Source: an uncultured Sporosarcina sp. (GTDB lineage: Bacteria; Bacillota; Bacilli; Bacillales_A; Planococcaceae). From it: a DNA stretch of 60,788 bases. Position 1 is the stretch's first letter, and each line of letters starts with the position of its first letter. Under the pieces are notes generated by a model. That model was not told where the DNA came from, ran no database searches, and worked only from the letters and a program-made list of their open reading frames with translations. A program made the position numbers and the translations under genes. The stretch spans positions 1 through 60,788 of the forward strand of contig CANSAF010000012.1 in NCBI GenBank assembly GCA_947644645.1. Reading direction: 5' to 3'. This document shows positions 1-60,788 of this stretch, piece by piece.

Positions 1-50
1 TCTTTTCGTCTTATGCCTGTCGCATTTAGACGCCTTTTTCGCTTTTATTG
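1..50. repeat. Edge of a long-hairpin interspersed repeat
   Basis: The first ~45 bases carry the motif CTTATGCCTGTCGCATTTA followed by an ACGCCTTT block. The same run recurs at about 4168-4215 and 4408-4455. It is the right-hand end of a repeat whose left part lies outside the window. The stop codon of the TetR gene sits at its edge. Confidence 0.6.
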
Positions 51-662
51 TATCCCTTTTAGTAGTTGGTGTTGTTGGATTTTGATATAGGACTCAATCG
101 AATATTCTTTCGTTAATGCCCATCTGCGGAATGCCCACATTTGCCCTTGAACGACAATATGATGTGCTGCGATTGGAATTTCTTGTTCGGAAATGCGTAA
201 TTCCCCCGATATTACGCATTCTTTTAAAATCCCTTCGAATATTGCAACCATTTCAAGTTCTTTTCTGAGTACATATTGCAGTGCATCTTTTTGTAATGAC
301 TTGGATTCTTGATATAAGACGACGAATTCATCTGTCATATCATCAATTAATTGATAATAGACGGAGATTGCTAATTTCAATCTCTCGATGCTCCCCTCTT
401 CCATCTCGAGTGTTGATAATCTTTTTTGTACTTCATCATAAATCCCATCACAAATTAGAAATAATATGTCTTCTTTCGCTCGAATATACTCATATAGTGT
501 ACCTATACTAAAACCTGCTTCTTTCGCGATTTCACGTGTCGTTGTTCGATGAAACCCCTTTTCTTTAAACAACTTCACCGCTCCCCGAATCATCTGTTTA
601 CGTCTCATTTCGATTAAGCTTTCATCTTTCACAGATGATGCAATTTCCCTTTTGCCCTTCAT
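45..662 (-). CDS. TetR/AcrR-family regulator, probable FadR-type repressor of fatty-acid degradation
   Basis: This 205-residue protein has an N-terminal helix-turn-helix at about residues 38-65 (TTREIAKEAGFSIGTLYEYI), followed by a helical ligand domain of normal TetR length. The ATG is preceded by GGGAGGG seven bases upstream. It is the last gene of a minus-strand cluster of thiolase, hydroxyacyl-CoA dehydrogenase and two acyl-CoA dehydrogenases, 12 bases after the last of these. By context it should sense acyl-CoA and repress the cluster, as FadR does in Bacillus. Palindromic sites resembling FadR boxes occur upstream of fadF (8268-8285) and the thiolase (5754-5771). The family is certain; the ligand and targets are inferred. 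Confidence 0.85.
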   Translation of the reverse strand: MKGKREIASSVKDESLIEMRRKQMIRGAVKLFKEKGFHRTTTREIAKEAGFSIGTLYEYIRAKEDILFLICDGIYDEVQKRLSTLEMEEGSIERLKLAISVYYQLIDDMTDEFVVLYQESKSLQKDALQYVLRKELEMVAIFEGILKECVISGELRISEQEIPIAAHHIVVQGQMWAFRRWALTKEYSIESYIKIQQHQLLKGIQ

Positions 663-674
663 AAAATCCCTCCC

Positions 675-1814
675 TTATTTTGTTAACATACGGGAGATGA
701 CAAGTCTTTGAATTTCTTGCGTTCCTTCATAGATTTGCGTAATTTTTGCATCGCGCATATAACGTTCCACCGGATAATCTTTCGTATAACCGTAACCACC
801 GAATACTTGAACTGCATCTGTCGTCACTTGCATTGCTGTATCCCCAGCCATTAATTTTGCCATTGCAGATGCTTTTCCGTATGGTAAATTATTTGATTCT
901 AACCAAGCAGCTTGATAAGTTAACAATCTCGAAGCTTCCGTTGCAGTTGCCATATCTGCCAGTTTAAAACCAATTCCTTGATTTGCCGCAATTGGCTTAC
1001 CAAATTGCTCACGCTCTTTCGCATAATCTACTGCCGCATCGACCGCACCTTGCGCAATGCCTACCGCTTGTGCCGCGATGCCATTTCGTCCGCCGTCCAA
1101 TGTTTGCATCGCAATTTTGAAACCGTCTCCTACTTCCCCAAGTAGGTTTTCTTTCGGAACACGGCAATTATCAAACATAATTTCAGTTGTTGGCGATGAA
1201 CGAATGCCTAGTTTCTTTTCTTTTTTCCCAACCGAAAAGCCTGGGAAATCTTTTTCAACAATAAACGCGCTCGTTTCTGGGCGTTTCCCACTTGCATCTG
1301 TTACTGCAAAAACGACATAAATATCAGCAATTCCACCGTTCGTGATGAAAATTTTTGAACCATTTAAAACATAATCCTCACCGTCTAACTTCGCTGTCGT
1401 CTTCATAGCACCTGCGTCCGATCCTGATGCTGGTTCTGTTAAACCGTAAGCACCAATTTTCGTACCTTCAGCCATTGGACGTAAATATTTTTGTTTCTGT
1501 TCTTCTGATCCAAATTTATAAACCGGCCATCCTGCAAGTGAAGTGTGTGCTGATAACGTGACCCCTGTCGATGCACAAACACGTGAAAGTTCCTCAACCG
1601 CAATAACATATGCTAAGTAATCACTCCCAATTCCACCGTATTCTTCTGGCCAAGGAATCCCCGTTAATCCAAGTTCAGCCATTTTATGGAATAACTCCAT
1701 ATCAAAACGCTCTTCTTCATCACGCTCCGCTGCTGTTGGTGCTACCTCTTTCTCTGCAAAATCACGTACCATTTTACGAATCATTTCATGCTCTTCCGAT
1801 AAATTAAAATCCAT
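675..1814 (-). CDS. Acyl-CoA dehydrogenase (AcdA/MmgC type)
   Basis: A 379-residue FAD-dependent acyl-CoA dehydrogenase catalysing the first, alpha-beta desaturating step of beta-oxidation. The C-terminal signature [10 protein letters not shown] carries the likely catalytic glutamate at about residue 363. The middle holds the family motif [14 protein letters not shown]. It is a paralogue of the acyl-CoA dehydrogenase just upstream at 2125-3261, and the two are separated by 310 bases holding a 21-bp-period repeat array. Two dehydrogenases in one cluster suggest different chain-length or branched-chain preferences, but the sequence does not settle which. Confidence 0.93.
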
Positions 1815-2124
1815 CCCTTTTTCCCCCTCGTAACTTTTTATTTAATTGATTACTAGATTAATGAAGTCCGTAAGATCAGCCGATGCGCTTTTATACAAGA
1901 TGTTGATAAATGCATGCATCGGGTGGTCTTTGGGTTTTCCGATGTTTTCAGCGTAATTATGCAGATTTTCAGTAATATCTCGAGATTTTTCAGTGCAATC
2001 CACCTAGTTTTCAGCGCAATCGACAAGTTTTTCAGTGCCTTGATTTCAAGGTATTGATGCCCCACTACATTTCCCCGCCAAATGCCTTGCATCACTGACT
2101 GCAATGATGGAATCTGATTCCTTT
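1815..2124. other. 310-bp intergenic gap containing a 21-bp tandem array
   Basis: No convincing gene lies between the two acyl-CoA dehydrogenases. The stretch contains the 21-bp array at 1945-2049. An open frame crosses the array on the minus strand, but a stop-free 21-bp unit gives that automatically. I see no clear terminator here, so the two dehydrogenases may still be cotranscribed. Confidence 0.6.
1945..2049. repeat. 21-bp tandem array, five units, core TTTTCAGYGCAAT
   Basis: TTTTCAG recurs at 1945, 1966, 1987, 2008 and 2029, exactly 21 bases apart. The first ~7-13 bases of each unit are conserved (TTTTCAGCGCAATC-like); the remainder varies freely. The architecture matches the arrays at 8440, 19265 and 47131, although the core sequence differs. 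Confidence 0.85.
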
Positions 2125-3261
2125 TTAGTTTAATAAATGTTTCGAGATAACAATCTTTTGAATTTCGCTTGTGCCTTCGTAAATCTCCGTTACTTTCGCA
2201 TCGCGGAAATAACGTTCAACTGGATAATCTTCTGTATATCCATATCCACCAAATACTTGAATCGCTTCTGTCGATGTTTCAACTGCTTTTCTAGAGGCGA
2301 ATAATTTTGCCATCGATGCAAATTGTCCGCATGGCTTTCCTTCTTGACGTAGTAGTGCGGCACGGTAAACGAGTAATTTAGCAGCTTCAACCCCTGTTGC
2401 CATATCTGCCAGTTTAAAGCCAATGCCTTGTTGTGCCGAAATTGGTTTTCCAAATTGCTCACGTTCTTTTGCATAAGACACTGCTGCTTCTAGTGAAGCT
2501 TCCGCAATGCCCAGTGATTGCGCGGCAATTCCAATACGTCCAACATCTAAGTTAGCCATCGCGATTTTAAATCCTTCGCCTTCTTCACCTAGACGATTCA
2601 CTGCTGGAACGCGCATATTTTCAAAAGCAACTTCAACTGTACGTGAACCATGTAAGCCCATTTTTCTTTCATCTTTCCCGATGATTAAACCTGGTGTATC
2701 TTTATCAACAATAAATGCTGAAATACCATACGTTTTTTTCGAGCTATCTGTTGAAGCAAAAACAATATAAACATCTGCTTCTCCGCCGTTCGTAATAAAC
2801 ATTTTTGAGCCATTTAATATGTAATCGTCCCCGTCTTTTACAGCTCTTGTCTTTAATGCCCCCGCATCTGATCCTGCTGTTGGCTCCGTTAAGCAAAATG
2901 CCCCTAAATATTCACCCGTTGCCATTTTCGGTAAATAACGCGATTTCTGATCATCATTGCCAAACTGAATAATTGGGTTTGTCCCAACAGATGTATGTAC
3001 GGATAAAATAACCCCCATCACCGCACTTACTTTGGACAATTCATGAATGGCTAAAATATATGATAAAAAATCCATATCTGCTCCGCCGTATTCTTCTGGA
3101 ACTGTCATCCCCATTAAACCAAGTTCCCCCATTTTATTTAATAAATGACGTGGAAACTCTCCTGCTTCCATATTCGGAATAAATGGTTCAATTTCCGTTT
3201 TCGCAAAATCCCTTACCATTTGTTGCATCATTTCTTGTTCTTCTGTTAAACGTAAATCCAT
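2125..3261 (-). CDS. Acyl-CoA dehydrogenase, second paralogue
   Basis: A 378-residue acyl-CoA dehydrogenase with the C-terminal signature EIYEGTSEIQ (likely catalytic Glu at about residue 362) and the substrate/FAD region FCLTEPTAGSDAGALKTRA. It starts 31 bases after the stop of the 3-hydroxyacyl-CoA dehydrogenase, so they are probably cotranscribed. It is clearly related to the dehydrogenase at 675-1814 but not a recent duplicate, with differences throughout. It probably corresponds to MmgC/short-chain acyl-CoA dehydrogenase; exact substrate unknown. Confidence 0.93.
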   Translation of the reverse strand: MDLRLTEEQEMMQQMVRDFAKTEIEPFIPNMEAGEFPRHLLNKMGELGLMGMTVPEEYGGADMDFLSYILAIHELSKVSAVMGVILSVHTSVGTNPIIQFGNDDQKSRYLPKMATGEYLGAFCLTEPTAGSDAGALKTRAVKDGDDYILNGSKMFITNGGEADVYIVFASTDSSKKTYGISAFIVDKDTPGLIIGKDERKMGLHGSRTVEVAFENMRVPAVNRLGEEGEGFKIAMANLDVGRIGIAAQSLGIAEASLEAAVSYAKEREQFGKPISAQQGIGFKLADMATGVEAAKLLVYRAALLRQEGKPCGQFASMAKLFASRKAVETSTEAIQVFGGYGYTEDYPVERYFRDAKVTEIYEGTSEIQKIVISKHLLN

Positions 3262-3292
3262 TTTTCAAATCCCCTTTAGATGAAATCTACTC

Positions 3293-4144
3293 TTAGTTGT
3301 ATTCGTAAAAACCGCGTCCCGACTTTTTCCCTAACCAACCAGCTTTTACATATTTTCTTAATAATGGGCATGGACGATATTTTGAGTCCCCAAATCCTTC
3401 ATGTAAGGTTTCCATAATATATAAACATGTGTCGAGTCCAATAAAATCAGCAAGTTGAAGTGGCCCCATCGGATGATTCATTCCCAACTTCATCACTTCG
3501 TCAATCGCTTCTTTCGTTGCAACACCTTCGTATAATGTGTAAACCGCTTCATTAATCATTGGCATTAAGACACGGTTTGCAACAAATCCTGGGAAATCAT
3601 TGACTTCTACTGGCACTTTCGATAATTGCGTTGTCATATTTTCTACAGCTTCATAAACGTCATCTGCTGTCGCAAGTCCGCGAATGATTTCTACAAGTTT
3701 CATAACTGGTACAGGATTCATAAAATGCATACCAATTACTTTTTCCGGTCGCGTCGTCGCTTCGGCAATTTCTGTAATCGGTAGTGAAGATGTATTGGTC
3801 GCTAAAATCGTATGTGCCGGTGCAATTTGATCAAGTTCTGAAAAGATTTTACGCTTGATATCCATATTTTCCACTGCAGCCTCAATGACGATGTCTACGT
3901 TTTTAGCATCTTCAAGTGTTAATGATTTCGTAATTCGATTTAATACTGCGTCTTTTTCTTCTTCGGTGATGCGTTCTTTTTCTACATTACGCATTAAATT
4001 TTTCGTAATAACTGCAAGCCCTTTTTGAAAAGATTCTTCTTGAATATCATTTAAGTAAACTTCATAACCTGCTTGCGCACAAACTTGTGCGATGCCGCCC
4101 CCCATTTGTCCAGCACCAATTACCATTACTTTTTTAATCTCCAT
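3293..4144 (-). CDS. 3-hydroxyacyl/3-hydroxybutyryl-CoA dehydrogenase
   Basis: NAD-dependent dehydrogenase of the third beta-oxidation step (MmgB/Hbd family). An N-terminal Rossmann motif GAGQMGGGIAQ sits at about residues 10-20. The catalytic His lies in GMHFMNPVPVMKLVEI near residue 140, and the C-terminal domain ends with the usual GKKSGRGFYEY. I chose the ATG at 4144 (283 residues). The in-frame ATG at 4156 sits inside the purine-rich AAAGGATGGGG that serves as ribosome binding site for the later start. Confidence 0.93.
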   Translation of the reverse strand: MEIKKVMVIGAGQMGGGIAQVCAQAGYEVYLNDIQEESFQKGLAVITKNLMRNVEKERITEEEKDAVLNRITKSLTLEDAKNVDIVIEAAVENMDIKRKIFSELDQIAPAHTILATNTSSLPITEIAEATTRPEKVIGMHFMNPVPVMKLVEIIRGLATADDVYEAVENMTTQLSKVPVEVNDFPGFVANRVLMPMINEAVYTLYEGVATKEAIDEVMKLGMNHPMGPLQLADFIGLDTCLYIMETLHEGFGDSKYRPCPLLRKYVKAGWLGKKSGRGFYEYN

Positions 4145-4159
4145 TAATTTCCCCATCCT

Positions 4160-4460
4160 TTTTAAACTCGTCTTATACCTGTCGCATTTAAAAGCCTTTG
4201 TCAGCTTTTTGGTAATCCAGCTTCAATGCCTAGTCGCTCGAGTCACTTCAACTTTAAGAGAAAAGCAAAATACGCTTTTTTTTAAAGTCTCCAGTACTTG
4301 TCGCGACTGAACAGGCATTTTAGCTTTTTAGTAATCTAGCTTCCGAAAGCAAATGCTCGGGTCATAAGTCGATTTGGCTATGTGGCACAAAACGCCACGA
4401 CGCCAACTCGTCTTATGCCTGTCGCATTTAAACGCCTTTGTCAGCTTTTTGGTACTTCAA
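4160..4460. repeat. Pair of long-hairpin interspersed repeat units between hbd and thiolase
   Basis: The gap holds two consecutive imperfect-palindrome units, each opening with AT(C/T)(C/T)AGCTTC and closing with a TATGCCTGTCGCATTTAAACGCC-like run. The second has the internal arms TATGTGGC and GCCAC, matching the B units at 27700-28060 (TATGTGGCAAAGTACGCCAC). The repeat runs into the thiolase gene: its last three codons and stop are the repeat-derived CCAAAAAGCTGA, also present as non-coding sequence at about 4200-4213. No other gene is visible. Confidence 0.8.
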
Positions 4461-5634
4461 TCATGATGGCGTCTCCTTGGCCTCCGCCTGAGCAGATGGA
4501 GGCGATGCCTAGGCCGCCGCCTCTTCGTTTTAGTTCGTAAGCGAGGGTTAAAATGATTCTTGCGCCGCTTGCTCCGATTGGATGTCCGAGTGCGACGGCT
4601 CCCCCGTTGACGTTCACTTTATCTGGATCGAGTTTAGCAATTTCCGAGCTTGCCAGTGCGACGGCTGCAAATGCTTCGTTAATCTCAAATAAATCGATGT
4701 CTTCTAGTTTTTTTCCTGTCTTCTCTAGTAACTTATTAATGACCAATCCCGGTGTTTGCGGGAAATTTTTAGGCTCAATTGCAATTTCGGTATGTCCAAC
4801 AATGTATGCAAGCGGTGTTTTCCCTTCTTGTTTTGCGCGCTGCTCATTCATTAAAACGAGCGCACAAGCACCATCGTTTACCCCCGGTGCGTTTCCAGCG
4901 GTAATTGTACCGTCACGCCCGAAAGCTGGACGTAATTTCCCAAGTGTTTCAACGGATGTGTCACGTCTTGGTGCTTCATCTATCTCAACTACTTTCGGTT
5001 CCCCTTTACGCTGTGGGATTTCAACTGCAATAATTTCTTCTGCAAATCGACCTTTATCAATTGCTTCAATCGCAAGTTGATGACTGCGATATGCCCATTC
5101 ATCTTGTGCTTCACGTGTTAAATGAAATGTCTCTGCCGTTTCATTTCCATAAGTCCCCATATGCACACGATCCGGTGAAAATGAACAAGATAATCCATCG
5201 AAAATCATGCCATCTACTAATGTGCTATCGCCCATTTTCAAACCAAACCGACCTTTTGGTAAGTAGTAGGGTGCATTTGACATTGATTCCATGCCGCCTG
5301 CCACAATCACTTCTTCATCACCAAGGCGAATAATTTGATCGGCAAGTGTAACGCTTCGCATACCTGATGCACAAACTTTATTAATCGTTTCAGTTGTGAC
5401 AGCCCACGGTAACCCAGCTTTTACCGCAGCTTGCCTCGATGGAATTTGACCTTGTCCAGCTTGAAGTACAGTCCCAAGAATCACTTCATCGACATTTTCC
5501 GGTTCTACTTTCGCACGTGATAAAGCCTCTTGAATCGCTATTCCACCTAAATCACTCGCTTGTAATGTTGAAAGTGCTCCGCCCATTTTTCCAAATGGTG
5601 TCCGTGCGCCTTCCAATATGACTGTTCGACTCAT
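4441..5634 (-). CDS. Acetyl-CoA C-acyltransferase (thiolase, MmgA type)
   Basis: A 397-residue thiolase condensing or cleaving acyl-CoA at the end of beta-oxidation. The acyl-accepting Cys88 lies in NKVCASGMRSV, His351 in ALGHPIGASGAR, and the second catalytic Cys381 in ICSGGGQGDA. All three expected catalytic residues are present. It is the first gene of the thiolase-hbd-acd-acd-tetR cluster. The coding end (PKS, stop) is formed by an interspersed repeat, so the original C-terminus may have been replaced; thiolases tolerate this because the active site ends earlier. Confidence 0.95.
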   Translation of the reverse strand: MSRTVILEGARTPFGKMGGALSTLQASDLGGIAIQEALSRAKVEPENVDEVILGTVLQAGQGQIPSRQAAVKAGLPWAVTTETINKVCASGMRSVTLADQIIRLGDEEVIVAGGMESMSNAPYYLPKGRFGLKMGDSTLVDGMIFDGLSCSFSPDRVHMGTYGNETAETFHLTREAQDEWAYRSHQLAIEAIDKGRFAEEIIAVEIPQRKGEPKVVEIDEAPRRDTSVETLGKLRPAFGRDGTITAGNAPGVNDGACALVLMNEQRAKQEGKTPLAYIVGHTEIAIEPKNFPQTPGLVINKLLEKTGKKLEDIDLFEINEAFAAVALASSEIAKLDPDKVNVNGGAVALGHPIGASGARIILTLAYELKRRGGGLGIASICSGGGQGDAIMIEVPKS

Positions 5635-5753
5635 AATCGTTTCGCCTCCACTTTAATGATAGCGTTTACATTACTCGTTTCATTTTCGCTAACACCTAAA
5701 CTTCTACCATAATTTAAATGAATTTCCGATGAAAATACTCGATTGAATTCGCA

Positions 5754-5771
5754 TGACTGAACGCTCGCTCG
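5754..5771. promoter_or_regulatory. Candidate FadR-type operator upstream of thiolase
   Basis: TGACTGAACGCTCGCTCG read on the plus strand. Its reverse complement shares GAGCGTTCAGTCA-like sequence with the site at 8268-8285 upstream of fadF. Both resemble the Bacillus FadR box TGAATGAnTAnTCATTCA as I remember it. It lies about 120 bases upstream of the thiolase start. Confidence 0.5.
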
Positions 5772-5786
5772 AATACTCTCTAGAAA

Positions 5787-5992
5787 AAAAGAGGCTCTCC
5801 TAAAAGTTGAAAGAATGCAACTTTTGGGACGCCTCCCGTTTTTATGTGCGTGGAAATCATGCATTCTTTTACTATTTGGGCTTCGTGCCCGGTAAAGAAA
5901 GCCCTAAAATCAGTGTAACGCAAAAAAATAAACGGATAAACAATTGGGAGGCGTCCGAATAGCAAAGCTATTGGACAGCCTCTTTTTCAATA
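5787..5992. terminator. Two-ended terminator module between fadF and thiolase
   Basis: The left end is a hairpin (AGGCTCTCC...GGACGCCTC type); the right end is a second hairpin (GGCGTCC GAATAGCAAAGCTATT GGACAGCC) with T/A tracts outside. The middle carries a conserved block with TGCATTCTTTTACTATTTGGGCTTCG. Related modules lie at 31843-32026 and 58545-58742. The right-hand hairpin should terminate fadF transcripts, which implies a separate promoter for the thiolase cluster. Confidence 0.7.
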
Positions 5993-6032
5993 ATTTCAGT
6001 ATAGCTTATTTTTCAAATTGTCGCAATACAAC

Positions 6033-8180
6033 TTATTGTAAAACTGATTCAGTTTCTCCCGCTTCTTCCGCTACTTCTTCCCCAAAGATTGAACGTTCAA
6101 GCAGTTCAGCAATATCATATGTGCCAACTGAATCTTCTACTTCGATTGCTTTCGTTCCATCCGATAACATCGTTAAGCAATACGGACAGCCAGAAGAAAT
6201 AATCCCTGGACTCACTTCCATTGCTTGTTCCGTTCTTGCAACGTTAATACGGTGTCCAGTGTCTTCTTCCATCCACATGAGTCCACCACCTGCTCCACAG
6301 CACATGCCATCTTCGCGATTACGTTTCATTTCGATTAATTCGACACCTGGAATCGCTTTTAAAATTTCACGTGGTGGATCGTATACATCGTTATAACGCC
6401 CTAAATAACATGAATCATGGAATGTAATCGTTTCGTTAATCGGATGAACAGGTTTTAAAGCACCATTTTTCACAAGATCATAAAGCAATTCTGTATGGTG
6501 AACAACTTCTGCTTCAAATCCGAAATCCCGATACTCATTTTTAAAGATATTGTAAGCATGTGGATCGACTGTGACGATTTTTGTCACGCCTGCTTTTTCA
6601 AATTCCTTAATATTTGCTTCCGCCAACTCTTGGAATAAAAACTCATTCCCAAGTCGTCTCGGTGTGTCACCAGAATTTTTCTCTTTATTTCCCAAAATCG
6701 CAAACTTTACGCCCGCTTTGTTCATCAAATGTGCAAATGATAAAGCGATTTTTTGAGAACGGTTGTCAAACGCACCCATTGAACCAACCCAGAATAAGTA
6801 TTCAAATGGTTCGTCAGCTTTTTTCAATTCCTTTACCGTTGGAATATGAAGGTCTGGACGTGCGTCTCTCCATTTTTCTTTTTCTTTACGATTGAGTCCC
6901 CAAGGATTTCCTTGGCGTTCGATGTTTGTCATCGCGCGCTGTGCATCTGCATCCATTTTACCTTCTGTCATCACTAAATGACGACGAAGGTCAATAATTT
7001 TATCAACATGTTCGTTCATCACTGGACATTGGTCTTCACAGTTACGACAAGTCGTACATGCCCAAATTTCTTCTTCCGTAATGACGTCACCAATTAGCTG
7101 TGGGCTATAAATATCATCGATTGATGCATTTTCAAGACCTGCTGCTAATGCAATTTGGTTACCTTGTGTTTCTTTAAATGCAAATGTCGGAACCCAAGGC
7201 TGCTGTTTCGTTACAAGTGCTCCGTGATTTGTTAAATGATCACGTAATTTTGTAATTAAATCCATCGGTGACAACATTTTTCCAGTTCCTGCCGCTGGAC
7301 ACATATTTGTACAACGTCCACATTCTACACATGCGTAAAAATCAATCATTTGCAATTGTGAGAAATCAGTGATTTTACCAACACCAATTGCCGGCATTTC
7401 ATCGTCTTCTTCCATTTCTTCCATTGCTGAGAAGTCGATTGGCTCTAATTTCCCCGCGTTATCTAGACGGTGGAAATATGTATTGACCGGTCCTGCGATT
7501 AAATGTGCGTGTTTTGATTGTGGAACATAAACTAAGAATGTTAGTAAAATTAATAAGTGAATCCACCAACCAACAAAGAAAATTGCCGCTGCGCCTGTTT
7601 CTGGTAGGAAACTAAAAACTGTCGCAATCGCTGACGCAACTGGTTCAGTCCAAGATGCTTCATTGCCATGCCAAATCATATTCATCCCATTCGCTAAAAG
7701 CGTCGAAAGCATTAATCCGCCGATAAAGATTAAAACAAGCCCTGACTTCCAACCTCTTTTTAAGCGAACGAGCTTTTCAACATAACGACGGTGAAACGCC
7801 CAAACAACTGCCACTAAAATTGTTAATACAACGATTTCTTGGAAAAACGTAAATGCACCGTATACTGGACCGAATGGTAAATGTGATCCCGGCTTTAACC
7901 CTTTCCAAATTAAATCAATTGCCCCAAATTGAACGAGCAAAAATCCATAGAAAAATGCAACGTGAATCATTCCACTCTTCTTATCCTTCAATAACTTCTT
8001 CTGCCCAAATACATACACCCAAATATTTTGAAGACGTTCTTTTACACTGTCGTCAAATTCTTGTTTTCTACCTAATTTAATAAATTGCGTACGTGTTTTT
8101 ATTAAATAAGTGAATAAAGCAAGTGCATAAGCAGTTACCCCAAGAAATAAAATCCAATTGGCAACAAGTAACAGATTCAT
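6033..8180 (-). CDS. fadF: FadF-type (Fe-S) membrane oxidoreductase, HdrD-like
   Basis: This 715-residue protein resembles B. subtilis FadF (YwjF). Residues 1-220 hold about six membrane segments of the nitrate-reductase gamma/cytochrome b type. Two ferredoxin clusters follow, with cysteines near 284/287/290/294 and 375/378/381/385. The C-terminal part has HdrD-like CCG features (HDSCYLGR, MCCGAGGG). It is thought to pass electrons from acyl-CoA dehydrogenases/ETF to menaquinone. It has its own promoter at 8257-8286 with an embedded FadR-like site. A terminator module follows the gene. Confidence 0.9.
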   Translation of the reverse strand: MNLLLVANWILFLGVTAYALALFTYLIKTRTQFIKLGRKQEFDDSVKERLQNIWVYVFGQKKLLKDKKSGMIHVAFFYGFLLVQFGAIDLIWKGLKPGSHLPFGPVYGAFTFFQEIVVLTILVAVVWAFHRRYVEKLVRLKRGWKSGLVLIFIGGLMLSTLLANGMNMIWHGNEASWTEPVASAIATVFSFLPETGAAAIFFVGWWIHLLILLTFLVYVPQSKHAHLIAGPVNTYFHRLDNAGKLEPIDFSAMEEMEEDDEMPAIGVGKITDFSQLQMIDFYACVECGRCTNMCPAAGTGKMLSPMDLITKLRDHLTNHGALVTKQQPWVPTFAFKETQGNQIALAAGLENASIDDIYSPQLIGDVITEEEIWACTTCRNCEDQCPVMNEHVDKIIDLRRHLVMTEGKMDADAQRAMTNIERQGNPWGLNRKEKEKWRDARPDLHIPTVKELKKADEPFEYLFWVGSMGAFDNRSQKIALSFAHLMNKAGVKFAILGNKEKNSGDTPRRLGNEFLFQELAEANIKEFEKAGVTKIVTVDPHAYNIFKNEYRDFGFEAEVVHHTELLYDLVKNGALKPVHPINETITFHDSCYLGRYNDVYDPPREILKAIPGVELIEMKRNREDGMCCGAGGGLMWMEEDTGHRINVARTEQAMEVSPGIISSGCPYCLTMLSDGTKAIEVEDSVGTYDIAELLERSIFGEEVAEEAGETESVLQ

Positions 8181-8256
8181 TTCTCTTCCCCCTTTTTTTA
8201 CTTTTACTTACAAATAGTTTAGTAGATAAAAACTTTTCTGTCGATACTCTATTTTC

Positions 8257-8286
8257 AGTATAATTTATGAACGAGCATTCAGTCAA
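8257..8286 (-). promoter_or_regulatory. fadF sigma-A promoter with embedded operator
   Basis: On the minus strand the -35 is TTGACT (8281-8286) and the -10 is TATACT (8257-8262), with an 18-base spacer. The palindrome TGAACGAGCATTCAGTCA (plus strand, 8268-8285) overlaps the spacer and -35, an ideal place for a repressor. The match to the FadR box is good but by eye. Confidence 0.65.
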
Positions 8287-8439
8287 TGACTTTTCTAAAA
8301 TATCAATTTTCCACTCGATTTTTCTAGCTGCTTTATAATGACGTTTATGAGTTACTTCATTGTTTTGTTTGAATTTATTTTATACTTTCGGTGCATTTAC
8401 TTATTGTTCATTTTGCAGATATTTCATTAAATTTTTGCT

Positions 8440-8567
8440 ACTTCGGGGGATTAAGGGGAAATTTCGGGGAAATATATGCGAACTTCGGAGAATAACTACC
8501 GCACTTCGGGCAATTACATTTAAACTTCAGGGAATTCCCATAAAACTTCGGGGAATCCCTGATTTTT
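8440..8567. repeat. 21-bp tandem array, six units, core ACTTCGGGGAAT
   Basis: TTCGG/TTCAG recurs at 8442, 8463, 8484, 8505, 8526 and 8547, spaced exactly 21 bases. The first ~12 bases of each unit are conserved (ACTTCGGGGAAT) and the remaining nine vary. It lies between the end of cblS and the fadF promoter. An open frame with a seven-residue repeat crosses it on the plus strand, without a supported start. The rest of the 390-bp gap holds only the fadF promoter. Confidence 0.88.
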
Positions 8568-8570
8568 CTA

Positions 8571-9254
8571 CTAATCATTTACAAACTTAATCGGCTGTAG
8601 TAAATCACCAAATAGCGTTTTTGCTTCATTGACACGATTAAATGGGATTTTTACGAGTATCGCTGTTGAAGGACCTGCTGAGTGATATAGATCTATCGTT
8701 TCTTCAATTTGAATTTTTTCATTGCCCATTAAACGACGAACTTCGTGTAAAATTCCTTTCGAACCGACGGGCCAAATTTGTCGGACGATTTTTTCATCCA
8801 ATGCTTGACGAATTTTTTTCATGGAAGCTACTTTCTCTCCATTCTGTAAAATTTCTTCCCCGACGAGCGGTTTTCCGTAAATAAACCATTGTCCTTCTGT
8901 CACTTCTTCAATCTGCTGTTTACCAATCATTGTCACTGCTACAGCAGATTGGAGTAGTTCCATATTCGTTTCTGTACTTCCACTAATTGTAAAGTCATTT
9001 TCTCCTGCTTCTGCTAATAATTCCCGAACACCTTGTATGTATTTTTCCCAGCTTTTTTCGCCACTAAAATTATGAACTAAAATATTAATTGGTTTTGCGT
9101 CGGCAGCCCATTGTTCAAGAAGCGTAACACGAGCAGCATAATAAGCTGTTAATTGATCGGACACCTGAACAATATCTTGTGCTTTCTCACCAATTCCACC
9201 TGAATTATCCGTCGTGACAATCAAATCTCCAACCAATTTAATCGAATTTCTCAT
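8571..9254 (-). CDS. cblS: Probable alpha-ribazole kinase (CblS), PurM/AIR-synthase-like
   Basis: A 227-residue protein with a PurM-like N-terminus: GDLIVTTDNSGGIGEKAQD resembles the ATP-binding/metal loop of AIR synthases. CblS phosphorylates alpha-ribazole so that CobS can use it, bypassing CobT. The ATG overlaps the stop of cblT (ATGA), indicating translational coupling. It is the last gene of the B12 operon. The assignment combines the PurM-like motif with adjacency to an ECF-type S component, the arrangement known from Listeria and Geobacillus. Without a search it could be another AIR-synthase-related protein. Confidence 0.8.
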   Translation of the reverse strand: MRNSIKLVGDLIVTTDNSGGIGEKAQDIVQVSDQLTAYYAARVTLLEQWAADAKPINILVHNFSGEKSWEKYIQGVRELLAEAGENDFTISGSTETNMELLQSAVAVTMIGKQQIEEVTEGQWFIYGKPLVGEEILQNGEKVASMKKIRQALDEKIVRQIWPVGSKGILHEVRRLMGNEKIQIEETIDLYHSAGPSTAILVKIPFNRVNEAKTLFGDLLQPIKFVND

Positions 9255-9733
9255 CCAATCCTTTGTCCTTTCTGCCCGATATTTTTCACTAATGGCATGA
9301 CGATTGCCGCAATCAGCACATTAAAAATTGTCGCAATCAGAATGCCTGGCACTGCGCCAATGAAAAACGCTGGGGAAATTAAAAAATAAAAAGGGAGTGG
9401 TGCTAATAAACCATTTGCAAAAATAAAAAATAACCATTTACCAATTCGAAAATTCGCCCGGTGTAAATGTGCAAAGACATAGATAATGACAAGCATTTCA
9501 ATCGCGATTAATAAATGAAAAGGCCCTAGCGGAAAGCCTCCCGATAGAGCGGAAACAATATGACCGATGAATGCGACAATCCCCGCAACCATCGGTGGTA
9601 AAAACAGCACTGAAACGAGCGCTGGTGTTGAATCTAATGCCGTTGATGCAATCCCAAGCGGAATTTTAAATAGCCCACCAATCGCACATAAAGCCGCAAA
9701 CATAGCGGCCAAGGTTAATTGTTTAGTATTCAC
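9251..9733 (-). CDS. cblT: Probable alpha-ribazole ECF transporter S component (CblT)
   Basis: A 160-residue hydrophobic protein with about five membrane segments, beginning (V/M)NTKQLTLAAMFAALCAIGG, typical of ECF-transporter substrate-binding subunits. I chose the GTG at 9733, which overlaps the end of pduO by 11 bases and has AAGGGG seven bases upstream. A start at 9817 would overlap pduO by 95 bases. It would bind alpha-ribazole and use shared ECF ATPases, which are not in this window. The role rests on its neighbour CblS and the operon. Confidence 0.8.
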   Translation of the reverse strand: MNTKQLTLAAMFAALCAIGGLFKIPLGIASTALDSTPALVSVLFLPPMVAGIVAFIGHIVSALSGGFPLGPFHLLIAIEMLVIIYVFAHLHRANFRIGKWLFFIFANGLLAPLPFYFLISPAFFIGAVPGILIATIFNVLIAAIVMPLVKNIGQKGQRIG

Positions 9734-10325
9734 CCTTATTCCCCTTTTTCTTTTTCTCCGTGTGGAACACTTTCGTTCCGCGTACATATTCATTATCTTG
9801 AATAGATAAACGTGCATTCACAATACGAGCTGCAACGAATAGGTAGTCAGATAGACGGTTTAAATAACGAATTACCGTCGTTGGTACGTCGTCTTGTTCA
9901 TTCATCAAAGTAACGGTTCTACGCTCTGCACGTCTTGCTACTGTTCTTGCAATATGCAATGTAGCTGCAGCCGGTGAACCTCCTGGTAAAATAAAACGTT
10001 CGAGTGGCGGCGCTTCTTCCATTAACACATCGATTCGCAGCTCTAATTGTTCAATAGATGCTTCGCTTAATTTATAATTTCGTTCTTCTAAAACGACCGA
10101 TAAATCACCGCCCGCATCAAATAATTCATTTTGAATCGCTTCAAGATCTGTTAAAATATCTTGGAATTTCTGCGCGTCTAATTCTGTCATTGCTTTCCCA
10201 ATAAAAGAATTCAACTCATCTGTCGTCCCATAAGCTTCTACGCGTAAATCGTCTTTTCGAACGCGCGCCCCAATTAAACTTGTTTTTCCTTTATCGCCTG
10301 TTTTTGTATAAATTTTCACAATCAT
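9723..10325 (-). CDS. pduO: PduO-type cob(I)alamin adenosyltransferase
   Basis: A 200-residue ATP:corrinoid adenosyltransferase of the trimeric PduO/YvqK type. It makes the Co-adenosyl form needed by CbiZ, CbiB, CobU and AdoCbl enzymes. The N-terminal P-loop-like motif TKTGDKGKTSL is at residues 7-17. The arginine-rich stretch RTVARRAERR and the following LNRLSDYLFVAAR are classic for the family. It overlaps the upstream CobU-like gene by four bases (ATGA). Confidence 0.93.
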   Translation of the reverse strand: MIVKIYTKTGDKGKTSLIGARVRKDDLRVEAYGTTDELNSFIGKAMTELDAQKFQDILTDLEAIQNELFDAGGDLSVVLEERNYKLSEASIEQLELRIDVLMEEAPPLERFILPGGSPAAATLHIARTVARRAERRTVTLMNEQDDVPTTVIRYLNRLSDYLFVAARIVNARLSIQDNEYVRGTKVFHTEKKKKGNKGEY

Positions 10326-10714
10326 TCTCCCCTTTTTTTAATGATTTTAGGTATCCCATACCAAATTTGAATAACTTCATCGGCTGCTTGAATAATATTT
10401 TGATAAAGTCTGCCGCATCGATCTCTTAATGCACGCATTTCTGGCTCAATCGGCACGATGCCCCGACTAATGTCTGTTAATATGACAATACATTCTCGAT
10501 TTTCTAAAGCACGCATCACAAGTTTATTTGCGACTTCTTCATCACCTTCAAAATTTTCAAGCCATTTTTCTAAGTCAGTCACGATCACCATCTGATGACC
10601 GACAGAAGGTAATTTTCCCGAAATCCATTCTACATCTGTTTTACCTTCTTCTACCAACCATTTTTTTACATATGCTCTTTTCCCATTATAGGCACCGCCG
10701 ATAACGACACGCAT
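10322..10714 (-). CDS. Short CobU-like protein (second copy in operon)
   Basis: Only 130 residues, against about 180-200 for CobU. It has a P-loop-like start GGAYNGKR (residues 6-13). The second half matches the C-terminal CobU pattern: TDISRGIVPIEPEMRALRDRCGRLYQ, then a final ADEV...GIPKIIK. It lacks the RIxxHxxxR segment that carries the guanylylated histidine. The start is supported by AAGGAG eight bases upstream, although it overlaps cobC by 49 bases. It may be a kinase-only or partner form complementing the CobU at 12817-13398. Confidence 0.75.
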   Translation of the reverse strand: MRVVIGGAYNGKRAYVKKWLVEEGKTDVEWISGKLPSVGHQMVIVTDLEKWLENFEGDEEVANKLVMRALENRECIVILTDISRGIVPIEPEMRALRDRCGRLYQNIIQAADEVIQIWYGIPKIIKKRGE

Positions 10715-11265
10715 CTTTTTCGCTCCTTAAACGCTTGCTTACTTTCCCAAACAAGTTGCCAAATCGATTGATGTGGGATATCCCATGACCAAAAGTCTTT
10801 TTCTTCAGGGGAAAATTTCGTTAGTAAAATTCGAATAGGACCGCCATGCGTAACAATAAAATATGATGTTTTATCGCTCGGCAATTCACTTAGCGCGGCA
10901 AGTACTCTCGTTTCAACTTCTTGCAAACTCTCCCCATTTGGTGGCTTTCTTAACTTTGGTTCATCAATCCATTCTCTATACTTATCATTCTCTTTCAACA
11001 TTTCATACGTTTTTCCTTCCCAATCCCCGAAAAAACTTTCTCGTAAGCGCCAATCACTTTCGTACATCGCATTCGGAAAATAAAGTGCTGCACTTTCTTT
11101 ACAGCGTCGTAAATCGCTACCGTACACAATTTTTGGTTGCCAAGGAAGTGTTAATTTTTGATTCGTCCCAAGAATTGATTCATCTGTCCAACCAATATAT
11201 TGTCTTTTTTGATTGCCCATTGTTGGCATATGGCGAATTAAAGTAAGAGTAAAATGGCGAACCAT
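10666..11265 (-). CDS. cobC: Histidine phosphatase, probable alpha-ribazole-phosphate phosphatase CobC
   Basis: This 199-residue phosphoglycerate-mutase-superfamily phosphatase has the N-terminal catalytic motif LTLIRHMPT (the usual RHG reads RHM), the substrate segment ESFFGDWEGKTYEML and the second His in VTHGGPIRILL. CobC removes the phosphate from adenosylcobalamin-5'-phosphate or alpha-ribazole-5'-phosphate. The ATG has GGAGG seven bases upstream and overlaps the cobS end by 28 bases. The role is inferred from the position between cobS and a cobU-like gene; the fold is certain. Confidence 0.88.
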   Translation of the reverse strand: MVRHFTLTLIRHMPTMGNQKRQYIGWTDESILGTNQKLTLPWQPKIVYGSDLRRCKESAALYFPNAMYESDWRLRESFFGDWEGKTYEMLKENDKYREWIDEPKLRKPPNGESLQEVETRVLAALSELPSDKTSYFIVTHGGPIRILLTKFSPEEKDFWSWDIPHQSIWQLVWESKQAFKERKRCVSLSAVPIMGKEHM

Positions 11266-11990
11266 AATAAGACCTCCATCCCTTCAATAAATGCACCTGC
11301 TAAGTCGCCTGTCATCCCCTTAAAATTTTGGAGAGCCCATCGTCGGAAAATAAAAATAGAACCCGCAAGTACAATAAGTAAGGTAATTGAGAAAAAGTAC
11401 GGTTTAAAAATTAACAATGGCATGACCATATAAAAAATAGAAATCATGATGACTGGGCGGCTCATTAGTCTTTCTTTAAAGAAAAAACCAAGCCCTTTTT
11501 TCTTGGCAGAAGGTAATGTCGCAAAGCAAATATTCAATGCAGCACGTGCTAAAAATGGAACAGCAATTAAAAAATAGACCAACTCAATTTCTTGCATCAC
11601 TACTTCATAAATCACTGCAATTTTCATCAAGATTAATAAAATAAGTGCCATCGTGCCAAATGCACCGAGTCGTGGATCTTCGAGTATTTCAAAACGCTTT
11701 TCCGGTGCTTGATAAGAAAAAAATGCGTCCGCCGTATCTGCCCATCCATCTAAATGGAGTCCGCCTGTTAAACCAAAACCAATCGCGACAAGAACGATCG
11801 CCGTAAAAAGTGGGCTAAACCCAAAGTAATTGTTGCTGATGAAGTAAAATCCATAATTAATCGCTCCAATGAAAGCACCGATAAAAGGTAATGCGCAATA
11901 CATCATTGTAATTTCTTTTTTGCCGAGTGGATATTCTTTTTTGATTGGGAAGACGGTGAAAAACTGAAATGCTAGCCATAATCCATTCAT
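11238..11990 (-). CDS. cobS: Adenosylcobinamide-GDP ribazoletransferase (cobalamin synthase)
   Basis: A 250-residue integral membrane enzyme joining adenosylcobinamide-GDP to alpha-ribazole(-phosphate). The family signature GGLHLDGWADTADAFFSY and the following DPRLGAFG are present, with several hydrophobic segments to the C-terminus. It overlaps the upstream cobQ-like gene by four bases (ATGA). In this operon its alpha-ribazole donor should come from CblT/CblS, since no CobT is seen. Confidence 0.94.
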   Translation of the reverse strand: MNGLWLAFQFFTVFPIKKEYPLGKKEITMMYCALPFIGAFIGAINYGFYFISNNYFGFSPLFTAIVLVAIGFGLTGGLHLDGWADTADAFFSYQAPEKRFEILEDPRLGAFGTMALILLILMKIAVIYEVVMQEIELVYFLIAVPFLARAALNICFATLPSAKKKGLGFFFKERLMSRPVIMISIFYMVMPLLIFKPYFFSITLLIVLAGSIFIFRRWALQNFKGMTGDLAGAFIEGMEVLLWFAILLLL

Positions 11991-12820
11991 TCACCGTAGC
12001 CTCGCTCAATTATTTCTTGGACGAATGACCAATCGAGATGCTTTTTCACATGATTCGCCCATTCTTCATAAATATCGATTTGTGAGGGCGCATTCGTAAC
12101 TGGACGGTCCACATCTTCCTCTTCAATACCGTGATTGTCTTGATATGGAATCACACCGACTACTGGAATCCCCGTGTACGATTCGATAAAATCAATGCCG
12201 TCTTGGAACCACGTAAGATCCCCACGAAATTTATTAATGATAATGCCTTTTACTCGCTTTCGCTGTTCAGGCGGCAATAATTGTAAAGTCCCGACAATCG
12301 AAGCAATGGCGCCGCCTTTATCAATCGGGGCAACAAGAATTGCGGGAACATCCGCGATTTCTGCCACGCGCATATTGACTACTTCACGGTCATTTAAATT
12401 CACTTCAGCCGGACTGCCTGCACCTTCGATAATGATGGCTTCATAACTCTCTGAAAGTTTTTGTATAGAATGTTCTATCGCTGCGACTGCTTGATCATAA
12501 AAACGTTCGCGGTACTCGAATCCTTTCATCTCGCCAAAATGATTTCCTAAAATACTCACTTCAGCACGCATGCTTTTTCGGATTTTCAACATGATTGGAT
12601 TCATATAAATCGAGGCAGGTGTTTTTGCCGCCTCTGCTTGAATAAATTGCGCGCGACTAATTTCTTTTCCCCCACCTATTTCTGTTGTAAATGAAGATAA
12701 ATTTTGCGATTTAAATGGTGCAACTTTTAAATTTTCATTGGCAAGGATTCGACAAAATGCGGTTGCAATCATGGATTTCCCGACATCTGAAGCCGTCCCT
12801 AATATCATAACGCCTTTCAA
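11987..12820 (-). CDS. CobQ/CbiP-like cobyric acid synthase lacking the glutamine amidotransferase domain
   Basis: The 277 residues match the N-terminal ATPase half of cobyric acid synthase: Walker A GTASDVGKS (8-16), the FKSQNL segment, IIEGAGSPAEVNLNDREVVN, and the GIIINKFRGDL block. CobQ is normally about 500 residues with a C-terminal GATase domain; here the ATPase half is followed directly by a tail (EEWANHVKKHLDW) like the extreme C-terminus of CobQ. The domain therefore appears cleanly deleted. It overlaps cobU and cobS by four bases each, so this is a maintained gene. It may use free ammonia or have a new role. Confidence 0.85.
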   Translation of the reverse strand: MKGVMILGTASDVGKSMIATAFCRILANENLKVAPFKSQNLSSFTTEIGGGKEISRAQFIQAEAAKTPASIYMNPIMLKIRKSMRAEVSILGNHFGEMKGFEYRERFYDQAVAAIEHSIQKLSESYEAIIIEGAGSPAEVNLNDREVVNMRVAEIADVPAILVAPIDKGGAIASIVGTLQLLPPEQRKRVKGIIINKFRGDLTWFQDGIDFIESYTGIPVVGVIPYQDNHGIEEEDVDRPVTNAPSQIDIYEEWANHVKKHLDWSFVQEIIERGYGE

Positions 12821-13398
12821 CGTGCTTCCTCTCCTTTCCAGTAAATTGGAATTCCACCTTCCATTTCAATCGCTATATCTGCCATTCCCACAACTTTTTG
12901 ATGAAGAAGCCCAAGCCATTTTCGGTATATTTCAGTTTCATCATATTTGGAAGGCAAATCATGAAGTACTTCATTGGACACGATGATGAAATGAGTAGCT
13001 TTCCCTAAAATTTGTTGAATGCTGTCCAGCAATGCCAACTCTTTTTTCTCCATACAGTTTGGCTGATGAATACAAGGCATGCCCGTTTCCCATCCTTCAT
13101 AAAGTTCATTGGCAAGCCAAGTCGTCATACAATCCCATAAAATATAGTCTCCCTGCTGAATGAACGGAAGGACCTCGCTCAGATTCATCGGTTGTTCAAT
13201 CGTTTGCCAATTGAAATCAGCTCGGTCTTGTTGATGTTTTTCAATTCTTGTTTTCATTTCTGCGTCTGTTGGAACGCCTGAAGCGATATAAATCAGACGT
13301 CGGTTACAATCATCTCCAGCTGTCAATAAACTTTCCGCATAAGCACTTTTTCCACTTCGAACCCCGCCACTAATAAATGTTAATTTTCCGCGAACCAT
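12817..13398 (-). CDS. cobU: Adenosylcobinamide kinase / guanylyltransferase (CobU)
   Basis: A 193-residue CobU-family protein. The P-loop is FISGGVRSGKSAYAE at about residues 7-21, and the segment RIEKHQQDRADFNWQTIEQP carries the histidine that is guanylylated in CobU. The later SNEV motif is present, but the usual GIVP...RDxxGRxNQ block is weak. That block is well preserved instead in the short CobU-like gene at 10322-10714. I chose the ATG at 13398, overlapping cobD by 19 bases; a longer frame begins at 13461. Confidence 0.88.
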   Translation of the reverse strand: MVRGKLTFISGGVRSGKSAYAESLLTAGDDCNRRLIYIASGVPTDAEMKTRIEKHQQDRADFNWQTIEQPMNLSEVLPFIQQGDYILWDCMTTWLANELYEGWETGMPCIHQPNCMEKKELALLDSIQQILGKATHFIIVSNEVLHDLPSKYDETEIYRKWLGLLHQKVVGMADIAIEMEGGIPIYWKGEEAR

Positions 13399-14459
13399 TG
13401 ACTTAATGCCTTTCTTAAAAAAGTCATTTGCGCGGTTGTTTTGATGCCGACACGTAACCAATGTCCATCCATTCCGATGAAGTTTTCAGTATGTCTAAGC
13501 ACAATCCCTTTTCTTAATAAATCTTCATATAATTGCTTTGTTTTTTGTTCATCTGCCAATTTAAAGACGACGAAATTAGCAACTGATAGCGTATAAACAC
13601 ATCGATGTTCAGTTAAAAATGCCTCGAATTTTTGACGTTCGCTTTCACAATGCTTTTTCGTTCGATTGACGAAATCTTCACCTTCCAAACAAATCGCTCC
13701 TATTTCCGCTGCCACTCCATTAATATTCCAATGCGGCGCAAATGATTGAAGTGTTTGAATGACAGATGTTCCTGCCACAACATAGCCCAGTCGAATACCT
13801 GGAATCGCATACATTTTTGTCATCGAACGGACGATGATTAAATGATCATTCGCTTTCACCTCAGGAATGAATGATAAAGTTTCATCAACAAAATCAATAA
13901 ACGCTTCGTCTAATACAATCTCGCATTGTACTGTTTTAGCGTGCGCGATAAGTTCCATTAACGTAGCTTTTGGCGGCAATATGCCCGTCGGATTATTCGG
14001 CGTACATAAATAAAGGACGTCTGCTGTGATCATCGCTTCTTTTATTTCACCGATTGGCAATTGAAAATCTGTCGCTTCTTTCATCAAAATTCGTCGTATT
14101 TTAACATTTTTAGCGTGTAATGTTGCTTCATATTCTGAAAATGTTGGATGAACAATGATTGCCGTTTTCCCTCGGTATCGTTCTGCCAATAAAGCTAAAA
14201 TTTCAGCAGCTCCATTTCCGATGAATAAATGGCTTGGATTGATGCGATGGAATTTTGCAGCTGCCGATAAAAATGGTTCCCCGTAAGGATCAGGATAAGC
14301 CATTACTTTTTCCAATAAAGCGGGCCAAGTTTTGATCACTTTTTCTGGTAACTGAAATGGGTTAACGTTTTCACTAAAATCATTGATAACATCTGGCATC
14401 GCTTGATTCAATTCTGCATATAATCGATGGGGATTTGCACCGTGCTTAGGTAATAACAT
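13380..14459 (-). CDS. cobD: L-threonine-O-3-phosphate decarboxylase (CobD, aminotransferase fold)
   Basis: A 359-residue PLP enzyme of the HisC-like class. The PLP lysine is near residue 215 in VRSMTKMYAIPGIRLGY, with TPNNPTG at about 153-159 and the opening HGANP. It makes (R)-1-amino-2-propanol phosphate for the nucleotide-loop linker, used by CbiB encoded just upstream. The two genes overlap by 14 bases. HisC is the main alternative, but the setting between cbiB and cobU makes CobD far more likely. Threonine kinase is not in this window. Confidence 0.9.
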   Translation of the reverse strand: MLLPKHGANPHRLYAELNQAMPDVINDFSENVNPFQLPEKVIKTWPALLEKVMAYPDPYGEPFLSAAAKFHRINPSHLFIGNGAAEILALLAERYRGKTAIIVHPTFSEYEATLHAKNVKIRRILMKEATDFQLPIGEIKEAMITADVLYLCTPNNPTGILPPKATLMELIAHAKTVQCEIVLDEAFIDFVDETLSFIPEVKANDHLIIVRSMTKMYAIPGIRLGYVVAGTSVIQTLQSFAPHWNINGVAAEIGAICLEGEDFVNRTKKHCESERQKFEAFLTEHRCVYTLSVANFVVFKLADEQKTKQLYEDLLRKGIVLRHTENFIGMDGHWLRVGIKTTAQMTFLRKALSQWFAEN

Positions 14460-15405
14460 TTAATAACACTCCAATCATTGTAAATAAAATCCAAAAAATG
14501 AAAGTAACGCGGTACATATCCGCAATTGCCCATTGAATATGTTGGCGATTTAATGCTGTGTTTTTTAATCCGATGACTGCTCGTTTAGATGGAACACCTC
14601 GATACGTCGATTCCCCGCCTAATTGAATCCCCAATTGCCAAGCAGTCGCCGCTTCTAAATAGCCACTATTCGGACTCGCATGTAGCCGGGCATCACGCAA
14701 CCAATTTTTCATCCGCTCACCAATCGAAAGCCCACTTCGATTTGGCGTGAAACAAATAATGAATAACCCCGTTAACCTCGCTGGGATAAAATTGAACACA
14801 TCATCTGCCCTAGCGGAAAACTTCCCAAAACTTTTATAACGTTCATCTTTATAACCAATCATCGAATCTAAAGTATTAATGGCTTTATAGATCCATAAGC
14901 CTGTTGCGCCAAATAAAAATGCCCAAAATAATGGAGATGTCACGCCGTCCGCTGTATTTTCCGATACCGTCTCAATCGTTGCGCGTGAAATCTCGCGTTC
15001 TGATAATTTTTCTGTATCACGTCCAACAATATACGAGCATTTTGTTCTCGCTTCTTCTAAATTGCTTTCCGTAAGCGGCTGATAGACCTCTAATGCGGCA
15101 ACACGTAAGCTTTTTTGTGCCAAACCAATCGCAATGAGAACCGCTTCTACAGCAATTCCAAGAAATAGATTGAGTTGATAACTTAAAAGGACCATTGCAG
15201 TGACAATGATAAAGACAAGCATCACCGTTACGGCTAGTAAAATAGCACCTTTCAAAGTACGGAAGCGACCTTTATTTAATTTCCCCGTCATTTTTGAAAT
15301 AAATAAGCCAATCCAGCGAACAGGATGCGGCCAGTTTGGCGGGTCACCGATCAATCTGTCGAGAAAAAAACCGATGCCAATCGCTAAAAAATGAGCTGGT
15401 ATCAT
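14446..15405 (-). CDS. cbiB: Adenosylcobinamide-phosphate synthase (CbiB)
   Basis: A 319-residue membrane protein attaching aminopropanol phosphate to adenosylcobyric acid. Family marks are DRLIGDPPNWPHPVRWIG near the N-terminus, ENTADGVTSPLFWA, and INTLDSMIGYKDERYKSFG, followed by ARADDVFNFIPARL. Its substrate, cobyric acid, can be supplied by the CbiZ half of the neighbouring fusion gene, which it overlaps by four bases. Sometimes this gene is also named cobD; here cobD is the decarboxylase. Confidence 0.94.
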   Translation of the reverse strand: MIPAHFLAIGIGFFLDRLIGDPPNWPHPVRWIGLFISKMTGKLNKGRFRTLKGAILLAVTVMLVFIIVTAMVLLSYQLNLFLGIAVEAVLIAIGLAQKSLRVAALEVYQPLTESNLEEARTKCSYIVGRDTEKLSEREISRATIETVSENTADGVTSPLFWAFLFGATGLWIYKAINTLDSMIGYKDERYKSFGKFSARADDVFNFIPARLTGLFIICFTPNRSGLSIGERMKNWLRDARLHASPNSGYLEAATAWQLGIQLGGESTYRGVPSKRAVIGLKNTALNRQHIQWAIADMYRVTFIFWILFTMIGVLLNVIT

Positions 15406-16874
15406 GTCATCTCTCCCCGATTCTTTTTATATGTACGAATGGCTCGAATTGTACATTCATAAACGCCTTCTGCAATTCTTTTCCCTAGTGGTGTAATCGG
15501 TCCCGCATAAGGTAAGCTTTCACCCTTTTGCGTCGCTGCGATTAAAATACTATCCGTCGACGTACCAGTTGCAATGGTATCTGTAATTGGATCTTTGACA
15601 TTTTCCACTTGAAAAGCTTTCGTCTTCGCTTCAGTTGCCGTAACAACCGCCTGAATGAAAGCCTCTTCCTGTAAATACCCATTAATGATAATCCATGTAT
15701 TCACTGTACCGATTGTAAAATCATCATTTCTTTTATAAACTTCCGATACGTCAACTGCATTTCCAAGTCCTGCCGTTACCGCAATGACAACTGAACCAAA
15801 AGACGCTTCATATGTTTCAATTTCAACATTTTCCGTTAAAGCTGCAGTCATCATTCCAACCGTTTCTGATAATGAAAATGAATGTTCTTTTAAATAATTT
15901 GCCATTTCACTTGGCACATCACTTGCGTTATAATGCTGGTCGACATGGCGATTGATAAAGGTTTTGTACCAGCCAATTCCCGCATTATGAACTGCTGAAG
16001 ATAATGTTTTTAAAGGTATATGCGTTTGTAAAACGACTTGTTGATTAGAAATTGTGAAATCTTGTTTCGTCACGATGCTTTTTTCTTTAGAATTCATTTC
16101 TGGCGACATCAGCGTTATTTGTGGCTTTGGTCGCGCTGGATGTGCTTGCATTTTCACATTGGCTTCGTAAACAAATTCAATCGCTTGTTCTTGAATCACT
16201 TCTTGCGGTTTGCCAATTTGTTCGACTTCTCCGTTATTCATTAACAATAAACGATCGCAATAAAGTGCTGCTAAATTAATATCATGAAAAATTGAAATGA
16301 CCGTTAAATCTTTTTCACACGCCTCTTTTTGAATCATATTAAGCAATTGTTGTTGATGTGCAATGTCTAAATGATTTGTCGGCTCATCTAATAGTAAAAT
16401 GGGTGCTTCTTGTGCAATTGCTTGGGCGACAAAAACGCGTTGTTGTTCGCCACCTGAAAGCAATTCAATTGGCTGATTTTCATAATGTGTAATTCCCGAA
16501 CTTTCCATCGCGGCACGCACTGCTCGTTCATCTTCAGCCGACCAAGATGAAAATAAGCCTGACTGATGCGGATATCTACCAAGTGCCACAGTTTCCCAGA
16601 CACTATGCGAAAAAGCATGTGCATGGAGTTGTGGAAGAACGGCTACTTTTCGGGCAAATGCTTTTGCAGAGTAAGCAGTTGAAAGCAGTCCATCAATTTC
16701 TACTTGGCCCGTTGTTGGCTTTAAAATACCAGAAATTAATTTTAAAAGTGTCGATTTCCCACTACCATTCGGACCCAAAATGCCAAGAATTTCTCCCTTC
16801 TTAACTTCAAATGACACCGATTTCACGATTGGTTTTCCGTCATAACCGCCCGATAAATTTTGTACTTTTAACAT
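15402..16874 (-). CDS. BtuD-CbiZ fusion: cobalamin ABC ATPase plus adenosylcobinamide amidohydrolase
   Basis: A 490-residue two-domain protein. Residues 1-250 form an ABC ATPase (Walker A GPNGSGKS 34-41, signature LSGGEQQ 139-145, Walker B LLLDEP 160-165). After a linker, about 280-490 match CbiZ, with GMMTAAL, VTAGLGNAVDV, GTVNTWIIINGYL, VTATEAKTKAF, ATGTSTDSILIA and YAGPITPLGK. CbiZ hydrolyses the aminopropanol linker of adenosylcobinamide/pseudocobalamin to release cobyric acid. The ATG at 16874 is two bases after the btuC stop with GAGGAG upstream; a longer frame to 17000 would overlap btuC. The fusion couples import to remodelling. Confidence 0.92.
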   Translation of the reverse strand: MLKVQNLSGGYDGKPIVKSVSFEVKKGEILGILGPNGSGKSTLLKLISGILKPTTGQVEIDGLLSTAYSAKAFARKVAVLPQLHAHAFSHSVWETVALGRYPHQSGLFSSWSAEDERAVRAAMESSGITHYENQPIELLSGGEQQRVFVAQAIAQEAPILLLDEPTNHLDIAHQQQLLNMIQKEACEKDLTVISIFHDINLAALYCDRLLLMNNGEVEQIGKPQEVIQEQAIEFVYEANVKMQAHPARPKPQITLMSPEMNSKEKSIVTKQDFTISNQQVVLQTHIPLKTLSSAVHNAGIGWYKTFINRHVDQHYNASDVPSEMANYLKEHSFSLSETVGMMTAALTENVEIETYEASFGSVVIAVTAGLGNAVDVSEVYKRNDDFTIGTVNTWIIINGYLQEEAFIQAVVTATEAKTKAFQVENVKDPITDTIATGTSTDSILIAATQKGESLPYAGPITPLGKRIAEGVYECTIRAIRTYKKNRGEMT

Positions 16875-16875
16875 A

Positions 16876-17868
16876 TTACATCGCTCCTCTCCGTCTTTGC
16901 CTGTAGAAAATGTACGCAAAGACCGGTGCGCCGATAAATGCGGTAATGACCCCGACCGGTAATTCTGAAGGTGAAATAATCGTTCTTGCAACAAGGTCAC
17001 AAATGATTAACAGCGATGCACCGTTCATAAACGATAAGGTTAATAAATGGCGATGATCCGCCCCCCACATTAATCTTGTCATATGTGGGACAACTAATCC
17101 GACAAAACCAATCGTTCCTGATACGGCAACTGCAGAGCCTGTTAAAATTGAACCGCCGATTAAAATCATAAATTTACGTTGTTTTACATTGACGCCTAAA
17201 TGGATGGCGCGTTCTTCGCCGAATAACATCGCATTTAATTCCCGACGGTTCAGCCATAATAACATCGAACCTATACAGACAAAAGGCAAAATCATCATCG
17301 TATACGACCATCCACGCATCGAAACACTACCAAGTAGCCAGCCAATCACTTGTCTCAGTTCTTCCCCTGTTAGCGCAATCATGAGTGATAATACTGAACC
17401 GAGAAAAGCACCAAAAATAATCCCTGTTAAAATAATTGTTTCCATTCTCATCGCACGGTCTACAAGTCGCGCAAAACCGAGCACTAAAAACATCGTAAGC
17501 GCCGCGCCTATCATACTGAAAACAGGTAAAGTAAAGGATCCTAAAAATGGAATAGAGATACTAAAAAAGAGTGTCATCACAGCACCTACAGAGGCACCGG
17601 ATGACACTCCGAGGGTATACGGATCAGCAAGTGGATTTTTTAACAGTCCTTGAAACGCAGCACCTGCTATTGCAAGTGAAGCTCCGACCAATCCAGCTAA
17701 TACAACGCGTGGCATTCGAATTTTCCATAATATATTCGTTAACTTCTGATCCGTTCCATCCCATAATGTTTGGATTGGAATTTTTACCGTTCCAATTGAA
17801 ACACCGAGCCATACCGCTACAACTAATGTAGCGGCAGACACGATGTAGGCGACGCTTGATTTATTCAC
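16876..17868 (-). CDS. btuC: Cobalamin ABC transporter permease (BtuC, FecCD family)
   Basis: A 330-residue permease with about ten membrane segments and the family blocks IRMPRVVLAGLVGASLAIAG, GLLKNPLADPYTLGVSSGA and GTIGFVGLVVPHMTR. I chose the GTG at 17868, which has AGAGG six bases upstream and overlaps the btuF stop (GTGAATAA). An ATG at 17907 would overlap by 47 bases. Specificity for cobalamin/corrinoids is inferred from the riboswitch and the downstream genes. Confidence 0.93.
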   Translation of the reverse strand: MNKSSVAYIVSAATLVVAVWLGVSIGTVKIPIQTLWDGTDQKLTNILWKIRMPRVVLAGLVGASLAIAGAAFQGLLKNPLADPYTLGVSSGASVGAVMTLFFSISIPFLGSFTLPVFSMIGAALTMFLVLGFARLVDRAMRMETIILTGIIFGAFLGSVLSLMIALTGEELRQVIGWLLGSVSMRGWSYTMMILPFVCIGSMLLWLNRRELNAMLFGEERAIHLGVNVKQRKFMILIGGSILTGSAVAVSGTIGFVGLVVPHMTRLMWGADHRHLLTLSFMNGASLLIICDLVARTIISPSELPVGVITAFIGAPVFAYIFYRQRRRGAM

Positions 17869-18856
17869 CAAAAGCCTCTGGATAAACAGCTTTTGCAAAT
17901 GCTTCAAGTCCTTCTGCTAAACGTGGACCTGTACGACTTGTTAAGTTCTCATCAACTTGAATCACTTGCTCTTCCTGAATGGCTTTAATTGTATCAAAAC
18001 CATCTCGTGCATAAACATCTTCTACTGCAGTATCGATATAATCATACATAACGATAATTGTTTCAGGATCGCGGTTTACAATTTCTTCCGGATCCATAAC
18101 GAACCAACCTTCTTGGTCATCTGCAATATTTTTAGCACCAATCATATCAAGAATTTCTTGGACAAATGTTCCTTGACCAGGCGTGTAAATCTCAGGTGCT
18201 GGTGAAGTTTCAACAAATACTGTTTTTTCTTCGTCAATGTCTTTTACTTTCGCTAAAACATCTTCAATTTTTGTTTTCATCTCGTCAATGATTTGATCAG
18301 CTTCTTCAACTTTATTCGTTAATTGACCGATTGTCTCAATTGTTTTGTAAGTATCTTCGAAATTCGTCGCGTTTTCTACGACAAATACTGGAATACCTGC
18401 ATTACGAATTTGGTCAAAACCATCTTCTGATCCTGCGTATGACATATTATGCGCGAAAACAACTTCTGGATCTAATTCAATAATTTTTTCTACGTTAAAT
18501 TCCATACCGCCAATTTTTTCTTTTTCTAAAGCTTCAGCTGGATAATCGTCATAATCATTGACCCCAATAATTTCATCTGCAAGTCCTAACGCAAATAAAA
18601 TCTCTGTATTACTTGGTTGCATTGAAACAATTGACGACGGGGCTGTTTCTAATGTAACTTCATTGCCAATTGCGTCCGTTACGGTCATCGGATAAGCTTC
18701 TTCAGCAGATTCCCCTGATGAATCCTCTTGACCTTCATCTTCCGTGACAGGTGGTTCATCAACTTTTGGCTTGTCTTCTGTTGGCGCTGTTCCACATGCT
18801 GCAAGTACAAAGACTGCAACGAGTGACATGAGCCAAAGTTTCCATGTTTTATTCAT
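17861..18856 (-). CDS. btuF: Corrinoid-binding lipoprotein (BtuF type)
   Basis: A 331-residue extracellular solute-binding protein of the BtuF/FhuD fold. A signal peptide ends in the lipobox LAAC (Cys21), followed by an acidic, disordered linker to about residue 55. The binding domain opens with MTVTDAIGNEVTLETAP and SIVSMQPSNTEILFALG. It is the first gene after the cobalamin riboswitch, preceded by AAGGAG. It delivers corrinoids to BtuC. Confidence 0.93.
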   Translation of the reverse strand: MNKTWKLWLMSLVAVFVLAACGTAPTEDKPKVDEPPVTEDEGQEDSSGESAEEAYPMTVTDAIGNEVTLETAPSSIVSMQPSNTEILFALGLADEIIGVNDYDDYPAEALEKEKIGGMEFNVEKIIELDPEVVFAHNMSYAGSEDGFDQIRNAGIPVFVVENATNFEDTYKTIETIGQLTNKVEEADQIIDEMKTKIEDVLAKVKDIDEEKTVFVETSPAPEIYTPGQGTFVQEILDMIGAKNIADDQEGWFVMDPEEIVNRDPETIIVMYDYIDTAVEDVYARDGFDTIKAIQEEQVIQVDENLTSRTGPRLAEGLEAFAKAVYPEAFGE

Positions 18857-18880
18857 GCTTTTCTCTCCTTTTTCCCAAAT

Positions 18881-18909
18881 AAAAAATCCCTTGTATCGCT
18901 ACAGAGGGA
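18881..18909 (-). terminator. Riboswitch expression-platform terminator upstream of btuF
   Basis: A stem TCCCT..GTA/TAC..AGGGA (18887-18909) with a TCGC-type loop is followed by six U residues on the minus strand (18881-18886). It lies 25 bases before the btuF start and just after the B12 aptamer. This supports control by transcription termination. Confidence 0.7.
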
Positions 18910-18959
18910 ATAGTGTGAAAGTCTAGACATAGTCATTAATTGGAATGAATATATCGATT

Positions 18960-19165
18960 TCCACCATACCTATTCCGCGTAGGTCGTTCAGGTGATTCAT
19001 AAAGGCAGGTTTCCTGGCTTATGGCTTATCTACGTTTTGCCGCCTTCCTGGATTTTCTCCAGTGGCAAATTGGCAATCCGCTTCCATTTACAGTGGCGGG
19101 ACCGCATCGGATTTTAACCGACTTCCCTTTTAACTCGAAAAACTTCGAGCACCTTTATGTTTGGA
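18960..19165 (-). promoter_or_regulatory. Cobalamin (B12) riboswitch
   Basis: Read on the minus strand, all the conserved blocks appear in order: AAAGGGAA, GCGGTCCCGCCACTGTAA, a second GCCACTG, and the B12 box AGCCAGGAAACCTGCC (at about 19004-19020). Spacing and order match the AdoCbl riboswitch class. It controls the 13-gene corrinoid salvage operon, with the terminator at 18881-18909 as the output. Confidence 0.93.
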
Positions 19166-19264
19166 TTAATATTATTCTCATTTCCAAGTATACTATAAAA
19201 TTTTAAATTGTCGATAATTGATGAATTGATGGCAGATTGCAGGATTTTGACGGATTTTTAAATT

Positions 19265-19412
19265 GCGGGCAGATTTCGAGAGATTGCGGGCACATTTTCG
19301 AGGATTGCGGGCACATTATTTTTTCTGCGGACATTTTTGGCAATTGTGCGGACATTTCCATACTTTCTGCGGACATTCCTAGCAATTGCGCGGACATTAT
19401 TTTTCCCACGCT
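19265..19412. repeat. 21-bp tandem array, seven units, core GCGG(G)ACATT
   Basis: GCGG recurs at 19265, 19286, 19307, 19327, 19348, 19369 and 19390. All spacings are 21 except one of 20 at the boundary between two sub-types. The first three units read TTGCGGGCACATT-like and the last four TGCGGACATT-like. The array sits between the argS terminator and the B12 riboswitch. No gene is supported here. Confidence 0.85.
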
Positions 19413-19426
19413 TATCCAAATAAAAA

Positions 19427-19473
19427 AGGCATTCTCCAAAGTCTATTCTAGATTTTGGAGAATCGCCTTTAAA
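19427..19473 (-). terminator. argS terminator
   Basis: Inverted repeat AAGGC(G)ATTCTCCAAA / TTTGGAGAATGCCTT followed by a T-run on the minus strand, right at the end of argS. It separates argS from the B12 leader. Confidence 0.8.
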
Positions 19474-21138
19474 TTACATTCTTTCTGGAGCTGAAACGCC
19501 GATTAGGTTTAATGCGTTCGCTAATGTTGTACGTGTTGCTGTAATCAATGCAAGTCGAGCTTCAGAACGCTCTTTATGATCTGTATCTAATACTTTCTCT
19601 GCATTATAGAATGAGTGGAATGTTGCTGCTAGTTCTTGAATATAATTGGCAATTCTATGCGGTGCGCGTGCTTTTGCAGCGTCTGCAACGACTAATGGGA
19701 AGTCACCAATTTTTTTCAATAGATCAATTTCATGTTCAGCTGTTAATAAATTTGCACCTTCTTGATTCGGTGACAAGTTTAGTTCTTCAGATTGACGTAA
19801 AATCGAACAGATTCTAGCATGTGCATATTGTGCATAATAAACTGGGTTTTCGTTTGATTCGGAAACAGCTAAATCTAAATCGAAATCCATTTGTGCATCG
19901 CCTGAGCGCATTACGAAGAAATAACGAACTGCGTCTAATCCTACGTCTTCAACAAGTTCACGTAAAGTAACTGCTTTACCCGTACGCTTACTCATGACCA
20001 TGCGCTCGCCATCTTTATATAATTGAACCATTTGTGCGACGATCACTTCTAATGTATCTTTCTCATATCCTAATGCTTCAATCGCTGCTTTCATACGTGG
20101 AATATAACCGTGATGGTCAGCACCCCAAATATTGATTAGCTTGTCAAAACCACGTTGGATTTTATCTTCATGATAAGCAATATCCGGTAAAATATAAGTG
20201 AATGAACCGTCTTTCTTAATTAACACACGGTCTTTGTCATCACCGAATGTTGTTGAACGGAACCATGTTGCACCGTCTTCTTCAAAAACATGTCCGTTTT
20301 CACGAAGTTTTCCTAATGCATTTTCAATTTTTCCACTACCGTATAAAGATGTTTCAGAGAACCAATTGTCAAACTGTACGCGGAAGTTTTTTAAGTCCGT
20401 TTTTAATTTATTTAATTCAAATTCTAAACCGTAAGAACGGAAGAAGTCATAGCGTTCTTCATCAGATACATGCTTATATTTGTCGCCGTATTTTTCAGCA
20501 AGTTCTTGACCGATGCCGATGATATCTTGACCGTGATAACCATCTGCTGGCATTTCACGTTCTTCGCCAAGTGCTTGGAAATAACGTGCTTCAACTGAAC
20601 GAGCAAGATTGTCAATTTGGTTTCCTGCATCGTTAATATAATATTCACGAGAAACATCATAACCTGCAAAATCTAACACATTACAAAGTGAGTCACCTAC
20701 TGAGGCACCACGCGCATGCCCTAAATGTAAATCACCTGTTGGATTTGCTGAAACGAACTCAACTTGAATTCTTTCTTTGTTGCCAGCTTCAGAACGACCG
20801 TATTCAGCACCTTTGTCCAATACTGTGTGCACAACTTGTTGCAAATAATCTTTTTTCAATGTGATATTAATAAAACCAGGTCCTGCGATGTCGATTTTTT
20901 CGATTGAAGCACTTTCTTTATTTAAGTTTTCAACAATCGCTTCTGCAATCGCACGAGGTGGTTTTTTCGCAAGTTTTGTTAATTGCATAGCGATGTTTGT
21001 TGCGTAGTCACCATTTTCTTTATGTCTTGGTGTTTCTAAAATAATATCTGGCAATGCTTCTTCTGTTAATTGTGCTGCCACGACTGCTTCGTGAATCGCA
21101 GCTTTTACTTTTTGTTGTGTTTGTTCAACGATGTTCAT
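19474..21138 (-). CDS. argS: Arginyl-tRNA synthetase
   Basis: A 554-residue class I synthetase charging tRNA-Arg. HLGH is at 138-141 in [14 protein letters not shown], and the KMSKS-equivalent appears as [11 protein letters not shown]. The N-terminal add-on domain and the C-terminal anticodon-binding domain are both present at normal length. Its ATG overlaps the stop of the DUF1934 gene by four bases, as in B. subtilis ywiB-argS. Confidence 0.97.
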
Positions 21139-21584
21139 GATTTTCCCTCCGAATATGTAATCGATAATTCATATATGCCTATTTCTGAGCCTTCCGCATA
21201 TAATTTATACGCTGCGGAAAACTTACCATTATTCCCTACTGCAGGGCTGAAACTTAATTCCTTCGCTTCAACTTGTAATTTAAATGTCATAGGTCCGTTT
21301 TCATACTCGCCAAGCTTCTTGCCTTTTGTGGATAAAGGGAGACGCATTTTCACTGCACCTGAACGCATAATCAGCGCTTCCTCGTGACCTAATTTAATCG
21401 TCGTTTGGATTTTTTGACCACCTTCTACTTCTTCATATTGCAAATAAAAAGTACCGTTTTTCTCCATATACCGACCGACAGCTTGAAATTCATGTGTTTC
21501 CTTTTCTTGCCCCGGGTGTTGGATTGACGAATGAAGCTGGACATCTACAGTTTCTTCTACCGCTTTTCGATCCATTTCCGTCAC
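21135..21584 (-). CDS. ywiB: DUF1934 family protein (YwiB-like)
   Basis: A 149-residue small beta-rich protein with the calycin-like pattern of DUF1934. It has alternating strands such as [19 protein letters not shown] and [12 protein letters not shown]. It is immediately upstream of argS with overlapping stop and start, the conserved Bacillales arrangement. The function is not established. It sits divergently from pbpG. Confidence 0.88.
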
Positions 21585-21668
21585 CGTCCTCTACTAAAAA
21601 ATATCTTCTTATTATAACCTTCTTTTCGATGACATTCCAATATCCATTATTATTTCTTTAAAGAAAGC

Positions 21669-21698
21669 GTTTAATCTATCGAACTTGGCTGCATACTA
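21669..21698 (+). promoter_or_regulatory. Candidate forespore (SigG/SigF) promoter of pbpG
   Basis: CATACTA at 21692-21698 matches the SigG -10 pattern, with GTTTA at 21669-21673 and an 18-base spacer. It lies 30 bases before the pbpG start. PbpG is forespore-expressed in B. subtilis, which fits; the motif is short and needs testing. Confidence 0.5.
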
Positions 21699-21728
21699 AC
21701 CTTATTAACATGGACAGGACGGGATAAG

Positions 21729-23783
21729 ATGCAGCGGACAGTTTATGTAAAAAAGAAGAAAAGAAAACAATCCTTTCGACGAGTCATTTTAATCGCGGTA
21801 ACAATTTTCACGGCAATGTTGACCTTTTACGGCGGCTTATTCGTTTATGCACAAATGACGGGAGCCCCTTCACTTAGCGTACCAAAAGCTTCTGTTTTTC
21901 TCGATCAAAATGGGAAAAACATCGGGGATCATTTCGCAGCAGAACGGCGTTACTGGGTAGATTTGGAAGATATATCCCCTTTTTTAATTGACGCAGTTGT
22001 TGCTACAGAAGACCGTAATTTTTATAAACATAATGGCTTTGATTATAAACGAATTGCGGGCGCTTTATTAAAAGATATTAAAAATCGAAGTAAAGTGGAA
22101 GGCGCGAGTACGATTACGCAGCAATATGCAAGAAACCTTCATTTATCACATGCGAAAACATGGAAACGTAAAATTAACGAAGCGCTCATCGCTTTTCGTT
22201 TAGAACGTTTTTACGATAAAGATGTTATTTTGGAAGGCTATTTAAATACTGTGTATTTCGGACATGGCATGTACGGCGTTGAAGCCGCGAGTAATTTTTA
22301 TTTTGCTAAATCGGCAAAAGATTTAACTTTGGAAGAAGCTGCGGTCATTACAGCAATTGCGAAAGGACCGACGCTTTACTCTCCGATTAATTATCCTGAA
22401 AATTCTACAGCTCGAAAAGAACTGATTTTATCTTTAATGGCTTCACAGGATATTATTTCAAGCGAGCAAGAAGCACGGGCAAAAAATGCAGTCGTTCAAT
22501 TAAAAACAGAAGAATGGAAAAAGCAAAAGAAAATGGCACCGTATTTTCTGGATGAAGTTTGGAAAGAAGCGGAAAAAGTTCTCGCTTCAAAAGGACGATA
22601 TCCTGAAGAAGGTGGTTGGACGATTCGAACGACGTTAAACACGCAACACCAAAAAATCGCGGAGGAAACGATTCAAAAATGGATGCCTAAAGACGAATTA
22701 CAAATCGGCTTCATGTCTATGGATCCGGAAACGGGCGGCATTACTTCGCTTGTTGGTGGGATGAATTATGCGGAAAGTCCATTTAACCGAGCTACACAAG
22801 CAAAACGGCAACCAGGTTCCGTGATGAAACCAGTTTTATATGCAGCAGCGCTTGAAAACGGATTTAACCCGCTTACCTTTTTAATGCCTGAAAAAACGAT
22901 CTTCACTTATGATGGCGGACGAGAAACGTATGAGCCGAAAAACGTAAATGGAAAATTTGCCGATCATCCAATTTCATTGGCGCAAGCATTGGCGATTTCA
23001 GATAATATTTACGCAGTGAAAACGCTCGAAGAAGTCGGTTATGAAAGTTATCAAAAAATGGCTGAAAAACTTGGCATCGACGTGAAATTCCCTGCCGCAC
23101 CAGCTGTTGCACTTGGCACAACAGAAGTAACATTAAAAGATATGACAAATGCGTATAATCGAATTGCAGCAGGTGGTATCGATATTGAAGCGAATACAAT
23201 CATTTCAATTATGGATAGTGAAGGAAAAACCGTCTATGAACGACCGAAGCAGAAAGAAAAACAAGTAATGTCTGAACAAGATGCTTTCGTTTTAACACAT
23301 TTATTAACGGGTATGTTTGACCCCGTCTTTAATGATTATTCTTCCGCCACCGGTTTATCCATGCGGCAAAAACAAACAAGACCGTATGCGGCTAAATCGG
23401 GCACAACGATTTCAGACCAATATTTAATCGGATTTACACCTTCTTTAACGACAGGTGTTTGGAATGGGTTTGATGTTGGGAAACAATTAGATTCAGCGGA
23501 AGATCAAGCAGCTACAAAAAAAATATGGATTGAGTTTATGGAAGGCGTTCATAGCGGCAAGACGCCTGAACCTTTTATTCCTCCTGAAGGTGTTAGTAGC
23601 GCCATTATCGACGTTGAAACGGGTGGATTGGCAGTTGCTGAGTGTGAAAAGCAACGTCTCGTTTATTTGAAAGACCAAGACATTCCCGAAAAACTATGTA
23701 CAGATCGATCTTTACAAGAAATGCGTTCGGGTGATAAAAAGAAAAAAGAATTTAATTTATTTCCTTTTTCATTTTTTGATTAA
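21729..23783 (+). CDS. pbpG: Class A penicillin-binding protein, sporulation PbpG type
   Basis: A 684-residue bifunctional peptidoglycan synthase. A membrane anchor is at about 20-42. The GT51 glycosyltransferase has its catalytic Glu near residue 94 (ATEDRNFYKHNGFD) and ASTITQQYARNL. The transpeptidase has SVMK at 364-367, SDN at 424-426 and KSGT at 556-559. The setting (ywiB-argS divergent, ywhD/ywhB next) matches B. subtilis ywhE/pbpG. A SigG-like promoter precedes it. Confidence 0.93.
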   Translation: MQRTVYVKKKKRKQSFRRVILIAVTIFTAMLTFYGGLFVYAQMTGAPSLSVPKASVFLDQNGKNIGDHFAAERRYWVDLEDISPFLIDAVVATEDRNFYKHNGFDYKRIAGALLKDIKNRSKVEGASTITQQYARNLHLSHAKTWKRKINEALIAFRLERFYDKDVILEGYLNTVYFGHGMYGVEAASNFYFAKSAKDLTLEEAAVITAIAKGPTLYSPINYPENSTARKELILSLMASQDIISSEQEARAKNAVVQLKTEEWKKQKKMAPYFLDEVWKEAEKVLASKGRYPEEGGWTIRTTLNTQHQKIAEETIQKWMPKDELQIGFMSMDPETGGITSLVGGMNYAESPFNRATQAKRQPGSVMKPVLYAAALENGFNPLTFLMPEKTIFTYDGGRETYEPKNVNGKFADHPISLAQALAISDNIYAVKTLEEVGYESYQKMAEKLGIDVKFPAAPAVALGTTEVTLKDMTNAYNRIAAGGIDIEANTIISIMDSEGKTVYERPKQKEKQVMSEQDAFVLTHLLTGMFDPVFNDYSSATGLSMRQKQTRPYAAKSGTTISDQYLIGFTPSLTTGVWNGFDVGKQLDSAEDQAATKKIWIEFMEGVHSGKTPEPFIPPEGVSSAIIDVETGGLAVAECEKQRLVYLKDQDIPEKLCTDRSLQEMRSGDKKKKEFNLFPFSFFD

Positions 23784-23834
23784 AAAAGGCTGTCCAGAAA
23801 GTCTAGAAATCGACTTTCTGAACAGCCTCTTTTT
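23784..23834 (+). terminator. pbpG terminator
   Basis: Hairpin AGGCTGTCCAGAAAGT / ACTTTCTGAACAGCCT followed by a T5 run, starting at the stop codon. The GGCTGTCC stem recurs in several other terminators in this window. The following 23835-24038 holds no gene that I can support. Confidence 0.85.
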
Positions 23835-24038
23835 ACCATTCATGCAAAGTTAAAAAGCAAGACTATCATGCTTGGGTTGGATTGATAAACTTGCTTCCTG
23901 TGCAGTACATTTTATGGTAGTCCTAGCATTACATGTGTAAGCTATACTAATAGTGTACTTCCTTTTGTTCGGACATTCAACATCCCAAGCAAAATAATTC
24001 TTGTTTCATAAATCATTTTTCAATTTAATGCAAATGAA

Positions 24039-24554
24039 TTATACAGTTAGCCCATCATGTAACTCTTTAGAGCTACGCGCCCACAGTTCTTCATTATGTG
24101 CTTTTAAAAATTCTGCAAGTACTTGTTTCGATGAATCATCCATCTCATCTACGATAATGCGCCCTTTCATGGAGCGATCCATTTTATTGACATGTTCAAC
24201 GAAGTTTTTATAACCGCGACGAATTGAACGGTCAATGACCATCTCACATGCCGTCACACCTGCATAATAAGGACCTTCTTCTTTATATTCAATCGTCACC
24301 CAAATTAACCAATATTTTTTACCATTCGCAGACTCTTCACGTGTCGGTAAAAATTTAATGCCGCGCTCTAATTTACTTCGTGCATGCATAGCACCGATTT
24401 CAATCGAGGCAGTTTTTTCCTCAACATCAATGACGACGGGCGTTACGTTCTCAAGCGATAAAGAGCCTACGCCGAACCCTTTATGACCGTCAATCGGATC
24501 ATCTTTTATAATGGCGAATTCCATTTTCGCTTTCGGTTTTTGTTCATTCCCCAT
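24039..24554 (-). CDS. ywhD: YwhD family protein
   Basis: A 171-residue cytosolic protein matching the YwhD family by sequence character and position. The N-terminus is EQKPKAKMEFAIIKDDPIDGHKGFG and a conserved core includes ENVTPVVIDVEEK. It is divergent from the tautomerase gene and follows pbpG, as in B. subtilis ywhE-ywhD-ywhB. Function is unknown. Confidence 0.85.
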   Translation of the reverse strand: MGNEQKPKAKMEFAIIKDDPIDGHKGFGVGSLSLENVTPVVIDVEEKTASIEIGAMHARSKLERGIKFLPTREESANGKKYWLIWVTIEYKEEGPYYAGVTACEMVIDRSIRRGYKNFVEHVNKMDRSMKGRIIVDEMDDSSKQVLAEFLKAHNEELWARSSKELHDGLTV

Positions 24555-24620
24555 TTCAATACCCCTCCAACTTTGATAATATCCTTAGTATACTGGATAT
24601 TTGGGGAGGGGGAAAAGAAT

Positions 24621-24803
24621 ATGCCATATGTAACTGTAAAAATGCTCGAAGGTCGCACAGATGAGCAGAAAAAAGCGCTATGTGAGAAAGTCACAGCAGC
24701 TGTTTCTGAAACAACAGGCGCACCTGCAGAAAAAATTGCTGTCATAATTGAGGAAATGAAGAAATCTGATTATGCTGTCGGCGGAAAGCGTTTAATCGAT
24801 TAA
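24621..24803 (+). CDS. ywhB: 4-oxalocrotonate tautomerase family enzyme (YwhB-like)
   Basis: A 60-residue protein of the smallest tautomerase class. The catalytic N-terminal proline follows the initiator Met (MPYVTVKMLEGRTDEQK), and the family pattern EKIAVIIEEM is present. The ATG at 24621 has GGGGGAAAAG upstream, and proline must directly follow the start for activity, which fixes this start. The physiological substrate in Bacillales is unclear. A terminator follows at once. Confidence 0.9.
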   Translation: MPYVTVKMLEGRTDEQKKALCEKVTAAVSETTGAPAEKIAVIIEEMKKSDYAVGGKRLID

Positions 24804-24805
24804 AA

Positions 24806-24848
24806 AAGGCTATGTGGCGAGTCTAAGTTCCTGACTTGCCACATGCCT
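24806..24848. terminator. Terminator between ywhB and ywgA
   Basis: Stem AAGGC(T)ATGTGGC(G)AGTC / GACTTGCCACATGCCTT. It serves the convergent ywhB and ywgA genes; A/T runs flank both sides. Confidence 0.75.
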
Positions 24849-24911
24849 TCCGCTTTTGTATTCGTTGATTCTATGCGATTTGTTCCTTTTTGCGAGTATT
24901 TGGCGAAAGAT

Positions 24912-25424
24912 TTAAACTGCTAACCCTTCTAGTTTATGAATGAAATCAAATGCTTCTTTCATTTCCTCGTCTGTAAATTTCAATTTACTTTTCACGATAT
25001 GCACTTTTTCAATTTGTTCTTCTTGTTGTAAATGGTCAAAATAAAGAAGCGTCGACACCAATTCTAAAAAGCGTGATGTTTTACTTTGCATTTGTTCGAT
25101 TACAGGCTGAAGTTCATTATTTTTTTCTGTCATCGTCTCCAGAAAATGCACACCTTCTTCAGATACTTCGTATTGATATTGATTATAAGAGCCTTTATGA
25201 ATATACGTTTCTTCTAAAAAACCCATTTCACATAATTCTTCTACACGTAATGTTAATTCCTCCGAATAAGGTCCATACATATGTAAACGGAACCTTTCTG
25301 CGAACGGAAAGTTCATTTTCTTTGCGATAAAAATCATTTTTTGCAATTTCTTTCGCCCAGTTACTTGCTCAGCAAGCGAAATAAATTGAATAATCTTTGC
25401 ATGTTCTTGCAGCAAAATGTCCAC
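24912..25424 (-). CDS. ywgA: YwgA family protein
   Basis: A 170-residue cytosolic protein with a winged-helix-like first half (FISLAEQVTGRKKLQKMIFIAKKM, then PFAERFRLHMYGPYSEEL). This resembles the Panacea/SocA-type domain and the YwgA family. It lies five bases after the HD gene, the same pair as ywgA-ywfO. Function unknown. Confidence 0.82.
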   Translation of the reverse strand: MDILLQEHAKIIQFISLAEQVTGRKKLQKMIFIAKKMNFPFAERFRLHMYGPYSEELTLRVEELCEMGFLEETYIHKGSYNQYQYEVSEEGVHFLETMTEKNNELQPVIEQMQSKTSRFLELVSTLLYFDHLQQEEQIEKVHIVKSKLKFTDEEMKEAFDFIHKLEGLAV

Positions 25425-25429
25425 CCTTT

Positions 25430-26722
25430 CTATTTATTCAACATCTCGTAAATTTCTTTATATAAAGGATTTTCTCCGGTTTGCAGTAAATCTTCTGGAA
25501 AATATAATTTATGGTCTGTCCTTCTTTTTCCAGAAATTGCATCTACTACATCTGATGAACGAGAAATTTCCCTAAGTTCTTTATTCGGCATTTGTAAAAA
25601 GATTGGAAGTCTTTCATTTTCCTCTCCTGGTCGATAAAAATCATACGGTAAATCTGATGACGAATCAACTACTAAATAATACTCTGGATCCAGTCCCGCT
25701 TGATTAAATAACACTTCTAGTTGTTGTAACTTTTTATATTCAGCCGCTGGATTAAATTCAACATATTGAAATAAACGGCGATTTAAAAATCTTGCGCTTA
25801 AATCACTTAAAATCGTATCTTGCTCTTTTGTCCACATTTGGAAATATGTTGTCACGACTCCTTCATCTAATGCAATATAATCCTCCAAATCATACTCTTT
25901 TTTGAAGAATGTCTCAAAATGAACAGGCGCTTGTCCAAACTGATAGCCTGTTTCATATAAATATTTTGCACGATGAAGAACCTTTTTTAAAATGACTTCT
26001 GCGCTTCTAGAAACTGGATGAAAATAAACTTGCCAATACATTTGGTAACGACTCATAATATAATCTTCCACAGCATGCATACCGCTCGATTTGACAACGG
26101 CTTGATCTTCCGCTGGACGCATGACGCGTAAAATTCTTTCCATATCAAAATGACCATAAGAAACGCCTGTATAATAAGCATCTCTTTGTAAATAATCCAT
26201 ACGATCCGCGTCAATTTGACTGGAAATTAAACTAACAACGAGCTTATCAGGATAAGTTTTATCGATAACATCCGCTACTTTTTGTGGGAATTGATCACTT
26301 ACTTTTCGTAAAATCGCATTCACTTCTGTAGCACCTAATAAAATTTTTTGGGTGAATTCTTCATGATCCAAATCAAAAACATTTTCAAATGCATGCGAAA
26401 ATGGACCGTGTCCTAAATCATGGAGTAGAGCTGCACAAAGTGTCACGAGCCTTTCTTCTTCATCCCATTCAGGTCTTCCACTAAATCCATCATCAATAAT
26501 TCGTCTCACAATCTCATATACACCTAGCGAATGTTGAAAACGACTATGTTCAGCCCCGTGAAAAACAAGATACGTAGTACCAAGCTGTCGAATACGGCGA
26601 AGCCTTTGAAATTCACGTGTGCCAATAATATCCCAAATGACTTTATCGCGTACATGGACATAGCGGTGCACAGGATCCTTGAAAACTTTTTCTTCTTTTA
26701 ACTTTTCATTTTTATACCCCAT
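25430..26722 (-). CDS. ywfO: HD-domain phosphohydrolase (YwfO-like)
   Basis: A 430-residue protein of the dNTPase/HD family. The metal site is formed by HGAEHSRFQHSLGV and LLHDLGHGPFSHAFE (HD at 101-102). The ATG at 26722 has GGAGGTG six bases upstream, so I preferred it over the longer frame to 26794. YwfO-type proteins hydrolyse nucleotides or nucleotide alarmones in vitro; the substrate here is unknown. Confidence 0.9.
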   Translation of the reverse strand: MGYKNEKLKEEKVFKDPVHRYVHVRDKVIWDIIGTREFQRLRRIRQLGTTYLVFHGAEHSRFQHSLGVYEIVRRIIDDGFSGRPEWDEEERLVTLCAALLHDLGHGPFSHAFENVFDLDHEEFTQKILLGATEVNAILRKVSDQFPQKVADVIDKTYPDKLVVSLISSQIDADRMDYLQRDAYYTGVSYGHFDMERILRVMRPAEDQAVVKSSGMHAVEDYIMSRYQMYWQVYFHPVSRSAEVILKKVLHRAKYLYETGYQFGQAPVHFETFFKKEYDLEDYIALDEGVVTTYFQMWTKEQDTILSDLSARFLNRRLFQYVEFNPAAEYKKLQQLEVLFNQAGLDPEYYLVVDSSSDLPYDFYRPGEENERLPIFLQMPNKELREISRSSDVVDAISGKRRTDHKLYFPEDLLQTGENPLYKEIYEMLNK

Positions 26723-26896
26723 TTGACACCTCCGAAAACTACTTATTATATTGTACTCAAAAAATGAATAACTCGAAAGAAAAATAGTCAACAATTTAAA
26801 TAACTTTCTTTCGTATATTTTCTGATGAATAAAATGTTAGTGAATTGTACACACTGCTAGTAGTAAGAGATTATGAATATGGCAGGAGGCACGACA

Positions 26897-27529
26897 ATGG
26901 TGAAGATTAGACAGGATGCGTGGTTAGAAGAAAATGATGTTTTATTGGCAGAGACGGTTTTACGACATGTACGCGAAGGCAGCACGCAGCTTAGTGCTTT
27001 TGAAGAAGTTGGCGATGCATTAAATCGTACTGCAGCAGCTTGTGGTTTCAGGTGGAATGCAGTCGTTCGAAGAGATTATGAAGATGAGTTGGAAGAAGCA
27101 AAGAAAGAAAGAAAACAAGCAATCCGTATGCTTGGCAATGATTTTAAACGACGTGGTCAACAACTTTATACGCCGACACAAGGTGCTCAAGAAGAAAATA
27201 AAATTTCTATTCCTTTGTCTGCACTTTCTTTAGATACAGTGATTGCTTATCTTGTACGTTTACATCATAGTGGCGGCGGAGATATTGAATCTCTACGTTG
27301 GAAACAAACAGCAAAGGCAGCTACTGAAACGATTCATCAGTTAGAAAAAGAGATTCAACAATTGAAAAATGAAAATGAAACATTGCGCACAGACTATGAA
27401 CAATTCGTTCAAATTATGAATCGTGCAAGAAAGTTCGTTACATTAAGCGATGATGAGATTCGTAGCGCGCCAACTTTTACAATGGAGCCGAACGGAAATT
27501 TAATCGCAAAAGAGCCGCCACTTCAATAG
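26897..27529 (+). CDS. rsfA: RsfA-family prespore transcription factor
   Basis: A 210-residue protein with a Myb/SANT-like N-terminal domain (MVKIRQDAWLEENDVLLAET, then TAAACGFRWNAVVRRDYEDE) and a coiled coil near 145-185. The start has AGGAGG seven bases upstream. It belongs to the RsfA family, which tunes SigF-dependent transcription in the forespore. Gene order ywfO-rsfA-lipL follows B. subtilis. The last codons and stop lie inside its terminator stem. Confidence 0.85.
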   Translation: MVKIRQDAWLEENDVLLAETVLRHVREGSTQLSAFEEVGDALNRTAAACGFRWNAVVRRDYEDELEEAKKERKQAIRMLGNDFKRRGQQLYTPTQGAQEENKISIPLSALSLDTVIAYLVRLHHSGGGDIESLRWKQTAKAATETIHQLEKEIQQLKNENETLRTDYEQFVQIMNRARKFVTLSDDEIRSAPTFTMEPNGNLIAKEPPLQ

Positions 27530-27545
27530 AAATGGCGGCTTTTTT
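27513..27545 (+). terminator. rsfA terminator overlapping its stop codon
   Basis: AGCCGCCA (27513-27520) pairs with TGGCGGCT (27533-27540), followed by T5. The TAG stop lies in the loop, so the stem is partly coding. Confidence 0.88.
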
Positions 27546-28172
27546 GCGGTCTAAACGACGTTCTACACTTTTAAGAATATCCAGTTCCGAACGTCAGACC
27601 TTCGGGATGCTTCAACCTTGAATGGGAGGGAAAACCGCCCCCCATTTCAAGGTCTCCAGCACCTGTCAGGTCTAAACGACGTTCTACACTTTTAAGAATA
27701 TCCAGTTTCGAGTGCCAGCTCCTCGGGCCATAAGCATTCCATCTATGTGGCAAAGTACGCCACGTCGATGGAACGACTTATGCCTGTCGGAGCTAAACGG
27801 CACTCTCCACTTTTAAACTATCCAGTTTCGAACGTCAGACCTTCGGGATGCTTCAACATTGAAGTGGAGGGAAAAGCCCCCTCCATTTCAATGTTTCCAG
27901 CACCTGTCAGGTCTAAACGACGTTCTACACTTTTAAGAATATCCAGTTTCGAGTGCCAGCTCCTCGGGCCATAAGCATTCCATCTATGTGGCAAAGTACG
28001 CCACGTCGATGGAACGACTTATGCCTGTCGGAGCTAAACGGCACTCTCCACTTTTAAACTATCCAGTTTCGAACGTCAGACCTTCGGGATGCTTCAACAT
28101 TGAAGTGGAGGGAAAAGCCCCCTCCATTTCAATGTTTCCAGCACCTGTCAGGTCTAAACGACGTTCTCCACT
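27546..28172. repeat. Cluster of five long-hairpin repeats with a perfect 241-bp duplication
   Basis: Two unit types alternate as A-B-A-B-A, each starting TATCCAGTTTCGA. Unit A folds as GTCAGACC...AGTGGAGGG / CCCTCCATTTCAATG...GGTCT. Unit B folds as AGTGCCAGCTCC...CCATAAGC...TATGTGGC / GCCACGTCGATGGAA...CTTATG...GGAGCT...GGCACT. The block B1-A2 is repeated as B2-A3 at a 241-bp period with essentially no change; A1 is diverged (CCTTGAATGGGAGGG). Open frames within it repeat identically and are not genes. Related units lie at 4160-4460. Confidence 0.9.
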
Positions 28173-28173
28173 T

Positions 28174-29010
28174 TTAAGACAACATTTTTTTGTTTCTTTC
28201 TAGGACTCTGTTTAGGTAGAATGTGTAGAGTTCCATTTCTTCGTTTTGAAAGCTTTGTAGTTTGACGTTATTGGATAGGTTTTTCAATAGTGTTTGGATG
28301 CGTATGACGACATCGCTCACTGTGAGTGAAATGCCTAATAACTCTTCTAAAGAAGCCATCACTTCTGGTCGAATGGTTGGGTAGACGAATTTGGTTTCTT
28401 CACCTTTTAAGCCGATTTCGTACATATCACGAATAAGTTCGGCTCTTTTGGATCCGCTACCTTCAACACATAAATAAATTTGAACGGCAATTCCTTGACG
28501 CAGTCGTCTTTGTGAAATGCCTGCAAATTTTTTACCATCAATACTTAAATCGTATGAACCCGGGCAATAGGAGCCGACAATTTCATAGGCTTTAATTTGA
28601 TCGCCGGCTTCTGGGAATAACAAGCGAATAAACGCGAGCATTACGTCATAGCCCGTTGAAATATCGATAGACGTATCTTTTTCTGATAAAACAATGGAAA
28701 CATTTAAAACACCTTGGTCCAATACAACAGCCAATCCACCAGAATTTCGAACGATGGATGGATAACCTGCTTGTTCTAAATAAGCAGTCGCTTCCCCGAT
28801 ATAAGGGAGACGGTGATCTTGTATGCCTAGCACAACTGTCTCATCATGAACCCAAGTCCGTACAGTTGGCACGCTCATCCCCTGTCCAACAAGATGGCAA
28901 AGTGTATCATCTGCTGCAAAAGATTCCAATGCCGAACGTCCGCGACTACTCATCGACTCTTCAATTAAACGCCACTCTGGAACTTGTAAAAGCGCTTCAT
29001 GTTTTGACAT
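28174..29010 (-). CDS. lipL: Octanoyl-[GcvH]:protein N-octanoyltransferase (LipL)
   Basis: A 278-residue lipoate-ligase-fold amidotransferase moving octanoyl from GcvH to E2 subunits. It has RNSGGLAVVLDQGVLNVS, then GSYCPGSYDLSIDGKKFAG with the probable catalytic Cys149 and the conserved lysine. It resembles B. subtilis YwfL/LipL and precedes pta in the same orientation on the minus strand. The 3' end borders the repeat cluster at 28172. Confidence 0.9.
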   Translation of the reverse strand: MSKHEALLQVPEWRLIEESMSSRGRSALESFAADDTLCHLVGQGMSVPTVRTWVHDETVVLGIQDHRLPYIGEATAYLEQAGYPSIVRNSGGLAVVLDQGVLNVSIVLSEKDTSIDISTGYDVMLAFIRLLFPEAGDQIKAYEIVGSYCPGSYDLSIDGKKFAGISQRRLRQGIAVQIYLCVEGSGSKRAELIRDMYEIGLKGEETKFVYPTIRPEVMASLEELLGISLTVSDVVIRIQTLLKNLSNNVKLQSFQNEEMELYTFYLNRVLERNKKMLS

Positions 29011-29025
29011 AATGGTCGCTCCTAC

Positions 29026-29997
29026 TTATAAACTTTGTGCTGCAGTCATTAGGCTTAATTTATAAACATCATCTGCTGAACAACCTCGTGATAAGTCGTT
29101 CACTGGTGCATTTAAACCTTGTAAGATTGGCCCAATTGCTTCGTAACCGCCTAAGCGCTCTGCAATTTTATAGCCAATGTTTCCAGCTTCAAGTGATGGG
29201 AAAACAAATACATTCGCATCTCCTTGAATGTCTGAGCCTGGCGCTTTTTTCGTAGCAATTTCAGGCACATAAGCAGCGTCAAATTGGAATTCACCGTCAA
29301 GTGTTAATTCAGGTGCTAATTCTTTTGCGATTTTTACAGCTTCTGCAACTTTTTCAGTTTCTTCAGTAACTGCCGAACCTTTCGTTGAGAATGAAAGCAT
29401 TGCAACACGTGGATCAATACCAAATGATTTTGCTGTTTCAGCACTTGCCACAGCAATTTCCGCTAATTCTTGAGCGTTTGGCGCAACTGTAATTGCACAA
29501 TCTCCAAAGACAAGTTTTTCTTCGCCTTTCATCATGATGAAAGCACCGCTCGTTCTTGAAATGCCTGGTTTCGTACGAATAATCTGTAGTGCTGGGCGAA
29601 CTGTATCTGCCGTTGAATTGACTGCACCACTTACAAGTCCATCCGCACGTCCTGTATGTACAAGCATCGTTCCGAAATAGTTAACATTCGTTAAAAATTT
29701 ACGCGCTTGCTCTTCTGTATTTTTACCCGCACGACGTTCTACAAAACTTGCCACAAGCTCTTCAAAATAAGGCGCTGTTTCTGGATCAATAATTTCAATA
29801 TCTTTTAAGTCTACAGCTGCTTCAGTCGCTGCAGTTTTAACTTCTTCAATATTTCCTAAAAGAATCGGTTTTACAAGACCTTCTTCCGCTAAACGAACTG
29901 CCGCTTGTAAAATTCTTGCGTCTGTTCCTTCAGGTAATACAATCGTTTTTTCATGTCCTTGTAAACTTGCTTTTACTTGATCAAATAAGTTTGTCAT
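29026..29997 (-). CDS. pta: Phosphate acetyltransferase
   Basis: A 323-residue enzyme interconverting acetyl-CoA and acetyl phosphate. It shows MVHTGRADGLVSGAVNSTADTV, KGEEKLVFGDCAITVAPN and the C-terminal NDLSRGCSADDVYKL, all typical. Length matches the short Pta class of Bacillus. It lies 15 bases upstream of lipL and is divergent from hemQ. Confidence 0.95.
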   Translation of the reverse strand: MTNLFDQVKASLQGHEKTIVLPEGTDARILQAAVRLAEEGLVKPILLGNIEEVKTAATEAAVDLKDIEIIDPETAPYFEELVASFVERRAGKNTEEQARKFLTNVNYFGTMLVHTGRADGLVSGAVNSTADTVRPALQIIRTKPGISRTSGAFIMMKGEEKLVFGDCAITVAPNAQELAEIAVASAETAKSFGIDPRVAMLSFSTKGSAVTEETEKVAEAVKIAKELAPELTLDGEFQFDAAYVPEIATKKAPGSDIQGDANVFVFPSLEAGNIGYKIAERLGGYEAIGPILQGLNAPVNDLSRGCSADDVYKLSLMTAAQSL

Positions 29998-30107
29998 TTT
30001 TTCCCGCCTCCGGTTAATTTTATACTTCTAGCATACACTAAATAGCGCCATGTTAAAAGGATACCCTTTCCTGTCAATTAAGCGACAACCACGCGCCTGA
30101 AAGATCT

Positions 30108-30124
30108 TTATATTCGGAATATAA
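30108..30124. promoter_or_regulatory. Perfect palindrome between pta and hemQ
   Basis: TTATATTCGGAATATAA is a perfect inverted repeat around a single central base, 50 bases before hemQ, and includes -10-like TATATT/TATAAC. It may be an operator or chance AT symmetry. The regulator is unknown. Confidence 0.4.
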
Positions 30125-30173
30125 CGTATGATTTCACCCCAAAATAAATCAATTAAAAAGGAGTATTTCAATT

Positions 30174-30923
30174 ATGAATAAAGCCATGATTTCATTGGAG
30201 GGTTGGTATGTTTTACACGATTTTCGCATGATTGACTGGATATCTTGGAAGTTAATTTCCAAAGAGGAACGTCAAACAATCATCACGGAGTTCCATCAAT
30301 ATTTGGACACACTTCAAAATGCGGATGATGAAAAAACAGGTAGCTACGCTTTCTATACAATTATCGGACAAAAAGCAGATTTTATGCTCATGATTTTACG
30401 TCCAACAATGACCGAATTACAAGCACTCGAAACTGAATTCAATAAATTAGCCATTGCAGACTTCACCTTCCCTGCCTACTCTTATGTTTCCGTTGTGGAA
30501 TTATCGAATTATTTAGCTGGCGATTCCGACGAAGACCCTTATGATAATCCTTATGTTCGCGAATCCCTGTACCCTAAATTGCCCACAAGTGAATATATTT
30601 GTTTCTATCCAATGGCTAAAAAACGCGAAGGTGAGGACAATTGGTATCGATTAAGTATAGATAAACGTCAAAAATTAATGTACAACCATAGCATGATTGG
30701 TCGTCAGTACGCGGGAAAAATTAAACAAGTCATTTCTAGCTCAGTCGGTTTCGACGATTATGAATGGGCCGTTACTTTATTTTCGGATGATGTTCTACAA
30801 TTTAAGAAACTTGTTTATGAAATGCGTTTTGATGAAGCAAGCGCGCGTTATAGCGAGTTCGGCTCTTTTTTCATCGGTACTTTATTAAATCCTGATAAAG
30901 TCTCAAAGTTTTTAGTTTTATAA
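30174..30923 (+). CDS. hemQ: Coproheme decarboxylase HemQ
   Basis: A 249-residue member of the chlorite-dismutase fold that converts coproheme III to heme b, the last step of the Gram-positive heme route. The catalytic Tyr145 and Lys149 lie in [14 protein letters not shown], and the axial His172 in [13 protein letters not shown]. Divergent from pta, as in B. subtilis pta-ywfI. Confidence 0.95.
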
Positions 30924-30941
30924 AGCCTATACAGAAAAAAA

Positions 30942-30970
30942 TCATTTTCTTTTCCACTCTCGCATACATT
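30942..30970 (+). promoter_or_regulatory. Candidate SigE promoter of cwlJ
   Basis: CATACATT (30963-30970) matches the SigE -10 pattern CATACAnT. TCATTTT at 30942-30948 is a possible -35 at a 14-base spacing. It is 19 bases before the cwlJ ATG. B. subtilis cwlJ is mother-cell expressed, which agrees. Confidence 0.6.
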
Positions 30971-30989
30971 ATTTTCGAGGAGGTTTTTT

Positions 30990-31409
30990 ATGGCGGTGAT
31001 TGCATACAATGAAGCGGAAGTCGAGCTCCTTGCGCGATTAATGCGTGCCGAGGCCGAGGGAGATGGGGCTGAAGGGATGCTAATGGTCGGGAATGTTGGC
31101 GTAAACCGCGTACTTGGGGACTGTTTGGACTTTAGAGATATCCGTTCATTACAAGATATGGTTTTTCAAAGCCCCGGTGGATTTGAAGCAACGGTGAAAG
31201 GTTATTTTTATCAAAGAGCACGTCCCGAAGATATTCTCCTTGCTAGACGCGTGCTTGCCGGTGAAAGATTTTCTCCTGCCAGTCGCGCTTTATGGTTTTT
31301 CATGCCAACGGGAGATTGCCCCGCACAATGGTATGGGCAATGGAACACAGGGCGCTATAAATCTCATTGCTTTTTTGCGCCACTTGTCGACGTTTGCCCA
31401 ATGGTTTAA
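30990..31409 (+). CDS. cwlJ: Spore cortex-lytic enzyme CwlJ
   Basis: A 139-residue hydrolase of the SleB catalytic-domain family without export or binding domains. It has LLARLMRAEAEGDGAEGMLM with the catalytic Glu, VGNVGVNRV, and the GYFYQRARPEDI and SPASRALWF blocks. It degrades spore cortex in germination in response to Ca-dipicolinate and needs GerQ, encoded 35 bases downstream. Confidence 0.94.
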   Translation: MAVIAYNEAEVELLARLMRAEAEGDGAEGMLMVGNVGVNRVLGDCLDFRDIRSLQDMVFQSPGGFEATVKGYFYQRARPEDILLARRVLAGERFSPASRALWFFMPTGDCPAQWYGQWNTGRYKSHCFFAPLVDVCPMV

Positions 31410-31444
31410 ACACCCAATACGATTAAAATGGAAAGGATGAATGT

Positions 31445-31834
31445 ATGGTCCAATATTATTGGAACCCAAATTATCAACAACCTAATTTTTTCAATCCAAA
31501 TCAACAGCAACAACAAATTCCACCCCCTGTAACCATTCCAGGCGGAAGACCCCCAGGATTACCAGAAGGCGAAAGGTCATATATTGAAAATATTTTAAGA
31601 TTAAATATCGGTAAACCCGGGATTTTCCATTTTTCATTTGCTCATGCGACTGGTGAGGCTACGAATAGTCGAAACATTACAGGTTCGGTAAAAGCAGCTG
31701 GGCGGGATCATGTCATTGTAACTGAAAGACGTACAGGGCATGACTTCCTATTTCCAATGATCTATTTTGACTATGCAGAGTTTGATGAACCAATGGAATA
31801 CTTTCCGCAAACTATCGGCGTTCGAGAAGTGTAA
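31445..31834 (+). CDS. gerQ: Spore coat protein GerQ
   Basis: A 129-residue coat protein with an Asn/Gln/Pro-rich head (residues 1-35, NQQQQQIPPP) and a conserved C-terminal part (IGKPGIFHFSFAHA, DFLFPMIYFDYAEF). GerQ locates CwlJ to the coat and is crosslinked by transglutaminase. It follows cwlJ with its own GGA-type site and ends at a terminator module. Confidence 0.93.
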   Translation: MVQYYWNPNYQQPNFFNPNQQQQQIPPPVTIPGGRPPGLPEGERSYIENILRLNIGKPGIFHFSFAHATGEATNSRNITGSVKAAGRDHVIVTERRTGHDFLFPMIYFDYAEFDEPMEYFPQTIGVREV

Positions 31835-31842
31835 AACAAAGA

Positions 31843-32026
31843 GGCTGTTCCAAATGTCGACGGTACATGACTTTTGGAACGCCTCCCGATTGTTTGTGCG
31901 TTTATTTTATGTGTTCCGCTAATCTTTGGGCTTTCTTTACCAGCCACGAAGCTTAAAAAGTAAAAGAATGCATCATTTCCACGCCCATAAAAACAGAGGG
32001 CATCCAAAATGGACAGCCTCTTCTGT
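31843..32026. terminator. Two-ended terminator module between gerQ and ywdK (inverted copy)
   Basis: The left hairpin (AGAGGCTGTTCC...GGAACGCCTC) and right hairpin (GGGCATCC...GGACAGCCTC) flank a middle with GTGCGTTTA, GGGCTTTCTTTAC and AAGAATGCATCATTTCCACGC. Compared with 5787-5992 and 58545-58742 the middle is in the opposite orientation. It separates convergent genes. Confidence 0.75.
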
Positions 32027-32031
32027 TTTTT

Positions 32032-32409
32032 CTATGCTCCTTTTACCGCGGCAATAATTAACATAATCCAACCAACGATAAATAATACGCCACCAATTGG
32101 CGTAATTGCACCTAAAACACCAATGCCTGATAAACTAAGTGCATATAAACTACCCGAGAAAATAATAATTCCTCCGAGTATTAAATAGCCCGCCCATTTC
32201 AGTTGTGATAAATCTCCGAATAATGCCGAGCTTGCTAGAACACCGATGACCAATAAACCAATTGCATGGAACATTTGATATTGAACGGCTGTTTCCCAAA
32301 CCGCTAAATAATGTTCAGATAATTTTTCTTTTAAAGCATGCGCACCAAAAGCACCGAGCATAACAGCAATCGCTGCATTGACCGCACCTGCAATGATAAA
32401 AAATGGCAT
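32032..32409 (-). CDS. ywdK: DUF423 membrane protein (YwdK-like)
   Basis: A 125-residue protein with four membrane helices and the family opening [20 protein letters not shown], then [13 protein letters not shown]. It is conserved across Bacillales and Proteobacteria (YgdD family) without an established function. It is last in a minus-strand group with ywdI, a Cys-rich gene, ung and a DUF4230 gene. Confidence 0.88.
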
Positions 32410-32434
32410 AATCTATGCCGACCTCCCTTTCCAA

Positions 32435-32719
32435 TTAAAAATCAAATAATGATTTACCGTTTGCACCGTCAGCTTCCTCTAGCGGCGTTGACTCTAAAGA
32501 ACTTAATGATTGAACGGGTGTCGGCTGCGTCATTTGTGGCATTTCTACTCTTTTTGGCATGACGACTTGTTCAGATGGTTCACCGTCCCCGCTTAATGCA
32601 ACTTCTGATAATGAACGAACCGCCGCAAGCGCTTCACGTATTGTACTTTCTTGATTTGTTTGACGTGCGCGTTGGACTTGTCGTTCAATTTCCTTTAAAA
32701 CTTGTTGATAGGAAATCAT
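32435..32719 (-). CDS. ywdI: YwdI-like protein
   Basis: A 94-residue protein with a helical start MISYQQVLKEIERQVQRARQ and a Ser/Pro-rich tail. The start at 32719 overlaps the stop of the Cys-rich gene (ATGA), which makes it preferable to the longer frame from 32758. Position and N-terminus match B. subtilis YwdI. Function unknown. Confidence 0.75.
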   Translation of the reverse strand: MISYQQVLKEIERQVQRARQTNQESTIREALAAVRSLSEVALSGDGEPSEQVVMPKRVEMPQMTQPTPVQSLSSLESTPLEEADGANGKSLFDF

Positions 32720-32889
32720 TTTTTCACGTTTCCTTTCTTTTGTTGAAATTTTAAACAATCCATTCCAGAAGATCTTTTGACCACTACTGATGGTAATTCT
32801 TTCGTTTTAAATCCGTATGCCTTACATGCACGTGGGTTTTGCTGATCCCATGTAACATAAAAAAATTCGCATTGAAAACAGTTTACCAT
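32716..32889 (-). CDS. Small Cys-rich protein of 57 residues, often near ung
   Basis: ATG at 32889 and TGA at 32716 give a 57-residue protein. It has MVNCFQCEFFYVTWDQQNP, then a third Cys (ACKAYGFKTKELPS) and a fourth (SSGMDCLKF). The four Cys suggest a metal-binding knuckle. The TWDxxxPxxCxxxGFKxxxLPS...SSGxxCLxF pattern is one I recall from small conserved bacterial proteins, without a known function. It lies 24 bases after ung and overlaps ywdI by three bases, supporting cotranslation. Confidence 0.85.
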   Translation of the reverse strand: MVNCFQCEFFYVTWDQQNPRACKAYGFKTKELPSVVVKRSSGMDCLKFQQKKGNVKK

Positions 32890-32913
32890 CTGTTACACCT
32901 CATTTCCTAATCT

Positions 32914-33579
32914 TTACACATTCGTTTTTTCCCAAAGGATTGGTTCTTTCCCCCAAGTTGTTAGCAATTCATTTGTTTTAGAATATGGGCGACTACCAAA
33001 AAATCCACGATATGCGCTAAGTGGACTTGGATGTGGTGCTTCTACCGTTGCATGTTTCGTTAAGTCGATTAAATTTTTCTTCTCCTGCGCCGGTTTCCCC
33101 CATAAAATAAAGACAATCGGCTCATCTTGGCTTGATAAATGTTGAATCACCGCATCTGTGAATTGTTCCCATCCTTTATTTTTATGGGAATGCGCTTGTC
33201 CTTTTCTCACAGTTAGCACTGTATTTAACAATAAAACACCTTGCTTCGCCCAACCTGTCAAATTTCCATTTTCAGGTATTTCACAATTCATATCATCCGC
33301 CAACTCTTTAAACATATTGCGTAAACTTGGGGGAATCCGTATACCTTTATTCACTGAGAAACTTAAACCATGTGCTTGTCCCGGACCGTGATAAGGATCT
33401 TGCCCGAGAATCACAACTTTTACATCTTTTAAAGCAGTTTGTTCAAATGCTGCCCATTTTTCTTCACAAGGTGGATAAATCGTTTCTTCTGCATATTCTT
33501 TCTCCAAAAAAGCTTCTAATTGTTGGTAATAAGGCTTTTCAAATTCGGCTTGAAATAATGGCTGCCAATCATTTGTCAT
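32914..33579 (-). CDS. ung: Uracil-DNA glycosylase
   Basis: A 221-residue family 1 UDG removing uracil from DNA. The catalytic Asp61 is in VVILGQDPYHGPGQAHG, and the second motif is HPSPLSAYRGFFGS. The ATG at 33579 has GAGGAG seven bases upstream, five codons inside the longest frame. It begins just after the DUF4230 gene end. Confidence 0.96.
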   Translation of the reverse strand: MTNDWQPLFQAEFEKPYYQQLEAFLEKEYAEETIYPPCEEKWAAFEQTALKDVKVVILGQDPYHGPGQAHGLSFSVNKGIRIPPSLRNMFKELADDMNCEIPENGNLTGWAKQGVLLLNTVLTVRKGQAHSHKNKGWEQFTDAVIQHLSSQDEPIVFILWGKPAQEKKNLIDLTKHATVEAPHPSPLSAYRGFFGSRPYSKTNELLTTWGKEPILWEKTNV

Positions 33580-33583
33580 ACAA

Positions 33584-34336
33584 TCACTCCTCAAATTGAA
33601 TCGTCACATCATACCCCGCAAATGAAAACATCTCCGTCAATGTCTTTTTAGCATTTTCCTCAGCAGTTTTTAAAACACCTTGTTCGGTCGTTTCTGTCAG
33701 AATTAAAGACTTCGCTTCTTCTGCTAGTTCATAGGCTTCTTCGATATTGGCTTTCACGCGAAACAAACCTTCATATGAAAATATTTCTACTTCGTCAAAA
33801 TACAATTCTGCTCCACCTAAAAATGTAGCTCTCGGTAAAGTAATCTTTGCTGTTTTTTCTTCATGATTGATGTCGACATCTTTTTCCTTTAATCCACTTA
33901 AATCGACACCAGCTTTAACAGAACCTGGAATAATGACGAGCAATTGACGTTTTGTACCTGGTAAGTTGACACCGATACTTTGTCCCAAAATTGTATTATC
34001 TTGTCTTTCAATAATTACTTTCGTATAAGCTTCTGCAGTCGCTAGCTCATTTAAATTTTGAATACGTTCAATAACTGCTGACTTTTCCTCTGTAAATGTG
34101 CTTGCATTTTTTATAAAATAAATCGTCGCAATCGGCAACGCAATCATTAACAGTAAAATAATTGATGCGATAATAATGAAAGGCTTTCGCCATAAAGATA
34201 AAACGACTTTGCCGACACGCCAAGTCGTAGAAGGACGTTTCTTCACTGTATCTACAGTGACCGCCGTTTCTGCTTCTCCTGCTTTAAGTTCCATCAGTAA
34301 TCGCTCAATTTCATCAATTTTTTCTTTGTTTTTCAC
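33584..34336 (-). CDS. DUF4230 membrane-anchored protein
   Basis: A 250-residue protein with a short cytosolic N-terminus, one membrane helix at about 53-75 (IIIASIILLLMIALPIATIYF), and an extracytoplasmic mixed alpha/beta domain. The domain includes YTKVIIERQDNTI and ITLPRATFLGGAELYFDE, the DUF4230 pattern. It shares the transcription direction with ung. Function unknown; some relatives are near stress or envelope genes. Confidence 0.78.
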   Translation of the reverse strand: MKNKEKIDEIERLLMELKAGEAETAVTVDTVKKRPSTTWRVGKVVLSLWRKPFIIIASIILLLMIALPIATIYFIKNASTFTEEKSAVIERIQNLNELATAEAYTKVIIERQDNTILGQSIGVNLPGTKRQLLVIIPGSVKAGVDLSGLKEKDVDINHEEKTAKITLPRATFLGGAELYFDEVEIFSYEGLFRVKANIEEAYELAEEAKSLILTETTEQGVLKTAEENAKKTLTEMFSFAGYDVTIQFEE

Positions 34337-34450
34337 TATGAATCACCTTCTTTCTACAAAATTAAACATTTTACTCCGTTTACATTATAGCAAAAATACG
34401 GTTTGAACAACTAGGTAGACGTGGTAAACTTGTAACTAGGGGGATTTTAA

Positions 34451-34717
34451 ATGTCGAATATGCAAATGCGAGAAAAAGTAAGAAAAATAACAGAAGCCGC
34501 TAATGATAGCAAACAAATTTCCGAAGAATCTAAGAAAGCCGGTATGCTTATGTTTTTTATACTGTCTGGACTTTGTTTACTTGCATTAGTTTGTTTTTCA
34601 CTAGCTTTACTGATTTACCAGCACTATTTAAGTGCGTTTATCAGCATAATAGTGATAGCTTGTTTCAGTTATTTATTGTACAAAATTCAATCTGCGGATG
34701 AAATTCCGAAAGACTGA
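34451..34717 (+). CDS. Small two-helix membrane protein, unknown
   Basis: An 88-residue protein with a charged head (residues 1-27) and two adjacent membrane helices (about 30-75). The GGGGG-type site is 8 bases before the ATG. It lies just upstream of pdxK in the same direction. I do not recognise the family. Confidence 0.65.
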   Translation: MSNMQMREKVRKITEAANDSKQISEESKKAGMLMFFILSGLCLLALVCFSLALLIYQHYLSAFISIIVIACFSYLLYKIQSADEIPKD

Positions 34718-34784
34718 ATTCTCCACATATTCATTTAAAATCTTTGGTTGTATTCAATTTATTAACAATAAAGGGGTTATTCAA

Positions 34785-35615
34785 ATGACATTAAAGAAAA
34801 CATTAACGATTGCAGGCTCTGATACTTCAGGAGGCGCAGGAATTCAAGCAGATTTAAAAACTTTTCAAGAACACGGCACATACGGCATGACCGCTTTAAC
34901 TGTCGTCGTTACGATGGATCCAGAAACTTGGACACATAGCGTTTATTCACTACCAATCGATGTATTAAAATCACAAATCGCAACCGCTCTTTCAACAGGG
35001 GTCGATGCAATTAAAACAGGTATGCTGAGTACAGAAGAAGTGATTGAAACAGCTGGAAACGCCATTCAACAATCTGGTCTTTCCAAAGTTGTGATAGATC
35101 CTGTGATGGTTTGTAAAGGCGATGATGAAGTCTTAAATCCAGGGACAGTGGATGCGATGATTCAACATCTTCTTCCCTACGCGCTCGTTGTGACACCAAA
35201 CTTATTTGAAGCGGGACAACTTGCAGGCACGGGCACACCGAAAAATTTAGATGAAATGAAAATTGCCGCAAAGAAAATCCATGAACATGGTGCAAAAAAT
35301 GTCTTTATTAAAGGTGGAAAAGGGCTGGGTGGTGATACAGCAGCCGATCTTCTTTTTGACGGTGAAACATTTACTTTATATGAAGCAGAAAAAAGCGATA
35401 ATCATTATAACCACGGCGCAGGTTGTACGGTAGCTGCAGCGATTACAGCAAATCTTGCAAATGATTTTAGCGTAAAAGATGCCGTTCTTGAAGCAAAACA
35501 GTTTGTCACAGCAGCCATCTCTAACGGTTGGCAATTAAACCAATTCGTTGGTCCAGTTTATCACGGCGCGAAAAACAAATTAGGTACACCAACAATTACA
35601 ACAACGACAGTATAA
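34785..35615 (+). CDS. pdxK: Pyridoxine/pyridoxal kinase (PdxK, ThiD-like)
   Basis: A 276-residue ribokinase-fold kinase resembling B. subtilis YwdB/PdxK more than ThiD. It has LTIAGSDTSGGAGIQADLKTF, VVIDPVMVCKGDDEVLNP, VVTPNLFEAGQLAG and the anion-hole motif HGAGCTVAAA. The ATG at 34785 has AAGGGG nine bases upstream; an earlier frame start at 34698 would overlap the upstream gene. The ATP/vitamin B6 assignment is by similarity; HMP kinase activity cannot be excluded. Confidence 0.88.
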   Translation: MTLKKTLTIAGSDTSGGAGIQADLKTFQEHGTYGMTALTVVVTMDPETWTHSVYSLPIDVLKSQIATALSTGVDAIKTGMLSTEEVIETAGNAIQQSGLSKVVIDPVMVCKGDDEVLNPGTVDAMIQHLLPYALVVTPNLFEAGQLAGTGTPKNLDEMKIAAKKIHEHGAKNVFIKGGKGLGGDTAADLLFDGETFTLYEAEKSDNHYNHGAGCTVAAAITANLANDFSVKDAVLEAKQFVTAAISNGWQLNQFVGPVYHGAKNKLGTPTITTTTV

Positions 35616-35623
35616 TTTTTCAT

Positions 35624-35662
35624 ATCCAATTGGGAGAACTTTTCCTAGTTGGATTTTTTAAT
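35624..35662 (+). terminator. pdxK terminator
   Basis: ATCCAA...TTGGAT stem with an interior GGGAGAACTTTTCC, followed by T6, eight bases after the pdxK stop. Confidence 0.75.
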
Positions 35663-35832
35663 CGGTAAACTGAGGGTACTTTTGTATCAATTCAAGCGTA
35701 TGATAGACAAACTCAAGCAATTTACCTACTATATTTTAAACCCTTAAAAACTTTTAAGCAGACATATCGCAAAGTCTTACATATATCGATATACTATATA
35801 AATACTTGTTATTTCGATTAGGAGGATTTTGT

Positions 35833-36183
35833 ATGGACATTGTAAATAAAGAATATGTACAGGAAGTCATTACATCCTTTGCTAATAAAGACGTATATAT
35901 CCATTTAGAAACAACAAATGGCTCTTATGCAAGTCACTTTAAAGAGGGATTTTTAAATGCAGGTGCATTTTTACGTAATCTTGTTGTCAATTTTGAACTT
36001 GGAAAAATTGTTGGTGACTCCCCGCATCGCGTTGGTTTGAAGCTGCCAGCTGGTTGGGTCTATGCGCAAGGCATTACACATTATGAAGTAGATGAATACG
36101 GACGCCTTTTATTAGCGGGACTGGATCACGAAGGTAAATTATCCGTTGCTTTACAAATTAGCGAAACACCTTTTAAAGAATGA
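35833..36183 (+). CDS. yojF: DUF1806 protein (YojF-like)
   Basis: A 116-residue protein of the YojF family that in Bacillus is always next to bshB2 (yojG). The start at 35833 has AGGAGG seven bases upstream. Sequence marks include YASHFKEGFLNAGAFLRN and VYAQGITHYEVDE. It is 13 bases upstream of bshB2. A role in bacillithiol metabolism is suggested by adjacency only. Confidence 0.85.
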   Translation: MDIVNKEYVQEVITSFANKDVYIHLETTNGSYASHFKEGFLNAGAFLRNLVVNFELGKIVGDSPHRVGLKLPAGWVYAQGITHYEVDEYGRLLLAGLDHEGKLSVALQISETPFKE

Positions 36184-36196
36184 AGGAGGAAATTTC

Positions 36197-36880
36197 ATGA
36201 TTGAAAAAGAACGTCACGTACTCATTATTCTCCCCCATCCAGACGATGAAGCCTTCGGGATTTCAGGCTCGATTGCTGCTTATCGAAAAATGGGTGTCCC
36301 CGTTACTTATGCTTGCCTAACGCTTGGTGAAATGGGAAGAAATATTGGAAATCCACCTGTTGCAACACGTGAAACATTACCAGAAATCCGTAAAATGGAA
36401 CTGATTAAATCTTGTGAAGCGATGGGATTAGAAGATTTAAGAATGCTTGGATTCCGCGATAAAACATTGGAATTCGAAGACGATGAGGATATGGTGCAAC
36501 TTGTTGAAGAATTAATTGAAGAAACAAATCCGTCACTCGTGATTTCATTCTACCCAGGCTATTCAGTTCATCCAGACCATGAAGCGACAGCACGCGCTGT
36601 TGTACGTGCAATTCGTCGAATGGAAGTGGAAGAAAGACCAAAGCTTTATGCAGTCGCATTTGCCAATAATACGGAAGCAGAACTTGGCACACCCGACATT
36701 ATTCATGATGTAGAAGCAACAATTGAAAACAAATTGAATTCACTCCGCGCACATCTTTCTCAAACCGTATGGATGATGAAAGAAACCGAAGCAAAATTGG
36801 CGCAAAATGATCCTGAGATTAAAAAATGGCTCCGTTACGAGCGCTTTTTCTCCTATAAATGGGATCAAGACTTCGAATAA
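36197..36880 (+). CDS. bshB2: Bacillithiol biosynthesis deacetylase BshB2
   Basis: A 227-residue LmbE-family zinc deacetylase acting on GlcNAc-malate. The metal-binding motif PHPDDE is at residues 13-18, with a further HPDHEATARAV site. The ATG at 36197 has GGAGGAAA upstream. B. subtilis YojG is the model. The rest of the bacillithiol path is not in this window. Confidence 0.9.
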   Translation: MIEKERHVLIILPHPDDEAFGISGSIAAYRKMGVPVTYACLTLGEMGRNIGNPPVATRETLPEIRKMELIKSCEAMGLEDLRMLGFRDKTLEFEDDEDMVQLVEELIEETNPSLVISFYPGYSVHPDHEATARAVVRAIRRMEVEERPKLYAVAFANNTEAELGTPDIIHDVEATIENKLNSLRAHLSQTVWMMKETEAKLAQNDPEIKKWLRYERFFSYKWDQDFE

Positions 36881-36887
36881 TTGTGGC

Positions 36888-36965
36888 TGTCTAATCGCTT
36901 TGCGATTAGACGCCTTCCGTTTTTCTGTGCGTTCCACTGCCAGCTGGACCTTCCTTACTGGCGCA
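36888..36965 (+). terminator. bshB2 terminator with partial module homology
   Basis: Hairpin GGCTGTCTAATCGC / GCGATTAGACGCC followed by TTTTT. The next bases TGTGCGTTCCACTGC and CCTTCCTTACTGG resemble the middle of the two-ended terminator modules at 5787, 31843 and 58545. The second end is not seen. The remaining 36966-37325 is AT-rich with no gene. Confidence 0.65.
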
Positions 36966-37325
36966 AAAATCAATAGGTAAAGTCATGTATCCTTTTCGCG
37001 TATCGTATGTTTTCGACTTTTCGAGTAATCTTCTCTCATGTTAACTGCTAATCAAACCATTCCATTGACTCTTACCAAAAGACTTATCTTTCTCCAAACT
37101 AATTATTAAAATAAGTAGTTTTTTACTATGTCTTCCCCTATAATTATATTATAATCATAATTCACTGACTTTTCGCTATTAATCCTAAATTTAATTAACA
37201 ACCATCTTGAATTATGAATGTATAAAAATTAATAAAGGAGATGATTTCCTACTATTTACAATGCTATTAAAATAAGTTATCATGTATAAATATACAAAGA
37301 AATGTTTTATTTAGGGGAGAGCAAA

Positions 37326-38678
37326 GTGAAGAAATATAGTTTATCGACATGGTTTTTATTTTTAATTCCTTCCATACTTGGTGTTATTTTATTTATGATT
37401 CCTTTGAAATTAACAGGTGATTGGAAAGTTCCGATTGCAACATTAGCCGATTTATTGTCCGGATTTGTAGCGCCTATTATGCCTTGGACAGCTACGATTG
37501 CATTAATTATCGCGGCAATTGGCTCTGTTATTTTTCTATTCATTAATATAGACGGCAAAAAGCCCGGCTTTGTTGTGAATTTATTTAAAGTATCAGTCTT
37601 TTGGACAATTACGCGAGTGGTTGGTGCAATTCTTGCAATCTGTGTCGTCTTACAAATTGGACCAGAAGCGATTTGGAATGAAAATACAGGTGGTCTTTTA
37701 TTAAGCGAAGATGGGCTTGTTACCTTTTTATTCACGATTTTCTTATTCGCAGGTTTATTATTACCACTACTTTTAAACTTTGGATTGCTTGAGTTTTTTG
37801 GAACAATGATGGTAAAAGTGATGCGTCCTTTATTTAAATTACCAGGACGTTCGGCAATCGATGCGTTAACTTCTTGGGTCGGTGATGGAACGATCGGTGT
37901 TTTACTGACAAGCAAACAATACGAAGAAGGTTATTATACGAGAAAAGAAGCTGCCATTATCGGAACGACTTTCTCTGTTGTATCCATTACATTTTCGATT
38001 GTCATTATTGAAGAAGTTGGACTCGGTTCTTATTTCTTACCTTACTACGGAACTGTTATTTTAACTGGACTTATTTTAGCTGTCATTATGCCAAGAATTT
38101 ATCCACTTAAACATAAAGGCAATGAATATATTGATGGTAGACCTTTTACAGGTGATGAAGAAAAATTACCAGAAGGTTATAGTACCGTTTCACACGGATT
38201 GGAAAATGCTTTAGCAAAGGCGAATGCCAATCGTTCATTTACAAAAACAGTTGGTGAAGGTTTGAAGAACGTGCTAGATATGTGGATTGGTGTAATTCCA
38301 GTCGTCATGGCTTTTGGAACGATTGCACTTATTTTAGCTGAGTATACTTCAGTATTTACGATTTTAGGAAAACCTTTCGAACCAATTTTAGCATTATTAA
38401 ATATTCCTGAAGCGGCAGATGCTGCACAATTAATGGTTGTTGGTTTTACGGATATGTTCTTACCTGTTATTTTAGCAGATGGACTGATTACATCAGAATT
38501 AACATTATTCGTTGTCGCAACAATTTCGGTTACACAATTAATTTTCCTAGCTGAAGTCGGTGGATTATTATTAGGATCTAAAATTCCTGTAAACTTCTTT
38601 GATTTGGTGATGATTTTCTTACTTCGTACATTAATCGCATTACCAATCGTAGCGGGAGTTGCACATTTATTATTTTAA
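37326..38678 (+). CDS. YjiH-like membrane protein with nucleoside-recognition (Gate) domain
   Basis: A 450-residue polytopic protein (about ten helices) starting GTG at 37326 with GGGGAG six bases upstream. The Gate-domain features are GRSAIDALTSWVGDGTIGVLL and TRKEAAIIGTTFSVVSITFS. It resembles the YjiH family, whose transport substrate is not established. It is a single-gene unit with a 440-base AT-rich upstream region and a terminator with the conserved G/T tail. Confidence 0.78.
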   Translation: MKKYSLSTWFLFLIPSILGVILFMIPLKLTGDWKVPIATLADLLSGFVAPIMPWTATIALIIAAIGSVIFLFINIDGKKPGFVVNLFKVSVFWTITRVVGAILAICVVLQIGPEAIWNENTGGLLLSEDGLVTFLFTIFLFAGLLLPLLLNFGLLEFFGTMMVKVMRPLFKLPGRSAIDALTSWVGDGTIGVLLTSKQYEEGYYTRKEAAIIGTTFSVVSITFSIVIIEEVGLGSYFLPYYGTVILTGLILAVIMPRIYPLKHKGNEYIDGRPFTGDEEKLPEGYSTVSHGLENALAKANANRSFTKTVGEGLKNVLDMWIGVIPVVMAFGTIALILAEYTSVFTILGKPFEPILALLNIPEAADAAQLMVVGFTDMFLPVILADGLITSELTLFVVATISVTQLIFLAEVGGLLLGSKIPVNFFDLVMIFLLRTLIALPIVAGVAHLLF

Positions 38679-38680
38679 AA

Positions 38681-38800
38681 GGGAGACTGCCTCCAAAAGT
38701 CGAAAGGATGACTTTTGGGGCGTCTCGCTTTTTTGTTTTCGTTGAGATTGGGTGATTGTTTGCTGTTTTGGAGTTTGTGGCCGGTTTGTACAATCTTTAA
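38681..38800 (+). terminator. Terminator plus conserved G/T-rich tail, copy 1
   Basis: Hairpin GCCTCCAAAAGTCGAAAGGA...ACTTTTGGGGCGTCTC ends with TTTTTTG. It is then followed by TTTTCGTTGAGATTGGG and TTGTTTGCTGTTTTGGAG TTTGTGG. The same tail follows kbl (40415-40537, minus) and the antiporter (55030-55178, minus). All are in the sense direction of the gene. Confidence 0.75.
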
Positions 38801-38963
38801 GATATAGCGAATGAATAATCTTAAATGATGTTTAATTAAGTATCTTTCATTATAAACCCTTTTAGAACAGTGATTGACACATATTAGACAAATAACCAAA
38901 CTTTTTATCTGATGAATATTCTTATTGTGTGTACAACGAGAATATTTATTGTATACTAGGAAT

Positions 38964-39104
38964 AGAAATGAAATCACTAACAACTCGCTTAACAGCGATT
39001 CTCTTTATATAATGAATTCGTTCGTCCTCACCCTCCCCCCTAAAAAGTTTAATAAGAGGGCGAACACAAAAAAACTGGAATCAATCGGATTCCAGTTTTT
39101 TTAT
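38964..39104 (+). ncRNA. Candidate C-rich small RNA
   Basis: A promoter-like TATACT (38952-38957), possibly with TGTACA at -35 (38930-38935), precedes a ~140-nt stretch. Near 39024-39060 a 10-bp stem GTTCGTCCTC / GAGGGCGAAC exposes a loop with CCCTCCCCCCT, complementary to Shine-Dalgarno sequences. It ends in a strong hairpin CTGGAATC...GATTCCAG with T7. The terminator also serves tdh on the other strand. No coding frame is convincing. The remaining 38801-38950 has no feature I can name. Confidence 0.5.
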
Positions 39105-39105
39105 A
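39070..39105. terminator. Bidirectional terminator of tdh and the candidate sRNA
   Basis: AAAAAAACTGGAATC AATCG GATTCCAGTTTTTTT, a perfect 8-bp stem flanked by A7 and T7, functional on both strands. Confidence 0.88.
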
Positions 39106-40059
39106 TTAATTTACCGCTAATTTTATTTTAAGTTTTTCCAACATATCTACAGTCATTTTATCGAGATCGTATGTTGTTTTAAAGCCCCATTCATCTTTCG
39201 CCGCCGTTGGATCAATCGCATCTGGCCAACTATCCGCAATCGCTTGACGCACTGGGTCCACTTGATAAGCAATTTCAAAATTGGGCATCACTTTTTGAAT
39301 CGATGCTGCAATTTGACTTGGCTCAAAACTCATGGCAGTTACGTTAAATGCATTGCGATGAATAAGTTTTTTCGGATCTGCTTCCATTAAATCGACAATT
39401 GCCTGAAGAGCATCGGGCATATACATCATATCCATATATGTTCCTTCTGCTATATAAGATGTATATTTTCCTTCTTCCAACGCCTTATAATAAATTTCAA
39501 CTGCATAATCCGTTGTACCCCCACCTGGTTTCGCCACGTTGGAGATGAGTCCCGGGAAACGAACACCGCGCGTATCAAGACCAAATCTTTCGAAATAATA
39601 ATCACAAAGCAATTCACCAGATACTTTATTCACCCCGTACATCGTCGTCGGTCTTTGAAGCGTATCTTGCGGCGTATTCTGTTTCGGTGTAGATGGACCA
39701 AATGCACCGATTGAACTTGGCGTGAAAAATTGCATGTCTAATTCACGTGACACTTCAAGTGCATTCATTAAACCACCCATATTTAAGTTCCAAGCGAACA
39801 CTGGATTTTCTTCCGCTGTTGCAGATAAAAGTGCCGCCATATGCATCATCGTATCCGCACCAAAATCTGTTGCTAACTGATGCATTTTTTTAGCATCTGT
39901 TACGTCTAAAATTTCAAAAGGTCCCGCTTCAGTGACATCACTTTCAATTCTTCGAATGTCTGTCGCCAATACGTTTTCTGCACCATATTCCGCACGTAAT
40001 TTTGTAATTAATTCTGAACCGATTTGCCCCAATGCCCCGGTCACCATAATTTTCTTCAT
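39106..40059 (-). CDS. tdh: L-threonine 3-dehydrogenase, SDR type
   Basis: A 317-residue NAD-dependent epimerase/SDR-type dehydrogenase. The Rossmann opening is [13 protein letters not shown], and the active pair is Tyr/Lys in [15 protein letters not shown] with SSIGAFGP. The same-direction kbl gene upstream supports threonine dehydrogenase (threonine to 2-amino-3-ketobutyrate). This is the SDR form, not the zinc-dependent Tdh of E. coli. Confidence 0.9.
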
Positions 40060-40130
40060 TTATAAAACTCCTCTCGCTGCGCTCGTTTGTGTTTTTGGAG
40101 TATACACTTATTTTGAAATCAACCAAAACA

Positions 40131-40268
40131 TTGATTTAACAATTGATTACATTATAAGTTGTTTTTACTGAAAATACAACTAGTATTACACTGGATTGTT
40201 TAGGCAGTTTAAATGACCGCAAAACTCCTTCTAACACCCCGCAGATTTGATACTTCTGGGGTTTTTGT
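40131..40268 (+). ncRNA. Second candidate small RNA, divergent from tdh
   Basis: TTGATT (40131-40136) and TATAAG (40153-40158) with a 16-base spacer form a plus-strand promoter. A hairpin ACCCCGCAGA / TCTGGGGT with T5 at 40235-40266 could end a ~100-nt RNA. Upstream of the stem is AACTCCTTCTAACACCCC, a C/U-rich run. No gene lies on this strand. The other reading is that this is tdh upstream DNA only. Confidence 0.3.
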
Positions 40269-40414
40269 TAGTTTATCTACGCAATGACGGATTTTTATTA
40301 AAACTCAAATACTTTCTCAAAATCCAATTACTAGAACAACCTAAAAATTCATTTCTGCTCCTGTGTATACATTTCAATGTTGGTATGTGTAAAAAAAGTC
40401 GAATAATACACAAT

Positions 40415-40537
40415 ATCCACAAACTCACAACAAACCTCAAAACAGCAAACAACTTTCCAAAATCAACGCAACAAAAAAAGGCGAAGCGCCTTGCTAAAAA
40501 AGCCTGAACTTCGACTTTTTTGCAAGGCAGCTTCCCC
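40415..40537 (-). terminator. kbl terminator plus conserved G/T-rich tail, copy 2
   Basis: Minus strand: stem GCCTTGC...GCAAGGC with nested GGCGCTTCGCC, T7, then the tail TTGTTTGCTGTTTTGAGG TTTGTTG shared with 38733-38800 and 55060-55135. It separates kbl from tdh, so tdh probably has its own promoter. Confidence 0.72.
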
Positions 40538-41728
40538 TTAAGAAAGAATACCGAGTTCTTTTCCTACTTTTTCATAAATCGCTAATGCTTCATCTAGCAT
40601 TTCTTTCGTATGTGCTGCTGTTGGCATATTACGAACGCGACCTGTTCCTCTTGGGACTGTTGGGAAGACGATTGCTTTGGCATAAACGCCTTCTTCCATT
40701 AAACGTTTCGAGAATTTTTGTGCTAACTTTTCTTCACCAATAATACATGGTGTAATTGGTGTTTCTGAATTACCGATATTGAAGCCTAATTCTTTCAAGC
40801 CAGCTTTTAAATAATCGCCATTTTCCCATAGCTTGTCATGAAGTTCTGTTGAATCCATGATTTTTTGTAAAGCACCTTGTGTCGCTGCCACGTCAGCTGG
40901 TGTTACTGCTGTTGAGAATAGGAATGGACGTGAACGAACTTTCAACCAGTCGATTAAGTTTTGTTTTCCCGCAACATAACCGCCGACAACGCCGACTGCT
41001 TTTGAAAGTGTTCCCATTTGCATATCGACTTCTTTTTCAAGACCGAAATGCTTAACCGTTCCTTTTCCTTTGCCCATAACGCCTGAACCATGTGCATCAT
41101 CGACATAAGTGATTAAATCGAATTCTTTTGCGATTTTAACGATTTCTGGTAAGTTTGCAACGTTTCCGTCCATTGAGAAGACGCCATCCGTAATATACAT
41201 GACTTTTCCATATTCACCTGATTCAGTTGCTTCTTTCGCTTTTGCACGTAAATCATCCATATCTTGGTGCTTTACACGAATAATTTTTGCGCCTGATAAA
41301 CGACAGCCATCGATAATTGATGCGTGGTTTAATTCATCTGAAAGAATTGCATCTTGTTTATTCATCACGGCAGAAATTGCAGCCATATTACAGTTAAATC
41401 CTGATTGGTAAGAAATTGCTGCTTCAGTTCCTTTAAATTCGGCAATTTTCTTCTCTAATTCAATATGAATATCAAGTGTACCGTTAATTGTACGAACTGC
41501 CCCAGCACCAACGCCGTATTTATCTGTCGCTTCTTTTGCAAGTACTTTTAAATCCTCATCTGTCGCCAGACCTAAATAGTTGTTAGAAGATAAGTTAATT
41601 AACTCTTTTCCACCAACTGTAATTTTTGCACCATTTGGACCTTCTACTGGGTCAATCTCGTTATATAGCCCAGCCTCTTTCAGTTCAGCTAAATTTTCAT
41701 CTAAAAACTTATCAAGAATTTTTGACAA
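40538..41728 (-). CDS. kbl: Glycine C-acetyltransferase (2-amino-3-ketobutyrate CoA ligase)
   Basis: A 396-residue alpha-oxoamine synthase using PLP to split 2-amino-3-ketobutyrate with CoA into glycine and acetyl-CoA. It has [12 protein letters not shown] and the PLP lysine in [15 protein letters not shown]. The TTG at 41728 has AAAGGAAG six bases upstream and gives the family-typical N-terminus [17 protein letters not shown] prefer it to TTG at 41749. It works with the Tdh encoded downstream. Confidence 0.93.
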
Positions 41729-41786
41729 TGCAATCTTCCTTTCCAGCAATATGTAATTTCAGTTTAACATATTGCATAGATGCATG

Positions 41787-42851
41787 TCATTTGTTGATCA
41801 ACTTTTTCGACTTTTCTTCAAACACGGCCTCTTTAATTGCTCCATCCATTAATATTTTCACTTGTTTTTCCGCTTGTGCATAAGCTTGCATATAACCTGT
41901 CGCATCTAAAATTTTCTCACGGTAAACTTTTTCAATTGCTTCGATTAATCTTTCCGCTTCTTCGCTATCTGCACACATTTCAATTAAGTCAACAATTTCA
42001 TCGCCTTCACGTTCAATCCCATATTCATGCGGCTTCGTTGCGTCAAATAGACAGACGGATAGTTCTGGAAATAAAACAAGATCAACACCTGTCGGATCTA
42101 ATCCGCACCAACCGTATAATACATCGAATCCACGACATTCGGCTTCTTTACCAAGTGCTCGCATGATCGTTGATTTTCCAGTGCCTGCCAAACCTTTAAT
42201 GAGCAAGCGTCGCCCCATTCGATTTGTAATCGTCGAAATATAATCCACCGCGCCCCCAGAAGTGAGTGAACCGACGAGTCGATGGGAAACTTCTGATTGT
42301 TTATTTAAAACGATTGTGCTGAATAATTCTTCTTTCAAAGAATCAATTAGTTCTTCATGGATCTGCCAAATCATTCGTTCAATATTAATTTCTTCCCATT
42401 CATCATGAATTTTTTTTGCTTCTGCCAAAGATTGAAGCGTTTTCTCCAATGCTTCTTCCGCTGTGGATAAATATGCCGTGATGTCTTTATTTTGTGCTTG
42501 TAATTTATGTTCATCGTATATATCGTAAAAACTAATGACTCGATGATGACCACCAAGATTTGTCGGTTCAAGTGCTACCGGATGAGATGCTTGTAAATAT
42601 AATCGATTTAATTCTTTCACAAAAATCGCATCTGTCTCATCGGGTTGCGTCGGACTCATTAACTTATCTACATCATATCCACGTTTTATATAATGCATCG
42701 CTGTATCATTTAAAAGTGTTGATAACGCAGTTGTCGGCGGACATTTTAAAAATACAGTTTCTGTCGCCGAGGCGATTAATGCTTCATATTTATGCGCAAT
42801 GCCAAGTCCTGTATAAGCTGTCCCCATATATTTCGTAATTGTTCCGTACAT
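41787..42851 (-). CDS. Uncharacterised P-loop ATPase with duplicated-fold look
   Basis: A 354-residue protein with a clear P-loop in its second half (LLIKGLAGTGKSTIMRAL) and a degenerate N-terminal half (ETVFLKCPPTTALSTLL). It resembles a Bacillales family of unknown ATPases of about 360 residues. The start at 42851 has AAAGGA eight bases upstream; longer frames run to 42896. It stands alone between kbl and a YczE-like gene. The substrate is unknown. Confidence 0.7.
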   Translation of the reverse strand: MYGTITKYMGTAYTGLGIAHKYEALIASATETVFLKCPPTTALSTLLNDTAMHYIKRGYDVDKLMSPTQPDETDAIFVKELNRLYLQASHPVALEPTNLGGHHRVISFYDIYDEHKLQAQNKDITAYLSTAEEALEKTLQSLAEAKKIHDEWEEINIERMIWQIHEELIDSLKEELFSTIVLNKQSEVSHRLVGSLTSGGAVDYISTITNRMGRRLLIKGLAGTGKSTIMRALGKEAECRGFDVLYGWCGLDPTGVDLVLFPELSVCLFDATKPHEYGIEREGDEIVDLIEMCADSEEAERLIEAIEKVYREKILDATGYMQAYAQAEKQVKILMDGAIKEAVFEEKSKKLINK

Positions 42852-42904
42852 GCCGCTCATCCTTTCTTTTTCATCTTTATACAATATGCAAATCACGAAA
42901 AAAA

Positions 42905-42946
42905 AAGCACTACCAAAATGTCCTTTAACATTTTAGTAATGCTTCT
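42905..42946 (-). terminator. Terminator of the YczE-like gene
   Basis: Stem AAGCA(TT)ACTAAAATGT / ACATTTTGGTAGTGCTT followed by T-run on the minus strand at the gene end. Confidence 0.8.
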
Positions 42947-42947
42947 T

Positions 42948-43580
42948 TTACCATAGAATTTCTTTTTCATTTTCCCCAGTAATTTTCAGTAATAATGCTT
43001 TAGATTGCGGCAATGTGTAATGAACAAATTGACCAATTAGTAATGCGATAATGACTGTTCCAACACCGACCGGTCCACCGAGCAACCATCCACAAATCGC
43101 AACGATGACTTCGATTGAAGTTCGTACACGTTTTATACTAAAATTAAATTTTTCCACAAAGACAAGCATAAGTGAATCCCGCGGTCCGGCACCAATATTC
43201 GGGCACATATAAACACCAATTCCATATCCCATGACAACAATTCCTAATACAAAAAGAATCGTTTGCGGAATAATTGCGGCTGGATCTGGCAATAACCAGT
43301 TGAAGATATCTATAAAAACACCTAGTAAAATCATATTCAACCAAGTTCCAATTTTAGGGAGTTCTCTAAATATAATTGCCGTTCCACCTATGATTAATAA
43401 CCCCGTTAAAATACTCCATGTACCGATTGTTAAGCCAAACTTTTTATAAAGGCCAACATGGAAAACATCCCACGGACCAATGCCTAACTTATATCCTTTA
43501 ATTGTCATCGAGATGCCGAGTGCGACAATAATTAGTCCACTCAAATAAAAAATCCATCTCCACATTTTGGTTTTATCCAT
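42948..43580 (-). CDS. YczE/YyaS/YitT-family membrane protein
   Basis: A 210-residue protein with five or six membrane helices. The opening GLIIVALGISMTIKGYKLGIGPWDVFHVG and the later IGAGPRDSLMLVF are the paired family motifs. Start at 43580 with AAGGGG upstream. Members are of unclear function; YczE affects Bacillus surfactin/sfp output. Monocistronic with its own terminator. Confidence 0.85.
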   Translation of the reverse strand: MDKTKMWRWIFYLSGLIIVALGISMTIKGYKLGIGPWDVFHVGLYKKFGLTIGTWSILTGLLIIGGTAIIFRELPKIGTWLNMILLGVFIDIFNWLLPDPAAIIPQTILFVLGIVVMGYGIGVYMCPNIGAGPRDSLMLVFVEKFNFSIKRVRTSIEVIVAICGWLLGGPVGVGTVIIALLIGQFVHYTLPQSKALLLKITGENEKEILW

Positions 43581-43682
43581 CTTGCCCCTTCTTTCTGTAA
43601 AAATATAAAAGCCATTCACAGTGACGTGAACGACTTGTCTCGTTAATTCTATTCTAGCATTCTTTCATCGCTTATGGCTTTT

Positions 43683-44171
43683 TTACTGACAAATATCGAC
43701 CTTTTTAGCTGCTGTTAATTGAACTAAATCATTTGGAGCGATTGCCATTTGTAAGCCAGGTTTCCCTGCACTAACAATCATTTGAGCTAAGTCATCTGCC
43801 GAGTGGTGGATAAAAGTTGGAAATAATCGCTTCATCCCAACTGGTGAACAACCTCCGCGAATATAGCCCGTTTCTTTCGTTAAATTCCCGAGTGGCAATA
43901 AATCCAGCTTTTTTACATGGGCGACTTTCGCTGCTTTTTTCAAATCTAATTCCTGCGCGACGGGAATGATAAATACATGAATACTTTTATCAATTGCTTT
44001 CGTCACAAGTGTTTTAAAAACTGTTTCTACTTGTTGACCGGTTTTCTCTGCGACAGAGACACCATCTGTTAACCCGTCACTAATATCATATTCAATTAAT
44101 GAAAAATTGATATTTTCACGTTCAATTAGACGCACTGCATTTGTCTTTACTGCCTTTTTCGATTTTGCCAT
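43683..44171 (-). CDS. ybaK: Cys-tRNA(Pro)/Cys-tRNA(Cys) deacylase YbaK/EbsC
   Basis: A 162-residue editing-domain protein that hydrolyses Cys-tRNA(Pro). The family pattern includes FKTLVTKA, AKVAHVKKLDLL and YIRGGCSPVGMKR. The conserved GGxSPxG motif is present (GGCSPVG). It stands upstream of the YczE-like gene and downstream of an unknown gene, in the same direction but with gaps. Confidence 0.9.
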   Translation of the reverse strand: MAKSKKAVKTNAVRLIERENINFSLIEYDISDGLTDGVSVAEKTGQQVETVFKTLVTKAIDKSIHVFIIPVAQELDLKKAAKVAHVKKLDLLPLGNLTKETGYIRGGCSPVGMKRLFPTFIHHSADDLAQMIVSAGKPGLQMAIAPNDLVQLTAAKKVDICQ

Positions 44172-44217
44172 CTAACTGCCCCTTTATAGTTATCTAGATT
44201 CAGTAAATTCTATCGTT

Positions 44218-44805
44218 TTATGCAACTCTTAAAAAGCTTGGCGTATCTATTTTAAATCCACTCATCTTTAATTGAACTTGATAAGAATAAGCTGAAACGG
44301 CGCGTTGAAATTTTTGTTGACGTTCAAATAATGTTTGTTCAATTTGGGTCGGGAATTCCATCGATAGTCGTGAAAACGCCGCTTTTGATTCCTCTTGAAT
44401 TGCCGTACTAACTGCTGTTGTCGCTTGCTGATCTAATCCTAATTGTGATTCGGCACGCTGGATATTGGATGAAGCTTTCGCCGCCAATTGATAATCCGCT
44501 GTTGTTGGTTCAGGTGTTGCCAGAGCTTCAGACCTAACATTTCCCCATAATGCGATAGTTTCTTCCAATGTTTTCCCAATTGGTAAGTGAATTTGCTTCA
44601 TTTGTCCCGCACCAAGTGAACTCGCTTCTTCCTTCACTTGTTCCGGTTCTGCTAGCTGATCACTAATTAATTTTAAAATTGCTTCTTGCGTATGATGATC
44701 ATACTTTTCATTTTTTCTGTATGCTTCTTCTGCATTTCTCCTTCGAACTCTTTCATTCAAAAGTAAATCATTTGAAGCCGTTTGTTGACTTAGTCCAATA
44801 TACAT
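44218..44805 (-). CDS. Hypothetical protein of 195 residues
   Basis: The start at 44805 has GGAGG seven bases upstream and opens MYIGLSQQTASNDLLLNERVR. The protein is helical and Gln/Ala/Glu-rich, with no membrane segment or catalytic motif. I do not recognise it. It lies between topB and ybaK in the same direction. Composition is like that of its neighbours, so there is no sign of recent transfer. Confidence 0.7.
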   Translation of the reverse strand: MYIGLSQQTASNDLLLNERVRRRNAEEAYRKNEKYDHHTQEAILKLISDQLAEPEQVKEEASSLGAGQMKQIHLPIGKTLEETIALWGNVRSEALATPEPTTADYQLAAKASSNIQRAESQLGLDQQATTAVSTAIQEESKAAFSRLSMEFPTQIEQTLFERQQKFQRAVSAYSYQVQLKMSGFKIDTPSFLRVA

Positions 44806-44887
44806 GGAACTCCCTCCAATCATTTTCATAAGATTTTATTACTGAAGCTACTATCCGTCGAACACCAACAGATAGTAGCTTCAACAC

Positions 44888-47047
44888 TTATTTATCGAAT
44901 AATTTTTTCAGAGCATCTGCCATTGCTGTGTTTTCTGGCTCATCTTGCTTTTTTAAATATTTTTGAACATCGCGTTTCGTTGCTTTTTTTCCACCTGATG
45001 CTTTCCGGCGCTTTTCAAAAGCAGACAGTTTTTCGCGATGTCCACAAGAACAGACGAAGATTTGTCCATCACCTTCACCGCGTAACTCCAAACGCTTTTT
45101 ACATTGTGGACATCTTGCATTCGTTTGTCTGGAAATGCTGCGTTTATAACCACATTCACGATCTTGACAAACATGCATTTTCCCACGTTTCCCATTCACT
45201 TCTAATAATAGTTTTCCACAATCCGGACAAGTACGCCCCGTCACATTATCGTGTTTAAACTTTTTATCGTCATTTTTTATTTCATTTACAGCATTTTTAG
45301 AAAAATTAATCATATCGACCATAAAATCTGACTTTTTCATTTTACCAGCTGCTATTTTTGTTAATTTTTGCTCCCATTCGGCAGTGAGTGCTGGTGACTT
45401 TAAATCTTCTGGAACGAGTTCTAATAATTGGCGACCTTTTGATGTCGTATACAAGTCATTGCCCTTTTTCTCGATTACAAAAGTTTTAAACAATCTTTCA
45501 ATTACATCTGCGCGCGTCGCAACTGTTCCTAGTCCACCTGTTTCCCCAATCGTTTGAATTAAAGCTTTTGATTCGCCTTGCATAAATTGTGTTGGATTTT
45601 CCATCGCTGCAAGTAAAGTTCCTTCATTGAAACGTGCTGGAGGTGTTGTCTTTCCTTCTGTCATGGTAACTGCACGAACTTTTAGTTGCTGGCCTTTTGT
45701 AAATGAAGGAAGCGTTGAAGTTTCTTCTTCATCGAAATCATACACTTTTTTCCAGCCTTCATCAGTCACCGTTCGTCCTTTCGCTTTAAACATTTCGCCA
45801 CCTATTGACAGTTCTGCTGTCACTTGGTCATAACGGAATGCCCCGAAAAAGACAGCTAAGAAACGATTGACAATTAACTCATACAAACGGCGTTCTTTAT
45901 CTGATAAGTCTTGTAAAATAGGTGTTTCTTCAGTCGGAATAATCGCATGGTGATCAGTAACGCGCTTATCGTCAATGACACCTTTTTGCGGTTGCGGTGT
46001 ACCTTTTCGGAGAATCGCATTTGCAGCTTTTCTAAATGGTGGCAAATCCACTGCTTTAATGCGATCAATTAACGTACTTTTCATATCTGTTGTTAAATGT
46101 TTTGAATCGGTACGCGGATACGTGACGATTTTGTAGCGCTCATATAAATTTTGTAATGTGGATAAAGTTTCTTTTGCTGACCAAGACCAACGTTTATGCG
46201 CTTCTTTTTGTAATTCTGTTAAATCAAATAGAGGCGGGGCTGGTTGCGATTTTGGTGTTGTTTTCACTTCTGTAATTTCACCACTATGCACCTGATCTAA
46301 TTTCGTTAATGCTTGTTCGATAAAAGCTTTGTCGAATGAGCGTGATTGACCTTTAGCATCTACCCATGTAAATTTCGCTTCTTCCGTAATCGCCTGTAAA
46401 CCGTAATAAGCTTTCGGCTTAAATTCATTGATTTGTTTTTCACGTTCAGCAATCATTGCAAGTGTCGGCGTTTGAACGCGTCCTGTGGATAATTGCGCAT
46501 TATATTTAACCGTCAGTGCACGCGTTGCGTTAATGCCAACAACCCAGTCTGCTTCTGCTCTTGCAACCGCAGCTTCGTATAAGTGTTCATATTGCTTACC
46601 TGGTTTTAAGTTTTTAAAGCCATCCTTAATTGCTTTATCTGTGACGGATGAAATCCATAAACGTTTAATCGGCTTTTTACTTTTTGCTTGTGCTAAAATC
46701 CAGCGTGCTACGAGTTCACCTTCACGCCCCGCATCTGTCGCGATGATCACCTCAGTTACATCTTGTCTACGCAACTGTGCTTTCACCGCATTTAATTGTT
46801 TTGTCGTTTGACGAATCGGCACGATTTTAAATGGCTCCGGCACAATTGGTAAATGTTCGAGTTTCCATTCTTTATACTCCGCGCCATATCCTTCCGGGTC
46901 TGCATGCGTGACAAGATGCCCGAGTGCCCAAGTAACGATATAATTAGTTCCTTCTAAAAATCCATTTCCTTTTTTATGACAACCGAGTACACGCGCAATA
47001 TCTCGTGCAACGGATGGTTTCTCTGCTAAAACAAGTGATTTTGACAT
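44888..47047 (-). CDS. topB: DNA topoisomerase III
   Basis: A 719-residue type IA topoisomerase. The N-terminal Toprim domain has LVLAEKPSVARDIARVLG and IIATDAGREGELVARW. The active Tyr lies in KIVTYPRTDSKHL at about residue 310. Two C-terminal zinc ribbons follow (CPDCGKLLLEV..CQDRECGYKRS; CPQCKKRLELR..CSCGHREK). Start at 47047 with AAGGGG upstream. It relaxes and decatenates DNA. A 21-bp array lies upstream. Confidence 0.95.
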   Translation of the reverse strand: MSKSLVLAEKPSVARDIARVLGCHKKGNGFLEGTNYIVTWALGHLVTHADPEGYGAEYKEWKLEHLPIVPEPFKIVPIRQTTKQLNAVKAQLRRQDVTEVIIATDAGREGELVARWILAQAKSKKPIKRLWISSVTDKAIKDGFKNLKPGKQYEHLYEAAVARAEADWVVGINATRALTVKYNAQLSTGRVQTPTLAMIAEREKQINEFKPKAYYGLQAITEEAKFTWVDAKGQSRSFDKAFIEQALTKLDQVHSGEITEVKTTPKSQPAPPLFDLTELQKEAHKRWSWSAKETLSTLQNLYERYKIVTYPRTDSKHLTTDMKSTLIDRIKAVDLPPFRKAANAILRKGTPQPQKGVIDDKRVTDHHAIIPTEETPILQDLSDKERRLYELIVNRFLAVFFGAFRYDQVTAELSIGGEMFKAKGRTVTDEGWKKVYDFDEEETSTLPSFTKGQQLKVRAVTMTEGKTTPPARFNEGTLLAAMENPTQFMQGESKALIQTIGETGGLGTVATRADVIERLFKTFVIEKKGNDLYTTSKGRQLLELVPEDLKSPALTAEWEQKLTKIAAGKMKKSDFMVDMINFSKNAVNEIKNDDKKFKHDNVTGRTCPDCGKLLLEVNGKRGKMHVCQDRECGYKRSISRQTNARCPQCKKRLELRGEGDGQIFVCSCGHREKLSAFEKRRKASGGKKATKRDVQKYLKKQDEPENTAMADALKKLFDK

Positions 47048-47130
47048 CTCTATGTCCCCTTTCTTCTTATTGCTCATTATAAAGGAGATTTTTGTTTTGT
47101 GCTGAGAGAAACTTTAGTCGGCTTGAAAAT

Positions 47131-47237
47131 TTATCCGCGCTTGGGGGTTCGTTATCCGCGTTCGGGTGGACTTTATCCGCGTTCAGGCGGAGTTTATCCG
47201 CGCTCGGAGGCACTTTATCCGCGCTATGATCGATTTC
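47131..47237. repeat. 21-bp tandem array, five units, core TTTATCCGCG
   Basis: ATCCGCG recurs at 47133, 47154, 47175, 47196 and 47217, exactly 21 apart. TTTATCCGCG is conserved while the following ~11 bases vary (TTCGGGTGGAC, TTCAGGCGGAG, CTCGGAGGCAC). It sits between the dinB gene end and the topB start. Confidence 0.88.
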
Positions 47238-47288
47238 TACTAATTTCCATCAAAATCCGCCTTAAAATAACGAGGTATATCAACACAA

Positions 47289-47327
47289 AAATCAGCAATC
47301 CAGGAAAGCTCCCCGAACTGCTGATTT
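47289..47327 (-). terminator. Terminator of the heme-uptake operon
   Basis: AAATCAGCA (47289-47297) pairs perfectly with TGCTGATTT (47319-47327), followed by TTTTGTG on the minus strand. It ends transcription after the DinB gene. Confidence 0.75.
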
Positions 47328-47332
47328 CAACT

Positions 47333-47746
47333 TTACGCACCGTATTTTTTTATATCTGAAATTTGTCCGCTATGGATGCCTGTATGATACATCAGACGAC
47401 CGACAATTTCTAATGGCGTTGAACTACCCATTCTTGTTTCACGTGCTTCATTCCATTTTTCTTCCGGTAATTTTCTCATTGCCGCAATTAAAAATTGATT
47501 TGCCGCTTCTAAGTAATGAAGCAACTCCTCTTTATCCGTCAATGAAGGTTGTTCGATATCCTCTGACTTCTCCTCAAAATACCATTCTGCGAAAATATAT
47601 TCCACTTCACCTGTATGATAGACAAGTTGTCCAATTGAAGTTTCGCCTAATTTTAATGATAGTTCTTCTTCCGTTAATGCTGTGACAGTCTTCGTAAAGC
47701 GACTACGCACTGCTTCCCACATTGGATAAACTGTTTCAAATGTCAT
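47333..47746 (-). CDS. DinB-family metalloenzyme-like protein
   Basis: A 137-residue four-helix-bundle protein. Histidines typical of the DinB metal site are seen in QLVYHTGEVEYIFAEW and MYHTGIHSGQISDI. It is 11 bases downstream of the HugZ-like gene and before the operon terminator, so it is probably cotranscribed with the iron/heme genes. A role (thiol transferase?) is not established. Confidence 0.82.
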   Translation of the reverse strand: MTFETVYPMWEAVRSRFTKTVTALTEEELSLKLGETSIGQLVYHTGEVEYIFAEWYFEEKSEDIEQPSLTDKEELLHYLEAANQFLIAAMRKLPEEKWNEARETRMGSSTPLEIVGRLMYHTGIHSGQISDIKKYGA

Positions 47747-47757
47747 TTTGCACGCTC

Positions 47758-48273
47758 CTATTGAACTTTTCCTGGTTTCTGTTTTTTATCCACAACGACA
47801 TGCGTAAACGTTTCACCATCAATTGTTAAATCGAAAGCTAGACCGAATCCAACAACGTAGCGTCCTGTAATTGGTGTTAGTTCAAATAATGCAAAATCTA
47901 ATCCACGCAACATGTCCATTAAATTTTTATTAAACGCTATATCGAACTTTTCAAAAATTTCTTCATGACCGTCGTTGCCTAATTTCTTCGGTGTACAAAC
48001 CCAGCGAACACGCTCAGTTGCAAATGGATTTTTTGTAGCCGATTCATCTGCACGTAACATCACATCGATAAACTCGCTATTTTCCGTTAAACGATAATGA
48101 TCCGCAACTTCGCTAATATAAATATAAAGTTTATTGTCCTTTTTAATAAAAGGCACGATGCTGCTAAATGGCTTACCTTCTTCATCGACAAAGTTTAAAA
48201 CTGCTGACTCTCTCGTTTCTATGAAATCTAAATACATCTGTTTATATTTTTCTATATCTACTGATTTTGCCAT
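47758..48273 (-). CDS. HugZ/HutZ-like heme utilisation protein
   Basis: A 171-residue split-barrel flavin-binding-fold protein (ESAVLNFVDEEGKPFSSIVPFI, ADESATKNPFATERVRW). It is similar to the HugZ heme oxygenase and PNPOx families. Its place behind a Fur-regulated IsdE-like transporter favours heme breakdown or trafficking over pyridoxamine oxidation. The catalytic residues cannot be confirmed by eye. Confidence 0.75.
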   Translation of the reverse strand: MAKSVDIEKYKQMYLDFIETRESAVLNFVDEEGKPFSSIVPFIKKDNKLYIYISEVADHYRLTENSEFIDVMLRADESATKNPFATERVRWVCTPKKLGNDGHEEIFEKFDIAFNKNLMDMLRGLDFALFELTPITGRYVVGFGLAFDLTIDGETFTHVVVDKKQKPGKVQ

Positions 48274-48291
48274 TCTAATTCCTCCAATAAA

Positions 48292-49071
48292 TTAATTTAC
48301 TTTTTTCAATAAATGAATCCGTGGTTTTTCTTCTTTTGGTCTAAATTGAATTTCAGCATCCATTTGATAAACTGAACGGATCATAGGTGTCGTCATCATT
48401 TCTTTTGGCGTACCGTCCATTGCCTTTTCCCCTGATTTCACAACAATAATGCGGTCGCTATACTGTGATGCTTGGTTTAAATCATGTAACACCATTAGCA
48501 CCGTCATACCCATTTCTGCGTTTAATTCTTTCACCAGTTCTAGCACTTCATGTTGGTGTGCGATATCTAAATAAGTTGTCGGTTCATCTAGCAATAATAC
48601 TTTTGGTTGTTGCGCAAGCGCCATCGCAATCCATGCACGTTGTGACTCTCCACCTGATAATGAAGCTACTGGACGATTTTTATAAGCTGTTAAATAGGTT
48701 CTCTGAATTGCCCATTCCACAATTTCCATATCTTTTTCATTCAATCTTTCATACCATTTTTTATGTGGATATCTTCCATAGGAGACTAAATCGCAGACAG
48801 TCATATCTGCTGGCGCTTCATTTTTCTGACTTAACATACACATTTTTTGTGCAATTTTTTTTGATTTCATTGCCCGTATATTTTCCCCGTCTAGCACTAC
48901 AACGCCTTCATAATAAGGTGTAAACCCCGCTATCGCTTTTAATAATGTCGATTTCCCTGAACCATTTGGACCTATAATCGATAAGACCTCACCTTCTTCC
49001 ACCGAAAAAGAGAAGTTTTGAAGCGTCACTTTTTGATTGTACCGCACTGAAATTTCATCAACAATAAACAT
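48292..49071 (-). CDS. Heme/iron ABC transporter ATPase (FecE/HmuV type)
   Basis: A 259-residue ABC ATPase. Walker A GPNGSGKST at about 34-42, signature SLSGGESQRAW, Walker B VLLLDEPTTYLDIAHQ and the H-loop VLHDLNQAS. It begins directly at the stop of the (frame-corrected) permease (TAAATG). It energises import with the permease and the IsdE-like binding protein. Confidence 0.92.
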   Translation of the reverse strand: MFIVDEISVRYNQKVTLQNFSFSVEEGEVLSIIGPNGSGKSTLLKAIAGFTPYYEGVVVLDGENIRAMKSKKIAQKMCMLSQKNEAPADMTVCDLVSYGRYPHKKWYERLNEKDMEIVEWAIQRTYLTAYKNRPVASLSGGESQRAWIAMALAQQPKVLLLDEPTTYLDIAHQHEVLELVKELNAEMGMTVLMVLHDLNQASQYSDRIIVVKSGEKAMDGTPKEMMTTPMIRSVYQMDAEIQFRPKEEKPRIHLLKKVN

Positions 49072-50059
49072 TTAAAAACCTCTCTTTCTCATTAAATATA
49101 AAAAGTAAGGACCACCAATTACAGCCATTAAAATCCCCGCTGGAATTTCAAGTGGTGCAAATAATGTTCGCCCCCCCTGTATCTGCAATAAGCAACATGA
49201 GCGCACCTAAAGCCATACTCATTGGGAGTAAATATTTATAATCAGACCCAACTAAGAAACGTGCCATATGCGGAACAATTAACCCGACAAAGCCAATCAT
49301 CCCAATCGTCGCGACAGAAATTGCCGCTAAAAATACAGCGATTAACGATAAAAGTATTCGAATTCGCATGACTTTTTCACCTAAATTGGCTGCGACTTGA
49401 TCGCCCATTCGAATGACATTAGCTTTCCGAATGGCGAATATCGAAGCAATCCAACCTATAATTGCATACGGAAGAATCATCAATAAAGCATTATTGCCTT
49501 TAGCAGCTAAACTACCATTCATCCATTGCACAGATGCAGGCAAACGGTCGCTATAAATAATGGACAAATAACCAATGGCGCCGCCTGCAAGTGCATTGAC
49601 TGCCACTCCTGATAAAATAATTGTTACAGGCGAAAGTCCTTTTTTTTGCCAAGCGAGTGCGTAAACAATCGTCGCCGCAATAACGCCACCAACAAACGCC
49701 GCAATGGGAATAAAGCTCGTATATTCTGGTGCCGCTAGCATAATAAGTAGAACAAAAACTGCCGCACCACTCGTCACACCCGTTAACCCTGGGTCTGCTA
49801 AGGGATTTCCCATAACCGCTTGAAGTAGCGCACCAGAAATTGCGATATTTGCACCTATAATCAAAGCCAATAACACACGTGGCATTCGAATATCAAAAAT
49901 AATCGTTCTATATTCATCATTTGCTGACGTTCCAGTAATCGTTTGAAGTATTTCAGTAATTGGGATCCGAACACTTCCAAGCCCAATCGCTACAACTGCG
50001 AAAACTAGCGTGATGAGAAACGTCAAAATTACTGTTCCACTACTCGCCTTTTTTATCAT
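49072..50059 (-). pseudogene. Heme/iron ABC permease (FecCD), frameshifted in a G7 tract
   Basis: Residues 1-~297 are a normal FecCD permease (IRMPRVLLALIIGANIAISG, GNPLADPGLTGVTSGA, ATIGMIGFVGLIVPHMAR). At minus-strand ADTGG a run of seven G (49171-49177) shifts the frame, and the protein ends early at 49148 as [12 protein letters not shown]. With six G it would read [19 protein letters not shown] and continue to LYLMRKRGF, stopping at 49072, just before the ATPase. That would restore 328 residues. It could be a sequencing error, a phase-variable tract or a real mutation. Confidence 0.8.
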
Positions 50060-50064
50060 GTAAT

Positions 50065-51063
50065 CTAATCCTCATTCAAAAAATAATCTGCAATTCCTGT
50101 CAAAGCCGTTTCAACGTTTTGAATCGATGTTACCCCATAAATTTGGTGATTTAAAATGTGAATATTGTCATTTTGATAAGCAGCAAGTTTCGTCCACATC
50201 TCATTTTTCTCTACTTCATTTTTAAACATTTCTTCTGATGCTCCGTGATCACCAGACGCAAGCACAAAAATCATATCTGGATTTGCTACAACAACTTCTT
50301 CCATATTCATCGGCGAATAAGTATCTTTTGCATTCAACACTGTCGTCGCAATATTTTCTGCACCAATTCGTTCGACTAAGCTTCCTAAATAAGATTTTTC
50401 ATTCATCACCATAAAGGCATCTGATGTGCCAATCATTAACATGACTTTTGGCAATTCTTTTCCTTTTGTTCGTTCAATTAATTCATTTTCCTCATTCAAA
50501 ATTCTTTGCATTTTCTCATTCATTTTTTCAGTTTGATTGAAATATGTACCTAATGCTTTAAAACTTAACTTCAAATCATCAAATGAATCCGTCGGTAAAT
50601 AAGCTTTATTCATCTCCATGCCATTTAAACTTTCATCCAATGAGCTTTGCAAAGATTTTGCACTTAAAATTAGATCTGGTTTCAACTTTGTCATCACTTC
50701 TAAGTCCGGAGCCATCGGTGAACCGATTTCATCGATTGCCTTAAAATCTTCAGGAATTGGATTAGATGAAGTTGGAACACCCACTGGCGTAACCCCTAAA
50801 AGATGAAGCATTTCTGTTAGTGGAACCGATGTTGTGACAACACGTTCAGCCGCCTCCCCTTCCAACTGTGCCATTAACTCTTCAAATTCTTCTGCATCAA
50901 CGCCGTCGTTTTCTAGTGTTAATGTGGCAGATGTCTCCGTCTTTTCTTCACTTGCATTTGTATCATCATTCACTTGCGGCTGATTTGATGAACAAGCAGC
51001 CAATAATAAAATTACGCTAAGCATAATCAATCCATAAAATTTTTTCGTATGTATATGCATCAT
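50065..51063 (-). CDS. IsdE-like heme-binding lipoprotein
   Basis: A 332-residue solute-binding lipoprotein. The lipobox is LAAC (Cys24), followed by an acidic spacer to about residue 75. The domain resembles staphylococcal IsdE: VPLTEMLHLLGVTPVGVPTS, EIGSPMAPDLEVM (candidate axial Met) and ASGDHGASEEMF (candidate axial His). A Fur-box-like site is 18 bases upstream of the start. Heme is the likely ligand by residue conservation and the HugZ-like gene; siderophores are the alternative. Confidence 0.85.
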   Translation of the reverse strand: MMHIHTKKFYGLIMLSVILLLAACSSNQPQVNDDTNASEEKTETSATLTLENDGVDAEEFEELMAQLEGEAAERVVTTSVPLTEMLHLLGVTPVGVPTSSNPIPEDFKAIDEIGSPMAPDLEVMTKLKPDLILSAKSLQSSLDESLNGMEMNKAYLPTDSFDDLKLSFKALGTYFNQTEKMNEKMQRILNEENELIERTKGKELPKVMLMIGTSDAFMVMNEKSYLGSLVERIGAENIATTVLNAKDTYSPMNMEEVVVANPDMIFVLASGDHGASEEMFKNEVEKNEMWTKLAAYQNDNIHILNHQIYGVTSIQNVETALTGIADYFLNED

Positions 51064-51080
51064 ATTACTCCCCTTTCAAC

Positions 51081-51101
51081 TGAGAACGATTTTCATTGTC
51101 A
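51081..51101. promoter_or_regulatory. Fur-box-like operator upstream of the isdE-like gene
   Basis: TGAGAACGAT then TTTCATTGTCA matches the 21-base TGATAATGATTATCATTATCA pattern at 17 positions. It is centred about 28 bases upstream of the isdE-like ATG, where it can block transcription. Iron repression is therefore predicted for 51063-47333. Confidence 0.75.
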
Positions 51102-51148
51102 ATTGTTTTTTGAATTTTAATAAAGTGGGGAGAATAATTTTGCAATCA

Positions 51149-51197
51149 AAAAACGACTTACACGGCATGATTTTCATAGCTCGCGTAAGTCGTTTTT
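51149..51197 (-). terminator. Terminator of the LLM oxidoreductase unit
   Basis: AAAAACGACTTACGCG / CGTGTAAGTCGTTTTTT (minus strand), one internal mismatch, directly after the LLM gene stop. Confidence 0.85.
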
Positions 51198-51198
51198 A

Positions 51199-52197
51199 TT
51201 ATTTATTTAATAATTCTTTTGCTAATAACTTGTACACATTTAATCTTTTCTCTTGAGAATGAGGGATACTAATAATCATAGTTTCATCATAATCATACAT
51301 TTCTTGTTCTCTTTGTAAATAATCCGCCACTTCTTTTGCATCGCCTACAAGATGAATTTTACGATTTTCTTTAATAATCATTTTATCCATTTCCGATAGC
51401 GGATAATCTCTTGCCTCTTCCGGTGTTAAAATCGGTGTAATTTGACCTCTCATAAATAATAGACGCCAAATATCTTGTGGCTTTGCTTCAAATTCGGCTT
51501 CTTCCTTCGTTTCTGCCGTTGTTACCATATAGCTGACGTTAATTTGTGGCTTTTCCATCAAAGCGGATGGCACGAAATTCTTTTTATAAATATCTAATGT
51601 TTCTTTTGTTAATTCGCCCATAAAAAACTCCGCAAATGAATAGCCAACGCCTCTTTTTGCCGCTTCCAACGCACTATTTCCAGTCGAACCGAGTAACCAT
51701 GCTTCAGGTAGCACAACTTCTGAAGGTGTCGCAATCGTTCTTTCATATAGACCGTCTACAGGCACTTCATCTGCAATTAACGCCAAAGCTGTATCGAGCT
51801 TTTCATACATATTATTCAGCATCGGTTGACGTCCTTCCGATAAAGCATACATCGCATTTGTATCGCCACCTGGTGCGCGCCCCACACCAAAGTCAATTCT
51901 TCCCGGTGCAAACGCACTTAATGTTTTAAATACTTCTGCCATTTTTAACGGAGAATAATGCATCATCATGACGCCGCCCGTTCCAATGCGAATATTTTTC
52001 GTTTTAGCGGCTACATATGCTGCTGTAATTTCGGGTGCAGAACTAGCATAATGATTCGTCGCATGATGTTCTGCCATCCACATCCGATGATAACCAAGTT
52101 CATCACCTAAAATCGCTAACTCTTCAGCTTTCTTTAATGCATCGGCTGCCTGATTGCCTTTTGTAATTGGGGCTTGATCTAAAATACTAAGTTTCAT
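51199..52197 (-). CDS. LLM-class flavin-dependent oxidoreductase
   Basis: A 332-residue bacterial-luciferase-like protein (LSILDQAPITKG, YHRMWMAEHHATNHYASSAPE, PGRIDFGVGRAPGGDTNAMYAL). Members use FMNH2 and molecular oxygen on varied substrates. It is 13 bases downstream of the NAD(P)-binding gene and in the same MarR-controlled unit, which suggests a detoxification or quinone-response role. Confidence 0.88.
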   Translation of the reverse strand: MKLSILDQAPITKGNQAADALKKAEELAILGDELGYHRMWMAEHHATNHYASSAPEITAAYVAAKTKNIRIGTGGVMMMHYSPLKMAEVFKTLSAFAPGRIDFGVGRAPGGDTNAMYALSEGRQPMLNNMYEKLDTALALIADEVPVDGLYERTIATPSEVVLPEAWLLGSTGNSALEAAKRGVGYSFAEFFMGELTKETLDIYKKNFVPSALMEKPQINVSYMVTTAETKEEAEFEAKPQDIWRLLFMRGQITPILTPEEARDYPLSEMDKMIIKENRKIHLVGDAKEVADYLQREQEMYDYDETMIISIPHSQEKRLNVYKLLAKELLNK

Positions 52198-52210
52198 GTT
52201 AGAACCTCTC

Positions 52211-52855
52211 TTATTTATAATTTTTGACTACTTGTTCAATCGATTCTTTACCAGAAATTAAATCGAAGGATTGATTATAAGTATTTTCCGCACCAATCAC
52301 TTCTACAATTGTTTTCGCTACATCAGCACGTGGAATTGAGCCACTTTCAACTTCTTCTTGGATGAGAATTTGTCCTGTACTTTCTTCATTTTCAAGCACA
52401 CCCGGACGAATAATTGTGTAAGTTAATCCACTTTCAACGAGCACTCTATCCGCATAATGCTTCGCAACAAAATAAGGACGTAGCATTGTCCACTTTTCTC
52501 TACGGTTTGCATAAATTGTACTTACCATCACAAAACGATCGACACCAGCTTGTTTTGCCGCTTCAATCGTTTTAACTGCGCCGTCTAAATCGACTAAAAT
52601 TGTCTTATCATCCCCAGTATGTCCACCTGAACCTGCTGTAAAGACAATCGCATCGCAACCCTTAGCTGCATCTGCAATCTCGTCGATTGTTCCTTCTAAA
52701 TCGACTAATTTTGTTTCTACACCTAATTTGGCATATGCCGCCGCTTGTTCTTCTTTTCGCACCATTGCAACCGGCGTATAACCATCACTATCTTTGAGTA
52801 AATGAACCAATTGCTTTCCAATTTGCCCATTTGCACCTACAACTAGAACTTTCAT
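52211..52855 (-). CDS. NAD(P)-binding atypical SDR (YhfK/YwnB-like)
   Basis: A 214-residue Rossmann protein: VLVVGANGQIGKQLV, then GCDAIVFTAGSGGHTGDDKT and VDRFVMVSTIYANRREKW. It is a member of the SDR-a5 / NmrA-like group without a known substrate. A perfect ATTAGCATGCTAAT operator lies 26 bases upstream of the start, and a second one flanks the MarR gene. Confidence 0.87.
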   Translation of the reverse strand: MKVLVVGANGQIGKQLVHLLKDSDGYTPVAMVRKEEQAAAYAKLGVETKLVDLEGTIDEIADAAKGCDAIVFTAGSGGHTGDDKTILVDLDGAVKTIEAAKQAGVDRFVMVSTIYANRREKWTMLRPYFVAKHYADRVLVESGLTYTIIRPGVLENEESTGQILIQEEVESGSIPRADVAKTIVEVIGAENTYNQSFDLISGKESIEQVVKNYK

Positions 52856-52880
52856 TTTTTTAAGCTCCTTTTATATTTTC

Positions 52881-52894
52881 ATTAGCATGCTAAT
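52881..52894. promoter_or_regulatory. MarR operator copy 1 (perfect palindrome)
   Basis: ATTAGCATGCTAAT, a perfect 14-base palindrome between the SDR start (52855) and the marR stop (52898). A near-identical copy is upstream of marR at 53342-53355. Confidence 0.75.
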
Positions 52895-52897
52895 CAT

Positions 52898-53314
52898 TTA
52901 ATTTAAGTTATTTGCCATTTTTTTCAATAAACCTTTTAACAAAATAAGCTCCTCTTCTGTTAAACCTTCCAATAACTTATCTTGTTCAGATTGCCAAACT
53001 TCTTTCACTGGAGCGATGATTTTTTTACCTTTTTCCGATAAATAAACCCTATTCACCCTCGCATCATTGACGTCTCTTTTTCGTTCAATCAATCCATATG
53101 TTTCCAATGATTTAACTGTGTTCGCAATTGTCGGGGGTTCGCAGTTTAAGCTTTCACTTAATTGACTTTGTGTAACACCATCTTGTTGGGATAAGCGACA
53201 AAGCAATTGATCCTGCCCAATATGCAAATCTAATGCGCGCAACTGATTGGAATAACTACGTCGTTTTTTTACGGAAATCACTTCTAATAATTCTCGAATT
53301 TCATTTTCTATCAT
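52898..53314 (-). CDS. MarR-family transcriptional regulator
   Basis: A 138-residue winged-helix protein (DGVTQSQLSESLNCEPPTIANTVKSLETYGLIERKRD, wing NRVYLSEKG). Start at 53314 with AGAAGGTGG upstream. Matching palindromes upstream of itself (53342) and of the SDR gene (52881) point to autoregulation and control of the SDR-LLM unit. No conserved redox Cys pattern of the YodB/MhqR type is obvious, apart from one Cys at about residue 54 of the domain. Confidence 0.9.
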   Translation of the reverse strand: MIENEIRELLEVISVKKRRSYSNQLRALDLHIGQDQLLCRLSQQDGVTQSQLSESLNCEPPTIANTVKSLETYGLIERKRDVNDARVNRVYLSEKGKKIIAPVKEVWQSEQDKLLEGLTEEELILLKGLLKKMANNLN

Positions 53315-53341
53315 AAAGACCACCTTCTCTCTTCCCAATTA

Positions 53342-53355
53342 ATTAGCATGCTTAC
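53342..53355. promoter_or_regulatory. MarR operator copy 2
   Basis: ATTAGCATGCTTAC: 12 of 14 bases as the perfect palindrome at 52881, located 27 bases upstream of the marR start. Confidence 0.65.
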
Positions 53356-53398
53356 TATATCAATCTAGAACCTGCCCTTCAAATAATTTGTTTCATAT

Positions 53399-53433
53399 AA
53401 AAACAGCGTGTAAACTAATCCGCACACTGTTTT
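53399..53433 (-). terminator. Terminator of the small membrane gene
   Basis: AAACAGTGTGCGG / CGCTGTTTTT-like stem with a T-run on the minus strand just after the gene end. Confidence 0.7.
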
Positions 53434-53440
53434 CTATAAT

Positions 53441-53674
53441 TCATCCACCTAGCTGAATAAATAATACGGCTAAATATCCTAATGCTGCTCCACTTAAAAA
53501 GATCCCAACTAAAGAAAAATTCTTTACTGTTCGTACGCTGTAAATGCCGACCACGATTCCTAAAATCGCAAAAATCATAATTGGTAATGGCGGTGTTTTA
53601 AAAAATGGCGTGAAAACTAAAAGACAAGCAATGATTCCAAATAACACACTAATCCAAGCAAATGCTTTTTGCAT
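53441..53674 (-). CDS. Small membrane protein of 77 residues
   Basis: Starts at 53674 with GGAGGTG upstream; two to three membrane helices (FGIIACLLVFTPFF, PIMIFAILGIVVGIYS, GAALGYLAVLFIQLGG). I do not recognise the family. It is a single-gene unit between the marR and MFS units. Confidence 0.65.
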   Translation of the reverse strand: MQKAFAWISVLFGIIACLLVFTPFFKTPPLPIMIFAILGIVVGIYSVRTVKNFSLVGIFLSGAALGYLAVLFIQLGG

Positions 53675-53707
53675 ACGACACACCTCCGTTTTCATAACTT
53701 CAAAAGA

Positions 53708-53757
53708 AAAAGAGGACCTTTAAAAGTTTAACTTTAAACTCTAACAGTCCCCTTACC
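53708..53757 (-). terminator. MFS gene terminator
   Basis: GGGGACTGTTAGAGTTTAAA / TTTAAAGGTCCTC-type stem followed by TTTTTC on the minus strand. Confidence 0.7.
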
Positions 53758-53781
53758 TATTATTTACCACATAAAATTCGA

Positions 53782-54918
53782 TTATAAACTTTTTTTACGC
53801 GAAGTCGCTAATAAATAGAAACCAATTAACAACATAATTGTTGCACTTGAAGAGAAAGGAAGTCCGGTAATTTCAATTGCAATTCCTGATAAAAATGATC
53901 CAACTACTGCACCTAATGAGAAGAATGCGTAGAAAATACCATAGGCTTTCCCACGATCAATTTTGGAAGATGCTTCCGAAACAATTCGATTCATGGACGG
54001 GAAGACTAATGCAAAGCCGACTCCGTAAATTGTCATAAGTCCAAAACTGATTGACGGCGTCACCGCAAAATTCAATAAAATATGGACTGAAGCAATGATT
54101 GATAAACCAATAACGACTAATTTAATGGGAGAAAATTTATCATACATTCTATTCAATGGTGTTAAAAAGACAATTAACGCAACAATTCCAAAAGTACTTA
54201 ATAACATTCCTGTTGTAGAAGATGTCGCGCCCATCCCTTCAACTTTAATCGGTAATGCAAATGATAATGTTCCATTACTGACCATTAAAGCAAATGCCGC
54301 TAAAGACGCCTGAAGAAGCGTTTTGTTTTTTAGTAATGGTAGAAAATGTGCGAACGATACACCGCTTCTTTCACTTGCCTTAAAAGATTCCTTAATAAAT
54401 TTCAATGCAAGTAAAATTGTTAAACTAAATAAAATAGCAACTAAATAAAAGACATACGAAATATTAGATTTAGCGGCCATTATTCCACCGATTGCAGGTC
54501 CGAATATTGCAGCGAACCCGATACAAGCACCTGTTAGCGCCATCGCTTTTCCGCGTGTTTGCTTTGTCGTTTGGTCCCCTACATAAGCAAATGCAGCGGG
54601 AATCAATACTCCACCTGCTAAACCATGGAATAATCGAACAAGAAATAGCTGTTCGCCAGTCTGTGCGAGTGGATAAAACAATAAAATAATCGTAACCGTA
54701 GCCATTCCTGCAATCAACATTTTCTTCCGTCCGAAACGGTCAATCCAGTGGCCTCCAATAATGTTTCCAATCATATTCGTTAATGAATAAATTGCAACAA
54801 TTCCTCCCGCCAAAATATTAGATGCCCCTAGCTCCATTGCATAAGGCGTAATGATTGGCAGTTGAATAAATGTATCTAGAAATGAAATCGTAATAATTAA
54901 ATACAACATCTTTGTCAT
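53782..54918 (-). CDS. MFS drug-efflux-type transporter
   Basis: A 378-residue protein with twelve probable helices. MFS motif A appears as GHWIDRFGRKKMLIAG, and the motif C-like region GAIGFAAIFGPAIGG-type in helix 5. DHA1-like proton antiporter. No adjacent regulator; the substrate is unknown. Confidence 0.88.
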   Translation of the reverse strand: MTKMLYLIITISFLDTFIQLPIITPYAMELGASNILAGGIVAIYSLTNMIGNIIGGHWIDRFGRKKMLIAGMATVTIILLFYPLAQTGEQLFLVRLFHGLAGGVLIPAAFAYVGDQTTKQTRGKAMALTGACIGFAAIFGPAIGGIMAAKSNISYVFYLVAILFSLTILLALKFIKESFKASERSGVSFAHFLPLLKNKTLLQASLAAFALMVSNGTLSFALPIKVEGMGATSSTTGMLLSTFGIVALIVFLTPLNRMYDKFSPIKLVVIGLSIIASVHILLNFAVTPSISFGLMTIYGVGFALVFPSMNRIVSEASSKIDRGKAYGIFYAFFSLGAVVGSFLSGIAIEITGLPFSSSATIMLLIGFYLLATSRKKSL

Positions 54919-55029
54919 CGTTATGCGTTCCTTTCTAAACTTCGACTGTATCTTTATTATACTTGAAAGTTAATAAGATAAAACACATCCACTTCCATAT
55001 TTTTAAAAACTTTAGGATTTATGGCTAAA

Positions 55030-55178
55030 GTGAGTCCGTCCAAAAGTCATCAAACACCACTCCCCCAGCCTCAACCCGCCACAAACCCCAAACCAGCAAA
55101 CAACTACCTAAACTCCACCAAAACAAAAAAGCGAGGCGACAAGAAAGTCATGAACCTCGACTTTCTTGCCAGCCTCCC
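55030..55178 (-). terminator. Terminator plus conserved G/T-rich tail, copy 3
   Basis: Minus strand after the antiporter stop: hairpin GGCAAGAAAGTCGAGG / CATGACTTTCTTGTCGCC with TTTTTTG, then the shared tail (GTTGTTTGCTGGTTTGGGG TTTGTGG). It continues G/T-rich to about 55040. Same module as at 38681 and 40415. Confidence 0.75.
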
Positions 55179-57059
55179 TTATTTCAACTTGTGAAACGCA
55201 TCTTTAATTTCTGCTGTTTCAATTTTGGATTGTTCTTTTCCTTCTTGGAGACGTTCTTTCACACGCTCTACTTTTTTATCTGGAAAAGATAATGTCACAA
55301 CCGTATCTCCTGAATTTGCTTGCAATTCAACTTCTTCGGAGTAAAATTCGATAGATTGGTCAGCACGTAAAATATAGAGTAAGATCGACTTATCATCTCG
55401 TTCACGTAAATATTGTGTATAACTATATTGTTTCGTAATCGCTGTTTTTCGAATCTCATGTCCAGAATTCACACGTTTTTCAAGTTCTCTAATTGGCGTA
55501 GCAGGCGTAAATAATGAATGCCCACCAATACCTGAAACTTTACGTGTACCTTCTTCTGATTTCGGCACAGCTACTTGATATAAGTTTTCTCTTCCTAGAC
55601 TCGGTGCAAAGTCTTCACAAACATGCGCATTATACAAATCACTTCGTGTCATCGCTAACATAAATTTATAAGGTGTTAAATCTAAATCATAATCTAGTTG
55701 TTCTGTTAAAATATTTCCAATATGAATATTCACACCATGATTTCTTGCTTGTGCTAAACTTGCCCAGTTTCGATCTGCAATTAACACATCATTATTTGTT
55801 TCTTTAATCGACTTCGCAAATTCTGCCGCAAATCGGCTACCCCCAACGATGAGCACGCCAGATTCATCCGTTGTTGTTAAATTCAACTTCTTTGCAAGTG
55901 GACCAATTGTAAATCCATGAAGGACAACAGTTCCAAAAACGAGCGCGAATGTGAGCGCCGTTAAAAGACTTGCATCTTCATAACCATGATCTTTTAAAAT
56001 CGATGCGAAGTATCCTGAAACTGTTAATGCGACAATCCCTCTCGGAGCAATCCAACCGATTAATAATTTCTCACGCGCATTCAACTCTGTACCAATCGTC
56101 GATACCCAAATCGATAAAGGACGAACGATAAAGAGCATCGCTACAACAAATAAAATAATATTCCAATTAAAAATTTCAAGTAAAACTTCCCTACTTAACG
56201 AAGCTGTTAACATAACGAAAATCCCTGAAATGAGTAATACAGAAATATTTTCTTTAAAATGGCGAATCTCTTTGATTGAGCTTAAATTCATATTCGCCAT
56301 AACCATTCCCATCGCCGTTACAGCAAGTAACCCAGTTTGTTGCATCACTTCATCCGCAAAAACAAAAACAAATATAACTGCTGCAAGCATAACAGGTGAT
56401 TTTAAATATTCTGGTACGCCTCCGCGGTCAAATGAACGACCGAAGAACCATCCAGCACCGCCACCTAAAACGACTGCAAAAATAGACGCTGCGAAAAATA
56501 GTAAAAATGAGTTTAACGTCACTTCACTATTTAAAAAGCGAATGACTTCAAACGCAAATACCGCTAATAACGCACCAAATGGGTCAACAACAATCCCTTC
56601 CCATTTCAAAATCGCTGCTGGACGCGGTTTTAGCTTCGCTTGGCGCAAAAGCGGTAAAATAACAGTTGGACCAGTTACGATAAACAAACCACCGATAATA
56701 AAGGCTACAGATAATGACAACCCGGCAATATAATGCGCGGCTAAAGAACCTGCAATCCAAGCAATAAATGCACCGATTGTCGTAATCCGTAACACTGGCT
56801 TATTAAACCCACGAATTTCTTTAAAATCTAAATTTAAACTTCCTTCAAAAAGAATAATCGCTACCGCAAAAGAAATAATCGGGCTAAACAAATCTCCCAT
56901 ACTTTCCTCTGGATTAATCATGCCCAAAAACGGTCCGACGAGCAGCCCTACAACGGACATGACAACAATGGCTGGCATCCTAAAACGCCATGCAATCCAC
57001 TGTGATAAGATCCCGATAAATACAACGAGCATTAAATTAAAAATTAAAGAATCAAACAC
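55179..57059 (-). CDS. CPA1-type cation/proton antiporter with TrkA-like regulatory tail
   Basis: A 626-residue protein. Residues 1-~395 carry about twelve helices with the NhaP signatures (IILFEGSLNLDF, GGLFIVTGPTVILPLL, WEGIVVDPFGALLAV). The C-terminus has a Rossmann/TrkA-N-like domain (SGVLIVGGSRFAAEFAKS) and a further TrkA-C-like segment (VELQANSGDTVVTLS). GTG start with GGAGGGG upstream. It probably exchanges Na+ or K+ for H+, gated by nucleotide. Confidence 0.9.
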   Translation of the reverse strand: MFDSLIFNLMLVVFIGILSQWIAWRFRMPAIVVMSVVGLLVGPFLGMINPEESMGDLFSPIISFAVAIILFEGSLNLDFKEIRGFNKPVLRITTIGAFIAWIAGSLAAHYIAGLSLSVAFIIGGLFIVTGPTVILPLLRQAKLKPRPAAILKWEGIVVDPFGALLAVFAFEVIRFLNSEVTLNSFLLFFAASIFAVVLGGGAGWFFGRSFDRGGVPEYLKSPVMLAAVIFVFVFADEVMQQTGLLAVTAMGMVMANMNLSSIKEIRHFKENISVLLISGIFVMLTASLSREVLLEIFNWNIILFVVAMLFIVRPLSIWVSTIGTELNAREKLLIGWIAPRGIVALTVSGYFASILKDHGYEDASLLTALTFALVFGTVVLHGFTIGPLAKKLNLTTTDESGVLIVGGSRFAAEFAKSIKETNNDVLIADRNWASLAQARNHGVNIHIGNILTEQLDYDLDLTPYKFMLAMTRSDLYNAHVCEDFAPSLGRENLYQVAVPKSEEGTRKVSGIGGHSLFTPATPIRELEKRVNSGHEIRKTAITKQYSYTQYLRERDDKSILLYILRADQSIEFYSEEVELQANSGDTVVTLSFPDKKVERVKERLQEGKEQSKIETAEIKDAFHKLK

Positions 57060-57250
57060 AAACTCCCCTCCAATCCTTTTATTACGCCCGGTTTATTTAA
57101 ATTAAAAATTAACTGTGAACGCAATTAAATACAAACAGTTTAACACACAATCATTTTCTCGCAACCCTAACTTTACATATTTACAAATCTTTTTACATAC
57201 ATTATGAGGACGGTCGTTTCCTATCAATCTACCGAATAAACTTTGGGAGG

Positions 57251-58303
57251 ATGATTCTCATCACAAAAAACATTCAAAAAAAAGTAGCGCTTTACATTAA
57301 AGATACTGACGGAAAAGGTTTATACCCTTTAAGGAGAGCACTCACAATTGCACAAGCCTTACCAAAATCTGTACAAGTATTATTCATTGGACCTAAAAAA
57401 TGGCTTAACAATGTAAATGATTTTCAGTTTTATAGTGTACAAAGCCATCAAGAATTTATCACGATTTTGCAAAAAACTCAGCCCGATTTACTCGTGCGCG
57501 ACAGCGGGTCCACTTCAAAAGAAGATAGTCAAAAAATCCAAGAACTGGTTCCTGCGACAATTCATTTCGATGACTTCGGTGAAGGTGGGAAACTAGCAGA
57601 TTTTGTTATTCAAACACTTTATACAGAAACATTTGAACAGCAACTTGATCATTACGTGATTGGTATGGATAGTTTTATTGCTGACGCAGAAATTGCTCCT
57701 TATAAACAAGTTGGCTTGAGTAAAAAAAATATTAGTCCCCTGCCCCATCTCGTTGTGACATTTGGAGATGAGGATGCGAGTAATTTAACTTATCGAACGC
57801 TTCGCCATTTATCACAACTTCAAATCCCATTAAAAATAACGATTTTAATTGGAGAAAATTATGCGCATGATCAAACTGAATTACGGATGATGGCGCTGGG
57901 GCGAAAAAACACAGTTGTTCAACAACGAGTGGAAAATGTAGGAGAAGTACTCGCAGCAGCGGATATTATTCTTTGTTCATCAGGCTATACACCTTATGAA
58001 GTTGGTGTAATGGGCATTCCATGCATCGTTTTAGCACAAAATGAATTTGAAGCGACACTCGATTTCCCTTCAGAAAAAAATGGTTTTATCCATCTCGGAC
58101 TTGGACGGAAAGTTAAACAGTCCCTTTTATTAAATGCAGTGATGGAACTTTTGTTACATGATTCATTGCGGAAAAAGGCAATTGAACGCCAAATGAACTT
58201 GAATTTAGGGGAAGGAAAACAAATGGTATGCGAGGCCATTTTATATTTTCTTGAATATCCAAAACGTGAACGAACAGGAAAGGAAATCTCCAATATGTTA
58301 TAG
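57251..58303 (+). CDS. PseG/SpsG-like GT-B-fold protein
   Basis: A 350-residue protein with the nucleotide-sugar hydrolase/glycosyltransferase-like pattern: VALYIKDTDGKGLYPLRRAL, then VVTFGDEDASNLTYRTLRHL and CSSGYTPYEVGVMGIP. PseG hydrolyses UDP-sugars for pseudaminic acid or related sugars. Its neighbours are not sugar genes. The ATG at 57251 abuts GGGAGG with no spacer. Codons 2-4 are ATT, CTC and ATC, so an alternative start cannot be excluded. The fold is clear; the reaction is not. Confidence 0.65.
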   Translation: MILITKNIQKKVALYIKDTDGKGLYPLRRALTIAQALPKSVQVLFIGPKKWLNNVNDFQFYSVQSHQEFITILQKTQPDLLVRDSGSTSKEDSQKIQELVPATIHFDDFGEGGKLADFVIQTLYTETFEQQLDHYVIGMDSFIADAEIAPYKQVGLSKKNISPLPHLVVTFGDEDASNLTYRTLRHLSQLQIPLKITILIGENYAHDQTELRMMALGRKNTVVQQRVENVGEVLAAADIILCSSGYTPYEVGVMGIPCIVLAQNEFEATLDFPSEKNGFIHLGLGRKVKQSLLLNAVMELLLHDSLRKKAIERQMNLNLGEGKQMVCEAILYFLEYPKRERTGKEISNML

Positions 58304-58330
58304 TGGGGAAAAAAGATAGGAGTTTTTCCG

Positions 58331-58510
58331 ATGGATAAAAGAAAAATTGAACAAGAAATCGCAGAGTTAAAAATGGATTATATCAATTTACAAGGTGACA
58401 TCGAAAAGCTGGAATCTGTTGGCCAAGGTCGACAAGTCGCAAAAGCAGAAGAACGTCTGGCAACTATGGAAAAAAGGCTTGCTGAGCTAAACGCGCAACT
58501 TTATAGCTAA
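58331..58510 (+). CDS. Small coiled-coil protein of 59 residues
   Basis: ATG at 58331 with TAGGAG eight bases upstream; the stop is at 58508-58510. The sequence is almost entirely alpha-helical (DKRKIEQEIAELKMDYINL, EKLESVG, KAEERLATMEKRLAELN) with heptad-like Leu/Ile spacing. It resembles small conserved Bacillales proteins (SE1832-type) as I remember them. It is 27 bases after the PseG-like gene, probably cotranscribed. Confidence 0.8.
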   Translation: MDKRKIEQEIAELKMDYINLQGDIEKLESVGQGRQVAKAEERLATMEKRLAELNAQLYS

Positions 58511-58544
58511 TCAATTTTCTTACTAGTAAGAAATGCACCACAAA

Positions 58545-58742
58545 AGAAGCGAGACTGTCCCAGAGTTGAAAGTACATAACTTTTGGGACACTTCCCATTT
58601 TTCTATACGCGGAAATGGTGCATTATTTTGCTTATTGGGTTCGTACCCGTAAGGAAAGCACAAAAAGCAGTACAGTAAACAAATTAAACGCACACACAAA
58701 AAAGAGGCGTCCAATAGCAAAGCTATTGGACAGCCTCTTTTT
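58545..58742. terminator. Two-ended terminator module between the small coil gene and the sigma factor
   Basis: The left hairpin (GCGAGACTGTCCC...GGGACACTTCCC) and right hairpin (GGCGTCC AATAGCAAAGCTATT GGACAGCC) flank a middle with CGCGGAAATGGTGCATTATTTTGC, GGGTTCGTACCCGTAAGG and AAACGCACAC. Same order as 5787-5992. It separates convergent transcripts. Confidence 0.78.
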
Positions 58743-59288
58743 TTATGCTGTCACATAATCTAATGTGGCATGATCTGCAACTAGCATTTCTTTTAAATAA
58801 TTTCTCGCACGGAACAGTCTAGATTTCACCGTTCCAATCGATACTTTCATCACTTCTGCAATTTCAGTTAATGAATATTGATCTACATAAAAATATTGAA
58901 TCGTATGTTTGTAAATCGCATCCAATTGACCGATTTTCTCTTGAATTAACGATTGAATATCATTTCTTTCTACTAATTCTCCCGGCGTTAATGCGCGACT
59001 TGGAACCAAATCCAAAATCGAAACGTCAAGTGTAGTAGGTTGATGCACCATATGTTCATTTGTTCGAACTGTTTTACGGTAGCGATCGCGGAATGTATTC
59101 ATACAGATTGTTGTTAACCAACCTTTTATATTATCAACGTCTTCTAATTTATCAGTATAGCGAACGACTTTAACCCAAACGTCTTGCATAACGTCTTCCG
59201 CTTCTTCTTTATTTCTTGTTAGTTTTAAGCATAAGTGATAGATGTAACGACCATATTCTTCATATAAATCATTAATTTGAATAGTCAT
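58743..59288 (-). CDS. ECF-type RNA polymerase sigma factor
   Basis: A 181-residue sigma factor with region 2 (YHLCLKLTRNKEEAEDVMQD, WVKVVRY) and region 4 (YSLTEIAEVMKVSIGTVKSRLFRARNYLKE). Start at 59288 with GGAGG eight bases upstream. No anti-sigma gene is adjacent: the gene downstream is on the opposite strand behind a terminator. It may be a SigX/SigY/YlaC-type or an orphan. Confidence 0.9.
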   Translation of the reverse strand: MTIQINDLYEEYGRYIYHLCLKLTRNKEEAEDVMQDVWVKVVRYTDKLEDVDNIKGWLTTICMNTFRDRYRKTVRTNEHMVHQPTTLDVSILDLVPSRALTPGELVERNDIQSLIQEKIGQLDAIYKHTIQYFYVDQYSLTEIAEVMKVSIGTVKSRLFRARNYLKEMLVADHATLDYVTA

Positions 59289-59368
59289 CTTTATTGCCTC
59301 CGTCTTTTTGCTGTTAACCTTATTATCAACAAAAAAGACATTACAAACTATCGGACTCTCTTTCAATT

Positions 59369-59388
59369 ACCTTACAAATGTGTAAGGT
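59369..59388. promoter_or_regulatory. Perfect inverted repeat between hlyC-type gene and sigma factor
   Basis: ACCTTACAAATGTGTAAGGT, eight-base arms around a four-base centre, ending directly at the stop of the upstream gene and 81 bases before the sigma start. No T-run follows, so an operator is likelier than a terminator. Confidence 0.5.
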
Positions 59389-60624
59389 TCATATTTCTGA
59401 TGCGATAATTTCAATTTTCATCCGCAAAATACGCGTGCGATCCATCTCTTCAATGGTAAAATGAAGTTGTTCATAAGAAAAACGTTCACCTGATTCTGGG
59501 ACATGTCCAAGTTGCTCTAACACAAATCCACCAATCGTTTCATTTTCCGTGATAAGTTCGACGCCAAGTAACTCCGCAACATCCTCTACTTCAAGGCGCC
59601 CATGACAAATTAACGAATGCTCATCTTTATCATAAACCAATACTTCATCTTCTATATCTGTCTCATCCTCGATATCTTGTCCAATCATTTCTTCAATAAT
59701 ATCTTCTTGCGTGACGATGCCAAGCGTTCCGCCGTATTCATCTAATACAACAGCCATATGCTTTTTCTGCATTAACATCATTTTAAATACACGCTCAATA
59801 CTTAAAGACTGTACGACATAAAGCATATCCCGATCGATATAATCCTCCAATGGTTTTTCTGGTTGTAAGGTCCACTCGATAAATTTCTTCGAATAAAAAA
59901 TCCCCACAATTTCATCCATACTTTCACCATACACAGGATATCTCGTATAAAAATACTCTAAAATCGTATCGCGCGCTTCTTCATAAGACGCGGTAATTGG
60001 TAAGCCTACGACGTCTGTTCGATGTGTTTCAAGTACATCAGACACGTCTTTATCTGGAAAGTCTAACATCCCTTTAATACGTAACGTTTCATCCAGTTCA
60101 AAAGTTCCTTCCCCACTTGCAATATCCACCATCGATTTTAAATCTTCTTTTGTTAATGTGGCTTCTGTCACTGCACCTTTAGAAATAATTCGAATAAATA
60201 TATTTGTGAAAGCCGATAAAATTGCTGTCAAAGGCGTCAGTAGTTTCACCATAATTCGAATTGGGGGTGCAACGATATAAGCAATAGAATCTGCAAATGT
60301 CGCGGCTACTGTTTTTGGCAATACTTCTCCAAAAATAATAATAACGACAGTTAAAATTCCCGTCGCAAGTCCAACTTTCCAACCTTTATCAATTGCAATC
60401 ATTGTGACCAATGTTGGCATCATAATATTTGCGATATTATTTCCAATTAAAATCGCAGTAATCATACGGTCCGGCTTCCCGATTAATTTAAGTAATTTAG
60501 CAGAAGCTATGTCTCCTTGATCTGCGCGAAGCTGGACCTTCATCCTATTTAATGCAGTTAATGCCGTCTCACTCCCAGAGAGGAAAAACGACATCAATAA
60601 AAAAAATCCGAGTGCGATAAACAA
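59389..60624 (-). CDS. HlyC/CorC (CNNM) family membrane protein with CBS domains
   Basis: A 411-residue protein starting TTG with GGAGGG seven bases upstream. The DUF21/CNNM membrane domain covers about residues 1-180 (LSGSETALTALNRMKVQLRADQ, LLKLIGKPDRMITAILIGNN). A CBS pair is at about 200-330 (TRYPVYGESMDEIVGI, MAVVLDEYGGTLGIVTQEDI), followed by a CorC_HlyC tail (GRLEVEDVAELLG). Proposed Mg2+/Co2+ efflux or membrane-protection role. Promoter upstream of 60650 is not resolved. Confidence 0.9.
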   Translation of the reverse strand: MFIALGFFLLMSFFLSGSETALTALNRMKVQLRADQGDIASAKLLKLIGKPDRMITAILIGNNIANIMMPTLVTMIAIDKGWKVGLATGILTVVIIIFGEVLPKTVAATFADSIAYIVAPPIRIMVKLLTPLTAILSAFTNIFIRIISKGAVTEATLTKEDLKSMVDIASGEGTFELDETLRIKGMLDFPDKDVSDVLETHRTDVVGLPITASYEEARDTILEYFYTRYPVYGESMDEIVGIFYSKKFIEWTLQPEKPLEDYIDRDMLYVVQSLSIERVFKMMLMQKKHMAVVLDEYGGTLGIVTQEDIIEEMIGQDIEDETDIEDEVLVYDKDEHSLICHGRLEVEDVAELLGVELITENETIGGFVLEQLGHVPESGERFSYEQLHFTIEEMDRTRILRMKIEIIASEI

Positions 60625-60788
60625 ACGGCAACCCTCCGTACTTTCCTTATTATTTGTTTAGTCTGTTAATAGTTATTTATAGCATATCATATTTCCACGA
60701 ATGATAAGCGCATTTTTTTATATTTACCAGACTTGTATGAGTAAAATGTTTGTGGGGGATAAAATAAATCCTAGAAGCCATTAATCTC

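Follow-up and report, generated by a model that had tools for sequence, protein, structure and literature searches.

Several described systems place short repeated words in bacterial intergenic DNA. Plasmid-origin iterons consist of about five to seven asymmetric direct repeats of 17 to 22 bp, set about two helical turns apart beside A/T-rich DNA; initiator monomers bind them head-to-tail, and they are known from replication origins and copy-control loci only. REP and BIME elements are multicopy and intergenic, often lie after gene ends, and are built of palindromic hairpin units. The binding sites of LytTR regulators are reported to be 9-bp direct repeats, usually with 12 bp between them and in a minority of cases with 11 or 13 bp (PMC6193735), and those of RemA to be A/T-rich protected regions of 7 bp spaced by 3 bp (PMC8481266). 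The TAACTGA repeats of Beggiatoaceae are reported as heptamers that in most cases lie no more than several bases before a start codon, in many species (PMC4679880).

The window analyzed here is the whole 60,788-nt stretch of contig CANSAF010000012.1 from an uncultured Sporosarcina sp. (assembly GCA_947644645.1). It holds four intergenic arrays, listed here with their setting:

1945..2049, minus strand: array 1, five units of TTTTCAG(Y)G at 21 bp (minus-strand core family GCACTGAAAA), with TTTTCAG starting at 1945, 1966, 1987, 2008, and 2029; flanked by two acyl-CoA dehydrogenase genes (675-1814 and 2125-3261).
8440..8567, plus strand: array 2, six units of AACTTCGGGGAATT at 21 bp, with the ACTTCGGGG-like core starting at 8440, 8461, 8482, 8503, 8524, and 8545; the gene at 8571-9254 has its stop 13 bp from the array start.
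18987..19171, minus strand: cobalamin riboswitch (Rfam RF00174, 121.3 bits), downstream of array 3 and context rather than part of the array.
19265..19412, plus strand: array 3, three units of GCGGGCA followed by four of GCGGACATT, at 21 bp with a single 20-bp step; the seven GCGGGCA/GCGGACA words start at 19265, 19286, 19307, 19327, 19348, 19369, and 19390, between the argS terminator on one side and the cobalamin riboswitch promoter on the other.
19421..19470, minus strand: argS intrinsic terminator (hairpin plus T-run) just before array 3, with its T-tract 46 bp past the stop and about -20 kcal/mol.
47131..47235, plus strand: array 4, five exact TTATCCGCG units at 21 bp, starting at 47131, 47152, 47173, 47194, and 47215; flanked by a DinB-like gene (47333-47746) and a topoisomerase gene (44888-47077).
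47224..47258, plus strand: cap side of array 4, where the A/T-rich cap found after the final TTATCCGCG in arrays of this family is present in degenerate form.

The initial annotation had described these four arrays as one 21-bp geometry with diversified cores and a single 20-bp step in the third, and both points hold: Tandem Repeats Finder assigns period 21 to all four, and the short step runs from 19307 to 19327. The best lag-21 match counts per 63 bp are 39, 42, 40, and 49 for arrays 1 to 4. When each host intergenic region was dinucleotide-shuffled, none of 2000 randomized versions equaled them at lag 21, and none of 500 did so at any lag from 15 to 30; in a ranking of the window's 24 intergenic regions with a length of 105 bp or more, the arrays take the top four places. 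No Rfam family matched the arrays, the riboswitch being the sole match in the window. Twenty-one base pairs correspond to two turns of B-DNA.

The same period recurs across the genome. A pair-identity detector responded to repeats in coding sequence, to low complexity, and to stretches of N as well, and a detector of conserved cores took its place; since the window is a selected stretch, rates are given without it as well. The genome scan suggested by the initial annotation covered 35 further stretches (700 kb), where the strict core detector recovered five arrays with lag 21 and nothing at the 20 other lags; with the window included, the lag-21 count rises to nine (five of them outside the window) and the other 20 lags stay empty. 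Pairs of TTATCCGCG sought with spacing left free were 21 bp apart in 59 of 59 cases genome-wide (0 for the reversed control), as were 23 of 23 pairs of GCGGACATT. In three congeners, pairs of a further core, CGCATAAA, numbered 115, 65, and 147 (327 in total, compared with 1, 1, and 2 in controls), and their spacing was 20 bp throughout among the matches listed, which include none from G035 and part of those from G036. A survey that included loci of other species likewise recovered arrays at lags 20 and 21 and none at 19 or 22, in support of the helical phasing proposed at the outset; of 40 named stretches, seven have nearly identical spacers and look like ordinary tandem repeats (L051, L052, L053, L065, L076, L084, and L089); some of these are present in this survey, and all seven were left out of the lineage sets.

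Exclusion from coding regions, a test proposed in the initial annotation, is supported with the strict detectors. Arrays that they find are intergenic, frequently past a terminator. A 10-mer four-unit detector gave eight intergenic matches and one coding match, and with the loosest setting of the core detector (10-mer, 2 mismatches, 3 units) the lag-21 matches were 16 in intergenic and also 7 in coding DNA, plus 4 intergenic matches at other lags. This split is valid inside the genus only, there being no usable gene models for outside stretches; the core detector gave one lag-21 match labeled coding in P. halotolerans, a label that is meaningless outside the genus. Applied to 400 kb of G059, the core detector recovered three intergenic arrays with lag 21, a single one with each of lags 23 and 27, and, at lag 18, two matches in coding sequence.

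The cores fall into families. This genome carries 16 TTATCCGCG arrays and 10 GCGGACATT array segments, both sets found through exact pairs, and the GCACTGAAAA core (array 1 on the opposite strand) occurs at five other loci in the genome sample. Array 2 has a likeness at one other place (L098:15062), and its core as an exact pair pattern had no match in its own genome. The cores had been called unrelated, and they are indeed different words, but they are not one-off words, since the TTATCCGCG, GCGGACATT, and GCACTGAAAA families are dispersed over the genome. Five is the usual number of units in TTATCCGCG arrays, which are closed by an A/T-rich cap; the cap motif ATTTTTA/ATTCTTA is exact in 14 of the 16 arrays and degenerate in array 4 and L266. 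Across the same 16 arrays 76 of 78 core copies are exact, each array having been found via an exact pair; the named records were chosen for an exact triple core, and their core conservation is therefore partly a product of that choice. The cores TTATCCGCG, GCGGACATT, CGCATAAA, and GCACTGAAAA read as asymmetric. Core and cap are conserved against variable spacers, a pattern suggesting that selection acts on the core.

Set beside the described systems, the arrays share with iterons several direct repeats at about two helical turns; they differ in occupying many chromosomal intergenic places, in having several cores and no common neighbor gene, and in that two of them have no plasmid match. Like REP and BIME elements they are multicopy and intergenic, but they consist of direct repeats with cores that read as asymmetric. 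They resemble RemA sites in being repetitive DNA, which a RemA oligomer is thought to wrap, but the 7-bp/3-bp spacing of those sites differs (PMC8481266). RemA itself was considered as a reader and rejected: PF04025 had no match in this genome, which is 99.88% complete, and the B. subtilis control was positive. With the TAACTGA repeats the arrays share a short word at many intergenic places with a patchy distribution across distant taxa, but those have one word in many species (PMC4679880), whereas here the word changes and the arrays lie past gene ends.

The most economical reading of this pattern is the one that the initial annotation had offered, a cooperative DNA-binding protein; we infer the protein, its cooperativity, and a barrier role. 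On balance we favor, by a modest degree of belief, the view that the arrays are cooperative sites of fast-diversifying DNA-binding proteins and act as inter-operon barriers or nucleoid anchors.

Comparison between species gives a mixed outcome for the refuting condition that the initial annotation set, namely arrays not conserved at orthologous positions. Past argS, an array starting about 45 to 85 bp beyond the stop is present at 9 of 29 congener loci in addition to this genome, mostly with a different core. By the strict detector 20 of the 29 loci lack an array over that distance, and the congener with the closest argS has none. The position is reused, then, but mostly with another word. A Planococcus array found independently of its core is carried by four species only, with altered core copies in two of them and with 5, 6, 2, and 6 units, counts from a locus comparison in which 17 of 23 loci were read and the other six were covered by the survey detector only. 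Such gain and loss of units, together with orthologous places with and without an array, would also be expected if the arrays were satellite-like products of replication slippage that multiply, drift, and stay unbound. Unit number in the other families is very variable, reaching about 28 in L198, and some long arrays contain recently duplicated multiunit segments (L097). Slippage would have to accommodate, however, a single exact period and no other, a cap common to arrays, and the fact that 16 arrays share one core while their spacers are no more similar within than between arrays (identity of 0.413 versus 0.376 in eight arrays). We consider this account unlikely, and prefer sites kept by a protein reader.

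The position of the arrays relative to genes bears on what such sites might do. All four arrays in the window lie between co-directional minus-strand genes, as had been noted, but this is not a general rule: in a list of 23 genome arrays, which includes the window's four, matches of the loosest detector, and five stretches chosen for TTATCCGCG arrays, the neighbors were co-directional in 14, convergent in 7, and divergent in 2. A terminator precedes the array at 17 of 28 array-facing gene ends, with none at the other 11. In co-directional spacers the cap points toward the 3' end of the upstream gene in 25 of 31 cases, many of which are orthologues or double arrays (7 of 8 in this genome, 12 of 13 in Planococcus, and 6 of 10 in Neobacillus-like genomes). 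The six caps facing a gene start and the two divergent arrays do not fit a strict barrier rule.

Operators of ordinary local regulators, for example of the LytTR or OmpR type, acting on the next promoter would explain part of this. Array 3 lies upstream of the riboswitch promoter, the genome has four LytTR matches above the cutoff, and the geometry resembles LytTR direct repeats: the LytTR periods are 20 to 22 bp, TTATCCGCG with N12 fits, and CGCATAAA is an 8-bp core plus N12, although LytTR sites are a repeat pair just upstream of a promoter (PMC6193735), whereas the arrays here mostly have at least four units and are often away from one. Against this, 7 of the 23 arrays have convergent neighbors and no promoter that they could act on, the distance from array to gene start ranges from 48 to 403 bp in the same list, and the genes flanking the four window arrays are functionally unrelated. 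Nor do the lineages have a common neighbor: among 241 neighbor proteins, which form four small cross-lineage clusters, no gene family adjoins TTATCCGCG arrays in all three. Taken together, these points make local operators quite improbable as the general explanation.

Dispersal of a capped five-unit array as a mobile or copied element (a MITE- or REP-like cassette), with subsequent decay of the spacers, would account for the size, polarity, and cap common to the 16 arrays, and weak signals of unit rank appear in Planomicrobium Y74 (equaled by 0 and 1 of 300 shuffles) and at positions 14 to 21 of the Neobacillus-like arrays (4 of 300). In the genome studied here, however, sharing a rank does not make units more alike (the observed difference is equaled in 37 and 61 of 300 shuffles of unit order), viral contigs gave no match for three core patterns and 72,556 plasmid records none for two arrays, and copying alone would lose the core along with the spacers; we therefore give a cassette little credence. 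It is more doubtful still that the DNA curve itself is what matters, two-turn repeats adding to a bend. From wedge values that we took as given, arrays 1 and 2 are predicted to be strongly curved (end-to-end/contour ratios of 0.595 and 0.622, compared with about 0.9 in shuffles), but arrays 3 and 4 (0.912 and 0.910) are no more curved than shuffles, and a bend does not need an exactly conserved word. Curvature was accordingly rejected as a common property, arrays 1 and 2 being the only ones predicted to be curved. Decayed coding repeats of seven codons, which the initial annotation had named as a possible refutation, can be dismissed: open frames of 83 to 86 amino acids cross arrays 1, 3, and 4 and at least two of six frames are stop-free in each window array, but across 165 TTATCCGCG units (a set including four tandem repeat-like records) every frame has stops, in 9 to 165 units, and the 20-bp class, with the same anatomy, has a period that cannot stay in frame.

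The reading that we favor, cooperative sites for diversifying proteins, could work as follows. The arrays would be DNA landing strips for sequence-specific, cooperatively oligomerizing proteins, with every 20- to 21-bp step offering one contact site in which about one helical turn is conserved and about one turn is nearly free; given one such site per step, we propose a head-to-tail row of protomers along a single face of the helix. In the TTATCCGCG family a complex may occupy about five sites (105 bp), with the A/T-rich cap closing a fixed side. Since each genome has several core families and core sets differ between species, such readers have probably either a common origin or a history of exchange, and their specificity would drift while the geometry of the oligomer stays. 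Such complexes would mostly stand past the terminator of an operon and, in co-directional spacers, mostly turn their cap to the upstream 3' end, and their likeliest role would be as an inter-operon nucleoprotein barrier that stops read-through polymerase and confines supercoils, or as a nucleoid anchor, rather than control over a defined group of genes. Among the observations that run against the proposal, the neighbor genes yielded no reader candidate, and the array at a given locus is dispensable.

A search of the open-license literature found no description of such arrays. More tentatively, and with somewhat less than even confidence, we suggest a hitherto undescribed, genome-wide chromatin-like system of Bacilli with tens of phased inter-operon nucleoprotein arrays per genome (a number that is extrapolated), in which the words of a reader family are replaced from species to species while period, polarity, and even place can persist, a bacterial analogue of fast-evolving satellite/reader pairs. 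If nothing reads the arrays, they would be a slippage product with an exact helical period, which would itself need explanation. If a protein does read them, they would represent an unnoticed layer of chromosome organization at operon boundaries in some Bacilli. Their core sets would then be a record of rapid change in DNA-binding specificity within a fixed geometry, and it would become directly testable how the recognition word of such a protein is switched at tens of sites per genome.

A base-by-base reading confirmed the four intergenic arrays described in the initial annotation, each repeating a short core at a 21-bp step, including the lone 20-bp step in the third:

Window 1945-2049: array 1
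Window 8440-8567: array 2
Window 19265-19412: array 3, after the argS terminator (minus strand), containing the core GCGGACATT
Window 47131-47237: array 4, five units of the core TTATCCGCG, beside the topoisomerase gene (44888-47077)

In each of the four host intergenic regions, the observed lag-21 match count was reached by 0 of 2000 dinucleotide shuffles and, when every lag between 15 and 30 was admitted, by 0 of 500; these regions are the top four among the 24 intergenic regions of ≥105 bp in the window. We regard the arrays and their exact period as real with high confidence. The window also carries a 241-bp unit in ∼2.6 copies at 95% identity (27551-28179); it lies in the spacer separating gene 26873-27529 from gene 28174-29010.

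The host genome, placed in Planococcaceae by a family code in common with the Planococcus genomes, is a 3.36-Mb draft of 160 contigs, the window being one entire contig. A strict detector (8-letter core, four consecutive units, ≤1 mismatch, lags 15-35) was run on 36 stretches totaling 760,788 bp, comprising the window and 35 stretches (700 kb) chosen regardless of arrays. It recovered nine arrays, all at lag 21, with the 20 other lags empty; five lie outside the window, and four are the window's own. A 9-letter, three-unit detector found 13 intergenic and no coding arrays at lag 21 in sequence of which 85% is coding, and at other lags one intergenic match (lag 25) and three coding matches (lags 24, 27, and 30). 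The loosest detector (10-letter core, three units, ≤2 mismatches) reported 16 intergenic and 7 coding matches at lag 21, plus 4 intergenic matches at other lags; exclusion from coding regions, a check named initially, holds at lag 21 for the stricter detectors but not for the loosest. The 12 arrays within the 35 stretches would extrapolate to ∼60 per genome.

With spacing left free, pairs fall at a single period, so the three core families tested each have one exact period per genome. The pattern TTATCCGCG-N(10 to 14)-TTATCCGCG matched 59 times in the own genome, all at 21 bp (reversed control, none), and GCGGACATT pairs matched 23 times, again all at 21 bp (control, 0). In three congeners (other genomes of the genus), CGCATAAA-N(8 to 18)-CGCATAAA gave 115, 65, and 147 matches (controls 1, 1, and 2), with period 20 throughout among the matches listed for the second genome and part of the third. 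The TTATCCGCG pair is present in 8 of 261 family genomes (3 of 19 genera), and with 17 to 25 permitted its periods are 20 or 21 among the matches listed, being 21 in the own genome and 20 in two other family genomes. In a survey of fetched loci confined to lags 19 to 22, every array detected fell at 20 or 21, with 19 and 22 both empty.

Several other explanations were weighed. DNA curvature is disfavored as the common property because only arrays 1 and 2 are predicted to have it. Single window arrays each leave some frames open; across 165 units, however, stops occur in every frame, and a 20-bp class exists, so coding repeats were rejected. Sites for RemA, characterized in PMC8481266 as 7-bp regions spaced by 3 bp, were discarded because the own genome (99.88% complete) has no RemA (PF04025) match, while the Bacillus subtilis control has one. 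No Rfam family matches the arrays, and recent copying of cassettes is disfavored in the own genome.

All 16 TTATCCGCG arrays located in the own genome (13 places) were read out, each found through an exact core pair; 11 have five units, two have four, two have six, and one has three. In these arrays, found via exact pairs, the core is exact in 76 of 78 units and one base off in two. A related A/T-rich cap, roughly CWAYRACATATTTTTAAYAAAAA, follows the last unit; 14 of the 16 arrays carry its motif (ATTTTTA or ATTCTTA) unaltered, and the window's copy and L266 have degenerate versions. Likeness between arrays is 0.66 for cap-unit spacers (positions 10-21), whereas internal spacers score ∼0.50 at positions 10-13 and 0.38 at positions 14-21; in eight arrays, spacer likeness is 0.413 within versus 0.376 between arrays, an about equal difference. 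Core and cap are thus conserved, with the spacers nearly free. Unit number is more variable in other core families, reaching ∼28 (L198). That array (L198:3748-4328, congener G036) has a 21-bp period and lies upstream of a topoisomerase gene, and the argS array of G036 has a different core and period 20. A special spacer, ATTATTTTTTC, precedes GCGGACATT units and is common to arrays of that family (window 19307-19335, L274, and L277); it is possibly the family's own cap.

The TTATCCGCG pair occurs in none of 67 congeners. Other cores are present: across 19 congener stretches (371 kb), the strict detector found five arrays at lag 21 and a single one at lag 20, the 19 remaining lags being empty. 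Among the 30 best-scoring argS loci of 68 genomes, own genome included, an array starts roughly 45-85 bp past the argS stop in 9 of the 29 congener loci and in the own genome, and these ten arrays have eight cores:

Cores of the argS-linked arrays
Own genome: TGTCCGCGCAAT
G059: ATGTCCTC, similar to TGTCCGCGCAAT
G025: CGCCCAATTAA
G036, G035, and G040: CGCATAAA
G014: CGCCAATAAA
G034: GTGACGGATA
G053: GCAATCAA
G039: TGCAAGCAAA

At 4 of 29 congener loci (L180, L181, L184, and L198), the topoisomerase gene likewise has an array on its upstream side, 60-119 bp away and with another core. Conservation at orthologous positions, a further check named in the initial annotation, gave a mixed result: the place is reused in part of the loci, but the cores mostly differ, and G052, the closest genome by argS among the best-scoring 30 loci, has no array after argS. 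Cores of the ATGTCC type occur at three places in G059 (400 kb), and Planococcus halotolerans has at least five cores within 200 kb.

Outside the genus, no strict array was found at any lag in 15 stretches (290 kb; two from the same family and 13 from other families of the class), and a looser pass gave four weak candidates at lag 21, including TTGCACCG in L136, a possible three-unit array at 21 bp (L136:3271-3425) whose genome belongs to a different family of the class. Eight 20-kb stretches from other genera of the family held one weak candidate (L241). Viral contigs had no match to three core patterns, and plasmids had none to two arrays. The TTATCCGCG triple (27 fixed letters), scanned over 84,980 species genomes, was found in 40 stretches; 7 of these resemble ordinary tandem repeats, and the other 33 come from Planococcus/Planomicrobium and from Bacillaceae (Neobacillus as well as species filed under Bacillus). 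The core is followed by different letters in each lineage (YTYRRG in the own, SCWA in Planococcus, AAT in Neobacillus-like genomes), suggesting that a similar word was adopted independently. One Planococcus locus was located through a flanking gene in 23 of 46 genomes, and 17 of these 23 loci were read. Four related species share an array there (5, 6, 2, and 6 units), its core mostly kept with altered copies in G225 and G235, and the remaining 13 loci read have none; the strict detector reports arrays at 3 of 23 loci, the two-unit array being below its minimum size. A dispersed repeat worded agaaaagcggaagcgcc occupies the spot of this array in other Planococcus loci (L247-L253) and also follows argS in two congeners (L170-L171).

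The neighbor genes of 23 own-genome arrays are co-directional in 14 cases, convergent in 7, and divergent in 2, against random-placement expectations of 0.64, 0.14, and 0.22 (p=0.03 for the excess of convergent and p=0.20 for the deficit of divergent placements). An intrinsic terminator precedes the array at 17 of 28 gene ends facing one and is absent at 11; array 3 has the argS terminator on one side and a cobalamin riboswitch promoter, read by eye, on the other. In co-directional spacers the cap points toward the 3' end of the upstream gene in 25 of 31 cases (own genome, 7 of 8; Planococcus, 12 of 13; Neobacillus-like genomes, 6 of 10), with p=0.0009, a value that overstates the effect because many cases are orthologues or double arrays.

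Iteron arrays, which serve plasmid initiators, and the direct repeats of LytTR regulators are precedents for the array geometry. According to PMC6193735, the LytTR repeats are 9 bp long and mostly 12 bp apart. The open-licence literature yielded no precedent for such geometry at many operon boundaries with species-changing words. It is quite likely that something sequence-specific constrains the cores, and we have low confidence in any particular protein as their reader. The layout of the arrays, with a word spanning roughly one helical turn and then one nearly free turn, repeated several times on one helix face with a directional end, is what a putative cooperative head-to-tail protein polymer would require. 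We lean modestly toward a full model in which putative cooperative DNA-binding proteins occupy the arrays, where, judging from array location and polarity, they may act as a barrier or anchor.
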